From positions 26,412,001-26,476,000 of the forward strand of contig OX359246.1 of NCBI GenBank assembly GCA_947179485.1: a stretch of 64,000 nt of DNA. The letters run 5' to 3'. How positions within the stretch are numbered: the first letter of the stretch is position 1; the number at the start of each line of letters is the position of its first letter. The stretch comes from Allacma fusca (taxonomy: Eukaryota > Arthropoda > Collembola > Symphypleona > Sminthuridae). The notes beneath the pieces are model-generated. The model was given only the letters and a program-made list of their open reading frames with translations. It was not told where the DNA came from and searched no databases. This document shows positions 1 to 64,000 of the stretch, piece by piece. A program made the position numbers and the translations under genes.

Positions 1-781
1 TTTTCTGTAATTAATACCAAGTTTGTTACTGCTCGAATCAAATCACTTGGTGGATCCTGCGTGATTACTTATTGGTACCACCAGTTTCAGAAAAATTAAT
101 ACCAATTATGCTGTCAGTGGGGTTAAAATATACTTGGTTTGCCTTACGTAAATCCTCATTGTCAGTACCCGTTCTTATTCAATTAATACCAACTATAGTC
201 TCGGTGTTCCGAATGGAATCAGTAAAAAGAATGCATTTTGGTGGCACTTTTTGTTATAAACAGTAGTAATAAGGGGAGTATTTAATTAATCATCAATACT
301 TCGGTAGTGTTGGTCGATTATTTTTGTATATTATATTATTAACCGATGCGTTTCAAATTGAAAAAAATATCGTTATATCGTCCTTCGATATCGTTATCGT
401 CATTTTTAGGATGAACGATAACGACATTAACGATATTTAAAAAACGACCGATATGCCAATGCCTAGTACTACTGCCGGAAATATTTTGCATAAGAAATAG
501 GAATAATAGGCCGAATGAATTTGCTCCAAAAAATTAACCAAATTTTATTGTTTTTTATTGATACCATGTTCAATCTCATAAGAGTAGGCTCGCTGTTACA
601 TAATCCCATTTAACACAACCATAACGTTTTTTCCTATATAACGGCAATTCGCTTCAAAATTTAATACCTTCAGTTCCCTTATTATTATTTTAGCGACAGT
701 AAACTCTGTTCGCCCCAATATTTGACAGCACGAGACTATCGTCAGAAAAATATTACTTTTGGGAGGTAAATTGTACACAAT
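1..781. other. Left-edge intergenic DNA with short repeats
   Basis: No gene is visible. The motif AATTAATACC recurs near 10, 94 and 181, a spacing of about 87 bases, which suggests a decayed tandem repeat. About 311-468 is rich in ATATCG/CGATAT and ACGATA words in both orientations and may be a decayed word-array hAT-like element, but its ends and target duplication are not convincing. From about 470 the sequence becomes paralogous to 25,528 onward, so the tandem unit starts here. Confidence 0.4.
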
Positions 782-2880
782 CTACTCTCGCCTATCCTTG
801 AGTATAATAAAAAACTCTAGGGGCTCCAGAACATTCAAAACAGGGACTGACTCCGTCGTTGGCATGGGTTTGCTTGGATGAGCTCGTATCTCAAATCTTT
901 GGAACAAATTCGTCAAAAAAAGGAAAATCTCATCCCGTGCTAACGTTTCCCCAAGACAGACTCGCTTCCCAATCGAGAAAGGAATTAGGAATTCTTTCTT
1001 TTGAATTTTGCCCTCAGAATCGATAAACCGCTCCGGTCGAAAATTTTCAGGGTCTCCCCATATTTTCGGATCGTGGTGAACGTAGTGCTGGTTTGGTACA
1101 ATTAACGTTCCCTTCGGCATGTCATAGCCCTCAAAAGTAGTGTCCTCTGTGGCGGCATGGAAAAGTCCAAGTGGGACCAGGGAAGATTTGCGAAAGACTT
1201 CGCAAGTCAATGCCTCGGTATATACCATCCTGCGTAGTATTATTAAAACGCTATTTTATAAAATCGAGTTTTTTTTTTGCACTGCTTAAAAGTTATTTAA
1301 GGATATTTAATTAAGAAAACTACTTTGGTTTGTCAGCCATGGAGGGACGACGACTTGGCCCAACAATGTCATCGATTTCCTTCTGGAGTTTCTCCTGAAC
1401 ATCCAAATGGAGTATCAAAAACAGCACAGCCCAAGTTAGTGTGGTTGATGTGGTGAAGGCGCCAGCTTGGAATAAATCAAGTGCCACTGCTGACAAGGAT
1501 GTTTCTGCATCATAAACCAATATTACTTACATTGATCTCAACCCGTGACATTAATTTAGAAATTAGGCGGTCAAAAGTAATGACACATAATTAGCAAGTA
1601 CCTCCCATACTACCGTGGAAACTGGAACTGGGATCTGTAGTTTTATTAATCTCTCCCAAATATGCGTCTATAAAATCCCGTGGATTGTCTTGAATTTCCT
1701 TGGAAAATTCCGCCTGATGCTCACTGATGGGCTCCTGAACCAAGCTCATATTTTCCTCCATCACCTGGCGGGTTTTGTTCCAACCACTTACATTTGGAAT
1801 TAATTTGGCCAATCGTGGCATGAACATGATAAGGATTGGGTTCACGTTACGGGTTCCCCTGTAGAAAATAATTAGTTTTTCAAAAACTATCCTACCCATA
1901 ATAACACAGGGGGTTTATAGTTCATCCATTCTCAGATACTTGCCGGGATTAGCAGGAAAGAACTTACAAAAACATATTTTCAAAAATCCCTAATAATTTT
2001 GGATCACATTGGTTAAATCTCTTCCCAGTGATAATCCTCCATAGGGAGTTGACAACAGCTAGGGAGAATTTAATATTGAGGCTGACTGGACTGCTACCCT
2101 GGGACTTGAGCCAGTCCAGAAGTTCATCAACTTCCTCTTCAATCAGCCCTTCCATGTAGTTTTTACCAAACCCGAAGTCTCGAAGGTGACGAAGAGTAAA
2201 TCGCCGTTGATCTTGCCATTCTTGTCCAGTCGTCAGTATTATTCCTTTAAATTAATTTAACATTTCTTCATGTTTTTATTAAGGTCATTCCATATATTTA
2301 TGTATGAGAAAAACGTCATTATTTTTCATTTTAGTTAAAGTATTGGTTTCGAGAATACCTTGGCTGGCGCCATCAAATTCCATGATTTCCATTCTGGGCC
2401 TTCCTTGAAAACTGGGATGTTGGAATGCTTTCTTGATTAGCTCCAGGTCAGAGAGCACTATATGCCTATATACATGTCATTTTTACTTTATTATTTTACT
2501 CTGAATATTTAAAAAACCCTAACTCAAATTTTGTAGCTTGTAAGTGGTACCTGTCGTTTCCAATGTACATCTGAAAAATTTTCCCGTACTGGTCGGCCCA
2601 TTTTTTTACAGCCAGGTACGGCGCCTTGCCGAAGGATAGGGCATTTCCCAGTAAAGGTAATGGGAATGGTCCTGCAAAACATTGAGTTTATTATACGACA
2701 AGGATACATTTATACGGTCACCTTTCAAGGAGCAGAAGCAATCTTAAATATCAAGCAATTTTGCAGAGACTGCTAAAAATTCACACCTTTAGGAGCCTTC
2801 CCTAATTTTTTCCTGTTGATGAATTTCCAAGAAATAATAAAAAATATAGCGAACAGTACTAAATTGAAAATTAGGGCCAT
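782..2880 (-). CDS. Cytochrome P450, CYP2-clan type, copy A (7 exons)
   Basis: Haem-thiolate monooxygenase of the ER membrane. Exons on the minus strand are 2880-2787, 2671-2551, 2465-2359, 2244-1968, 1858-1602, 1504-1324 and 1229-782; all junctions are GT-AG and in phase, giving 494 aa. A signal-anchor helix lies at residues 3-18, then the linker [10 protein letters not shown] from 32. The K-helix ExxR is E356-R359, PERF is 411-414, and the haem loop FSIGKRVCLG is 430-439 with ligand C437. The I-helix reads AGAFTT (299-304), with Phe where most P450s have Asp or Glu. The start is the only Met before the anchor, and copy B begins at the same codon. The nearest relative is copy B at 25,776. 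The substrate cannot be told. The clan assignment rests on motifs and exon layout, not on a search. Confidence 0.92.
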
Positions 2881-2971
2881 TTTGGTCGACTTTCAATAAC
2901 TTGGAACTATGCTGATGTAATCATTCCGAGGAAGATGTTTGATTGTATATGCGCTTGCAATTCAACTAAGT

Positions 2972-2983
2972 CATATATACATA
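2972..2983 (-). promoter_or_regulatory. Candidate TATA box of P450 copy A
   Basis: Minus-strand TATGTATATATG lies about 92-103 bases upstream of the ATG. P450 copy B has a TATA motif at the same offset, followed by a similar sequence containing GTTGAATTG. Conservation of position supports a core promoter, but the transcription start is not known. Confidence 0.45.
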
Positions 2984-4999
2984 GCTGTGAGGACTTCAGC
3001 TCAAAAATCAAATTCAGCTCATGGGAAGTCAATACGGATAACCTTCAACAAGCCACTTCAGTCAAGTAATGCAGCAGTAATGCCCAAAATACTTATGCGA
3101 ATATAGTTGTAATAGATAACAAAGTCCTAGTACGTAAGGAACCAGCAGCCTGTAGCTGAAATTGGGGTAATATGCAGTTCTCAACCTGTACAAATATTTT
3201 TCAAAGGGAAAGTAAATGTGACAGGAAATACAAGTAATTATTTTCTTTTCGCAAAATATTTTGAAGAAAAGCATGATTTTTAAAGTTGCTTCCTTTGAAA
3301 TAGATATATTTGTTTGTAGATCTGAAACTCCCTTAGATGCTTGCTCCTTGCCTCTTAACGGTTCAGTGATGTGGGTTCACGAATAATTATGAATGGCTCA
3401 TTGTTAGTAATTGAATTACATAAAAAAGGCCGCTTTTGAATAATCAACGAAAAGACCTTGAAAGTTGAATCGAAGGACGATTCACAGAACTTCAAGCACT
3501 TGAGCTTACAGCAGAATATGTTATGATGCATATAATTATGTATGTATATATCTACGTCTGTACAATTGACAAACAAATCTTCAGGCAGACTATTATCCAT
3601 GCAGACTCTATTTTTCCAGAATAACATCTACTGTAACAGTGTTCGTTAAAAGGCGTCAGTTATGCATTGAGTTGGTGAGATAATTTGAACACCGAGAGTC
3701 AGAATCAACTTACATTATATTACTATTGGTGTCAAAACTAATTTGGGTACTAAATTGGGCAAGCTCAAAGTAATTTAAATGGCCAGGTATCGCGTAAACT
3801 CCTGAGAAATAACTGGAAATGTTCCTCAAAGGAGGTTACCGACGAGACTTGTGAATTAAAATGTTTTATTGACATACTTATGCGACATTATGCATTCAGG
3901 TCATTTACTGGTCCGAAACTATAAAATTGTAAAAGCACACATGGCGATGTAAATTTTTAAAGGACTTCTCATTAGGAGAAATTCAAAATTCGTTCACATT
4001 TAATTAAATGTTAAAGTTCTTTGAAAACTAACACACTGGAAAATCTGATTGTAAGTAGTTGTCTCTTAATTTTGAGATACTTTCAAACTCTACACTTTCC
4101 TCCTATTTTGTAAATTATCAAGAAAAGTAACTTTAAGAATCGGCTGTATGAATAGGGTGACCATTATAGTTTGTCCCCTCACTTGCCCACATCCAGGGGT
4201 GACTCCAAAACTATTTGACATCCCTTGATTGTTATAAACATTTCAGCTTTTCTACAATTTGCTTCATCGTTCTGGATCCAGATTTGAGGTCACAGGGTTC
4301 CAAGAAGTGAAGCAAGTCAGCTTGTTAAAGAATAAAAATTTATGCTTTTTTTCTCATGCAAAATATTTTTCTGAAAATGTTTTGACGCTCGTTTGCATGG
4401 TTTGAAGATAACAATAATTGATCATGTGAAGAGGGAATATCTGATGTTATTTTATTATATAAGACCGTATCGCGGAAAACATATTTCAGAGCGCTAGGCT
4501 TTTTCCAAATTTCAACCGAGATAAGGCTGTCCAAAATGACAGACGTTTTCGCAGTGTACAGGCATAAATTGAGAACATTTTCACATTTTACTTGGCGCCG
4601 ATATAGATCAAGAAGAGTTAATTCCATTATTTGCACGACAGAATATTACTGGATTCTGTCTAATGCAATAAGATTGTTCCTTAAAAATCAATTTAACTAA
4701 ATTGAAATGATGTCACTAGTAAATATTTTCAGAGTGTGCAAATTAAGTTAAACCTCATTCCTATTGTGTATCACTATAATGATATAATTGCCTAACCGAA
4801 CTCTCCTTATTATTGACCTTTCAATTACACAAGGGAAGGGGAAATGTTCTAACAGCTATTAAGCAAAGGACCTTTGTACTATGCATACAGTTTTTGCATT
4901 CTCGTGTTCCGGTACAAAAATTGGTGGCAAATTTTAACTTCTTTGCAAACCATATCCAATAATGACCTAACGCTCCAAACGTTTTTACCATATTAGTAC
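2984..4999. other. Non-coding spacer of unit 1
   Basis: No convincing gene. The stretch from about 3090 is collinear with 38,807-40,845 in unit 2, with many small indels between copies, as expected of non-coding DNA. Short open frames here are not conserved in the paralogue. Confidence 0.6.
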
Positions 5000-7900
5000 C
5001 AGGGGCTAAACAACCCTATGGTACAGGTGGTACAATGTACCCCCCTGATTTTATCCAGGGTGGTACAGTATATGGATTGTACCCCCCTCAATTTTGACAA
5101 CAAATGTCAAGTTACAAAATTAGTAGCTCCAACTTTACCAAAATCAGACATGACATGAGACCAGTTAGTAACCTCAAATGTAATTACACAAGCATGTGCC
5201 CAACCATGGCAGAAAAACAGTAGAAACGTTTCGCTCCTATCAGTTCAGTGCATCATGTCTCATCAGTTGTCTTTGGCACTTCATTCAAGCTTCTAAGCTA
5301 GAGGACCTTAAGATTTAGGTAGTACAAAGTACATACGTTGGAATGATAACTATGAATTGGAGAACAGGAAAGTTTCCGCTTTAAAATTTCAGGTGAAAAT
5401 GAAATTATAGCATGCAAAAGTTGTGCTAGTCAATTACCAATAGTTTAGATTTCATCGGAAAATCACAGGAGTCCAGAATGCCAAAATCTATTCAAACGAA
5501 ACTTTCCGATTGGGTTATTAAAAGATCCCCACCAGAAGAACTACAAACTCCACAAACACTAGGTAAGGTTCTATGAATGAGAAAAAGGATTGATTAAATG
5601 TTTTATTGTAGGGTAAAAAATCAAAAATCACAAACAATATAATAATGCAATAATAATGTGTGTAGTAGGTGAGGTTGGAACAAATGAGTTGCAAAATCAT
5701 ATTCCTTGGGGAACCACAGAAGACGCAGCTACGTCGCTTCATCCAAAAGGTAATTCGTTTAAAATTTAGTGCTTAGTTTAGTGCAATGCTTATCATTCAA
5801 TTTAGCAATTTTACCAATTGATTTTAATTACAGAAAAGGAAACAAACATGAATGATAACCAAGATATATCCATTGTTGACGATAATGGAATGTACGTTCA
5901 GAAATATGGTACTAGAAGTTATCACTTCCCGTGCAAACAGTGGGATGAATTCCGGTGGCTTAAAAGGGGACCCGTCGGAAGCGTTTTGTGTAAAATATTC
6001 CGCGAAGGATTTGACAAAAACATGTTTCTGGACTCGAAAAAAATCAACGGGAGATTTATTACGGAAGGCTACAATAACTGGAAACATGGGACTGAAAAAC
6101 TTTTGAACCACGAAAGCAGTGACCAGCATAATTTTGCATCCATGAAAATTGCAGGGTTAACGTCCAAACCGATTCACAGGTATCAATCTGAATACTTTGC
6201 TAAGTCTCAAAGCCAAGCACGAAATTCTATGCGGGCATTGTTTTCATCAGTTATTTACTTAGCAAGACAGGGATTGCCACTTTTAGGTCACAGTCTTGAA
6301 AAGGGAAACTTCGTGGAGCTACTTGATTTGAGAAAATCGGAAATAATGGGACTGTCTTCCTGGTTAGAACAAAGTAAAAGTTTTACTTTTCCCCCGATCC
6401 AGAACGAAATTCTCAAAATTGTAAGCCATGCTATTTTAAGAAACAAAATCAAAGAAATTAAGACAAATCAAATCTTTAGTCTCATTATTAATGTGACAAC
6501 AGATGTGTCCGTAAAAGAGCAGGTGTCGTTTTGTGTACGGACAGTCAATGATGACCCTGAAATTAAGGAGGATTTTTTGGGGCTGTATAATACTTCGTCC
6601 ACAAATGCTGATTCTCTGGCGGCCCTAATTTTGGACGTTTTCAAGCGGTTTGACTTGGAATTAAGTTCTGTTAGAGGACAATGTTATGATGGAGCATCAA
6701 ATATGTCGGGAAAATTAACTGGCGTTTCAACCCAAATACAGGAAATGGAGAAAAGGGCGATATATGTTCACTGCTATGCACACAGTTTAAATTTGGCTGT
6801 CCAAGATGTCATAAGGAACGAAGAACTTTTGCGGGATTGTCTATCATACGTTAATGACATCGGAGTTCTCCTCAAAGGATCTGCTAAACGGTAAGCAGCA
6901 TTTTGTTTGAAAATTTTCGAAATCGAATTTTGTTTTAGTTCGCCAATACTGTTGCAACTTACAATTTCGCAATAATTAATTGTTTTGAATAATTGTATAG
7001 TCTCTTAAAATTTTTGCACACACTGGCGAAGTCAACGGACAAATGTGCAACTAAAGCATCTGGATTATATACGCAGCTCAAAAAAGGGAAGACTTATTTT
7101 GGTTTGCTCCTTCTACAACACATTTTGAACCCAACCGAGATTTTGAGTAAAATCACACAAGCACGGCGTTCTACCGTAAGCGGTACTGTTCAGGCTTCGA
7201 AGGTGTGCATTGAACGTTTTAGTAAGCAGAAATGTCTGAACGTCTTCAGTGGCCTTTGGAACCGCATGGAAGAAGCATGTGACCGTTTTATTTTAGAACG
7301 TCTTTCTCTGGGCCGAATCCACAAAACACCAAAGCGATATGAAATAAATAATCTGGCTGTCTTTACAACTGCAGAAGCAAAGTACCAGAACATATTCAAC
7401 AATTCGATCGACCTTGTTGTTGCGGAACTGAAGGGTCGTTTTGACCAGCCCGGGATCAAGAAAGTCCAGGAGTTAGAGAACATATTGCTTAACTGGAATC
7501 AACTGGAACCAAAATCCCGGGAGCACCAAGTAGATGCTATTTCAGATTTGTACCACTTCAATTCGGAGACTTAATCTTCAAATGACTATGATTCGTGGGA
7601 TTAAAGGAGTAGACCGAAGCTCTATAACTGGATTTTTGTCATGGTTTAAGGCCTGTGTCCCAGAAGTTCGTCAAATGTTCTCCGAAGTTAAGGACTTTTT
7701 AAAAATTTAAATTGTGCTCCCAATCAGCTCCGCGACAGCTGAGAGATCATTTCCCACTTTACGGCGAAAAAAACATATCTAAGATCCGTAATTGGACAGG
7801 AAAGACTAAACCGCTGCTGGACATTATGGAGGAGCTTATGAGGACCTTCGTAAATAATGACTACCACCGAAAGGTTTTTGGGAACTTGTAATGCTTTAAC

Positions 7901-8062
7901 CCAATTTAATGTTCACACTGTTCTAGATAAACTCAAAAGTTACAACACATGAATAAAAGGCTAAAAAACAAGGGAAAATAGCGCATATTTTGGCATTTAT
8001 TTGAAGCATGTTTGGCGAGGGTAGTTGTACGCCCCACTTTTTCCGACGCGGGTTAGCCCCTG
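5000..8062 (+). mobile_element. hAT transposon (3063 bp) with perfect 8-bp target duplication
   Basis: The ends are inverted: CAGGGGCTAA on the left and TTAGCCCCTG on the right. It is flanked by ATTAGTAC at 4992-4999 and again at 8063-8070. The paralogous locus at about 40,845 has a single ATTAGTAC followed directly by CAGACATTA, which is the empty site. CAG ends and an 8-bp duplication are hAT hallmarks. GGTACA and GTACCCCCC words lie just inside the left end. The insertion happened after unit duplication. The transposase within it is broken. Confidence 0.95.
5478..7891 (+). pseudogene. hAT transposase (TTF-type zinc finger / DUF4371 kind), multi-exon, frameshifted
   Basis: Spliceosomal exons can be read at 5478-5562, 5669-5749, 5834-6890 and from 7001; all GT-AG junctions keep frame. 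The third exon begins with a TTF-like zinc-finger region (conserved FCxxF/NWK-type context around FITEGYNNWKHG), followed by a DDE-type domain with YDGASNMSGK and the CxAHSLNLAV motif. The fourth exon continues to a stop at 7574. Beyond it the conserved carboxyl half, including the dimerisation motif SSATAERSF (about 7726), is readable only by switching frame at about 7570, 7710, 7770 and 7800, one of the breaks lying in a run of A. The protein is therefore inactive as it stands. The intact exon structure and clear empty site suggest fairly recent decay. Confidence 0.88.
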
Positions 8063-8180
8063 ATTAGTACCAGACATTAGTTCGGTAAGTTTCAAAAAGG
8101 TGTGAAGGGTTGGGGAACATTTAGTGGGAATTTATAATACTGATTTTGACTGAAATTCTTGTGAGTTTTCAGTCCCCCCT

Positions 8181-10750
8181 ACCCTGTGGGACCCCAATAA
8201 GCAGTGGAAATGAACACAAAATGCTACCGTTGATTTTTATGGAGAGCGTTCTGTTTTTAAGATAACTACTTATAAGTTTTGTGAGGTAAAATGGTACACT
8301 GAATTCAGAGTATAGATTTTTAATTAGCAAAAGTTGACTCACTTTGTCAAACGCTTTTTAAGGTCAACATAGAGTGATGCAACTATATATCCTTTATCTA
8401 AACTTTGGAATATGTCAGGCAAAAAGCTAGTTGTAGCTAGTTGAGTGGAGAGAAAATCCCTAAATCCAAACTGGCTGGGGGAAGTTTATCCCGAACTTCA
8501 TTAGTTAATCTGCGGTAGATAACCGTTTCAAGAACTTTGCTCGCAAATGGTAGGATTGAGATAGGGCGATAAGAGGTAGCTTTCTTAGGGTCCTGTTAGT
8601 AAGGATTGGGGTTATGACCGCTTGCTTAAATACATTAGTGAAATCTGCCAGTACTGAAAATGAAGTTAAAGAATTTGCATAGTTGGATATTGAGAATTTC
8701 AATGTTGATTTTAAATATTCTAGATGGGATAAAAGTCGCTGTACAGTTATGACTTTTGTTAATTTTATGGCATGTTCTACTTCATTGTATTTAACTGGGA
8801 GGAATTCAATGTTTCTGTTATGCTCACTTAAAAATGGTCTATGAGGGAACTTTCATCAATTGAATTAATACAAAAGGCAGAAGCAAGCTTAGTGGCTATA
8901 GCTTCATTAGTGCACGCCACTCCTAAGTGTGTGTGTAGTTCTTTGGTTTGTATTAATTTACGTTTTTGGTTGGTAAGCTCAAAGTATGTATTCCAAGTAT
9001 CAGTAGCACTCTTACCTTTGGAAAACAAATTCAGAAAATAATTTGTCTTAGTATTAGTGATAAGGTTATTCAGTTTGTTTCTACCTTTCTTCTATAATAA
9101 ATGTTGATATGGGTCATGTGTTTTCAGGGAGTTAAGTTTAGGTTAGTTTTTCCCCTAAGTCTGAGTGTAGTATTAGTCATCCATGGGGATTCTTTAGATT
9201 TAACAGACTTGGTGAGAATAGGAACATGCTTATTTATAACAGGAATTGAAAGTTTGTTTCAAATGGCGTACATATCATCGGAATTTTCAATAACATCCAT
9301 TACATTCCAGGGAATCTTATTTAAATCTTTTATAAGATCCTTGGAATTCAGATTTTTGTAGTTTCTACATTGTACAGTAAAATCTCTTTATAACGGCCGC
9401 TTTATAACGAAATTCTCATTATACCGGACACATTTGATCATCCCCACCAAACGTAGTTGTGTAAGCATTTAATGTCCGTTATAATCATATAACGGAATAC
9501 TGTTTATACCGGACAAAAATCCAAGCTCCCTTGCGATTCCGTTATAAACAGATTTTACTGTATCACCTCACGTGTGCCAGGTATTTTGAATTTACGTCTG
9601 ATTGTGTAGATAATATCATGATGACTCCTACCAGTTTGGATAACTCCATAATCCAAATCATTATGTGATCAATCAGTGTTGAAGTTCCAGGGTTACCCTG
9701 GTGGGTTGTTTCATTAATTGCTGTAGATTATACGATTTGAATGCTTTAAGTTAAGTACTTGTTACGGGATCATCAAGGAGGTTTACTTTAAAATCACCAA
9801 AGATACGTGTTTCCAGTAGCAGAGGGTTAGTGGTTCTGTAGAATGTGTCAAAACAGTCTAAGAAGGTTTTAAGGCTGGAGTGCGGGGGGTAGATTAAAGA
9901 GTAAATCATGTGTTTACTGCTCTTAGGTTTAATAGTGAGGGACATGGAATCTATTTCAGTGTCAGTAAAGCAGTTAGCGGTGTCAATAATTTCGAAGTTA
10001 ATGTCCGAATATACATATACCAAGAGTCCACCTCCGTGTCTTAGTCTATCCATCCTAACAATATTATAATTTGCTATATCTACGTCATTGTCATTTGTAC
10101 TTAAATCCAGGAATGTTTCCGACAAGAATAGAATGTGAAATTTTGTTTGCAATAGAAAGGTTGTAATTTCATGATAGTTCCTGCTTACAATACGAACATT
10201 TAAGTGAGCAACTTTAAATCCCCCTTTAAAATTCATATTGTTAGTAGTTGTCTAATGTACCTGATTTATACATAGAATCAAGCAAAGAGCTTTGAGTAGA
10301 ATTAGCAAAAGTAATAGTGAGCATTAAAAGCAAACCCAGTTATTAAAATCAGTACCCTAGCCAATAAAATGGTTTCTATGGAAAACTAAATTGATTTTTT
10401 GACAATTAATAATGGATATGCGTCTATCAATTTTAAGGGAAAGTTTACAGAATGTAGGGGCAGGATACTTACAGTAATTATTGTTTTTAAGTATACATGG
10501 GGGACAAAGTTTGCTAGCTATATGTGTGTGAGGTTTGTACTTACAAAAAGTGAAACACCTTGTATGTATATAATTAATACAGATTTCGCAATGAAATCCT
10601 TTGAATCTTCAATCACTTTTCTTGCACTTGACACAGTTGTTGCCTCGAAGATGATTTTTTGTTTTGGGCGGGTCGATATCAGGTTGATCTTCGTCATTGT
10701 TGTGTGTACCAGTCTCCAGCGACAGCAGTCAGGATTCAGGAATAAGTAGT
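8181..10750 (-). mobile_element. LINE relic: PHD-like finger, APE endonuclease, partial reverse transcriptase
   Basis: Reading on the minus strand, about 10,650-10,500 encodes a C4HC3 PHD-like finger (CVKC, CEIC, HTRC, CPPC) with one stop. Then 10236-9751 gives the amino half of an APE-type endonuclease (HLNVR, LSETFLDL, GGGLLVYV, GDFKVNLL). Reverse transcriptase follows in pieces: FKQAVITPI near 8620, QFGFRDF near 8460, LYVDLKK with a one-base loss in the next codons near 8350, and ISSYLKNR leading to GVPQG near 8185. The copy stops there, so most of the catalytic domain and the 3' end are absent. Loss of a 3' end is unusual for a LINE. A pogo-like MITE is inserted in it. Confidence 0.8.
9375..9560. 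mobile_element. pogo/Tigger-like MITE (186 bp)
   Basis: Inverted ends CAGTAAAATCTCTTTATAAC (left) and GTTATAAACAGATTTTACTG (right), flanked by TA on both sides. TA duplication with CAGT-starting ends and TTATAACG/CCGTTATA subterminal sequence is characteristic of pogo-type Tc1/mariner MITEs. It interrupts the LINE relic between its endonuclease and reverse transcriptase parts, so it is younger than that LINE. Confidence 0.85.
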
Positions 10751-12930
10751 GTTGGTGCGGCTGCCCTGTACTTCTTCAACGTTGCTTTCAGATGGGCTAC
10801 GACCAGCAGCTGTACAAAAGTATGTTAATAAGCGTGTAATTTGCAAGAAGCTGCCAGGTACTCCTCGCAGGGAAGGAGCAGAGCTCCTAGGCTTTAGATG
10901 CTACCAGCTTGGAGGCTGGAGCAGAAGTGATAGACCTGATGACCTGACCAAGTTGTAACATGCTACCAAAGAGAGACTTGCGCTGGAATCAGAGCACCCT
11001 TAAATTACTTTCGATTTGGAATTTAATCCGTTTGTGTACGACACATCTGGGAGGCATGTGCTACAATGGAACTGCAAACAATATCGTTGCTGGACAAGTG
11101 TGTACTGTTTCCAGTGGATTGACGTAAGTTACCTCGTAGTTCGATTTATACACTCATTGCGATCTGCGGAGCAACTGGATCTATTTAAGCTAGCTGAACA
11201 TGCTCTGCTAACGATGAGCTTCCTTGTCGGACTTTACTGGTCCTTTGTAGTGTTTCTAAACGATCCTGGTCTGGCTGCGACCATTTTCAAGAAAATTTGG
11301 TATCAATTAAACGAAGAATTCAAATTAATACAGAACATTCAACAATTAATTATAATTCATTAAAATGAGTTTCAAAATTCTGAGTAACATCTTCATAAAT
11401 CAGGACGTAAACTTATGCTAGCTTAACAATATAATACCTGTACATTTAAAGTTTTAGGGATAAAACGTTTCGGTGTAATATATACATCTTATTTATTATA
11501 CTATAACTTATTTTTATAATGGTATTATTAAAAATGTAGCACGTCCGTCACCTAGTCCCTTAAATACTATTGACAATCGTTTCTCAAATAGGTTCTGGGA
11601 GACCTTTAGAAAAATGGAAAACCTTGAGTTTGCAAGAAATGCTAGTGATTTTTCACCCAATGTACGTTTACACGATCGTTGTCCTATTTCCATTGATATT
11701 CTTGTTCGATTCATCTGCCACGTTCTTTTGGTATTCTATGATACCTCCGCGATTTAATCATATTGTGGTATTCGTCGGGTTTATTTTCTTCAAAACTGCT
11801 ATTGTGACAACATTTACTGCTGCACCGATGTTTGCACTATTCTTGCAATTGCTGTTTTTCCAAAATATCTCAACGACAGTCTCAAGTCAATTGAAAATCT
11901 ACAGGTATAGAAATTCCGGAGTTTTTTAATCCTAACGTATTAGATAGGTAATAGTAACTTTAAAATATTAGGATAAAATTATTTGACAAATTTTTGTTTA
12001 CATGTTACAGATGCTCTGAGTCTGTCAATATACCAGAAGAACAAACTATATTAACGTTAAACGTCTGCAAGACACTTCAGCTCGAAGTTCAAAATAATTA
12101 ATGAAATATTTTCTGATGTAATATTCACTTTCAAAGTTGCAGCTCTAACTGTTAATGTTCTTAGTATTTTCGTGGCCATAAAAACATTGCGAGTGTACCC
12201 GGTATTTGCTGTTGCAAATCTACTTCTAGCCGCAGATGTCTCTTGTATGTTTACAGTCCTCTACAATCAAACGTTTTGGATTCACTTGCAGTTGAAACGC
12301 TTGAAACGAACAGTAATGTATGCAATGCATATGGGCACTAATCAACCCTCGCGGTCCACTCATGAGACAGTCAAAATATGCGGGCACGCCCCCATCACCA
12401 ATCTTTGCACGATATCTAAGAGGTATCACTCACACTCTTCCTTGTGAGTACCAATTTATAAAACAGCTCTCTCCCTCGTCAACATAAGTGCCACTCCCGA
12501 CGTGAATTGTTCTTATTTAATGCCATTAAAATCATTCATTTAAAACGTGAGTTTCCATAATGATTATTTAAAATAAAAGCAATATTAGTTTAATTTTTAG
12601 GTAAATGCAATTAGGTAAAGAAATTGTTTTAAGTGAACTCCAAAACTTAAATTATCAACTTGTCCTGCAGTCAAACATTTTTGTCTGAAACGCTAAATCT
12701 ATCCACTGCCGTAAATAATTTAAAAAAACGAGAATCAAGCAGGAAAAAATACAAATGAAAAGAAAGAGATTAACATTTATTTTACTGATACTATTATGGT
12801 AGTGGCCTCCCGAGTTTTATATTACCAATCTTAATTTTCGCACTGATATGTTGTAATGTTTAAATGGTTTATTTAAAGAGATTACTGACCATATTATTTG
12901 TAAACATAAGTTTAGTGATATCCTTTAAAC

Positions 12931-13383
12931 CAGAGCTGCTTTTAGGTTTCAGGTAGTACCTGAAAAATACCCTCCGTGCTTTAGGGTTGGTTACAATTTG
13001 AAAAGGATGATGATTATCTGCGATCTTGTGCTGAATTAATCGCCGTTCGAATGCCTGGGTAAGCTTAAATTTTATTTTGTCTTTCTGATTGTGCTCCTTG
13101 TCACTAATTAATACAAATGTGCGCATTTGTAACTTATAAGTTTGCTCTGACAAAATACGTAAAAGACGTGTTTGGGTTCAGGTTCGGGTTCAAGTTCGGG
13201 TTGGGTTTGTTTTGAGATCTGCACATCATTTAATTTTCCCAGTGCTGGTAACCAACCAATACCTGATGCATAAATATCGCACAGGTGCTGCTGTTAAATA
13301 TATAAAAATATCAATCTGGTGTTTCAGGTGCCGGTCGGGTTCAGGTGCGGATCTTGATTGCTTGCTACCTGAAAGCAGCTCTG
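12931..13383. mobile_element. Non-autonomous hAT-like element with GGGTTC words (453 bp)
   Basis: The left end CAGAGCTGCTTTTAGGTTTC and right end CTACCTGAAAGCAGCTCTG are inverted. The flanks are CTTTAAAC (12923-12930) and TTTTAAAC (13384-13391), an 8-base duplication with one mismatch. Internal words GGGTTC, CGGGTT and AAGTTC cluster at about 13,168-13,210 and 13,325-13,355. Its first nine bases are shared with the element at 15,900. Confidence 0.78.
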
Positions 13384-13584
13384 TTTTAAACTCAAATTTA
13401 TAGATTAGATATAGACAAACACTTTAATCTTATTTTTAATGTTAGCTACAATGAACGACTTCTAACGATTAAACGTAGCTCGTAAAGTGTTCGGTGAATC
13501 AACAACTAGATCACAAAACAAGTTTATTGAATTTATGAAGTACCTACGGCGATTTAATAACAGCACGGGCATCAACTGACCACA

Positions 13585-14852
13585 AGCAATGGAACTGGTC
13601 CGAGAAAGAATTTAATCGTCGTTCCACACCTGGAACTCAATCCACCGGAGTTTGAAGAATTAGGATTTGTGCCATTCACCCTTATCGACACTCGAGATGA
13701 TTTTTTGGAAATGATGGCTGACACGAATCAGCAGCAGATTATTTCTCTGGACTATGAATTTCCCAAGGAGCACTCCTATTATGGTTCCAAAATTGAATAA
13801 GTAGTACTATTCAATTACATTTAACAATTTAACTGCAGTATACAAACATGTTTGTCTTAGTTTTTTGCAGGACTTATATCGTTGATCAAAGTAGGTACTG
13901 GCATTTAACTATGTTATTGGCCAGTTCGCCACACGAGGTGAGCTACTAGAATTTTTCGTTCCTAAAGTGATTGCAAACACAGACCTTTTGAAGAGATGTG
14001 TGGATGTTACGACTCCCTCGTGACTCAAACCAACTTCCAGAGTTCCGTTACTTCGGTCATCGACGTACAAGAAGTGTAGTTCTGGAAACTAAAGATGCCT
14101 GAAAATTGCTGTAAAACTTTGAAGAAATCGTTTTATAGCCATTTGATTGAGACAGGAAAAATCACAGGATAACTTTAACCTGGATGCAAAAATTCGACCC
14201 GAATGGGAGAAAAATGAACCAGTGTCATACAAAAAATTAGTGAATGATCTATTTAATCAAAACACGACTCGAATAGAAAAACTAGCTCAACTCACAGACT
14301 TTCGTGTCAGGCCTCTGAGAACAGTGGCAGAGTATGTTGCAAATGATACGCATTATTTGCTGAGCGCAGTTCGGAAGTTAACATTGACGGTAATAATAAA
14401 AACGAAACACGTTTGTCTGTTACTTCACAAACTTACTGACAATAGGTCTGCAAAGTGAACAAGTTTATAAACTATAAAAGACCAACATGTTTATCTCAGG
14501 CTTAAAACGTTCGTTTACAGTATAATGATTTGCAAAAATATGAACAGGTTTTTACAGCTAAATTAACAGTCGCTTTTGAAAAGACCAATACAAGCTCCGA
14601 CGTACATTTTGGTTGCAAACGTATCCCTCTTGTAAATGCATACCGGAAAAGCCATTAATGTACATAAGCAAGACATCCGATGTGGAATTATTCAGGAACA
14701 TTTACCTGTGGAGAGAAAAAACAGCGAAATACATGGATGAAATCCCAGACATTAAAATGAATCCGGATGAAATAGAAATATTAGCAAAACTCTCAGCTCT
14801 TCAAAATCTAACTATTGAAAAACTTGAAACAACTCTTGTACAACAAACTCAG
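13585..14852 (+). pseudogene. EXOSC10/Rrp6-like 3'-5' exonuclease fragments
   Basis: Pieces of a nuclear exosome RNase D-family nuclease in collinear order. About 13,585-13,800 encodes a segment containing PFTLIDTRDDFLEMM and the ExoI-like LDYE followed by EHSYYGS. From 14,150 to 14,390 it encodes a stretch ending in DFRVRPL and YVANDTHYLL, matching the Rrp6 ExoIII region (Y-x3-D) and its RPLPxE context. From 14,690 to 14,852 it encodes YLWREKTAKYMDEIP, like the start of the HRDC domain (WRDxxARxEDES), and ends at a GT donor. The ExoII part and several exon joins are missing and stops intervene. It lies inside the 6.3-kb hAT-like insertion, so a captured host gene is one reading. The family call is by motif only. 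Confidence 0.6.
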
Positions 14853-15899
14853 GTAAGTTTAATACACTCCAGTTTCGACGCATTGTAGCGATGGGCAACT
14901 ATGACAATGAGGTTAGCTTCATAAACGTATTCTTTTATTAGTGTACAAATGTTTCAAAACTACTTTTATCAGCACAGCTGATTCCAGTTGTAACTAATGA
15001 TGAAGTAACTCCTGCTTGTAAAATGTTTGTCAATACCAATAAAGGTTCCTGTCATTTGGTAGTCATTTGCATTTTCTTATCAACTGAAATCGAAACTTTG
15101 AAGGGTGTTCCACTAAGACGACTTGTTGAAAGAATTATGTCCAAAGCGTCACGAACTTGCGGCTTAAAAAGGTAGACATACATGTATGTCTTTAAACAAT
15201 TTAATACTTGATATAATGAATATAATTGTTACCTGATTCAAACGTGGAAGAATAAAGTACAACGGGCTCCAACGTGTGTTGCCTTGGTTTACTAAACCCT
15301 TTCCTGCTGGTCTTGAAATGGTTATACCAATATGGTGAAGAATGAAAGAACTGTTTCAATTTCTTAATATTCTAGATTAGTCCAGAAACAGCAGAATTTG
15401 CATTCAATTTATTATCAGCTGCATTAGGTGACAATAACATGTCAACTTGATAATATCACGTTTGGTCCATTTTTAGGTCTTCATGGGCAGTGGTGAGAGA
15501 ATCTACAGACGGTGTCAATTGATGATCTTCAAGGTTTGCCGTCAGATCAAAGAATTCGTCGAATTTCTCCTATTCATGATCACTATCGTCTTCCTCCTCG
15601 ACAGCACACAGTACGATATATGGCAAATCATTTTCAAAATTGAAAGCTGCTAATACATTGCTGGCGTTGTCTCCAACATCAATTGTAACCTGTCAGTAAA
15701 TAATGTAGTTGTATTTGTTTTTAAATTTTTTCTAGACAAACATGTCTGTCGTAATAAATAAAATTGATCTCTTCTTTGGAACAATACGAAAGGTGTATCG
15801 AAGCACCTCATCACAAAGTTCTTATACCTGGGCCTGAGTGCTGTTTTTCGAAAGGACGAAACCAGAAGGGGAAATTACGTATTTTTCAATCGTTCGAAA

Positions 15900-17198
15900 C
15901 AGAGCTGCGTTCAAGTCAAGTTATTTTAGACAACTTGACTTGAACTTGACTTGAACTTGACTTGAACTTGACTTGAACTTGAAAAAATTGTCTAAGCAAG
16001 GTATCCGCACTTGTACTTGATGAATCAAGTTTCTCAAGCAACTTGAGTATTCAAGTACTCGATTTTCAAGTTCATTTTATTGAACTTGATCATAACTTGA
16101 CGTTCAAGTTCGGCACATAACTTGACGTTCAAGTTCGGCACATAACTTGACGTTCAAGTTCGGCACATAACTTGACGTTCAAGTTCGGCACATAACTTGA
16201 CTTGAACGTGAACTTGAACTTGATTATTCAAGTACTTTTTTCGCAAATGAATAAACAATACTAAAAATTTTGTTCACACCTATTATAGTTAAAAATGGCT
16301 AGGTCGTGATTAGGATAAACTAAACGGCGTGCAGGTGATATTCTTTACTTTAAAATTGCTAAAACATTTCAAATACTTGATCAAATAACTGTAAACGTTG
16401 TAGTCCAACTTATTTACTAATTTGCACTATTAAGTTTAGAAATCGCATTACTGGCTTGTTCACATTAAGGTTGCACTCATCTGGTGAGTGTAACCAGCAG
16501 TTATATTCATAAATATTTGTCGTCGGTAATTTTGTTTAACCAATGTTGATTTATAAAGTTGTTCGTCTGCGCCATCATGTTTAATATCAGCAAAAATTAT
16601 TCTTAAATGAAATAATAAATTATTCTTAAACTTCTTCGTAGCTTCAGAACACGTGAAGTGAACAATTACTTCATTTTTATAATGGAACAAGAACCCCGAG
16701 TATCAAGAACATCTTTATAAAAAAATAAGACGGAAATTTTGATTATTCAAAATTCAAAGTATGGAAACAGGACACAAGAAATATTCTCGACCACTGGCCA
16801 CCGTGGAGGCGACTTTAATGTCGATGGAATGAAAACAAATACAAGGTTGTCATTATTATGATGATTGACGCCCAATATTATTTTTAGTGGGATGCAATGA
16901 TGCCACTAATTTCGCATTAGTTACATTGCTTTTCAGTGACAAAAACTCAAGTTATACTCATGTTTTATTCAAGTACTTCCATTCATTGTACTTGAACTTG
17001 ACTTGATTTTACAATCAAGTAATATATTTTTAACTTGAACTTGATCGAACTTGAACATGAAAATTCAAGTTAAAATTATAATTTCACTTGAACTTGATGT
17101 TCAAGTTTCAAGTTACAAAATTGTCTGCACTTGACTTGACTTGAACTTGATACGCACTTGAACTATTCAAGTTATACTTGAACTTGAACGCAGCTCTG
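15900..17198. mobile_element. Non-autonomous hAT-like element with CAAGTT/AACTTG words (1299 bp)
   Basis: Perfect inverted ends CAGAGCTGCGTTCAAGT and ACTTGAACGCAGCTCTG, flanked by GTTCGAAA at 15892-15899 and 17199-17206. Arrays of CAAGTT/AACTTG words run inward from both ends, at about 15,910-16,230 and 16,940-17,190, around a core without open frames. The inner part of the terminal repeat (GTTCAAGT) is the array word. It interrupts the minus-strand hAT transposase relic and is therefore younger. Confidence 0.93.
16091..16190. repeat. Four perfect 25-bp tandem copies inside the CAAGTT element
   Basis: The unit begins CATAACTTGACGTTCAAGTT and ends CGGCA; four copies run without a mismatch, followed by the start of a fifth. 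Each unit holds a near-palindrome of the CAAGTT word, so the word array has itself been recently amplified. Confidence 0.95.
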
Positions 17199-18857
17199 GT
17201 TCGAAATGAACTGTTTTAATTCCCACAATATAAGTTTTCCTTCGATCGGTCCACATGTCAAGTATCAAATGAAAAGCTTCCGCAAACCAATTTAGAGATT
17301 ACGCGTTTCACGTTTTGTTTAAACTAGAACCATAAAGTACTTTTAAATTACCTATTTGCAGTAACAAAACCATTACAATCCCACTTGAAACAATGTAGTA
17401 GAAGGTTTTGAACCGTCTTCCAACTGTTCGTCTGGAAAAGAGTCGAATACTACTGTCGAGATTTCTGGTCATTTTGATAAATGCAGGACGTTCGATTAAA
17501 TCCAGCGGCAACTGATAAATTGCCACGCAATCCATCTGGTCGTTTACAAATCGGGATAGAATAGGATGTGACATGGGGTATTTGTTGTCGTTGTTCGGCT
17601 TTATCCAATCTGTTTGCGCAAACGTTGCCTTAACATCAACTGTTCATAATTTCGATAATAGCGACTTGTTTCTGGTACCGCCAATGACCTTTTAATCTTC
17701 TTTGTGTTATTCTGTTGAACTAACTGCCTGTAATGTCAAAAAGACATGCATGTATGTCTAGTATGAAGTTACATGTAGATGCAAAATGTTTAATATTTCA
17801 AATACTTTAACGGATGTTTGTTAAACTACCTTTGCGTGTCTTTTAAAGCTGTAAAATGGATATCCTTGAATTGTACCAGTTATTTTGACTTTGGATTAGT
17901 TTTACAAAGTAAGCAGGCCTTTCGTATGGTCTCTTTTGTTATTTGTGTTTGAATGTGTCCATCGTATATAAAATACTTTTTATAGTAATGTGGGTACCTG
18001 AAACATTGGTCACGTTTTTAATGATTTAGGTGAAATTTTTGTTATTTCAGTCTCGAAGGATCCATTGCTTTTTGTGTTTTTGATTGTCAAACTACACGAA
18101 AATTCACGATCGATTTGTTGATTGCTTAAATTAAAATGTTCGATTCTAACTTCTGTCAAAATCCCATCCATGTGGCAGCTGTTTGACGGGATTATTAATT
18201 TGATGATGATGGAAAATTTGTTTTATGGTTTTCTGGTGCTTACGTGTCAAACTTGAACTGATTTTAGCTACCTCTTCGGTTCTTTAGACAAGGACCCTGA
18301 GACAGACATGTGTCTTCTTAAAGCGCGAACGACCTGAACTCTGACTACTCTTGTGATTTTTCATGTTTGGACTTATAGGTCTGCAGATAATAGTTTGATA
18401 AAAATTTCGGTAGATTTGCGTGACGTGATGGCGTTATAATGTTGGAATATTTTTTAACTCAACTGTTCCGATTTTTTCCAAATGAGGGCATCAGTAGCAT
18501 TCCACATCGTCCTCAATTGCAGGCAATTGGCTTTTGTTCATCAGCCTCATTTTAATGAGTGCATTCATGTTAACCTTGTACTCTCCATCATGCCTCGGTT
18601 TTATGAGGGATGAGGCAGAGAGCCATCAATGCCTCACCTCTCGAGAGGGTGCCCATCTATGGTATGCATTAGTTCGAATTCGGCCACCATCAGAAATATT
18701 TCCGAGGATAGCACTATGTACATTGAGATCCATCCCTGCTGTGGGTATTAAAGTTGGGGATTTTCATTTGTTTGAAAGAGCCTCGACTCCCAACTTTGTT
18801 AATTTTGTGAAGCGAAGTCTGCAAGGAGTGCTCCTAACATTTCCAACGTCTGCGTGA

Positions 18858-20070
18858 TAATTTTAGAAGGGTTTTGTCTTCATTTATAAAAACTTTTTTC
18901 GTTTCAATTGTTATTGTTTTCCCGCAATAACTACGCAGCGTCAGATATTTGGCAGCAAGACAAAATGGTGTCCGAATTAAAGCTCATGCACCGTCTCTGC
19001 AAACCTAAAAACACCTGTCGATCTACAAACTAAAGCACTGATACGAATGTCTAAGGGCAATTATTACGTACAGGATAAGTAAGAAAATCACTGATGCAAT
19101 TATCTATATGTATTTAAAGACTAACACGATTATGATACTCGGAGATGGGTCGAAGGTAGGGCAGAAAGGGGATGTAATAAAATTGAAGAACCTAAAATGC
19201 AATGATCATGACACAATTAGTTGGAGCTCTCCTGATCCTTGAAAGCTTCTGTGGTAGTGACGAGATTTTTAAAATTGTCGAAGAAAACTGAGTAAGTTGG
19301 GATAAAAAATGGTAAAAACAAAATCTAACTATGAATCAGTCGTTCTGATGAAGGTTAACTACTACATATACATTTTTTCTAGTAAATTATCGAATTGGCT
19401 TGATGGATAAATTGCGCGTGGTACAGTTCGATGTTATTATTTACAAATCAATTGTTGAAGAATTTTTTATTCAGTAAAAGAAAATGGGAAGAACTAGAGA
19501 AAGCTTTGAATACATTTATTTGAACAAGCAAATGCTGATTTCATCATGTATGTACGTACAGTAATTATTTCCCCGGTAACAGTTGGTGGCGCCCAGTCGT
19601 TCCACGAATGGTCGTATAGCAGTACGCTAAAATAATCGTAGACTTTATTGTTAATGCTCTGGTAACAATGGAGAGAATTCACTAACTGTAGGTGGTTACC
19701 TTGTTATTTACCTTGCTACATGTGCGACATGCAAGTCTGCCAAGTTGCCAAGTGAATTCCTTTACCATTGTAGTGAGAGCGATTAAAAATCCAGCGAAAA
19801 TAATAAATACATGTTTAAAAAAGTAAACGGCAAAGTAACAAGTAATCCGTATTTCACAATTCTTTGCTATTAAAATGGGCCAGAAACTTATCGAGAAGAT
19901 TATCACCCATCAGGAAAACATTCCTGAACCGCGCAACGTGCTTAGTCACTAACATTTGTAACGGAGCATTGGTCATATAATTGTTTCACTCGCAACATTA
20001 CGAAATCCAAATTAACAGTAATTCGATGCATTCTAGACAGAACATTCCAGCACATGATCCTTATTAGCCA
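18858..20070. other. Non-coding spacer downstream of chemoreceptor copy 1
   Basis: About 18,858-19,255 matches 43,473-43,876 closely; after that the two units differ until about 19,955-20,070, which matches 44,029-44,142. The stretch 19,256-19,954, private to unit 1, holds no recognisable gene or element end. Confidence 0.6.
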
Positions 20071-21876
20071 GACCTGGAATTCAAGTTCAAGTAAAACTTG
20101 ACAAGTTCGGGTCAAGGTCAAGTTCAAGTCAAGTTCGGGTTACAAGTTAATTTGAACTTGACACTGAAATCTCAAGTTCAGGTCAACATTAAATTTGAAC
20201 TTGATTTTAAGGCTCGAATCATTTTCACGGTCATGTCTTCATCCAGACTTTACATCAATACCATGATCAAGCTCGGATCAAGTAACTGCAAAGCCATGAA
20301 CTTGACTTTTCTTGGTCAAGTTCCAAGCAATAGCTTCCATGGTGTTTTTTCTTCTGTGTTTAATTTTTGCTTAATCTTTGATTGGAATAATCATATTCTA
20401 ATTTAATTATTTTAAAAAAACAACTTGAAAATGAGCACAACTAAAGAATCTCGACATTGCGAAAACGATGCTGATACTGGAAGTCAAACCCAATCGAGTA
20501 TTCAGAAAAAATGGTGGAAGAATCAAACATTTCACATTTTGGGATTATACAAAAACATACAGCTGCAAACGTCTATTTTTATCATTCATTACATATTCGA
20601 AATTTTGTATTGTAGCAAATAAGCCAAAATAAAATCTCAGATAATTGTCTAGCCATTCTATTCACAAATATATATACAATTCTATAACTTGGCATTCATT
20701 TTCATGGTCAAGTTCATGGTCATGGTTTATGTTGAAATTCATGGTCAAGTTTTATTCATGGTCAAGTTCATCGAAATTAACTTGATTGTGTGATGTAATG
20801 AACCGCCCTGGTTATTATCTGTGCTGAGTAATAACGGCAGGCTCAGATACAAAAATACTGGGAATAAACTCGTTATATTTATTCAATAAAACCCAGAATA
20901 GAATTAGTTATGGTTCCAGATACAATTTACCGGGAGGTACAACACAATTATTAATAAACTATACAATTGACGTCTCCCCTAGACTACTTATGTCGTTCCA
21001 ATTGCGTATTAATACCCAATCAATTTAATTACAGAGATCAATAACAATTTGAGATCGTTCTAAGTGGTAGGTCTACAAGATTACTGTTATATCATGTGTG
21101 TATGGTGCTACAATTAGTTACGGACTCATATAATTCCATATAAAATAAGTAAATACCATTTGGGATATTTGGGGCGAAGGTCTGATTTACCCCTGACAAG
21201 AATATCCCTGGAAGAAGTCCAGGCTTATTGTCTGTTAGCCCTACAGGACAGCTCTGCTCTGCGCCTCTAAACGAGAGCGTAGAACCTCTCCAGAGCTTTA
21301 ATACCCTACCCTTATAACACGGGAAAGATGGTGCTATAAGCAAATATATGCATTGGAAGTGGGCTTGGACTTCACAGGACACCACACAACCGAGAATTAA
21401 TGGCATACACGTATAGGACAGAATTTATTATTTAATATAGGCAATTAATTATTTAATATATGAAAGAATAAATAAGGTAAGTAGTCATAGATGCCCAAGT
21501 ATGTACCCACATAAATTACCTCAATGAGCGTAATCGCTATAGGACAGGCGGCTGGAAAGTACCGCGTCTGAAAAATATAAAAAAGTCAGAGGGTAGGGAC
21601 AAATGTACATGTCTTTCCAAATGGCATAGTTATAAAATTATAACAGCGAAATAATAGAAGGGTTGTTACCTATAGAAGTATTCTGAGGGAAACAAATGTG
21701 GGCTGAGACCAGTGGGTAGGCAATTGAGAAAAGAGAATTGGGCTGGAGGTGATTTGTGCGTGGGAATGGCAAGATATATGGTAGGGTTATGAGGAAGACG
21801 AGAGAGAAGACTGTGCTGGGGTAGCTGCGCCCCCGCGAAAATCATAATATAGTCTGTGTGAGAGTCTGGGTGAGAG

Positions 21877-22569
21877 CATAGATGTAGGTTTTTTTCCCAC
21901 TCGCAATCTCACTCGCACTCCCATAGAGAAAAATCCACCACTCCAACTCTTGCCCACTCGTATTCTGTCTGAGAATGTAAAACTCCTACTCCTACTCTTA
22001 GCGCTAACTTCAAATCTCACAACTCCTACTCACCACTCGTGAGTTACTCAATGTTTTCATCGAAATATTTGCAAATATTAAGACAAGAATTTTCCTTATA
22101 ATTATGAAAGCGAATACTAAGCACAAAATAGTTCAATTTAATTTTATAGTCAAAATTCAATGACAAATACCGACGCAGTTTACAATAAATGACTATTTAA
22201 AATAACAATGCCTGGAAGTATGCTCAAGATTTATTTCTAATCTGTGACATGTCTTCCAATGCATGGCTTGTACATAAGTCGGCATTGCACACGATTGTTT
22301 GTTTAAAATTATGAAATTTTTCGAAGTATCCGCCAATCTTTTAGCGTGGCAATGCTTGCTTTATGCGATTAATACAATGGTAAGAGAAATAGTGAGTAGC
22401 AAAGAATGCTACTCCTACTCCTACCCTTTTTCTATGCTTCGATTTATACCACTCCAACTCATGAAGTTTTTGGCGCCTTCACTCCTACTCTTCACCTTGC
22501 TACTCCCCTGTGAGTATGAGTAGGAGTGTGTTGAGTGCAATCGTCACTCGCGAGTAGCCCCCATGTATG
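21877..22569. mobile_element. Non-autonomous hAT-like element with ACTCCT/CTACTC words (693 bp)
   Basis: It is bounded by GGTGAGAG (21869-21876) and GGTGAGTG (22570-22577), a 7-of-8 duplication. Termini are weakly inverted: CATAGATG on the left against CATGTATG on the right. ACTCGCACTCCC, ACTCCTACTCC and their complements fill both halves. Nested inside the 20,071-24,165 element. The ends are less certain than in the other families. Confidence 0.6.
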
Positions 22570-22799
22570 GGTGAGTGTGTGTGTAGTATAGGGACGAGGG
22601 AATTCCATTATGGTAAACACTATTTATTTATTATTTATAATTATTACAGCAATTATAACAGTGAACTTGATTACTCCGGTTCGTACCTTCCATTAAATAA
22701 GCCAAGTTGATGTTCGGGTCTCAAATTTCATAAAACAATCAAGTTCGTGTCGTTCAAGTGCGAATCGCTAGTTGAACCGAACTTGAGGCTAGGTCTGTT

Positions 22800-24159
22800 C
22801 AGTGCTCGGCACGGGTATGGGTAATACTCGGGTAAACGAGTATGGGTACGGGTATGGGTACTACCCGGGTACGAATTTTGTGTACCCGAACAATTCCGGG
22901 TACTACCCGGGTACGAATTTTGTGTACCCGAACAATTCCGGGTACTACCCGGGTACACTTTGGTCGGCTCAAAATTTCGGGTACGGATATGGGTACGGGT
23001 ACAAGGATTTCAAAATGGTTATATACCCACCGGGTACGGGTATAATAGTATCATTTACCCGTACCCGCGACCATTGTACCCGAGTATTTGGATATGTTTA
23101 GATTTGAGACATTTTGATGAATTTTATGAAAATAATAGAACTTCCGTTGGAAAATTCTGTCGGTATTTTTAGTAATTCTGAATGCATATAGCTTATTGTT
23201 AATACCTTTTTAACCTTACAACATGCAGTAACTGTATTTCAGACTGTGTTTCTAAAATATATATTTATATCTATAATATATATTTTTATGGAAACAGGTT
23301 TTAGGTAGAAGAATTAATAAAAAGACGAGGAATAATATCAAAATAGAAGTGGAGAATAGGATTCAACGAAATTTTATACAAAACGTCTTCATAATGTAGT
23401 AATTTGTTACTAATTGCATAAATAGTCTGATTGACACGTATGCACATGATACTTCATTAGCCACAATGAATACAATTTAAAAATTAGAGTTCCGATGAGT
23501 TGGATGGCAAGATATTTTTTGTAATTGGTAGTTGATTAGGAAACGGCGGATATTTGTAACAAGATATTAATGAGATACATGTACACAGAGCTACTGAGGT
23601 GAGAAAATTAATGTAAAAGGCCGAATAAATCAAGAAGTGAAAAATCGAGTCGCCAAGTCCCAAGCCAAAAATGCATGTACATATGGACTGGGTGCTATAA
23701 AATACTTCGCCCATCAGCCCATAAACAATCAAATGGGGATAATTTTACTTATTACTACTAATTAATATTACTTACTACTACGCTCTACTCTTCAATAAAA
23801 ATATATAATGTCAAATACCTCTCTAGCTAGTCAAAATTACCCACTCAGGTGTCATACATTATTACATATAACGTACTATGTATTACATTAAAACAAATCT
23901 GGATAAAGTACCCGGGTACGAGTACGGGTACGACACTGAGATAACCGAGTATGGGTACAATTTTCGAGTATTTTCGGGTACGGGTACAATACGGGTACAG
24001 GTACATGGATTGAGAGAACATTGCGGGTACGGGTACGAAAAATTTGTACACGGATATTCGGGTATGGGTACGGGTATAGATACCAGTTATTGAAATACCC
24101 CCACTTCGGGTACGGATACGGGTACGGGTACCGATTTTTCGTACCCGTGCCGAGCACTG
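22800..24159. mobile_element. Non-autonomous hAT-like element with GGGTAC words (1360 bp)
   Basis: Perfect 18-bp inverted ends, CAGTGCTCGGCACGGGTA and its complement, flanked by GGTCTGTT at 22792-22799 and 24160-24167. Arrays of GGGTAC/GTACCC run at 22,812-23,090 and 23,905-24,150, in opposite prevailing orientation, around a core of about 800 bases without a recognisable gene. It is inserted six bases inside the right tip of the CAAGTT element. Tyr/Gly/Pro-rich open frames here are products of the word array. Confidence 0.95.
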
Positions 24160-24582
24160 GGTCTGTTATTATTCCTTGCTGTGCCAAACACGTTAAGGAA
24201 CGTTCTGGGTAAGAATAATAAAATGAAGTTAACCCTATAATAAATAATGGGATCACACTTCAAGTAGATGATCATCGAAATACAAACGTAGATAAAAGTC
24301 AATGAACAACCCTTTGGCTCCCTGTGCGTTTTTCCTTTGTAGGGGTTAATTTTAGAATCCTACAACAACTTCCGTAATTTAAATAATAATAACTATTATT
24401 ATTGCATGTTACGGAAAATGATAACATGAAGTATACAAATAGAACTAAAAGAACGAATAAAGATGACAATCGTCTTTTAGTCTCAAAATACAAACTTATG
24501 TCTGAGCACCGTTTATTTTGACGATCATCCCTGAAATATCTCTCATTAGCAATGTTGTGACACATCTTTTGCTACCATATAG

Positions 24583-24840
24583 CTGGGGCCGGATTTTTGT
24601 AAACCTCCCTGGTAAAATAATTTCTGAATGTTTCCGCTGAATCTTTTGTCCCTAGAGACTAGAGAGGTCCTCAACGATCACAAAAACCCCTGCTGAAAGA
24701 ATGTCAACGCTTTTCAAAACCACTGTTGGTTAAACGTTTTCCTACAAGACTTCGAATTCCTGCTAAATAAAGTTAACAATCCAAAATTCCCTGTTGGTAT
24801 ACCAATTTTCTCTTAAGCACGCTAACGAATTACTCGTCTC
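24583..24840 (+). mobile_element. Truncated GGGGTCGG-family hAT-like MITE, unit 1 copy
   Basis: Begins CTGGGGCCGGATTTTTGT, the left end seen intact at 28,538 and 57,275, followed by the family's repeated phrases (CTCCCTGG, AACCCCTGCTG, CTCAACGAT). No right end is present. The same truncated copy sits at the paralogous place near 44,519, so it was there before the unit duplicated. Confidence 0.75.
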
Positions 24841-25775
24841 CGAGTCGTCGACATGAAACAACAAAATCACTAGTCTGCTGATGGTTTATTTGGATTTTGA
24901 GGAATTTGTTCCCATTTGCAGGAAACACCATTTTCACCCCCAGCGTTGTTATATTCTAAGCCCTGTACAATATATTTTTCTTCCTTTCATTTAATGTACA
25001 CACTTTCCACATTTTCCGCCAGACTTGTAATTTGTATTTGGAATTTTTGTACAGAGTCGTTTATCTTAGGCGTAGCAGTTTCGTGTCAAAATAGTCCAGT
25101 TTTTCATATGTTGATAGTTATTAGTAGGAAATGAATATTTGGGAAATGGATGAGCGATTGTAACACTCAGGGAAATTCTGTGATAGACGTGACCTTCCAG
25201 CATGTATTCACGTACGATTATCTTAAATTATTGGATTAATCTTAAATTATTATATTAATCTGTTAAAAGTTCCCACTTCTACACACTTTTACTAACTGGA
25301 GTAGTTTTTTAACCGAATATTATATCCCCCGAAATCTCTTGTTTCCAGCTGGAGTAATTATATAAATGCACTATACAAGAAAACATTAATGTTGCAATTT
25401 TCTTGACAGTACTTACAAAAACAACAGTAATAGTTGTTGTGGATGTAGAATACACGTATGTGAATGGTTGCTACACTATTATTTGTTGCGCTCATCCCCT
25501 GCGGTAATATATCTATGTGTACGGGTGCTACTACTGGGAATGTTTTGCCCAAGAAATAGGATTAATTGGTCAAATGAATTTGCTCCTAAAAATTAACCAA
25601 ATTTTATTGTTTGTTATCGCTATCATGTACACTGTCATAACAGAAGGCTCACTGTTACATTATCCCACTTAATGCAACGATAACGTTTTTTCCTATGTAA
25701 CGGGAATTCCCTTCGAAATTTTATAAATTCACTTCCCTTATAATTATTTTAGCGACAGTAAAATCTGTACACAAT
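24841..25775. other. Non-coding spacer at the unit 1/unit 2 junction
   Basis: The first part is paralogous to parts of 44,800-46,230. The last part, from about 25,528, is paralogous to 470-780 and carries the 3' flank of P450 copy B. No gene is seen. Confidence 0.55.
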
Positions 25776-27889
25776 CTACTCTCGCCTATCCTTGAGTATA
25801 ATAAAAAACTCTTGGGCTTCCAGAACATCAAAAACAGGGACTGCCTCCATCGTTGGCATGGGTTTGCTTGGATGAGCTCGAATCTCAAATCGTTGGAACA
25901 AATTCGTCAAGAAAAGAAAAAACTCATCCCGAGCTAACGTTTCCCCTAGACACACTCGCTTCCCAGTTGAGAAAGGAATTAGGAATTCTTTTTTTTGAAT
26001 TTTTCCTTGGAAATCGATAAACCGCTCCGGTCGAAAATTTTCAGGGTCTCCCCATATTTCCGGATCGTGGTGAACGTAGTGCAGATTGGACGCAATAAAC
26101 GTCCCCTTCGGCATGTCATAGCCCTCAAAAGTAGTGTCTTCTTTGACGGCATGGAAAAGTCCAAGTGGGACAAGGGAAGACTTCCGAAGGACTTCGCAAG
26201 TCAATGCCTCGGTATATACCATCCTGAGGAGTATTAACAAAACAGTACTTTATAAAAACCAACTTTGCTACGAGTTTTTATTTTGCATTGATTAAAAGTT
26301 TTGTAAGGGATAATTATTTAATTAAGAAAACTACTTTGGTTTGTCAGCCATAGAGGGACGACGACTTGGCCCAACAACGTCATCAATTTCCTTCTGAAAT
26401 TTTTCCTGAACATCCAAATGGAGTATCAAAAACAGCACTGCCCAAGCTAGTGTGGTTGATGTGGTGAAGGATCCAGCTTGGAATAAGTCAAGTGCCACTG
26501 CCGACAAGGATGTTTCTGCATCATGAACCAATATTACTTACATTGATCTCAACCCTTCATATTCATATAGAAATTAGACAGTCAAAAGTAATGACATATA
26601 ATTATAGCAAGTACCTCCAATACTACCGTGGAAACTGGAATTGGGATCTGTAGTTTTATTAATCTCTACCAAATATGCGTCTATAAAATCCCGTGGATTG
26701 TCTTGAATTTCCTTGGAAAATTCCGCTTGGTGCTCACTGACAGGCCTCTGAACCAATCTCATGTTTTCCTCCATCACCTGGCGTGTTTTGTTCCAACCAC
26801 TTACATTTGGAATTAATTTGGCTAATCGTGGCATGAACATGATAAGGACTGGGTTCACGTTACGGGATGCCCTGTAGAAAATAATTAGTTTTTCAAAAAC
26901 TGCCCTACCCATAATAACACAGGGGGTGAATATTTCATCCATTCTCAGATACTTGCCGGGATTAGCAGGAAAGAACTTACAAAAACATATTTTCAAAAAT
27001 CCTTAATAACTTCGGATCCCTTTGGTTAAATCTCTTCCCAGTGATAATTCTCCATAGGGAGTTGACCACAGCAAGGGTGAATTTAATATTGAGGCAGACT
27101 GGAATTCTACCCTGGGACTTGAGCCAGTCCAGAAGTTCATCAACTTCCTCCTGAATCAGCCCTTCCATGTAGTTTTTACCATACCCGAAGTCCCGAAGGT
27201 GACGAAGAGTGAATCGCCGTTGGTCTTGCCATTCTTGTCCAGTCGTCAATATTATTCCTTTAAATTAATTTAAACGTTTCTTCATGTTTTTATTAAGTTC
27301 ATTTCATAAATATATGAGAAAAACATTATGGTGGTCATCTGAGGTAAAGTATTGGTTTCGTGATTACCATGGCTGGCGCCATCAAATTCAATGATTTCTA
27401 TTCTGGGCCTTCCTTGGAAACTGGGATGTTGGAATGCTTTCTTGATTAGCTCAAGGTCAGATAGCACTATATGTCTATACACATGTCATTTTTACAATAT
27501 TTTTTTACTCTGAATATTTAAAAAACCCTAACTCAAATTTTGTAGCTTGTAAGTGGTACCTGTCGTTTCCAATGTACATCTGAAAAATTTTCCCGTACTG
27601 GTCGGCCCATTTGTTTACAGCCAGGTACGGCGCCTTGCCGAAGGATAGGGCATTTCCCAGTAAAGGTAATGGGAATGGTCCTGCAAAACATTGAGTTGAT
27701 TATACCACAAAGATACTTTTATGCTGTCCCCCTTCAAGGAGCAGAAGCAATCTTAAATATCAAGCAATTTTGCAGAGACTGCTAAAAATTCCCACCTTTA
27801 GGAGTCTTCCCTAATTTCTTCCTGTTGATGAATTTCCAAGAAATTACGAAAAATATAGCGAGCAGTACTAAATTAAAAATTAGGGCCAT
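25776..27889 (-). CDS. Cytochrome P450, CYP2-clan type, copy B (7 exons)
   Basis: Close paralogue of copy A. Exons on the minus strand are 27889-27796, 27680-27560, 27474-27368, 27257-26981, 26871-26615, 26515-26335 and 26223-25776, exactly matching copy A exon by exon in length, with all GT-AG junctions in frame; 494 aa. Signal anchor, [10 protein letters not shown] linker, ExxR in [12 protein letters not shown] and haem loop [10 protein letters not shown] are all present, so it should fold and bind haem. The I-helix reads AGSFTT, again with Phe at the usually acidic site, so the change predates the duplication and has been kept. The ER location and monooxygenase role are inferred from the family; the substrate is unknown. 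Confidence 0.92.
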
Positions 27890-27980
27890 TTTGGTCGACT
27901 TTCAATAACTTGGAAGTATGCTGATTTAATCATGCCGAGGAATATGTTTGATTGCATGTACGCTGGCAATTCAACTGTGC

Positions 27981-27990
27981 CATATATAAT
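27981..27990 (-). promoter_or_regulatory. Candidate TATA box of P450 copy B
   Basis: Minus-strand ATTATATATG, 92-101 bases upstream of the ATG, at the same offset as in copy A and followed by the shared GTTGAATTG. Confidence 0.45.
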
Positions 27991-28183
27991 TGTAAGCACT
28001 TCAGCTCAAAAAGGCATGAGACGTAAATTAGGATAACCTTCAACTTCTGTATGATTAATAATGCATTTGGTTGTTGCCAGGACAAAATTAACAATTATGT
28101 TGGTAATTACTAGGGAGGGAGTATAGTAAAGCTAATAATTATACTTATACATAAGTAATGCAGTTACTTCCAAAATACTTACA

Positions 28184-29153
28184 AGTAGTATAAGCACCTA
28201 CTGTCACCATTATAAACTGTCACGTATCTTTTTAACATTACGCACTGTCACCTTTGCAAACTGTCACGTATCTTCTTAACATTATACGCTGTCACCTTTA
28301 TAAAAAAGAACAATGGAGTAACGTCAGTATGAAGGAACAAAATCGGAGACGCCACTTCAATTACAAATTTTATTACATCAAATACAATGGGGCAGTAAAA
28401 ATATGTAACTGAGCAGGCAACTGTCCAGAGGAAGGTAACTCTGGATGTCGGAAATTTACATTAACACTAGTTACCTATATCTAACCCAGCAAGGATGCCT
28501 GAAAGTGAGGACTTTCCACCTTTTTGCCTCCAGACGCCAGGGGTCGGATTTTTGTAAATCTCCCTGGAAGATTTTTTAAATTTTCCCTGCTGGTCAAGAT
28601 GTCCCTGTTCGAAGCAAGTTAAAAACTCCCTGTTGACAACAATTTTTGTAATACACCCCAACAAATTCAAAAATCCCTGCTGAAAAAAAGGTCAACAAAT
28701 TTGAAAATCCCTGTTGACCGAAATTCATTTTCGTAAATCACCTCAACAATGTCGAAAATCCCTGCTGTCAAAAATTATTTTCAGTGAAACACCTCAACGA
28801 TTTAAAAAATCCCTGCTGACAAAAATTGTTTTTGATAAAACACCTCAACAATTTTGAAAATCCCTGCCAAGAAAAGGTCAACAGATTTGAAAACCCCTGT
28901 TTGCAATCCCGTTTGAAAATTTCCCAGCTGAAAATGTTTTCCCTGGGAAGATTCTTCCAGTCTTCCTACATAAATCCGACCCCGGCCAGACGCACGCTAA
29001 CTCGAGGCTATCCTTCCACTACGTATGTACCTAGCGGAGCGCCATTTGATTACATGGCATTCCATGCGTAGGTAGATTGGCCGACAAGTGCCATGATGGG
29101 CTGATAATCGCGTTTAGTAAATCCCTTGCCGTTTTACAATATGTACTTGAGGA
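28184..29153 (+). repeat. Left terminal inverted repeat of the 10.6-kb element
   Basis: Matches the complement of 38,432-38,800. It holds an extra copy of the CTGTCACC...CACGTATCTT phrase near 28,235-28,300, a short private stretch at about 28,310-28,430, and a MITE inserted at 28,538-28,985. Confidence 0.8.
28538..28985. mobile_element. GGGGTCGG-family hAT-like MITE (448 bp)
   Basis: Left end CAGGGGTCGGATTTTTGT; right end ATCCGACCCCGG (one base off CCCCTG). Flanked by CCAGACGC at 28530-28537 and 28986-28993. The other arm of the 10.6-kb element, near 38,610, shows the empty site. The inside is a diverged tandem array of phrases such as AATCCCTGCTG and CACCTCAAC, about 60 bases apart. Confidence 0.9.
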
Positions 29154-29489
29154 ATTCATGTTATTGTATAATGACATACATAAATTTTGATCTCTTTTAT
29201 TCTATATGAAAAATGAATTATTCAAAAATGACTTTAAAAGATAGTAATTCTCTAAAAGTAAAGTAATCAAATAACGAGGTGTAAGTGCGGCATCACAATA
29301 TCCTGTGCATACAATTTCTCATCGGGATTGAAGTACTCGATCCCCAAATGGAAATCAGTCTTTTGGGACAGGACGTCTGGAGGAACTATATACCTGGTAA
29401 ACATAATAGCACTAATGTTGATATTATTAACATGATTGATTACTATTGTAATCTGCTTCTAATTATTATACGAATTAATAAGAAAATAA

Positions 29490-30610
29490 TTACGTCTCTG
29501 ATTTAGGTGTGAACCGTATTTGCAGGATTGGAAATCTTTCCTTTTCATGGTTGGCAACCCTGAGAACACGATGAACAAATCTGGCCATGTACGAAAACGT
29601 GCCTATGGGAATGACCTCACGTTCAATCCAGTACTCGCTCACTTTTCGAATTTTAGGGACAACACTTCCATTGTCCTCAACGATTTGACTATGCAACATC
29701 AATTTTACCAAAACAGACGTGGGATGACTTCTGCTGATAAGTTGGAGAAAACGAAGACCGGGTTGAAGGACTTCTCTGCTTCTCCATACCATTTCTATTG
29801 ATGACAGTGGGCGAAATTCCACCTCCAAATTTCTGAATGTGATTTTTGAAGAAATCAAACGGGTCTTCTTCTCCGGTGTAAAATGACCTTCGTGCAATTG
29901 GACAGATATCACCAGGAGGATCACCTATTGTAATCACATCTTGGTGACAACTCCAGCAAGTAGACTGACTTTTCCATTGCTCGACATTATTTAGATGACC
30001 AAGACCAAATAAGTCAGTACTGTAAAACAAGATTTTTTTTCTTTTCAAATTAATAAACCAATTTTTATTTTGCGAGATCATAATAATAATAATAATAATA
30101 TCACTGACAGAAGAGTACATTTAGACTTACTAATGTTGTATTGATGTGTCAATCATAAAAATTCCACAATTGGGTTTGCTTTGTTGACATATCCAGAGTG
30201 AAGTCGCATGACCATTTCTTCCCTCAGCTTACAATGGAACATGTCCCATTCTGCTTCTTCACAGATGAAATATTCACATACTTGCGTGTACTGGGTTCTT
30301 TGAGTACAAACATATGGAACCCTGTCACCACGTTTATTGTAATCAAAGCTAAGACCGAATTGAATGTTGCTGGGTAGAACATTCTTGACGTTTTGCTTCA
30401 GATGATGAAGTGTGACGTAAGTAACTTCCTGCACTTGACAGACATACGTATTGGGATTTGTCGGCATGTTAGCAGTAATGGGTGTCTTCGGTCGAAATGT
30501 AATACACTGGGAAATAACTTGGTTTCGAAACTCGTTCAAAAATAGTTGATTCGTATTGTCACAAAAATATGAAAATGGGTGACTTTTGGGGTATGAGAAG
30601 AAACTATCCG
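29490..30610 (-). pseudogene. Unrecognised minus-strand gene in the 10.6-kb element
   Basis: A coding stretch from about 30,600 to 30,153 runs through HPFSYFCDNTNQ, VKNVLPSNIQFGLSFDY and CEYFICEEAEWDMF. After an apparent intron with acceptor near 30,058, a Cys-rich part (CWSCHQD, DICP) runs to about 29,822 and then continues in another frame to a stop at 29,490. The upstream start could not be fixed. No family was recognised. It diverges from the plus-strand gene at 30,864 with about 250 bases between them, suggesting a shared bidirectional promoter. A stop before the intron and the later frame shift indicate decay. Confidence 0.5.
30080..30101. repeat. (TAA)n microsatellite
   Basis: Seven uninterrupted TAA units in the presumed intron of the minus-strand gene. 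Confidence 0.9.
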
Positions 30611-31448
30611 TATAAAATTCACAAGAATTTCAGAGTACAATGATTATAGATAGACAATGAGTTGATTAGAAATACGGACAATGGTATTGTACATGAAATA
30701 TGATAAGCTGAATGAAGGACAAGCCCACGGTTTCACACGATGCCATTTGACACCTCTAATGAAGATAAGGCCAATAATTTTCGATGTGTCTTTGGTATTC
30801 CTCAATAACCGTTGTCATTAAGGAAGTCAGACACACTTATAATTTTATCCCATTTCTTGCAACATGGAATTTTGCAAGGAGTGTAACTGTGACGTAGATT
30901 CTCTTATGGATCATATTTATGTAGTTCATACCGACTACACGGAATTTTTCCTGGATGATCCTTTCAAAGGTAAGAAAATTATTTAACTAATTGCATAAGA
31001 AAGTAATATTTTAAAACACTTTCTAGTTTTCTTATACTAATTCAATAGAATTAGATTTAAAAAAATGAATTCTTGATTACAGATAAGGAGGGCAAAGTAT
31101 GTCAGCGGCATTCAAAGAAAGACGAAGGGGATTTGTACGCTGCATCTAAACATACCAAATACGTGAAAAAGATGGCTGTGGTTCGACGAAGCGTAAAACG
31201 CCTCCAAAATTATTACCATGGAATGAGTAAAGATCTGTTTACTTAAAATAGAGTATATTACCGTATATACCAAATTACACCACAATTTTTATTATTGTTG
31301 TTGTTGCATTTTAAAGGGTCTGTTGGTAATGAGATAACTGAAAGTCAACCTAAAGAAGTAACTTCAAAAGAATTTAATCCTCAAGCTCCAATAAACACTC
31401 CCGGAAATTGGCACACTCAACCTGAAGGTATGGAAATATGTGTTTTTA

Positions 31449-32397
31449 CAGAGGGTGAGGCAACATCCTTGGACGGCGACGCCGGGCACCTTAACGTTTA
31501 GCGCGCTTTATTTACAGTTACATAATTTTGAAATTATGTTGATAATAGTATTAGCAATGTGTGTACTGAATATCAACTTGCTACTCCCGTCGATGCCTCC
31601 ACAAATAGCTCCGGAAGTTGAAGGTAGCAGATTAGAAGTTTCCAAGGCCCCGACATGGAAGATACTTTTATTTTTCCAATTGTCTGTATTAAAGCAACGA
31701 ATCCAAAAAAGTCCATAGGGCTGGTGTCCGGTGACTTTACTGGTATTTCCTTATTCTAAATTAAGGTTATACCAGTTTTCCGGTGGAGGTCTTCTGAATA
31801 TGCCCGGGTAAATCTGGCCGTGTGGCAGCTTGCCGCGTCGTTATGTACAAACACATTTGATGTGTCCTCTCCATAAATTCGTGGCACTTCCTTTTCAAGT
31901 AAGGGACTCAAAACGCGGCCAACATAGTAGGCAGCACTGACTTTAACTTTTGGCGCCACTTTAATGAAAGGTAGTACTCCCCTTGCAGTCATCTCTTCTA
32001 CGACCATGATCTTCGAGTCGAACCTCTCCTTCCTCTGGATCATGAGGGTGTCTCAGTGACCGTAATTGCCTTAGAATAATAAATACGGCGATCGGCATTG
32101 CAGTCACTGAAAACGAAGTATGTTGAGTCAAGAGTTACTACAAAATCCGATTTTTCCCATGACAGATTCTCCTCGTACAGCTTCCGGGAGTTGGCCCACT
32201 CCCGGAAAAGTATTTAATGCTACCTTCAACTTCCGGAGCTATTTGTGGAGGCATCGGCGGGAGTAGCAAGTTGATATTCAGTACACACATTACAAGTACT
32301 ATTATCAACATAATTACAAAATTATGTAACTGTAAATAAAGCGCACTAAAAGTTAAGGTGCCCGGCGTCGCCGACCAAGGATGTTGCCTCACCCCTG
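31449..32397 (-). mobile_element. Tc1/mariner element with about 185-bp inverted termini
   Basis: Ends CAGAGGGTGAGGCAACATCC and GGATGTTGCCTCACCCCTG, flanked by TA on each side (31447-31448, 32398-32399). Inverted similarity reaches from about 31,449-31,637 to 32,213-32,397, long for a mariner. The middle carries a decayed transposase. Confidence 0.9.
31756..32165 (-). pseudogene. Decayed mariner transposase
   Basis: The minus-strand frame 32043-31756 encodes the DDE core, with KVKVSAAYYVGRVLSPLL and VFVHNDAASCHTA, the second resembling the QDNAPxHxA motif with its catalytic Asp. A preceding piece at about 32,165-32,045 (FVVTLDSTYFVFSDCN) resembles the first catalytic region but lies in another frame. 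The amino-terminal helix-turn-helix is missing, so it is not functional. Confidence 0.75.
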
Positions 32398-33319
32398 TAG
32401 CAACTAATAAGGCAAATGTAAATAAGCTTGATAATAAACATGGAAAATGTAACATTAATTTCAGCTAAAGTTAAATATCAGCAGGTCCATCAAGACCCTT
32501 AGTCATTGTCTACGCTGAAAAATTGCAAAGAGCCATTGACAAAAGTAACCAAATTAGGAATGAAAACAGTGGCGCGAAAGGAAGAGGAATCCGAGGAAGC
32601 GAAATCGGTGGACGAGGAATCAGTGGAAGAGGAATCGGAGGTAGAGGAAGACGAGGTGGAGATCGGCAATGTTTACAAGAAAAGAAGTACTTTGGACACA
32701 ACGTCCAAAGAGGGGTAGGACTAGGAAGAGAAAGAGAGTACATCATCGGAGGAGTCTTCGGAAGATCAAGAGGAGGAATTCGTGGATTAGATCAAAATCC
32801 AACTATTTTGCAGTATGGTGGTTGTGTACAGGATGAACATAGTTAATAAATTTTTGAACAAAAAATATTTCTAATAGTCCGAATGCTGTAAAATTGTAAG
32901 TGGTCCTATTTTTTCATGTTCGTTATGATGATGACTTAATTTATTTTTAAAATTGCCCACACTATTTTTGGGAAATATAGGTACACATGCATTAGATTGC
33001 CATGCAAGTGCATACTACTACCTATACCCACACAAACTCTGAGCAAAGTTTTTATAGTCACGTGACCAAAACTGGGCGGAGATTAAGGATAGTGTCAGCT
33101 GAGCCGACAACAAGCACTTGACAACAAACACTAACCGACAACAATAATCTGACGGGCAAAATACACCGATACAAGTCCAAAGCAGAGGCTAAACGAATCC
33201 AAAGTGAACGGGTCGCGCTGTAACCAGGCATTTGGATCCCACTCACCAACAATACATGGAAACAAGTGACTCGGTGGCGCTGTAACCTGGAATTCCTTCC
33301 GAGTATCACCCTGTACTAA

Positions 33320-34211
33320 ATGCAGCAGAATATTAACTCACAGTATAGTAAAGGTCTAGAGGTAATATTTCAGAGATCTGATCTCATGAAAAGATCACCA
33401 ACAAAAACAACCGAGGAGCCAACAAACCAAGAACAAGGCAAGAATACGAAAAGTCAGATAGCACAGACAGAAAAGCACAAAAGGCCACGAACTGAGGAAT
33501 TTGAAAAAGAAGATCCCATTAAAAAGATCAAGTGCCAAACGATGAGTGCGCAGGACAACATCATGACGCCTGCCATGTTCCAAATCATGCTGGACCAATC
33601 ACTCCAACCATTCATAAAGAGACAACAGGAAATAAAAGCAGGCCAAATACACTTCGAAGAAGCTGTCACGAAGCGGATCGCAAACTTAGAGGTCCATGTC
33701 CAGGAACAAAGTAGCAAGATAGAAGCCCTGGAGAAGGAAAATGAAGTGCTAAACAAAATGGTGAGAAGAAACAACCTACTAATATCTGGTTTAGACGAAT
33801 CCACCAACGAGACCCAAGACGGACTCAAGAATCTCATTAACAAGACTGATGGAAAACAAGATCACATCCACCACAGCATCTATCGACACTGCCTTCAGGA
33901 TCGGCAAAACTGGAAAAGGCCCAAGACCAATAAAGATAAGACTTATCTATCAGTCCGAAGCCGACCAAATTTTATTCAACGGAAGACTTCTACGACCAAA
34001 AAGGATCTACATTAATGAAGACACCTCACCAACAGAGAGTAAGAATAGATTTCTAATCAGAAGGGAAGCTGTTGCAGCCAAACGAAACGGGAATATAGTT
34101 GAAGACTGCGAAAATTGTTCCGTCAAAATAGATGGAATCAACTATGAAGCCAAAAGTGGAAGGCTATACAGGGAGGGGGAAGAAGTTTCACCACCAAGCA
34201 GAGAAGATTGA
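33320..34211 (+). pseudogene. LINE ORF1, one frameshift
   Basis: Encodes a Lys/Glu-rich amino part, then a heptad-like coiled coil (KRIANLEVHVQEQSSKIEAL region, about residues 115-155). After a +1 shift near 33,850 it continues as an RNA-binding-like domain containing PRPIKIRL and IYINED. The order coiled coil then RNA-binding domain is that of many LINE ORF1 proteins, which coat the transcript. The shift prevents a full product. Confidence 0.75.
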
Positions 34212-34316
34212 AGAGGAGGCCGCCCTGCAACTGCATCAACGAAAACAACGCATAATTCTATAAAACTAACAAAAATAATTTACTGGAACATCCATGGACT
34301 CAGCAGCAACATTGCG

Positions 34317-37300
34317 ATGAAAACCAACGTTATAAAACAATATGATCCCGACATTTTCTGTTTCTCGGAAACCTGGTCAAAAGATAATTCCATCGCCCAA
34401 AAGCAACTTGATGAATACTCGTGCACTACAATTGAAGCTAAACGACAGAAGCGCAGAGGAAGACTAAGTGGAGGAATGCTGATCGGCATCCATAAAAGAG
34501 TCCAAGCTATGACCAGAATTGTCCAGAAACACTTCAATTTTATTGAGATTAAAATAATCGACCATAACATAAATTTTAACTTATTCTTAACATATTTTCC
34601 TCCGCACGAAGACCTCGACGAAATTTTAACCGACTTCCTAACAAATATTAACTTTAATCACTCAATCATAATTGGGGATATGAATATTCGTATCGGAGAA
34701 CACATTCAAGCAGAAATCGACTCAAACAATAATAACATCTCCAGAAAAAGAATCTCAAAGGACAAAGTAATAAACAGAAGAGGTAAGCTGATCAAAGAAG
34801 TATTGGAAGGGAATCAACTAATAGTAATCAACGGAAGAACAGCCAGTGACCCACTCGGTCAAACAACATTTAATGCAACGACAGGAACATCAGTAGTAGA
34901 CCTATGCCTGGCAGGAATAGACTCAATAGAAAACATCAGGGACTTAAAACTAATCGATTCCCATGAGTCAGATCATCTTCCAATCCTACTAACAACAGCG
35001 GAAACCGACAAGCCACACTCGAACAGCCTAATTATCGACAGCATAACATGGAACAATACTGCAAAGCCATACTACAAGCAAACACTCAAAATCGACAGCG
35101 CAGCAATACGGAACGAAGTAGATGGGGATATTCACAAACTATCCTCGATACTCTACCAACATGCAGAAGAAGCAGGAATGAAAGTAAGGAAACAGATGAT
35201 TAACAACAAACGTTGCGGGCCCAAATGGTTTACAAGAGAGTGCCAACAAAGGAAAAAAGACTGTACCAAAGCACTTAAACTCCTGAGACGAAATAAGTGC
35301 TCCAAAGAAATTCTACACAAATACACATCAAGTCGGGAAACATACAACAGAACCTGTAAAGCCGCAAAGGACAAATACTACAATGAGCTAAGGTCCAACA
35401 TATACTACAGCAAGGATTCAGCAACATTCTGGAAAAGCCTCAACATATTCCGAGAGAACAAGAGACGTATGGACAACAGTAATAACATAAATCCAGATGC
35501 CTGAACAAGACACTACGGAAACCTTTTTGACTCGAAAGAAGAAACAGCCTGCGAACCTACTAGATCCACCCATGTTGTTCACAATGACTGGATTAAAGAC
35601 TGCACTCAAGAACCTGAGTAACAACAAAAGCCCAGGAAACGATGGAATCCCAAACGAAATATGGAAACATCTCCCAGTAGAACTCCATCCTTGCCTATTA
35701 GACTGCCTAAACAAATGCCTGACGAATGGAATTCCAGACTATTGGGGAGAGATAATAATCGCCCCAATATACAAGAAAGGGGACAAAAACGCAGTCGAAA
35801 ACTACAGACCCATATCCCTAGTTAACACCATAGTCAAAATTTACACAATTCTGCTGGCGGAACAACTGACCAACTGGATAGCATCTCACGGCAAACTCTC
35901 TGACAATCAAGCAGCGTATAGGAAGAAACGAAGCTGCAACGATCACCTTTACATTCTAAACTCATTGATACAAGAGGCCCTGACGGAACACAAGAAATTG
36001 TACTGCCTTTTCGTCATCCTATCAAAAGCATTCGACTCAATAAGCCACCAGAGACTCTGGAAGAGGCTGACCAACCTAGGAGTCCCAGAATACCTCATAG
36101 CAAGAGTTCAAGAAATATTCAGGAAAGCCAGGGCGACGGTCAGAACAACCGAAGGATATACTCCATTTATAGACATCCTGAAGGGCGTTTTACAAGGCGA
36201 AACCCTAAGCCCATCGTTATTTACTCTCTACATCGACGAAATCGTGACCATTCTGCAGAAATCCAAAGTAAATGGAGCGCGAATTGCAGCAATTCAGATC
36301 CAAATCCTAATATATGCGGACGACATTGTAATGACAGCGAACACGCCAGAAGACCTACAAACTCAAATTAATCTCCTAAGTAACTTTTTCAAGAAGAATG
36401 ACCTTTCAGTAAACCTAGGCAAGACCAAAGTAGTAATATTCGGGCAAGGACGAGCACCAAAGTAGAATAAATGGTACTACAACGGAAATGAAGTTGAAAT
36501 TGTTGGCAACTACAAATACCTGGGAATAACATTCCACAGAAATGGGGGCTTCAATAAACACTTGATGGAAACCAAGAAAAAAACTAACGCGGCGATAGCA
36601 ATTCTGATAAACACTCTAGTATCCACGAAGACTAACAACATCGACATCATCCTAAGACTTTTCTACTCCCTCGTAAGCTCAATACCAATGTACGGGTTTG
36701 CAATATGGGGCGTAGGCTACTTAGAAGTAATCGAAAAACTCCAAACAAAATTTCTTCGGCGCATCCTAGGAGCAAGCAGTCTAACACCAGGACATGTTTT
36801 AAGACTAGAGTCGGGAGGACAGAAAATGAAAACTATTGGACTGAAAACCATTGCAATACACATTAACAACTCGATTCTCTCAAACTCTGCAACAGAAATG
36901 GCAAGAATATGCATGAAAAACCAAAGGTATAAGGCAACACACGGACAAGTCAACATGTATAAACAATGGGAACAATTGTTTGATCAAGCTGGAATGTCAT
37001 CAGACTTCAAACTATTACTAAATGAACAACAAATTAACTGGGCGAAATTTTGGAATAGCATCGAAATAAGCATGGTAAACAAAGACGTCGAAGACATGCA
37101 GAAAACTGAGAACTCCAGTTATAGAAGCCTAAAGACTCAAGTATTTCAGGAGGAAATCTACAATCATGGACTGAGCTGGCCCATAATCAAATTCGCCCAA
37201 AATTTCAGACTCAACAAGCCTAGAGTATGGACAAGAAATAGGTGCACCAATCTGAACGACATATGGAACAAATGGGGCAAGAAAGGGGAGAAATGTACCT

Positions 37301-37536
37301 ACTGCGAAGCGTGCAAGTTAAAACCAGAAACCGTCTTCCACATAATGTTTGAATGCAGATCATACATTGAACCAAGAACAAAGCACATGAAGGACCTAAT
37401 ATACTCTAATAGGAGTAATATAAGTGATGCAAACTTCGTAAGTATAGTAATGAAGAAAGAGGAACTTGTGGAAAATATCAAACATGCCTATGCGTTCTGG
37501 TGCGATGTCATAAACCTGCAAAATAACGTCGAATAA
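34317..37536 (+). pseudogene. LINE ORF2: APE endonuclease, reverse transcriptase, CCHC finger
   Basis: The endonuclease (IYWNIHGL upstream of the listed start, FCFSETW, GDMNIRIG, SHESDHLPI) occupies 34,270-35,030. A frame change near 35,500 leads into reverse transcriptase with YRPISLVN, KLYCLFVILSKAFDSI, GVLQGETLSP and IYADDIVM. Motif A lacks the usual catalytic Asp (VILSKAFD where VDLSKAFD is expected), and a TAG at 36,463 interrupts the thumb. The carboxyl end carries CTYCEAC...H....C, a zf-RVT-like finger. One shift, one stop and a lost catalytic residue make it inactive. Confidence 0.85.
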
Positions 37537-37546
37537 TCAACCTGTT

Positions 37547-37655
37547 ACACCCACCCATGAAGTTGGTATACAATAAAATGTTAGCTGAAAGGGAGTGTAC
37601 AAGCAGCTGCCCGTCAATAGTCTTCGACATATGGTACCAACCTCATGGGTGGGTG
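37547..37655 (+). repeat. Hairpin in the LINE 3' UTR
   Basis: ACCCACCCATGAAGTTGGTA at about 37,549 is complementary, with one base unpaired, to TACCAACCTCATGGGTGGGT near 37,635. A stem of about 20 bp sits just after the ORF2 stop, a possible recognition structure for reverse transcription. Confidence 0.6.
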
Positions 37656-38431
37656 CCACAAAAACTAGTAGGGTTGTCGTAAGGTTGGGGCTGTTGGCGG
37701 GCTCCAGCGTGTAAAAAATAATCACTCACTCCCTGGATGCACTAAAATCAATGTATTAATTCACGTAAAATCTTGCTTTAAAGGTATGTCTACCAAACAA
37801 GGATGCACCGAAACACTCTCAATGATCTCGCGCTATATAAATATTCACAAACAATAAGAAAAAGATGTATAGGAATTTTTAATGGCCCTTGTTATGACAG
37901 GGAACCTTTTTACCTATACCAAAACATTGTTATGCCTATACGAAACATATATAATTCCAAATGCTCACTAAATACATTATTTATACTTATAATTAAACTA
38001 TTGATTACCAAATTCTCTCATATTTTTAAAAAACTGTAATTAAATGGTGCAGGTTGTAAGGGCCAAGGCCAAATCGACCAATAAAATTATCTATCTATCT
38101 ATCTATCATTAGATTGCAACGACACGTAAAATTCTGACGCATTGACTCTTATGAGGAAGCTTTGTAACTAATTGTACAACATTAACAGGCGTTCCTTTAT
38201 CCTAACAAGCCATCCTATTAGCAAATCCTAGTCCTTAACCTTTCGTGGATTTGATACATTAAAATCACTTATTACAATTACTGACCTATTTATACACGCC
38301 ACCATATGCATTAATTTTTAACTAATTATAATCTGTGAATTTACACCATTACATACAAATGGAGTATGCTTGTTATTTTTTGGGGTTTACATTTTTGCTT
38401 AATTCTTGATGATTTTTGCTTTATTTACTAC

Positions 38432-38800
38432 TATTTTCAATGAATTGCTCAAATGCATATTGTAAATCGGCAACGGGTTTACTCAACGTGAACATCAACC
38501 CAACATGGCACTTTTCGGCCAATGTACCTACGCATGGAACGCCATGTAATCAAATGGCGCTCCGATAGGTACATACGTAATGGAAGGATAGCCTGGAGCT
38601 AGCGTGCGTCTGGAGGCAAAAAAAATGGAAAGTCCTTACTATCAGGCGTCCTTGCTAGGGTTAGATGTAGGTAACTAGTGTTAATGTAAATTTCCGATAT
38701 CGAGAGTTACCTTGCTCTTCTTTTTTATAAAGGTGACAGTGCGTAATGTTAAAAAGATACGTGACAGTTTATAATGGTGACAGTAGGTGCTTATACTACT
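38432..38800 (-). repeat. Right terminal inverted repeat of the 10.6-kb element
   Basis: Complement of the left arm without its MITE and extra duplication. Ends ...GCTTATACTACT against CTTACA. Confidence 0.85.
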
Positions 38801-38806
38801 CTTACA

Positions 38807-41800
38807 TATATGAATACAGTTTTTATAGCTAACAAAGTCCCAGTACGTAAGGTACTAGCAACCTGTAGTTGAAATTGGGGTAATATGCAGTTCTCAACCT
38901 GTACAAATATTTTTCAAAGGGAAAGTAAATGTGACAGGAAATACAAGCAAATATTCTCTTCTTACGAAAAAAATGTGAAGAAAAACAAGATTTTTTCCTC
39001 TGAAGTAAATATTTGTTTGTAGATCTGAAATTCCCTTAGATGCTTGCTCCTTGCCTCTTAACGGTTCAGTGATGTGGGTTCACGAATAATAATAAATGGC
39101 TTATTGTTAGTAATTAAAGTAATTACATAAAAAAGGGCACTTTTGTATAATCAACGAAAGACTTTGAAAGTTGAATCGGAGGAAGATGCGCAGGACTTCA
39201 AGCACTTGAGCTTACAGCAGAACGCGTGATGCGTGCATGTAATTATGTATCCATGTACGTCTGTACAATTGACAAACAAATCTTCAGACAGACTATTGTA
39301 TCAAAGCAGACTCTATTTTCCGATAACAACATCTAATGTAAAAGGGTTCGTTAAAAGGCGTCAGTTATGCGTTGCAGTCCAGACCAGAATCAGCTTGCAT
39401 TATATTACTATTGATTTGGTGTCAAAACTAATTTGGGTACTAAATTGGGCAAGTTCAAAATATTTCAAATGGACAGGTATCGCGTAAACCCCTGAGAAAT
39501 TCCAATAACTGAAAATGTTCCTCAAAGGAAGCCACAGAAGAGACTTGCGAATGAAAATATTTTGTTGACATACTTATGCGACTTTATGCATTCAGGTCAT
39601 TTGCTTGTCCGAAACTATAAAATTGCAAAAGTACACCTGGCGATGTAAATTTTTAAAGGACCTCTCATTAGGAGCAATTCGAAATTCGTTCACATTTACT
39701 TAAATGTTAAAGTTCTTTGAAAATTAACATACTCAAAAATCTGATTGTAAGCAGTTGTCTCTTAAATTTGAGTTACTTTCAAACTCTACACTTTCCTCGT
39801 ATTTTGTAAATTATCAAGAAAAGTAACATTATGCAATTTTATCGGCTATTTGCACAGGGTGACCATAATAGTTTGTCCACTCTCTTACCCAAATCCGGGG
39901 GTGTCTACAAAACTATTTGATAGCCCCTAATTGTGGTAAATGTTTCAGATTTTCTAAAATATACTTCATTGTTCTGGATCCAGATTTGAGGTCACAGGGT
40001 TTCAAGAAGTGAAGCAAAGTCGGTTTGTTGAAGAATAAAAATTTATTCTTTTTTTCTCATGCAAAATATTTTTCTGAAAACGTTTTGACACTCGTTTGTA
40101 TAACTTGAAGATTCCAATAATTGATAATGCAGAGAGGGGGGAATATCTGTTGTGATTGTATTATATAAAACCTGATCGTGGTAAAAATAATTATTTCAAA
40201 GCGCTGGGTTTGTTCCAAATTTCAACCGGATTCATTTTCAGAAAATATATATCTACAATAAATTACCATAGGGGGTTGATTGTGTCAGCGTCAACTCCAT
40301 TAGAAACGATAGAGGGGGCAATAATGATAATTATTTTAAACATTTGGACTATGGAATGAAATATCAAATATGTCTGTCCAAAATGACGGACGTTTTCGCA
40401 GTGTGCAGTGCAGACATAAATTTAAGACATTTTCACATGTGATTTGGCGCTGATATAGAACACGAAGAGTTAATTCAATTTTTTGTATAACGTAATATTG
40501 CTGGATTTTTTCTAATGCAATAAGATTGTTCCTTAAAAATCAATTTAACTAAATCGAAATAATTTCACGAGTAAATATTGTCGGAGTGTGCAAATTAAGT
40601 TAAACCTCATTCCTGTTGCCTAACGCTATAATGATATTATTGCAAAACCAACCCCTCCTAATGTATTGACCTTTCAATTACACACGGGAAGGGGAACTGT
40701 TCTAATAGCTATTAATCAATTAAGGACCTTTGTACTATACATATTTTGCTTTTCCGTGTTCCGGTACAAAAATTGGGGGCCAATTTTAACTTCTTTTGCG
40801 ACCATATTCCATAACGACCTAATGCTCCAAACGTTTTTACCATATTAGTACCAGACATTAATTCTGTAAGTTTCAAAAAAGTGTGAAGGGGGGGGGGGGT
40901 ACATTTCAGTGGGAATTTATAAAATTGACTTTGACTGGACTTCCTGGGAATTTTCAGTCCTAAAAATGTTCAAATTCAAAGGAAGCTTATAGAAGCTTTA
41001 TGTACACAAGTTATTAAGTAGTTAAGTTCATTGACAATTGACACATGCAGGGTTTAACATCAGTTCAGTGCTAACTAAAGGACAATAACCGACACATATA
41101 TATAAATATTACATATACTTGTTTGCGAGTCAGCCAAAGTGCAGCTGAGAATCATTAAAATCATTTTCAGGCTTATAAATTTCTTTTGGCACTAAAAATA
41201 TATTTATACCTCTGTAATTCGGAACCCATGTAGATTATCTGAATCTAATTTTTCACCATGAAATTATTAAATCTCGGAAATTTATTTAATGTGTAACGCC
41301 ACAAATACACTTAAACCAAAACGTTTCTAACAATGAGTAAATATTTTCAGAGCGTGGAGGTTGGAAAAGTACATATTTATTTATGCCCATATTAGAAATG
41401 ACCTGTGATGATTGTATAAAGGAACTAAGACCTGATTTACGAATATAGACTATACAATTAACTGTTCTCAGTATATGCGCTACTCGCCGTACATCACTGT
41501 GTAAAGTGAAGCTTTCTCATTCGTTTTAGTTTTTTACAGTCAATCGGATGTGAAACATGGGTCCATATTTGATCTGATAAAACTATATTACAAGACAAAT
41601 GGAATCAAATGTGTCAGGCAGATTATGTAGGAACATGTGCAAAATTTTGTGTCGGTGACCGCCTCACGTTTTGTTAACCTTATCAATGCATTCTTGGACT
41701 CGATCGAGTGTGTGTATCGATACTGTGCAGGCGTGTGAGTTAATAACCAAGATTACATTTTCGATTTAGGGGTTTAATAGTTACAAGAATACTCGAGCAA

Positions 41801-41967
41801 AAACAATTGGAAACGATTTTTGTAGGTAATATTGATATGGTTAGCATAATGTCTACCTAATGTAAAATTTACCTTTATGCATCTCCGCATGCTTCCTGAA
41901 GATTAATTTTTCAGCGTCATGGCATAATTGGGATTGACCTAATGACCTGAACTTAAAAAGTTGTAAG
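38807..41967. other. Non-coding spacer of unit 2
   Basis: 38,807-40,950 is collinear with 3090-4999 plus 8071-8165 of unit 1 and carries the empty site of the 5000-8062 hAT near 40,845. A run of ten G lies near 40,891. The stretch 40,960-41,930 has no counterpart in unit 1 and holds no recognisable gene; it may contain the chemoreceptor promoter. Confidence 0.6.
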
Positions 41968-43472
41968 ATGCTAACAAAAAGAGACTTGCGCTGGAATCAG
42001 AGCACCCTTAAACTACTTTCGAACTGGAATTTAATCCCATTTGTGTACGACACATCTGGGAGGCAAGTGCTACAATGGAACTGTAAAAAACATCGTTGCT
42101 GGATAAGTGTGTACTGTATCCAGTGGATTCACGTAACTTACCTCATAGTTCGATTTATACACTCTTTGCGATCTGTGGACCAACTGGATCTATTTAAGCT
42201 AGCTGAACATGCTCTCCTGACGATGAGCTTCCTTGTGGGACTCTACTGGTCCTTTGTGGTGTTTCTAAAGAATCCCGGTCTGGCTACGACCATATTCAAC
42301 CAAATTTTGGATCAATTGAACGAAGGTATGCAAATTCAAAAATAAATAACAATTCATTAGAATGGGTTTCAAAATTCTGCGTAACATGTTCATAAATCAG
42401 GGCGTAAATTTATGCTAGCTCAATAATATAATACCTGCACATTTAAATTTTCATTGCTTATTTATTATAGTACTATAATAATTATTATTATATTGTTATT
42501 AATAAAATTGTAGCACGTCCGTCACCTAGCCCCTTAAATGCAATTGACAATCGTTTCTCAAATAGGTTCTGGGAGACCTTTAGAAAAATGGAAAACCTTG
42601 AGTTTGCAAGAAATGCTGGTGATTTTCCTCCCAATGTGCGTTTACACTATTGTTGTCCTATTTCCATTGATATTCTTATTGGATTCGTCTGCAACGTTCT
42701 TTTGGTATTCTATGATGCCTCCGCGATTTAATCATATTGGGGTGTTCGTCGGGTTTATTTTCTTCGAAACTGCTATTGTGACAACATTTACTGCTGCGCC
42801 GATGTTTGCTCTGTCCTTGCAATTGCTGTTTTTCCAAAACATCTCAACTACAATCTCAAGTCATTTGAAAATATACAGGTATAGAAATTCCGGCGTTTTT
42901 TTAAACCTAAAGCAATGGATAGTAACTGTCGTGAAGAAAATTCTAAGGATTAAATAATTTAACGCAATTTTTTTTACAGGTGCGTCAATATACCACAAGA
43001 ACAAATTATATTAACGTTAAACGCCTGCAAGACACTTCAGCTCGAAGTTCAAAATTTTAATGAAATATTTTCGTACGTAATATTCACGTTCAAAGTTGCA
43101 GCTCTCACTGTGAATATTCTCAGTATTTTCGTGGCCATAAAAACATTCCGAGTGTACCCAGTATTTGCTGTTGCAAATCTACTTCTAGCCGGAGATGTCT
43201 CTACTATGTTTACCGTCCTCTATGACCAAACATTTTGGATTCCCTCGCAGTTGAAACGCTTGAAAAGAACAGTAATGTATGCATTAGTTCGAATCCAGCC
43301 ACCCTCAGGAATTTTTCCGAAGATAGCACTACACACATTGAGATCCATCCCTGCTGTGGGTATTAAAGTTGGGGATTTTCATTTGTTTGAAAGAGCCTCG
43401 ACTCCCAACTTTGTTAATTTTGTGAAACGAAGTCTGCAAGGAGTGCTCCTAACATTTCCAACGTCTGCGTGA
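41968..43472 (+). CDS. Seven-transmembrane chemoreceptor-like protein, copy 2 (3 exons, 387 aa)
   Basis: Exons 41968-42325, 42566-42878 and 42980-43472 join through GT-AG introns in phases 1 and 2. Hydrophobic helices: about residues 45-66 and 82-100 (exon 1), two or three in exon 2 (LVIFLPMCVYTIVVLFPLIF; VFVGFIFFETAIVTTFTAA), and further ones in exon 3 (FTFKVAALTVNILSIFVAI; NLLLAGDVSTMFTVL). The end carries AVGIKVGDFHLFERAS then TPNFVNFVKRSLQGVLL, similar in layout to the TM6-TM7 signature of arthropod gustatory/odorant receptors (hydrophobic-G-x-F followed by the last helix). Length fits that superfamily. If right, it is a ligand-gated plasma-membrane receptor of sensory cells. The ligand is unknown and the family call is by layout only. 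Confidence 0.75.
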
Positions 43473-43879
43473 TAATTTTAGAAGGGTTTTGTCCTTATTT
43501 ATAAAAACTATTTTCGTTTCAATTGTTATTGTTTTTCCGCAATAACTACTCAGCGTCAGATATTTAGCAGCAAGACAAAATGGTGTCCGAATTAAAGCTC
43601 ATGCACCGTCTCTGTAAACCTAAAAACACATGTCGAGCTACAAACTAAAGCACTCATACGAATGTCTAAGGGCAATTATTACGTACAGGATAAGTAAGAA
43701 AATCACTGATGCAATTATCTATATGTATTTAAAGACTAACACACGATTATGATACTCGGAGATGGGTCGAAGGTAGGGCAGAAAGGGGATGTAATAAAAT
43801 TGAAGAACCTAAAATGCAATGATCATGACACAATTAGTTGGAGATCTTCTGATCCTTGAAAGCTTCTGTGGTAGTGACG

Positions 43880-44027
43880 ACCAATATCTGTCCCTTATAA
43901 ACACTAATCCCTTATAAGCATAGTGTTATACATTGTGTAAATGGGAATCGGGACTGCGAATCCTGATCCCTTATATCGAGAAATCCCTTATAAGGGTATC
44001 CCTTATAGCGAGAGTTGACAGTACCAT
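43880..44027. mobile_element. pogo/Tigger-like MITE remnant
   Basis: Private to unit 2 at this point. The right end reads CTTATAGCGAGAGTTGACAG before TA, typical of pogo-like termini, and the inside has several CCCTTATAAG phrases. The left end is eroded (CTGTCCCTTATAAAC). Confidence 0.65.
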
Positions 44028-44518
44028 TTGTAACGGAGCATTGGTCATATAATTTTTTCACTCGCACCATTACGACACCCAAATTAACAGTGATTCGATG
44101 CATTCTAGACAGAACATTCCAGCACATGAGCCTTATTAGCCCTTGCTGTGCCAAACACGATAAGGAACGTTCTGGGGAAGAATAATAAAATGAAGTTAAC
44201 CCTATAATAAATAATGGGATCACACTTCAAGTAGATGATCATCGCAATACAAACGTAGATAAAACGGCAATAGACAACCCCTTGGCTCCCTGTGCGTTTT
44301 TCCTTTGTAGGGGTTAATTTTAGAATTATTATTACTATTGCATGTTACGAGAAATGATAAAATGAAGTATACAAGTAGAACTAAAAGAACGAATAAAGAT
44401 GACAATCGTCTTTTAGTCTCAAACTATAAACTTATGTCTGAGCACCGTTTATTTTGACGATCATCCCTGAAATATCTCTCATTAGCAATGTTGTGACACA
44501 TCTTTTGCTACCATATTG

Positions 44519-44790
44519 CTGGGGTCGGATTTTTGTAAATCTCCCTGGAAGATAATTTCTGAATGTTTCTGCTGAATCTTTTGTCCCTAGAGACTAGAGA
44601 GGTCCTCAACGATCACAAAAACCCCTGCTGAAAGAATGTCAACGCTTTTCAAAACCACTGTTGGTTAAAGGTTTTCCTACAAGACGTCGAATTCCTGCCG
44701 AATAAAGTGAACCAAACTAAAAATCCCTGTTGGCATATCAATTTTTCCTGAAATACGCCAACAAATTTCTCGTATCCTAGTCGTCGCCAT
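44519..44790 (+). mobile_element. Truncated GGGGTCGG-family MITE, unit 2 copy
   Basis: Begins CTGGGGTCGGATTTTTGT and lacks a right end. It is the paralogue of 24,583-24,840 and so is older than the unit duplication. Confidence 0.75.
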
Positions 44791-44999
44791 GAGGCACAAA
44801 AATCACGTCTGCTGAAGATTAAGGTGCATTTTGAGGAATGTGCGCCCATTTGCAGAATCATCATTTTCAGTCCCATCGTTGTTATATTTTAAGTTCTGTA
44901 TAATATATTTGTCTTTCTTTCATTGATGTAGAGAATTTCCACAGGTTCCGTTAGACTTGTAATTTGTATTTGGAATGTTTGTACAGAGCCGTTTGTCGT

Positions 45000-45851
45000 C
45001 GAAAGACCCGAGGACAACAACACTCGGCCTGCAATAACTCGGGGAAAATGACAAAGAACAAAATTGTAACGTAACACTGTAGGAAAAATTACATTAATTT
45101 TTCTCCTACTTATATGGATAATGAATGGGTGTAGAATCAACTAGGTGTTTTGAGAAAAATAAGTGTTTACTGCAATTATTTTAATTAAATAATTCCCAAC
45201 AATTAATAAACTTTTTCACTTCATACCATTTTTCAGGCAATAATATTTCATTAAACAGGAAAAAACTAATATTTAAATTAACAGTTAAATACTTGAAAAA
45301 ATTTCTAAGAATTCTTTGAAAATATAACAGTAGTCAAATAAAATAACTTCAAGGAAATATAAATAGGAACGTGCGGAGGGATTTACGAGTACACCTCGAC
45401 TCTACGGCTTTAGGACGAAGAATGATCTCCTCCAACAAATTCATTCCAAAAATGGACCATAGTAACTGTCCACATCGTAATACAAAACGTTCAGCCCTCA
45501 ACAGTAATTATTATTATCATCATAACAACAGCCAAACAAATTTTTAGTATTGCATTCCTAAATAATATTTATTCCCCAAGGGCTTGAACACCTGGTCCTC
45601 ATAACTTCCCAGAACGTTCCTTCTCTCCAACTCTTCCCGCGTTCCTGGAAATTCCATAGCCGGAGGCACTACACTATCAATCCACAGCTGCAACTCCGCC
45701 ATTGCCAGTTGGTGCTGCCCCCTCATTGGATCCCTTCGCTATTTTCCCTACCTCTACGTTAAGAATGTCAGCCATGTTATTCTCAACGTTACCAGGAACG
45801 TTACTTAAGAATGTCTCTGTTGCATCTTGCGACGACACCGTTTATCAGTCT
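45000..45851. other. Segment private to unit 2, not recognised
   Basis: Unit 1 reads across the equivalent point near 25,060. The segment has a minus-strand 60-aa frame (45726-45544) and a short minus-strand stretch NVENNMADILNVEVGKI near 45,800; neither resembles a known family. Clear inverted ends or target duplication were not found. Confidence 0.4.
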
Positions 45852-46985
45852 CGGTTCGAAATAGTTCAGTTTTGGTCATGTTGATAGTTATTAGGAAGAA
45901 ATGAATGTTTGGGAGATGAACCAGCGCCTGTAACACTCAGGGAAATTCTGTGATAGTCTTGACCTGCCAGCATGTATTCACGTACGATTATCTTAAATTA
46001 TTAATGTAATCTGTTAAGAGTTTCCACTTCTACAAACTTTTAATAGCTGGAGTAGTTCTTTAGCGGAATATTATTTTCTCGAAGTCTCTTGTTTCTAGCT
46101 GAAGTATAGATGCTATCATCGTCAATTACACTCACTTGTGTACACAAACATTTAAAGCTTCAGAAAGAATACATTTCAGAAATGCACTGTACAAGAAAAC
46201 ATTAATGTTGCAATTTCCATGGTAGTATTTGTACATAGTTTTAACAAATCATGCTTGTGAATTCCAATTTGTCTTCCTTTTGTAATGGCATGTTTTACTA
46301 TATTTATATTCGGCTTCTGATGTGATGACAGACGACCACACAACACAGCAATAATACTAGCTGAATACTATTTCCCTGACCCCTAAAAACCATGGAACAT
46401 TCGTATCTATAAAAATAGCCCCAAATGCAGAAATTGCTATTTATTTGTGAAAACATTTGAATTGCTTTACTTTCCATTGGAGAATCATACATTCAAGCAC
46501 CTCCCCTTTTTAATCACTGGAGCAAGCCTAAAATCATTTTTGATTCTACAAATCTTAAAAAAACATAACCATGAACTTAAGACTAAAAACCACAATGGGA
46601 ACGAATTCCGCGTCTAGGTGTGTGAGATTTGTTTGCCCACCCTTCAATTTAGCAACGCATTATTTTTATGAAATAATATAAAGTCACTCTAAAGACTTTT
46701 CTACATTTATTATACTCACAGTGTCACAGTATATAGACATTCACAGATCCCCCCGTCCCGGGCTATTTTGTACCTGTGCAATAATAAAATACATACAATT
46801 CTGCCGATTACGTACATATATATACACACATAAATACCTTTAGAAATGTAGTGTACAAACGATCTGTCGTGACTGTTTCAAAACATGAAATTGACGTTTC
46901 TATTTCTTGCTTATGAAACATAAAAATTACTGGTGTGTATAATAGTGATAAATATTCATTCCCGCAAATACACATCCATACTAGG

Positions 46986-48376
46986 TAGTGCATCGCATGG
47001 GTTCAAAACAGTCGAACCTGTACCTGAACCTGGACCAAACCTTTGGGTACCTTAAAAGTGTGAACCTGTACCTGAAAATTTACCCATTTAACAGGTTCAA
47101 ATTTTTCGATCCTGAACCTGACCCAATTGCAATTTTGTAGTACCCGCACCTGATTAGTACCTGAACCTGAAAAAGTACCCAAAAGACGACCTGAACCCGG
47201 GTATTCTTGAACCGGACCTGAACATGTTTGGGTTAGTGCATCGCATGGGTTCAAAACAGTCGAACCTGTACCTGAACCTGGACCCAAACTTTGGGTACCT
47301 CAAAAGCGTGAACCTGTACCTGAAAATGTACCCATTTCACAGGTTCAAATTTTTCGATCCTGAACCTGACCCAATTGCGTTTTTGTAGTACCCGCACCTG
47401 ATTAGTACCTGAACCCGAAAAAGTACCCAAAAGACGACCTGAACCCGGGTATTTTTGGACCGGACCTGAATATGTTTGGGTACTTGAGAATCCAAACTTT
47501 TTTAAATTTTATCTTGTATTAAAAGTACAATTGGGTATTTGTAGTACAAAATATATTTAAAATGCATAAGAATGAAAGTTCACTGGTTCCTGGGACACCC
47601 TGCCATTGCTTTTGCGATGGAAATCATTTGGGAAGCTTGAATTCTCCGGCCTTTAACTTTCAATCAATGAACCCAAACATTTCAGGTCTTTTGCGATCAG
47701 GTTCAGGTCTTTTATGTGTTGCACCTGGTCCTGACAGGTAAAATCAAACCGGGTTTTTCTCTGTACCTGGTCCTGAACCTGAACCTGTACCCAATTTGAC
47801 GGGTATAAAATATTGTACCCAGAAAGGACCCAAAATTATTGGGTCCAAAATAAATGAACCCATACTGAACCTGAACCTGGACCTGAACCCAAATACCCGG
47901 GTGCGACCTGAACCCATGCGATGCACTAGTTTGGGTACTTGAGAATCCGAACTTTTTTAAAGTTTATCTTGTATTAAAAGTATAAATTGGGCATTTGTAG
48001 TACAGAAAATATTTAAAATGAATAAGAATGCAAGTTCAATTTTTCCTGGGACACCCTGCCATTGCTTTTCCGATGGAAATCATTTTGAAATTCTCCGGCC
48101 TTTAACTTTCAATCAATGAACCCAAACATTTCAGGTCTTTGTGATCAGGTTCAGGTCTTTCATTTGTTACACCTGGTCCTGACAGGTAAAATCAAAACGG
48201 GTTTTTCTCTGTACCTGGCCCTGAACCTGAACCTGTACCCAATTTCACGGGTATAAAATATTGTACCCAGAAAGGACCCAAAATAATTGTGTCCAAAATA
48301 CATGCACCCATACTGAACCTGAACCTGGACCTGAACCCGAATACCCGGGTGCGACCTGAACCCATGCGATGCACTA
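46986..48376. mobile_element. Non-autonomous hAT-like element with CCTGAA words, host of a self-insertion
   Basis: Inverted ends TAGTGCATCGCATGGGTTCA and complement, flanked by ATACTAGG at 46978-46985 and 48377-48384. Arrays of CCTGAA/GGTTCA words (CCTGAACCTG, TACCTGAACC) fill the outer parts. Without the inner insertion and its duplicated 8 bases the element is 688 bp. Confidence 0.95.
47234..47928. mobile_element. Second copy of the same CCTGAA element nested inside the first (695 bp)
   Basis: Same inverted ends as the outer copy, flanked by GTTTGGGT at 47226-47233 and 47929-47936. The outer element resumes exactly at the duplicated bases. The two copies are near-identical along their length with scattered differences, so the self-insertion is fairly recent. 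Confidence 0.95.
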
Positions 48377-48632
48377 ATACTAGGTCAGTATATCAAGTTT
48401 TGTAACCAGCTAGGCCAATTAAAATTTAACACTATCCTTCTTGACAATAATCAATTAACGGTAATTTATAAGAACGAACGTATGTACATAGGTATAATAT
48501 TTTATTTTATAATAATATTAAATGGAGCATGTACATACATAGATACATATCTACCGGTAACATCCGGCATCGAAAATATTGCTTCAGCTGAAATGCATTT
48601 TTCGGGCCAGTGAAATTAATGAAGGTTCATAA

Positions 48633-49544
48633 CAGTGCTTCTGTTGGGGACAAAATTCTTGTCCCGTCCCCGTCCCGTCCCGTCCCGATATTTTTAAAAA
48701 ACCTTTGTCCCCAGTCCCGTCCCGACAATCGGGACACGGGGACAAAAACCATGTCCCCGTCCCGTCCCCAAAAGTTTATAAAAACGTTGTCCCCGGTCCC
48801 GTCCCGAAAGTCGGGACATGGGGACAAAAATCTTGTCCCCGTCCCGTCCCCAAACTTTTTAAAAAACGTCGTCCCCGGTCCCGTCCCGAAAGTCGGGACA
48901 TGGGGACAACAACCTTGTCCCCATCCCGTCCCCAAAATTAAAAAAAATATTGTACCCGGTCCCGAAAATCGTGGAATGTGAACAAAATTCCTGTACCGTC
49001 CCGATAATTACTGAAAACAGTTGTCGACATTCTCATATCGAAAATCGGAACATGAGGAAAACGTAAAAAAATATTTGTATCAAACACATAAAAAACGCAT
49101 TTATAGAATCGAGAAGATTCTTCCTGAACTTTTTGAGCAACAAGCCTCATTTTCTACAAAGGTGAAATAGTGTTCACAGAATAGTTTACTCATGAGCATT
49201 AAAGCTGAAACGTTATCCTTGTTCTGCTGTGCTTGCTCGTCCCGTCCCGTTATATACACGACCAAAAAGCATGTCCCGTCCCGAATATAGTGGGGACAAT
49301 TTGTTTTGTCCCCGTCCCGTCCCTGATATAATGGGGACAATTTTTTTTGTCCCCGTCCCGTCCCCGATATAATGGGGACATTTTGTTTTGTCCCCGTCCC
49401 GTCCCGAATATAATGGGGACAATTTTTTTTGTCCCCGTCCCGTCCCGAATACGACATGGGGACAATTATTTTGTCCCCGGGGACGTCCCGTCCCGGTCCG
49501 TCCAGTGTCCCGACGGGACGTCCCTGTCCCCGGCAGAAGCTCTG
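48633..49544. mobile_element. Non-autonomous hAT-like element with GTCCC/GTCCCC words (912 bp)
   Basis: Left end CAGTGCTTCTGTTGGGGACA; right end TGTCCCCGGCAGAAGCTCTG; two or three mismatches between them. Flanked by GTTCATAA at 48625-48632 and 49545-49552. The words CCCGTCCC, GGGACA and TTTTGTCCCCGTCCC repeat about every 60 bases with GGGGACA...TGTCCCC near-palindromes. Long open frames through it (GDGTGT-like repeats) are artefacts of the array. Confidence 0.95.
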
Positions 49545-49552
49545 GTTCATAA

Positions 49553-50753
49553 TATAATGCGATGGTCGTAAGGACAGATTATTTTGGTTAGCTTCTTGTT
49601 TGTCAGCAGACATTTTTTTTAACAGCGACAGATTAAATACAGGTACTTTAAATAACCGTTTGATTTGGGAGGAGATCAGATTACCTGTCTGATCCCAGGA
49701 AATTACTGCAAGTCTCATATAAACACTCAAATTCAATCGCTAGAAGTCGTGCAAGCTTTTGATATTCAATGCAATTCATTAATCCACACTTGAATACACT
49801 CAATTGACACTTTTAATTAGCTACATTTTTATAATTGCCACTAACATTGATTTTGTCATTCCTACAATACAAGAAGAATTTATGCTGACATATTGTAGTT
49901 ACTTCACATAAAGTGTGTATTGCCTTTAATGTGTTATATTTATTGGGCATGAAAGTTTGTTAGTGGTTTCTGTTTGCTGTAATCAATGTGTGTGTAAATA
50001 TATAGAATTATTACAACTGGAATGACGTCATAAGGGAGTAATTATGAGCAGATTTCACAATACATTCAACTGCTTAAGAAACCAAAATCGCAACTACCCC
50101 TATTACAGAAATCCCTGTCCTTTTTATTACATTACAATCGTCGGGATTATTTTATTATATTTGGGCCTATAACTTACATTAACTTTTGGACTGCACTTCT
50201 ATACTCCCTATAAGCATAACTATTACGCTCACACGGGACTTCCTCAGGGTTTTCATATATCAGTAATACTGTATACAAATACAATTACATAGATACCGGG
50301 AATAATTATTTGTAATTTTAAACTGCCAAGTTTCAACGTCGATATACAAACAAAACTAAAAACAGAAAGAATTTGTGATATTTTTATTCGTTCAAATTTG
50401 TCATTACTTGACTTTGAACATCTCAAGGACGAGTGCTCCAAAAAAATATTATGTAAACTTCGGCCTATTCTGTAATTATTTGTTGCCAGGTGACTTCTTC
50501 TGTAAAAAAAATAATAGCAGTAATTATTGTAAAAACTACAATCCACTAGAATCCCATGGCTGGAACTAACTGTTTTAATTATTATGTAAGTATTGTTGTA
50601 TTGTATGTATTGTACATATGTTTCTATCTTTTATTTGAACTCCAATTAGTCAACGTTTTCAATTAAACCATACCACACTAGTACCACACGGGTCCGCTAA
50701 TTCCCAGTACAAGGAACATTCTCAGCGAGCCACATCAAGGACCCAAAATAAAA
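49553..50753. other. Spacer upstream of chemoreceptor copy 3
   Basis: No gene seen. It should contain the promoter of the gene at 50,754, but no distinct motif stands out. Confidence 0.5.
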
Positions 50754-52216
50754 ATGCTAACGAAGCTAGAATTATGGGGGAATATTTTCACTCTCCAACT
50801 TCTTTCGAAATGGAATTTAATTCCTTTAGGTTTCGATACAAATGGAAGGCTCACGACAGCCGAAGGAAATTCCAAGAGGAAATGTACATGGAAAATATTT
50901 CACTTGATCCAGTGCCTCCACGTCATTTTTGTTACATTTCGGTTCGTCCAATCGGTTTATGTAACGAGAGATAAATATTCATATGGTTTGGTAATCCATT
51001 TATTTATATCAATGAGCTTAATCTTCGAAGTTTACTGGACAACGATGGTATTTCTGATTGAGCCAGGACTGACTGCTGCAATTTTTAACTTCTGCAATGA
51101 AATAAGTCAAGGTAAAAAAATATTAACCGTATAATTTTGCATACCATGGCATGGAACCGATTCTTGCATATGTGCAAACTTGTGTAAGTTGCTACAATAG
51201 ACTTGCCCTGAATTTTTCCTTAGGAAGGCTATTATCCGGACTAGAATTATTTTATTTACAAAATTGTACTGTTTTTATTTCACTAGAATCTTCGCGAAAA
51301 TGCTTTCAATGGAGGACTTATAAAATGCAGGAAATCTTGATAATATTCTTGCCCATATGTATCTGCATTCTTATAGTACTGTACTTGGTGATTTTTGCTC
51401 TTTCACCCTCAACCAGCTTCTTCTGGTACTCATTGTTCTATCCGACGTATGCTCATCCAGCTCTGCATGCTTTATGTTTTTTGATTGAAACTCCACTGCT
51501 ATTCATAATCATGTCCGCACCCACGCTTGTTATATATCTGCAGTTGCTATTTTTTCAAAAAATATCCTCAGCTGTCACCGACCAACTTCGCTCCTTACAA
51601 CTAGGGTAATGAGGGTTATAGTAATTATGAGTAATTATTTATTTCTTATAAAATTCAATATTTATTTAAACTACTAATTATTTTAATACACGCTAACTAA
51701 TGTCTCGAACATTTTTCCAGGAAAACCTCTGACATTATAGGACCCAACATGAAAATTGTGAAGGCAATAAAAACATGTCGGACAATACAACTTCTAATAC
51801 AGAGCTTCAACCAAGTATTTACCTACATTACTCTCACGTTCAAAGTATCATCTTTGACCGTGGGCGTCATGTATACCTTCGTGGCAATCAAAGTATACCG
51901 TGAACAACCCATGTTCGCATGTTTAAGTGTCCTTCTGACGGCGGACATCGTTACAGTATTTTTAGTTCTGTATGACAAAGCATTTAGTATCCCAACAAAA
52001 GTCAACAAGCTAAAAAGGGAAATACTCCTTGCGTCAATGAAAACTAAAAAACAAGAATTTCAGAAAATAGTACGTCAGGGGGTAAGGTCCATACCTGCCT
52101 TTGGGATTAAAGTGGGTAATTTTCATGTGTTCGAAAGAACTTCTACACCAAATTTTGTCAACTTTATCAAAAGATTTTTGCAAGGAATGCTTCTGACGTT
52201 TCGACATTTTGGATAA
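50754..52216 (+). CDS. Seven-transmembrane chemoreceptor-like protein, copy 3 (3 exons, 390 aa)
   Basis: Diverged paralogue of the gene at 41,968. Exons 50754-51111 (same 358 bases as copy 2), 51287-51605 and 51721-52216 join in phases 1 and 2. For exon 2 an earlier acceptor at about 51,223 is also open, but the one at 51,287 aligns its first residues (ESSRKCFQWRTYKMQE) column by column with copy 2 (GSGRPLEKWKTLSLQE). The carboxyl signature is kept: AFGIKVGNFHVFERTS, TPNFVNFIKR, LQGMLL. No lesions were seen. Sequence divergence from copies 1 and 2 is much larger than between those two, so it belongs to an older duplication. Confidence 0.75.
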
Positions 52217-52624
52217 ATAGGTGTGTTTGTAACCTCCCTGGAAAATTATAATTTTATTTGACTTTGTTTTCCTAGAATTGTTAGTATTTTCTAAATATTT
52301 AAACACAATAATGGTTTTGACCTAATTTGTCAATCCACGTGACTAGGCATATAGAAATGTTTTTGAAGGAAATGAACTTAATTCCGTTAGTTTTTCAGTT
52401 TATTATGTCATTTGCAACATCTATTGAATAACTGTACAATTTAATATTTGCCTGATGCAAGACAATTAAAAGTATTTCAATGCCTCAGTGGCATTCTTTG
52501 AGGATACAGGGAAATATTTATGGATAATTGTGTATTTAATTATGTATATGTATATGTAGCTATAATTGTCACATAATATAATTAATCACATCTTGATATA
52601 GTGTGAGTGTAGTGGTGCCAATTG

Positions 52625-52765
52625 ACAATATCTGTAGCTTATTGTGTGCTTTTGGATATTTACAAAGGTAGATAATTCCTATAGTAGTAAAGTCAAAAGT
52701 GTTTGAGACAGTTTTAGATTCAGAGAAAGCCACAAAAAAATCCATTGTAGCCTTTTCAAAGTAAT
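52625..52765 (-). pseudogene. Relic of a P450 I-helix exon
   Basis: The minus-strand frame KATMDFFVAFSESKTVSNT followed by YLCKYPKAHNKLQ aligns with exon 6 of the P450s at 53,059 and 61,049 (TMVDFFVAGADTVTNT, YLCKYPEVQRKLQ). The AGADT core is degraded to AFSESKT, a few bases are inserted after it, and no other exon accompanies it. It marks a lost third member of the second P450 cluster or a stray exon duplication. Confidence 0.8.
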
Positions 52766-52996
52766 ATTCATTGATTTTGTAAAACATTTTTTAGTAATAA
52801 TAAATTACAGATTTGAGTGGGAAGGCATTTACAGCAACTTTTATTGTTTTTAATATAACTCCCTTGTGACTGCTAACGCATCAATCACGGAAAGCTGGGT
52901 TTAAACTTATCAAGTAATGCAAAACATTGGCAAGGATTTTGGGTTAACACAGTTCCAACGAGAATAATAATAATTAGATTGCGAAACCTGTTGAGT

Positions 52997-53002
52997 TTTA
53001 TT
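52997..53002 (-). terminator. Poly(A) signal AATAAA of P450 copy C
   Basis: Minus-strand GGAAATAAAACTC lies about 60 bases after the stop codon of copy C, a usual distance for a cleavage signal. Confidence 0.55.
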
Positions 53003-53058
53003 TCCTGAGTTGTACTTCAATAATTTTCAAAACAATGACAAACAATGTTACACGGAGA

Positions 53059-55359
53059 TTAATCCCGAACTTTCAGAACAACCTGGTAGTCATGGGGAAC
53101 CAGCATAAACCTTGGTACGCCTTCTAGTGATACATTCTTACTATCATCAGCAAGCCGGATACTAAATCGATGAAACATGTTGGTAAAATATAAAAAGAAC
53201 TCGTCTCTAGCCAAAGTTTCTCCCAAACAAGCGCGCTTTCCAAAACTGAATGGCAAAACAGCGTCGTGTTTCTTAAAAGTTTTCCCATCATTGCTAAGGA
53301 ATCTCTCCGGTTTGAAATTCTCCGGCTCGGGAAAGTACTCCTCATTGTGATGAATGGCATATAGATTCCCAAGGATCATGGTACCTTTCGGACAATCAAA
53401 ACCTTGTATTTTACTGTCCTCTTCAGCGCAACGGGGAAGCCCTAGCGGAACTAAAGACGCTAATCGACTCACTTCGGTAAATACAGCTTCCACATACGGT
53501 AATCTATAGGAGGGTAAGAATAAAAATTGTATATTGAACAAATGTACGGCCTAAGGTTTGTTCCAGGGGGCGCTATATTACGGAGAGTACACTATATTCC
53601 TACACTTCATAAAAGCACTCTTTTCAAAGTCTAATCCAATAATGCGACCCACTTGTTTCTGTCTGCCAAGTTCGGATATCTGTTTCTTCCAACTACACTG
53701 TCAAGTTCGTCCTGAAGTTTCCTCTGCACTTCTGGATATTTGCAAAGATAGAGAATGGACCATAGTAAAGTGTTTGTGACAGTGTCAGCACCAGCAACAA
53801 AAAAATCCACCATAGTAGCCGTCAAAGACCGAACTGGAATAAAAAAATCACATTATGCAAACACTATCGAAAATAGCACCTTGCAAAGTTGTTTCATGTG
53901 AATCACATATCAAGATCGAACTGGAAAAATGCACAGTGGAAAAGCTAGCATAAATAATCATTTCAAAGAAAGTAAACCAAAAAGAATGTTGTGGTATGCA
54001 AATCCGCTCACCTCCAACAGACTCATGAAAACTAGAAGTAATGTCGGTGGTTTTGTTAATTTCATTCAAGTAGGAATCAATGTAATCCCTTGGAACGGAA
54101 TCTTCCGGAAGGGTCTTCTTATGCTGCTCAATGTAACCGTGAATAATGTACTCCATCTGAGTCTTCATTCGGGTCAGCGCGTCCCAGCCAGATAGGTTTG
54201 GTAGTAATTTTGCAACCGATGGGAACACAATCGCCAAAGGATTTTTAGCCGACTTATCCAAAAACCTTTAAATGCATACAGATACAAGATATATCACTGA
54301 AGAGGCAACATGGTGTACGGGCGCATGCTTTTGTACAGCACTTAGACCATTTTGCCTCTTCGACAACGATATATAACTTCAAGGTACATTTAATCTTTAA
54401 AATCAACACGGAAATGGTTCTGCAATGTATTTGAATTACTCTTGAATCAGATTAAAAACAGCCCAGAGTTTGGGATCATCATGCGTGTAACGGTTCCCAG
54501 ATGTGATCATCCATAGTGTATTCAAAACCGCCACTTGAAATGTTCGATCCAACGAGCAAGGTGTCCCTGCTGATTTTGAAAACGTTGAAAGTAATTCATT
54601 AACTTCATTCATTATTATGTCCTCTCCGATGCTTTTCCCAAAACCGAAATCCCGCAGATGGCGTAAGGTAAACCGTCGTTGATCGAGCCACTCCTGCCCA
54701 GAAGACACTATAATTCCTATATATATTTAAAGTATACTCAAGATTTTAATCAGTAATTTCCAGGAGGTGCACATGATTTGAAATTATTTTGAAACTTTTC
54801 AATTCTCATACCATGAGGACCAGAACGAGGTAATTCGAATGCTTCATTTGGAGGCCGAGCGTTAAGTTTCGCGTCGTTCAAAACTTCCCGCAATATTTTT
54901 ATATCGGAAATGATGTATGCACTGTAAAATGAGGAGTCTTACAATTAGCTATGATCAATTTATTTATTGGGGTTTCTCAAAGTTCACATTTTCCCCATCA
55001 TTATTAAGAATTAGAATTTGTAACTTACGGATTTGGTCCAAGTTGGATTTTGAAAACATTTCCATATATTTTCGACCATTCTTGCAGTTTCCTATGGCCG
55101 TTCATTCCCAGCTGAAGGGTATTTCCGATTATAGGGAATGGAAAAGGCCCTTTTTACAAAAATTTGGTATTAAATCAATATGCTTCGTAAGTATAACATT
55201 TTATTATTTTGTTGAAACACGAGATCTTCTACTGTGGATGGTTAATTATTTATTAATGCATATATTACCATCAGGGTAGTTTTTCCCATTCCTTTTGAAT
55301 AAGGTGTAGATAACAGCTCCCAGCACAACTGAGAGCAGGATGCCTGTCAGAGAAATCAT
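53059..55359 (-). CDS. Cytochrome P450, CYP2-clan type, copy C (7 exons)
   Basis: Exons on the minus strand are 55359-55269, 55149-55029, 54921-54812, 54716-54440, 54265-54012, 53833-53653 and 53503-53059; all GT-AG, in frame, 492 aa. A short signal anchor (ISLTGILLSVVLGAVIYTLF) precedes the linker GPFPFPIIGN. The I-helix is FFVAGADTVTNT with Asp at 301, ExxR is E355-R358, PERF 410-413, and the haem loop FSFGKRACLG 430-439 with C437. Intron positions match copies A and B, so all four share one ancestor. Unlike A and B the acid-alcohol pair is intact, so an ordinary monooxygenase is expected. ER membrane protein; substrate unknown. A poly(A) signal lies just downstream. Confidence 0.92.
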
Positions 55360-57266
55360 TGTGACTAAAATCTTTTGCTGTCCGTAGCCAAAATTTTTGA
55401 ACTAGCACTAACTTTGTTGCAATTAGCTTGATTTGTCTCACAGGTATGGAGAAAAATAATGATTTCAGTCTTAATTTTCAATAAGTGTTATATCATTCTG
55501 AACCAAGGTTAATGTGGGGTTCCTGGCTTACATGAACAAACAATTACGTCCTCTTTCAATTTACACAGCACTACTTGCTTATAAGGCAAGAATTTACCTG
55601 GCAACTGGAAGGACTACATGTGTTGTTAGTGCTGTAATTCGTTCTTAGTTTTGTTGTTGCTGTGAGCGACGGGAGTTTAATTTGTTATTTTGTTGCAGTT
55701 GGATTATATTATTGTTTTGTTGTTATTGCATGTAATATTTGTTTTGTAAAATATTGTGGTTGTACATACATTATAGGACGAAGCTGAATTTCCACTCAAC
55801 TCTACTGTCTGTAACTTGAACCTCAATTTAAAAGCGAACATTCAGACGAACTTGATCTTAACTTGAAATTGAAAGCTCACTTTACTTGAGCCGATCAATA
55901 AATCAACCCCCGACGTAACTTGATCACTACTTTGAGCTCGGAAATAAACTTAAATTTCAGTTTATACTTTGTGTTAAGTGCAATGTACAAAATACAGAAT
56001 TTTAAATACAATATGCATTTACATAAATGGTTCTCTATAAATTTCGCTCCATTCTTGCTATGACAAATAGCACGTGCACTATCATAGTTAAAACGATTGT
56101 GGTGAAAAGTAATTTGACAAAATGCCTTATTTGAATTGAAACTGGTTTCTAAATTCAAGCTTAAACTTATATTTAAATTAAAACGTGAACATCATTCAAC
56201 TTTGAAACATTAGATCCAAACTTCATCTAATATCCGAATAAATCCAATCCGGAACTGACAACGACACCTAACATTGTACTGCACCAAGTTAAGTTGTTTT
56301 GATTTTCAATGTTGTTGTTTTGTTGAATGAACATAAATTAGTTGGGGGTTTGTTGATGCTTTTATAACAAAACTCCAACTACATTACAGCACTAAGTGCA
56401 TTAACGAAATATCATAGGATTGAAAAACGTATGTTAATCCATTCATTGTATCTTGTCTCTACCAACCTTCAAATATGCTCTTATCATGTGTAGCATTACT
56501 TCAAAAGTAGCATGTAAAAACATTCAGAGTGCATTATGAACATTTCAAGGTCTTGTGTACTCTAGATATTTATTACGCGTACAGATTTTGTTCATGTTGT
56601 ACTGCTATTTATAAGTATCTGCACAAGCAAGTAGCAAATCATTCTCACATTATCATTCTTCTTCTCTAATTCTTCAAGTATTTAATTAATTCTATCATCG
56701 TTTATCTGCATCATAGCTAGCTTTGTAAGCTTTTTGTGATTGTTTAAAAAAGCTGTCGTGACACCGATCACAGGGGTATAGTCTTAAAAAAAGTCAATTT
56801 TTATAACTAATAATTGTGAATAAAGGGAATGTTGTCAAGCGCGTTTTGCATCTTCTGTTGTCCAAATCAATGTCATAAAGTTCTTTCTGCGATGATATTG
56901 AACTTGTCCGTAAAACCTGTGTGACTGGCTGCAAATATTTATGGAAAATTTGATGAGTCTGCGTGTGATGAGTCACTACCGCAATAAAATGTATCCATGA
57001 AAAAAGGGTCAGGAACCAAAATCAGGGGGACAAAAATTATCTCCTTCCAGTACCTTACATAGCAACTGCCTCATAAAAGACGCTTTTGTTACGTTGAAAC
57101 ATTGCGAAAGAGCTATGCATCCCCATCTGGGGAAGTAAAAATATGGTAACTTAGAACCCCGAAGGACGAAGTAAAACCGAACGAATACCTGAAGGTGATT
57201 GTCAGGCGGAAACAATTCACTCCTATGCATGCTCTGCAGATCCAAAGAGATAGGCTCCTATCACAT
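55360..57266. other. Spacer between P450 copies C and D, first part
   Basis: No gene. About 55,790-56,270 contains scattered AACTTGAA and TGAACTT words and may be a very old CAAGTT-type element without recognisable ends. Confidence 0.45.
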
Positions 57267-57274
57267 AATATTTG

Positions 57275-58243
57275 CAGGGGTCGGATTTTTGTAAATCTCC
57301 CTGGAAGATCATTTCTAAATTTCCCTGCTAAATCTTATTTCCTTGCAGGGAAGTCCGATTTTCAAAATCCCTTTTGGTTGATAGTTTCCCTACGTCAAAT
57401 TGGCCAAAATGGGTCCCCTTAAATCCCTTGTCTGCACAACAAATAGGAATGGGACTGTTCTGGTCCGGACCAGAAATTTTGGTCCGTTCTGGTCTGTTCC
57501 ATGGTCTGTTCCGGTCTGTTCCCTGGTTACGAAAGGACCAAATGTATCTGGTCCAAGAACCTTGATAGACCAATTAAACCTGGTCCAGCTCAAAGAACAG
57601 ACCAGAATGTTTGGTCCTATGTTTGGCCCAGACCATTTGGAACGTTCCAGCATACATTTCAAATGGTCGGACCAGATTCGATAGATAAACCATTTAAGTA
57701 TTTCCAATTCCCGCGAATTACAATTTTCAGAGCTTCATTCGTTTTCATTTTACTGACAATTTTACACTTTGTTTCAAATAATAAAATAAATTACTCAAAA
57801 CATTATCTAAATTGTCAAATGCTTGCATGTTGTGATCCTATAATGAACCTGTTCGGTCCTAATGGTCTGGTCTGTTCTGTTCCGGTCTGGTCCGAGTTAT
57901 TTGGAGGAACAGAACTTATGTTCCTGTTCCAGCAATTTGTACGGACCAGATGGTTCCGGTCCTACGGTCTACAATACCTTATGGTCCTGGTCCTACACTG
58001 AGAACAGATCAAATGGTCTGGTCCAGGCTCAAGGACCAGACCATTCCAAGAAATCCTGGAACATTCCGGAACAGTCCCACTCCTAACAACAAATGCATCT
58101 GAAGCACGCCAACAAATTTCAAAATCATAGACAAAAAAGGTCAACGAAGCTGCAAAAAAGAAGCGCTTTGAGATTCTCCCTGCCAGAAATAGTTTTTTCC
58201 CTGGGAAGAATGTTCCCGTTTCCTCATAAAAATCCGACCCCTG
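57275..58243. mobile_element. GGGGTCGG-family hAT-like MITE with nested element (969 bp)
   Basis: Ends CAGGGGTCGGATTTTTGTAA and AAAAATCCGACCCCTG; flanks AATATTTG (57267-57274) and AATATTTA (58244-58251), a 7-of-8 duplication. Without the nested 642-bp element and its duplication it is about 319 bp, similar to the 448-bp copy at 28,538. The word GGTCTG inside belongs to the nested element, not to this family. Confidence 0.9.
57444..58085. mobile_element. Non-autonomous hAT-like element with GGTCTG/TGGTCC words (642 bp)
   Basis: Ends TAGGAATGGGACTGTTC and GAACAGTCCCACTCCTA, one mismatch apart. Flanked by ACAACAAA at 57436-57443 and 58086-58093. Arrays of GGTCTGTTCC, TGGTCC and GGACCAGA fill both sides of a small core (57,700-57,840). 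Confidence 0.95.
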
Positions 58244-58676
58244 AATATTTAAATGTAAATACTACGCGATCCGAAGTAAGTACTGGCTCAATATGACTTT
58301 TATTTCTATTGCGAATAAAGTTTTATTGATTCGTATCAAATTAATATAATCAATTCAATAAGAATTGAATCTGGCAGAGCTTCCCTGCCGCTCTAATCTT
58401 TCCTAAGAGTTGGAAATAGGCTGGACTCACAAGTCAAATTGAAAGTCCCAAATAGACGAGCTCTTTTATATCTTTCTGAGATTCAAACTATTAGCTGGAA
58501 TAGCTTTGCCAAAAATAAGTGATCAAACAAAATGTAATTTACCAATGGGTGTATTAAATTATGATCAACAAGCTTAAGCATTATGTGAATAAGGAAATAG
58601 TAACGTCATTATGTTATACAATAATAATATAGTGTGACACATCAATTTTTTAAAATTAAAGTATATTAGAGTTTAA

Positions 58677-58992
58677 TTAAATCAATATAGTACTAAAGTG
58701 TTGCAGGTATTCCAGGTAAACTTTTGAATCACTCCCACTGTATGTAAATGAGTCTTTCTTATCGCCGAACATTAACATGTCCTTACCAAAATCATGCATA
58801 ATGCGTACTGGATGTAATCCGCTTACTCGTTGGGAAGGAAATGTTAGTACGTTGTATCCATCGGTCTTGTCGATAACTATAGTTTGCACCTGGGAAGTCA
58901 TGCATTATGGAGGATAATTGCAATACATCTATCACAATAGTACCCGGGATTGGATCTGGTAATAACAAAAAATCATCATGGAGAGTTGCCAT
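58677..58992 (-). pseudogene. Unrecognised minus-strand coding-like fragment
   Basis: The stretch MATLHDDFLLLPDPIPGTIV runs to about 58,900 and a second frame then continues with IDKTDGYNVLTFPSQRVSG and VRIMHDFGKDMLMF to a stop at 58,677. The two together look like the end of one protein broken by a shift. No family was recognised and no splice signals frame it clearly. Confidence 0.35.
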
Positions 58993-61048
58993 AAAAACTT
59001 TTGTCTTGTTCCTTTTTCCTCTTGGTTGTTCTTGTTTGACTGAAACGTTTTACGGGTCATAACGTTTGGGGAACTGAATTAAAAGTAGGACATATTTGAA
59101 TCTTTTTCGCTCTCAGAGAATAGTTCATCATGTCTGTTTGTTTATGGACTTGAACAAGGTCGGTGACCGACCGTCGGTCATGACGACTTGACTAGCCCAC
59201 AAAAAATTTACTACAAATTTCTTCCAATTTTTTCGATTTGGAGGATTTTGGATTAAAGTTAAAGCATAAATTTTGCCCACGGCAGTGTTGCAACGGTACA
59301 AGAATAATAAAAAAAAATTCCAAGCGCTTTCCTCAATTCAACAAGGAAGAAACATTTAAACCTCTTTTTGAAAGAACGGTCATAATCATCTACTGGTTAC
59401 TCATGTCGATTTCAAGGTCGAAATTGGAAAACTTACTGATTACTAATTAATTGCTAATTATTTAAATTTGCCTGCAGTTTTAAATACCGAAATTGCACAG
59501 GTCTGTGATTCATATTCGGAACTACATAAGTTGGTGCTTTCTGTAAAATATTTTCTGACAGCAACTACATAACACAAAGCGTCACTTGTGGTTTCTTTAA
59601 CTCTTACAATGGATTAATCAGTAAACATGGACTAATAATATCCGGCCCATATACATAATTTGTTTTTTTTTTGTTTTCTGCTGGCTTTACTTCTTAATTT
59701 TTGCTCGCGATGAACGTGTTGATACAAGGTGCTTGGCATTTTCAATAATTTATTAATGGTTCCTACTTTATTTTAAAACCCAAATTCTGAAACGGAATCC
59801 ATGACTCGAAATATTCCAGCAGCGTCAGTCATATATATACATCGGAAAATAAAGATTTTGACGTAGTATACAAGTGATTCCCTGACATTCAACAAATGTT
59901 GTTTTATTTTCACTGCATGGTACAAAATTGTTGAAGCAACTTAATACAACCAAACCACTTTACAGGTTGAAGCATCTGAGTTCTGTTGCGTGGTAAAGGA
60001 CCTAGCAGGAGCTAAACTCCATGAACTAAACTTTAGTTCCGGTTGTGCTTTGCCAGAATATATGTATACCGACTGTTTCAATAATTGACGAATGCGAATT
60101 TACACATACTACGACACTCATCCATGAATTCATTCAAGCTTTATGCCTGAAGATTATGTGTACCAAGTTTCAATACAATCTAATAACGTGCTCTTGAGAT
60201 ATTGTGTACATATAGGCAGGCGTACAGATACTACAAACTTATAAAGGGCGATAGCGCTGTCCCGAAAAACAAGCAGCGACTTCTGTTTTTTGGGGTCACA
60301 GGGGTCAACCAAGTCATCCCCGAATCATAGACATTTGCATTAGCCCCCCCCCCAAACGAATGCTTATCCCACTCCCTATGTTTGACATTGCCCCATAAAC
60401 TCAATATTACTACCATATGTATGTTCAACCTTACCCCAATATCACAAAGCTTTCCTGCCATGTTTAACCTCCTCCAGGTCATTCGATTTTTGTAATAACT
60501 GTTATGTATAATATATATGCAATAACTTATGTATACAAGGACATGCATGTATGTATGCAGGGGTCATTTTGTTTCCAGTACTACGTATGGACAATAGACA
60601 ACTATGTTCAATCTGATTATAAAGCTGGTCCTGAAGCCGAAGTGAAAATGATGGAACGCTCCGTGTATTTAGTGCCAAGTCAATTAAAAGCATTGATATG
60701 ATGACTATGTTCTGCTTTCCGCAGCTCCAGCTTTTGTAAATGCACCACAATAACTTTAGTTGTTTATATTAAAAATAGTATTACATTGAGAAGCATTCAC
60801 AGATTTTTAGTACACAGCAACGAAACCTAGCCGAAACATTATTGCAAATGTTACAGCTGTTTTTTTTAATTATCTCAACATTTTTTTGTCTGTTCAACAA
60901 TGTTCTTATTTATTGTCCCAAATTCTACTTGTGGAATCATTGAGGTATTGTCTGACCTTAATAACCAGGGTTTGAAGAAGGACGCGAAAGACATTTCCGT
61001 ATCATAATGACTTCGATCAAGAAAGTCCATCAATACAGCACACGGAGA
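58993..61048. other. Spacer between P450 copies C and D, second part
   Basis: No gene seen. Short microsatellite-like runs (poly-T near 59,663; poly-C near 60,346). Short open frames have no support. Confidence 0.5.
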
Positions 61049-63398
61049 TTAATCCCGAACAGTCAGAACAACCTGGTAGTCATGGGGAACCAGCATAAAC
61101 CTGGGTATGGCTTCTAATGGTACATTCTTACTATCATCAGCAAGCTGGATACTAAATCGATGGAACATGTTGGTAAAATATAAAAAGAACTCGTCTCTAG
61201 CCAAAGTTTCTCCCAAACAAACGCGCTTTCCAAAACTGAATTGTAAAACAGCATCATGTTTCTTAAATGTTTTCCCGTCGTTACTGAGGAATCTCTCCGG
61301 TTTGAAATTCTCCGGCTCGGGGAAGTACTCCTCACTGTGATGAATGGCATACAGATTGCCAAGGATCATGGTACCTTTCGGACAATCGAAACCTTGTATT
61401 TTACTGTCCTCCTCAGCACAACGGGGGATCCCTAGTGGGAGTAAACTTGCTAATCGGCTCACTTCGGTAAATATAGCTTCCACATATGGTAGTCTGTTTG
61501 AGGGTAAAAACAAAAATTGCAGTAGGTCAAAATATGACAAATACATTTCCATTTGTGAAAAGACCTATACACATGTACATTATGCTCTACTAAACAAGTA
61601 TTAGAACAAGTTACGATGTGCACTCCACTATCATGTTCCCCTTATAAGACAACATTTTCTCTACCGGGATAAATATATTTGCATATGCACAATATTACAA
61701 TTACCTCAATACAAAAATGCTTCTTCTCGTACCCCTAAGAGCATAGGCTTATGGGAATTAAAGTTTCTTATACGCATACACTTCAAGGGGCTGTATTACA
61801 GAGACTAAAAATTTGCATACACTTCGTCAATGGGTTGTTTTTCAAGAGAATTCCAATAGTGGGACTTACTTGCTTCTATCCGCGAGATTCGGATATCTGT
61901 TCCTTCCAACTACACTGTCAAGTTCGTCCTGAAGTTTCCTCTGCACTTCCGGATATTTGCAAAGATAGAGAATGGACCATAGTAAAGTGTTTGTGACAGT
62001 GTCAGCACCAGCAACAAAAAAATCCACCATGGTACCCGTCAAAGATCGAACTGGGAAGAAATATAAATACTGCAATAACTATATAAAATTACTAACAAAT
62101 AAATCGAGACATAAAACGTTTCTATAATGTGATCCCATCACCTCCAACAGACTCATAAAAACTAGAAGTAATGTCGGTAGTTTTGTTAATTTCATTCAAG
62201 TATGAATCGATGTAATCCCTTGGAGCCCCATCTTCTGGAAACGTTTTCTTATGCTGCTCAATGTAACCGCGAATAATGAAATCCATCTGATCCTTCATTT
62301 GGATCAACATATCCCAGCCAGAGAATTTTGGAAGTAATTTTGCAACAGATGGGAACAAAAATGAGATAGGATTTTTAGCTGACTTTTCGGAAAAGCTGCA
62401 AATGCACAGAGGTACAAGTGATATTGTAGATTCATCAATTTCTTCCAGGAAACGTTTCTGCTATATGTAACTTTAAAAGGATAATTACTCTTGAATCAGA
62501 TCAAAAACAGCCCAGAGTTTCGGATCATCGTGCGTGTAACGGTTCCCAGATGTGATCATCCATAGTGTATTCAAAACTGCCACTTGGAATGCCCGATCCA
62601 ACGAGCAAGGTGTTCCTGCTGATTTCGTAAACGTTGAAAGTAATTCATTAACTTCAGTCATAATAATGTCCTCTCCAACACTTTTCCCAAAACCGAAATC
62701 CCGCAGATGGCGTAAGGTAAACCGCCGTTGTTCGAGCCACTCCTGACCAGTAGACCATATAATTCCTTTATACATTTAAAGTATGCTGAAGTGTTTAATC
62801 AGTAATTTCCTGGAGTTGGACACTTTTGACGCTATTTTGAAACTTTTCAATTGTCATACCATGAGGACCAGAACGAGGTAATTCAAGTGCTTCATTTGGA
62901 TGCCGAGCGTTAAGTTTCGCGTCGTTCAAAACTTCCCGCAAAATTTTTACATCGGAAATTACGTATGCACTGTCAAATGAGGAGTCTTAGCAGGATCAAT
63001 TTATTTCTTGGGGGTATCTCAAAGTACATATATATTCCCCATCAGTATTAAGAATTAGAATTTGTAACTTACGGATTAGGTCCAAGTTGGACTTTAAGTA
63101 CGCTGCCATATTTTTTCGTCCATTCTTGCAGTGTCTTATGGCTGTTGATTCCCAATTGAATGGAATTTCCGATTATGGGCAATGCAAAAGGCCCTATTTA
63201 TAAGTGGTATTAGCTCAATAAACACCGCAAGTATAACATTGTGTTATTTTGTTGATACACGGAAATCTTGTACTGTGAATGGTTAATTATTTATGAATGC
63301 ACATTACCATCAGGGTAATTTTTCCCCTTCCGTTTGAATAAAGTGTAGATAACAGCACCCAGCACAACTGAAAGCAGGATTCCTGTCAGAGAAATCAT
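61049..63398 (-). CDS. Cytochrome P450, CYP2-clan type, copy D (7 exons)
   Basis: Exons on the minus strand are 63398-63308, 63193-63073, 62969-62860, 62765-62489, 62395-62142, 62050-61870 and 61493-61049, each the same length as in copy C; 492 aa. Anchor ISLTGILLSVVLGAVIYTLF, I-helix FFVAGADTVTNT, ExxR in FTEVSRLAS, PERF and haem loop FSFGKRVCLG are present. One difference of note is Gln for the Pro that precedes the haem loop (LQFSFGKR against LPFSFGKR). Introns resemble those of copy C in places, so the pair arose by a fairly recent local duplication. Family role as for copy C; substrate unknown. Confidence 0.92.
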
Positions 63399-63461
63399 TG
63401 TAAAGAAATATTTTCTTATCCACGTTCCCGAGAATTGGAACTATCTTCACTTTTAGAGCTT

Positions 63462-63473
63462 CCTATTTATATA
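63462..63473 (-). promoter_or_regulatory. Candidate TATA box of P450 copy D
   Basis: Minus-strand TATATAAATAGG, 64-75 bases upstream of the ATG, which would place transcription start about 35 bases before the ATG. No equally good box was seen upstream of copy C, so the pair may be expressed differently. Confidence 0.55.
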
Positions 63474-63479
63474 TAATCA

Positions 63480-64000
63480 ACAAAACCTTTTTAAATTAGT
63501 TTGCTTTGTGACACAATTGTGCAGAAAAATAATGATTGCTCAATATTTATTGAGTATTATATCATTCTGAACCAAAAGGTAATATGCGGGCTCTTATGCT
63601 GACCTGAGCGGAAAATTCGGATAATTACGGCCTATTGGGATGAATCAAGCACAGCTTGCTTTTAAAGATAGCATTCACTTGGAAGCTGGAGTGTGATGAG
63701 GTACACTGTCGTATACAAATGTAGGAATGGAATACATGAGTACATTTAATTAGTTGGATGTAACTCATTGATTCGCCGTCTCCAGTCTCCATCAACCTTG
63801 AAATAAGTTCTTATCACAAGAAAGCATAACTTGCATGAAATGCAAAAACATTCACAGTGTGCTACAAACATTTTCGTTGTCATAAGGTTATGTGGGGAGA
63901 CAGACAGTTATCATGCAGATGGTAGATCTAGTAGGATGTACGGTTAGTCACATGTATGTATGTATATGTATATAGGAACGCAACAAATACTGTTCACGTT
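63480..64000. other. Right-edge intergenic DNA
   Basis: No gene seen; ends in a TATGTATG microsatellite-like stretch near 63,955-63,975. Confidence 0.5.

Follow-up and report, generated by a model that had tools for sequence, protein, structure and literature searches.

The window, the whole 64,000-nucleotide stretch of DNA analysed here from the springtail Allacma fusca, carries small hAT-type elements of at least seven families. These combine matched CAG/TAG ends, 8-bp target site duplications (TSDs) and terminal arrays of short repeated words, the array being weak in element A. We consider it probable that these elements are nonautonomous and that their arrays are putative multivalent docking sites for zinc fingers, grown by tandem duplication. 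The initial annotation had proposed this shared plan for eight loci and was largely right: hAT-type elements were found at seven of them, and the eighth, at 21,877, stands as a candidate only (terminal inverted repeat, TIR, 7/10; CAT ends).

Table 1. Elements and related features of the window, with TSD matches and array words.
Feature	Positions	Strand	Length (bp)	Ends	TSD	Words and tandem units
I, decayed autonomous hAT	5000..8062	+	3063	CAGGGGCTAAAC/CAGGGGCTAACC	ATTAGTAC, 8/8	GGTACA x6, five near 5' end
A	12931..13383	.	453	CAGAGCTGCTTT	CTTTAAAC/TTTTAAAC, 7/8	TCAGGT x7, GGGTTC x3; mixed RRGTTC run at 13174-13203
B	15900..17198	.	1299	CAGAGCTGCGTTCAAG, 16 nt identical	GTTCGAAA, 8/8	TCAAGT x53; 25-bp unit x4.4 at 16091-16201; 11-bp two-word unit x4.6 at 15932-15982
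C with later insertions	20069..22797	.		CAGACCTGG/CAGACCTAG	TTATTAGC/TTATTATT, 6/8 (D set aside)	TCAAGT x21 in 869 bp assigned to C itself
J, candidate, inside the insert in C	21877..22569	.		CATAGATGTAGG/CATACATGGGGG	possible, GGTGAGAG/GGTGAGTG, 7/8, doubtful (low-complexity flanks)	GAGTAG x10
D	22800..24159	.	1360	CAGTGCTCGGCACGGG, 16 nt identical	GGTCTGTT, 8/8	CGGGTA x34; 42-bp unit x2.4
G2	28538..28985	.	448	CAGGGGTCGGATTTTT/CCGGGGTCGGATTTAT	CCAGACGC, 8/8 (relaxed scan without shuffled control)	TCCCTG x10; 51-bp unit x3.5
Uninterrupted paralogue of C target	44131..44148	+			single TTATTAGC, then right flank
E1, outer	46986..48376	.	688 (46986-47233 + 47937-48376)	TAGTGCATCGCATGGG	ATACTAGG, 8/8	TCAGGT x15
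E2, inner, same family as E1	47234..47928	.	695		GTTTGGGT, 8/8	TCAGGT x14
F	48633..49544	.	912	CAGTGCTTCTGT/CAGAGCTTCTGC, 2 mismatches	GTTCATAA, 8/8	CGGGAC x31, GGGGAC x27; 82-bp unit x3.6, 41-bp unit x5
G, outer	57275..58243	.	319 (own sequence)	CAGGGGTCGGATTTTT at both ends	AATATTTG/AATATTTA, 7/8	CAGGGA/TCCCTG x5
H, inserted within G	57444..58085	.	642	TAGGAATGGGAC/TAGGAGTGGGAC	ACAACAAA, 8/8	TGGTCC x14, TGGTCT x9

hAT ends typically start with CAG or TAG. Short TIRs of this type bound elements A to I, the exceptions in the panel being the right end of G2 (CCG) and candidate J. For hAT TIRs the excerpted literature gives lengths of 5-27 bp (PMC3517528). MITEs are expected to be short, noncoding and present in many copies; of the elements here, A, E, F, G, G2 and H measure 319-912 bp, and B and D are longer, at 1299 and 1360 bp. 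A blind scan of the window, which allowed up to 3 mismatches between 12-nt ends of the form [CT]A[GA] and up to 1 in the flanking 8-bp repeat, returned 16 pairs. TIRs with at most one mismatch and a TSD of at least 7/8 were present in 8 of the 16 and in none of 10 shuffled windows; seven pairs, starting at 16252, 28007, 37952, 38323, 53033, 57787 and 58430, were treated as chance. The TSDs fit nTnnnnAn, the target preference of Hermes, in 12/22 slots (p 0.02). For one further stretch, K, a search by eye found no TSD. Membership in hAT, as originally proposed, is supported by the ends, the 8-bp TSDs, the subterminal words and a decayed hAT gene in the window with the same plan of ends and TSD. 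Five features are additional to those first annotated: G2, the placement of G around H, the decayed element I, the nesting of E and the uninterrupted target site.

The TSD of C is supported by a paralogue of its target. The flanks of C plus D align with about 44027-44264, where a target site with one TTATTAGC exists uninterrupted at 44131, and this confirms the 8-bp duplication that had been claimed and that is perfect in eight other elements. The end of C supplies six bases of the TSD of D, and C itself holds an insert at 20804-22663 (limits drawn by eye). A tandem repeat was considered for E and rejected: E is a self-insertion of E2 within E1, each with its own perfect TSD, and the two are identical at 650 of 686 aligned bases. 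G and G2 have similar ends; the interior of G2 is longer, by tandem blocks among other differences, and the array of this family is weaker than in the others.

The densest word clusters coincide with elements, and the words lie mostly towards element ends. Hexamers were counted in sliding 200-bp windows, with AT-rich and two-letter hexamers excluded; one hexamer occurred at least 7 times in 44 of 1277 such windows, and each of the 44 covers part of element B, C, D, E, F or H. The highest count in 5 shuffled versions was 5. The word count of each element was also compared with the highest count that any hexamer reached in 60 shuffles of that element; it was greater in B, C, D, E2, F, H and J and was not in A (7 vs 11), E1 (15 vs 16), G, G2, I and K. 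Only 11 of 209 words fall in the middle 30% of the element (A, B, C, D, E1, E2, F, H, G2 and J), and each of A-F and H repeats its word in both halves (weakly in A), as in B, with 31 and 22 exact hexamers, many head to tail. Multi-word tandem blocks occur in B, D, F and G2. Open reading frames traverse the arrays of D, F and H, so such arrays can pass for coding sequence as well as for satellites, a caution for annotators.

The arrays had been described as inverted between the two ends, which did not hold. With the better arrangement of each kind taken per element (n=10), the same-strand count exceeded the inverted count in 9/10 elements and tied in A (4/7 each); the difference is clear in F (27/31 vs 16/31) and amounts to a single word in E1, E2 and J. 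Most elements carry words on both strands. Strand and spacing vary among families, and we count this against the docking-site reading. The best word periods, 5.2-5.4 in B, C and F and 6.0-6.2 in D, E1 and H, were taken without a null and are inflated by tandem blocks, and they hint only weakly at half-turn DNA spacing.

Nor does each family have a private word, as first claimed. B and C have the same chief word, TCAAGT, behind different ends. TCAGGT likewise occurs behind two ends: no other word is as common in A, and it is a chief word in E together with GGTTCA, a rotation of it. A and B, in turn, have the end CAGAGCTGC in common (their TIRs agree over the first 9 nt), and their words differ by a single letter, with TCAGGT:TCAAGT at 7:1 in A vs 0:53 in B (Fisher p 1.8e-8, nominal because word copies in one array are not independent). 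The initial annotation had named one end joined to unrelated arrays as evidence against its reading; in A and B the end is indeed shared, but the words differ by only one letter. In a test that made no use of the pattern RRGTWC, eight distinct words, chosen by us as the commonest array hexamers, have a mean pairwise distance of 2.11 vs 2.64 (sd 0.17) for random hexamers of like composition, and 0.45% of 2000 random sets were as close. These distances lend some support to the view that the array words are variants that have diverged from each other. Word and transposase may plausibly have diverged together.

A more specific history can be proposed tentatively, and we regard it as possible rather than probable. 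One ancestral hAT docking word, near RRGTWC, would have radiated within one springtail genome, its changes spread by tandem turnover, with ends kept (A and B) or swapped (B/C and A/E) and zinc fingers following stepwise. Forms resembling RRGTWC are AAGTTC in B and C, AGGTTC in A and E, and GGGTAC in D, and GGTACA, the array word of I, is a rotated AGGTAC; the common pattern was picked post hoc, and its p is nominal. If this history is true, the panel would preserve the successive single-base steps by which a protein-DNA code shifted, and the families would be insulated against one another's transposase.

The only hAT coding sequence recognized within the elements is that of element I. It contains DUF4371 at 5818-6891 (Pfam, E 8e-24) and, at about 7558-7811, a hAT dimerisation-like C-terminus, interrupted by one stop and a change of frame (tblastn from P0009 and P0026, which carry PF05699). 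P0026, a relative, matches Hermes weakly (35 residues, E 5e-4). The Pfam input within elements consisted of two open reading frames of I and stretches of A, B, C, D and K (one each) and of the insert in C (two); no hAT match was found in the stretches from A, B, C, D, K and the insert. Searching the window with five DUF4371-type proteins by tblastn gave no match in elements other than I, and the window yielded no autonomous partner for the array families, with their words, either. Element I is no obvious partner for the other families, because it has only six GGTACA words, five of them at one end.

Taken together, these features suggest the following mechanism. The transposase would cut at the outermost 12-17 bp or so, the TIR, while the arrays inside it would dock the N-terminal zinc-finger domains of the transposase (BED or TTF type) multivalently. 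A transposase oligomer could then assemble on both ends regardless of word strand. Tandem duplication of multi-word blocks would lengthen the arrays and make them uniform, and therefore a one-letter word change could pervade a whole array. Mobilisation would occur in trans, by unseen autonomous partners.

It is improbable that the arrays are instead a by-product of replication slippage or post-excision gap repair with no binding role, in which the words would simply be whatever sequence was copied. The clear tandem blocks of B, D, F and G2 would be expected from such a process, but A-F and H have the same word in both halves, although the block length in F differs by end (82 vs 41 bp), and most elements carry words on both strands, for which slippage alone is insufficient. 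Moreover, according to the excerpted reports, the transposase binds subterminal repeats in Hermes and Ac, and such repeats are considered helpful in Tgf2 and Kat1. Quite improbable, too, is the reading that the arrays are not transposase sites but recruit a protein of the element with an anti-silencing or regulatory role, similar to VANC. VANC motif tandem repeats differ between related families (PMC5735166, in excerpt), and here also there are multi-word blocks and sister families that differ in word. The VANC21 signals given in the same excerpts, however, lie in introns and in intergenic and terminal noncoding regions, whereas the panel words cluster towards the ends, as end-binding predicts; and no accessory gene was seen among the stretches submitted to Pfam, in which DUF4371 of I was the one significant match.

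Genomes commonly contain GC-rich tandem repeats, and the elements might on that account be no transposons but satellites, regulatory DNA of the host or simple repeats arisen by chance. We judge this extremely improbable, and it is ruled out for A-F and H, with J and K outside that verdict: these seven families have TIRs with 8-bp TSDs, nested copies have TSDs of their own, and an uninterrupted target paralogue exists. In addition, bare arrays were collected from viral contigs (94 and 22 loci), and a TIR/TSD scan of these 116 loci gave 2 pairs, neither of which encloses the array. Exact patterns for the A/B-type and D-type ends had 0 matches in viral contigs and 0 in genome contigs, both sets being poor in eukaryotes.

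Binding of hAT word repeats by a zinc finger is known. The initial annotation had called these arrays far longer than known ones; they are denser, but they are not a new kind, subterminal repeats being a published hAT feature, and what stands out is the presence of sister families with a one-letter word difference across their arrays. Among the matches listed, literature searches on the words themselves gave no transposon titles, and those on the subterminal repeats of hATs, on co-evolution of word and transposase and on hATs in springtails gave nothing on the panel; how a transposase and tens of word copies change jointly is not worked out in those matches. A and B, whose cut ends agree while their words differ by one letter, together with B/C and A/E, with shared words behind different ends, are a ready test of what each transposase moves.

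Among known systems, as far as the excerpted accounts go, Hermes is similar in its 8-bp TSD, short TIR and many short words within each end, arranged asymmetrically: its BED domains bind AAG(T/C) subterminal repeats, 17 on the left and 14 on the right (PMC10368747). The B/C word includes AAGT. Hermes, however, is autonomous, with four-base sites and ends of about 450 bp, whereas B has hexamers in multi-word tandem blocks. The Ac transposase binds AAACGG repeats, and normal transposition needs the terminal 200 bp of Ac (PMC3260210). As in Ac/Ds, nonautonomous members here share the TIR and partly the subterminal hexamers, with an 8-bp TSD; but Ac/Ds has one word, and the Ds hexamers are described in the excerpt as '3 or more', while here several families with related words lie within 64 kb. 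The fish hAT elements Tgf2/Tol2 are autonomous; Tgf2 has 17 and 18 subterminal repeats in its two ends, such repeats are called a defining hAT feature, and binding to the end is poor in Tgf2 forms that lack the N-terminal zinc finger (PMC4890040, in excerpt). Kat1 of Kluyveromyces has its own hexamer word, as here (AATTCA/TGAATT x6, with a cleavage aid speculated by the authors; PMC4763223, in excerpt), but is domesticated at MAT, with few repeats whose polarity is unlike at the two ends. ZMYM1-like/DUF4371 hAT-related proteins are represented by the decayed one that I encodes, with few words in its ends. Arabidopsis VANDAL elements, which are Mutator-like, resemble the panel in having family-specific short motifs altered through tandem repeat formation, although the VANC motif is bound by an anti-silencing protein, unlike the transposase docking proposed here. 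According to the excerpted account, VANC proteins target short motifs within noncoding tandem repeats; these motifs differ from one related element to another and evolve together with the proteins (PMC5735166).

Apart from J, a candidate only, the hAT-like elements described in the initial annotation are real. A scan of the window blind to the words, requiring [CT]A[GA] ends that differ at no more than 3 of 12 nt, flanked by 8-bp repeats that differ at no more than one position, returned 16 pairs of ends and target site duplications (TSDs) at this loose setting, against 2 to 8 in first-order Markov shuffles (n=10), where 0 to 2 were found at no more than 2 mismatches. Eight of the 16 pairs had at most one mismatch in the terminal inverted repeat (TIR) (starts 5000, 12931, 15900, 22800, 46986, 47234, 57275 and 57444), and none of the ten shuffles contained such a pair. 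Element F, with 2 TIR mismatches, is accepted as genuine on the longer similarity of its ends, and the remaining seven pairs are treated as chance. Element G2 was gained by a relaxed scan run without a shuffled control. Element C was missed by the word-blind scan of the window and is called from its flanks.

Coordinates of elements and other features, with the copies of the chosen array word in each element
Feature	Position	Ends, TSD or other detail	Copies
A	12931-13383		7
B	15900-17198		53
C	20069-22797		21
Insert in C	20804-22663	~1.86 kb, limits by eye; convincing TSD sought, none found; contains J	
J (candidate)	21877-22569		10
D	22800-24159	TSD GGTCTGTT	34
E1 (outer copy)	46986-48376	688 bp; TSD ATACTAGG	15
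E2 (inner copy)	47234-47928	695 bp; TSD GTTTGGGT	14
F	48633-49544	TSD 8/8	31
G	57275-58243	H nested within	5
G2 (family of G)	28538-28985	TSD CCAGACGC, 8/8	10
H	57444-58085		14
I	5000-8062	3063 bp; TSD 8/8; GGTACA, five at one end	6
K (candidate)	55624-56397	Inverted ends TTAGTGCTGTAAT; sparse TCAAGT; clear TSD looked for by eye, none seen	5
G-family left end	24583	CTGGGGCCGG	
G-family left end	44519	CTGGGGTCGG	
Small insertion	43880-44027	CCCTTATA words; end resembling TACTGTCAACTCTCGCTATAAGGG	
Similar ends	9373-9562	TACAGTAAAATCTCTTTATAACGG, similar to ends of the small insertion	
AT-rich stretch	~306-467	ATATCG/TATCGT words (6 per 200 bp) between TAGTGTTGG and TAGGCATTGG-like inverted ends	
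Inverted repeat	31453-32394	177-bp arms, 95% complementary, spaced 588 bp	

The insertion history of C bears directly on the proposed 8-bp duplication. Its left flank terminates in CCTTATTAGC. Element D is inserted across its right end, the TSD of D being made up of the final six bases of C followed by TT, and with D removed the sequence right of C reads TTATTATT then CCTTGCTG. A paralogous, element-free segment (~44027-44264) aligns with the joined flanks, CCTTATTAGC-CCTTGCTG, with nothing intervening and a single TTATTAGC. Thus C arrived with an 8-bp duplication, which later decayed to 6/8, and D was subsequent; this empty target upholds the 8-bp duplication for C. The paralogous segments 18945-24300 and 43560-44300 are usable as natural insertion controls. 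By eye, the small insertion at 43880-44027 is missing from the paralogous segment near 19,260-19,955; we take it to resemble a pogo/Tc1-type MITE. Element E is a self-nested family, its inner and outer copies being identical at 650 of 686 aligned bases.

The chosen word is present in both halves of every one of A to F and H. Of the 209 words counted in ten elements (A, B, C, D, E1, E2, F, H, G2 and J), 11 fall within the central 30%. Same-word means in shuffles (300 per element) were 0.2 to 1.7. Each element was also shuffled 60 times and the highest count reached by whichever hexamer was taken as a threshold; the counts of B, C, D, E2, F, H and J surpassed it, and those of A, E1, G, G2, I and K did not. 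At least 7 copies of a word per 200 bp occurred in 44 of 1277 sliding windows, all overlapping B, C, D, E, F or H. Densities of 5 or 6 copies were also associated with I, G2, the insert in C and K (55751-56000), and were found beyond any element at 251-550, 9351-9550, 28101-28400 and 43801-44150. The AT-rich stretch at ~306-467 is possibly an additional hAT-like element.

Two proposals of the initial annotation did not hold. The words were said to be inverted between the two ends; when the better of two inverted arrangements was compared with the better of two same-strand arrangements in the same ten elements, the same-strand arrangement fitted better in nine, with a tie in A. The gaps were wide in F (27/31 versus 16/31) and G2 (10/10 versus 6/10) and narrow in J (7 versus 6) and in the two copies of the E family, E1 (12 versus 11) and E2 (11 versus 10). 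Therefore both strands mixed at each end is the rule, and F and G2 are clearly same-strand. Nor is the word private to each family: TCAAGT is common to B and C, behind unlike ends (CAGAGCTGCGTT; CAGACCTGGAAT), and TCAGGT is common to A and E, behind CAGAGCTGCTTT and TAGTGCATCGCA, although in E it is outranked by GGTTCA, which is the same repeat in rotated form.

The ends of A and B agree at 11 of 12 bases, yet a single transition separates their words: A carries 7 TCAGGT to 1 TCAAGT, and B carries 0 to 53. Several variants stand side by side in A at 13174-13203 (GGGTTC AGGTTC GGGTTC AAGTTC GGGTTG). When each family was represented by its chief array word, regardless of rotation and strand, the 8 distinct words lay on average 2.11 apart in pairwise comparison, versus 2.64 (sd 0.17) for GC-matched random hexamers; 0.45% of 2000 random sets were equally close. 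The pattern RRGTWC, picked post hoc, fits six families fully (A, B, C, D, E and I; four distinct words), misses G and J by one and F and H by two, and is fitted by 2.7% of random hexamers fully and by 28% with one miss. We regard the relatedness of the array words as a lead, not a result.

Tandem Repeats Finder identified multi-word units in B (25 bp x4.4 and 11 bp x4.6), D (42 bp x2.4), F (82 bp x3.6 and 41 bp x5) and G2 (51 bp x3.5). Additionally, G and G2 have similar ends, and the interior of G2 is longer (448 versus 319 bp of own sequence). From these units and the longer interior we infer that array growth seems to proceed block by block, a process that would propagate a word variant as well. 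The G-family left ends at 24583 and 44519, for which matching right ends were not found, are apparently one old insertion copied within the duplicated segment.

Element I, a decayed autonomous hAT, encodes a DUF4371 protein. Two relatives from the search, P0009 and P0026, have a hAT dimerisation domain and align with the broken C-terminal stretch of I (7558-7811); P0026 weakly matches Hermes chains (E 5e-4, 35 residues). Because I is decayed and carries so few words, mostly at one end, it does not stand out as a partner for the families with arrays. The ORF at 5818-6891 is 100% identical, over 99% of the ORF length, to P0001, an unnamed protein of Allacma fusca, a springtail (Collembola, Symphypleona, Sminthuridae), and other parts of P0001 match at 5478-5570 (94%) and 13564-13797 (100%). 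The public P0001 gene model seems to join the transposase of I to stretches that correspond to the window at 11.5 and 13.6 kb, a fusion that is likely an annotation artefact. The window further contains a P450 fragment as well as a non-LTR-type reverse transcriptase with an endonuclease.

Together, the panel consists of real elements, ordinary in kind and unusual in array density and in sister families whose words differ by one letter. Divergence of word and transposase in step, as put forward in the initial annotation, is plausible. Among 11 TSDs, T occupies position 2 in 7 and A position 7 in 5, with both in 4; 12 of 22 slots match nTnnnnAn (p 0.02), so the TSDs lean towards the Hermes target preference described in PMC10368747. 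The same paper gives Hermes an asymmetric repeat arrangement, as in these elements. A new structural plan is rejected, since TIR, 8-bp TSD and subterminal words form the published hAT plan (PMC4890040, PMC10368747, PMC3260210 and PMC4763223). Words also differ among published hAT systems, with AAGT/C, AAACGG and AATTCA given in PMC10368747, PMC3260210 and PMC4763223, respectively.
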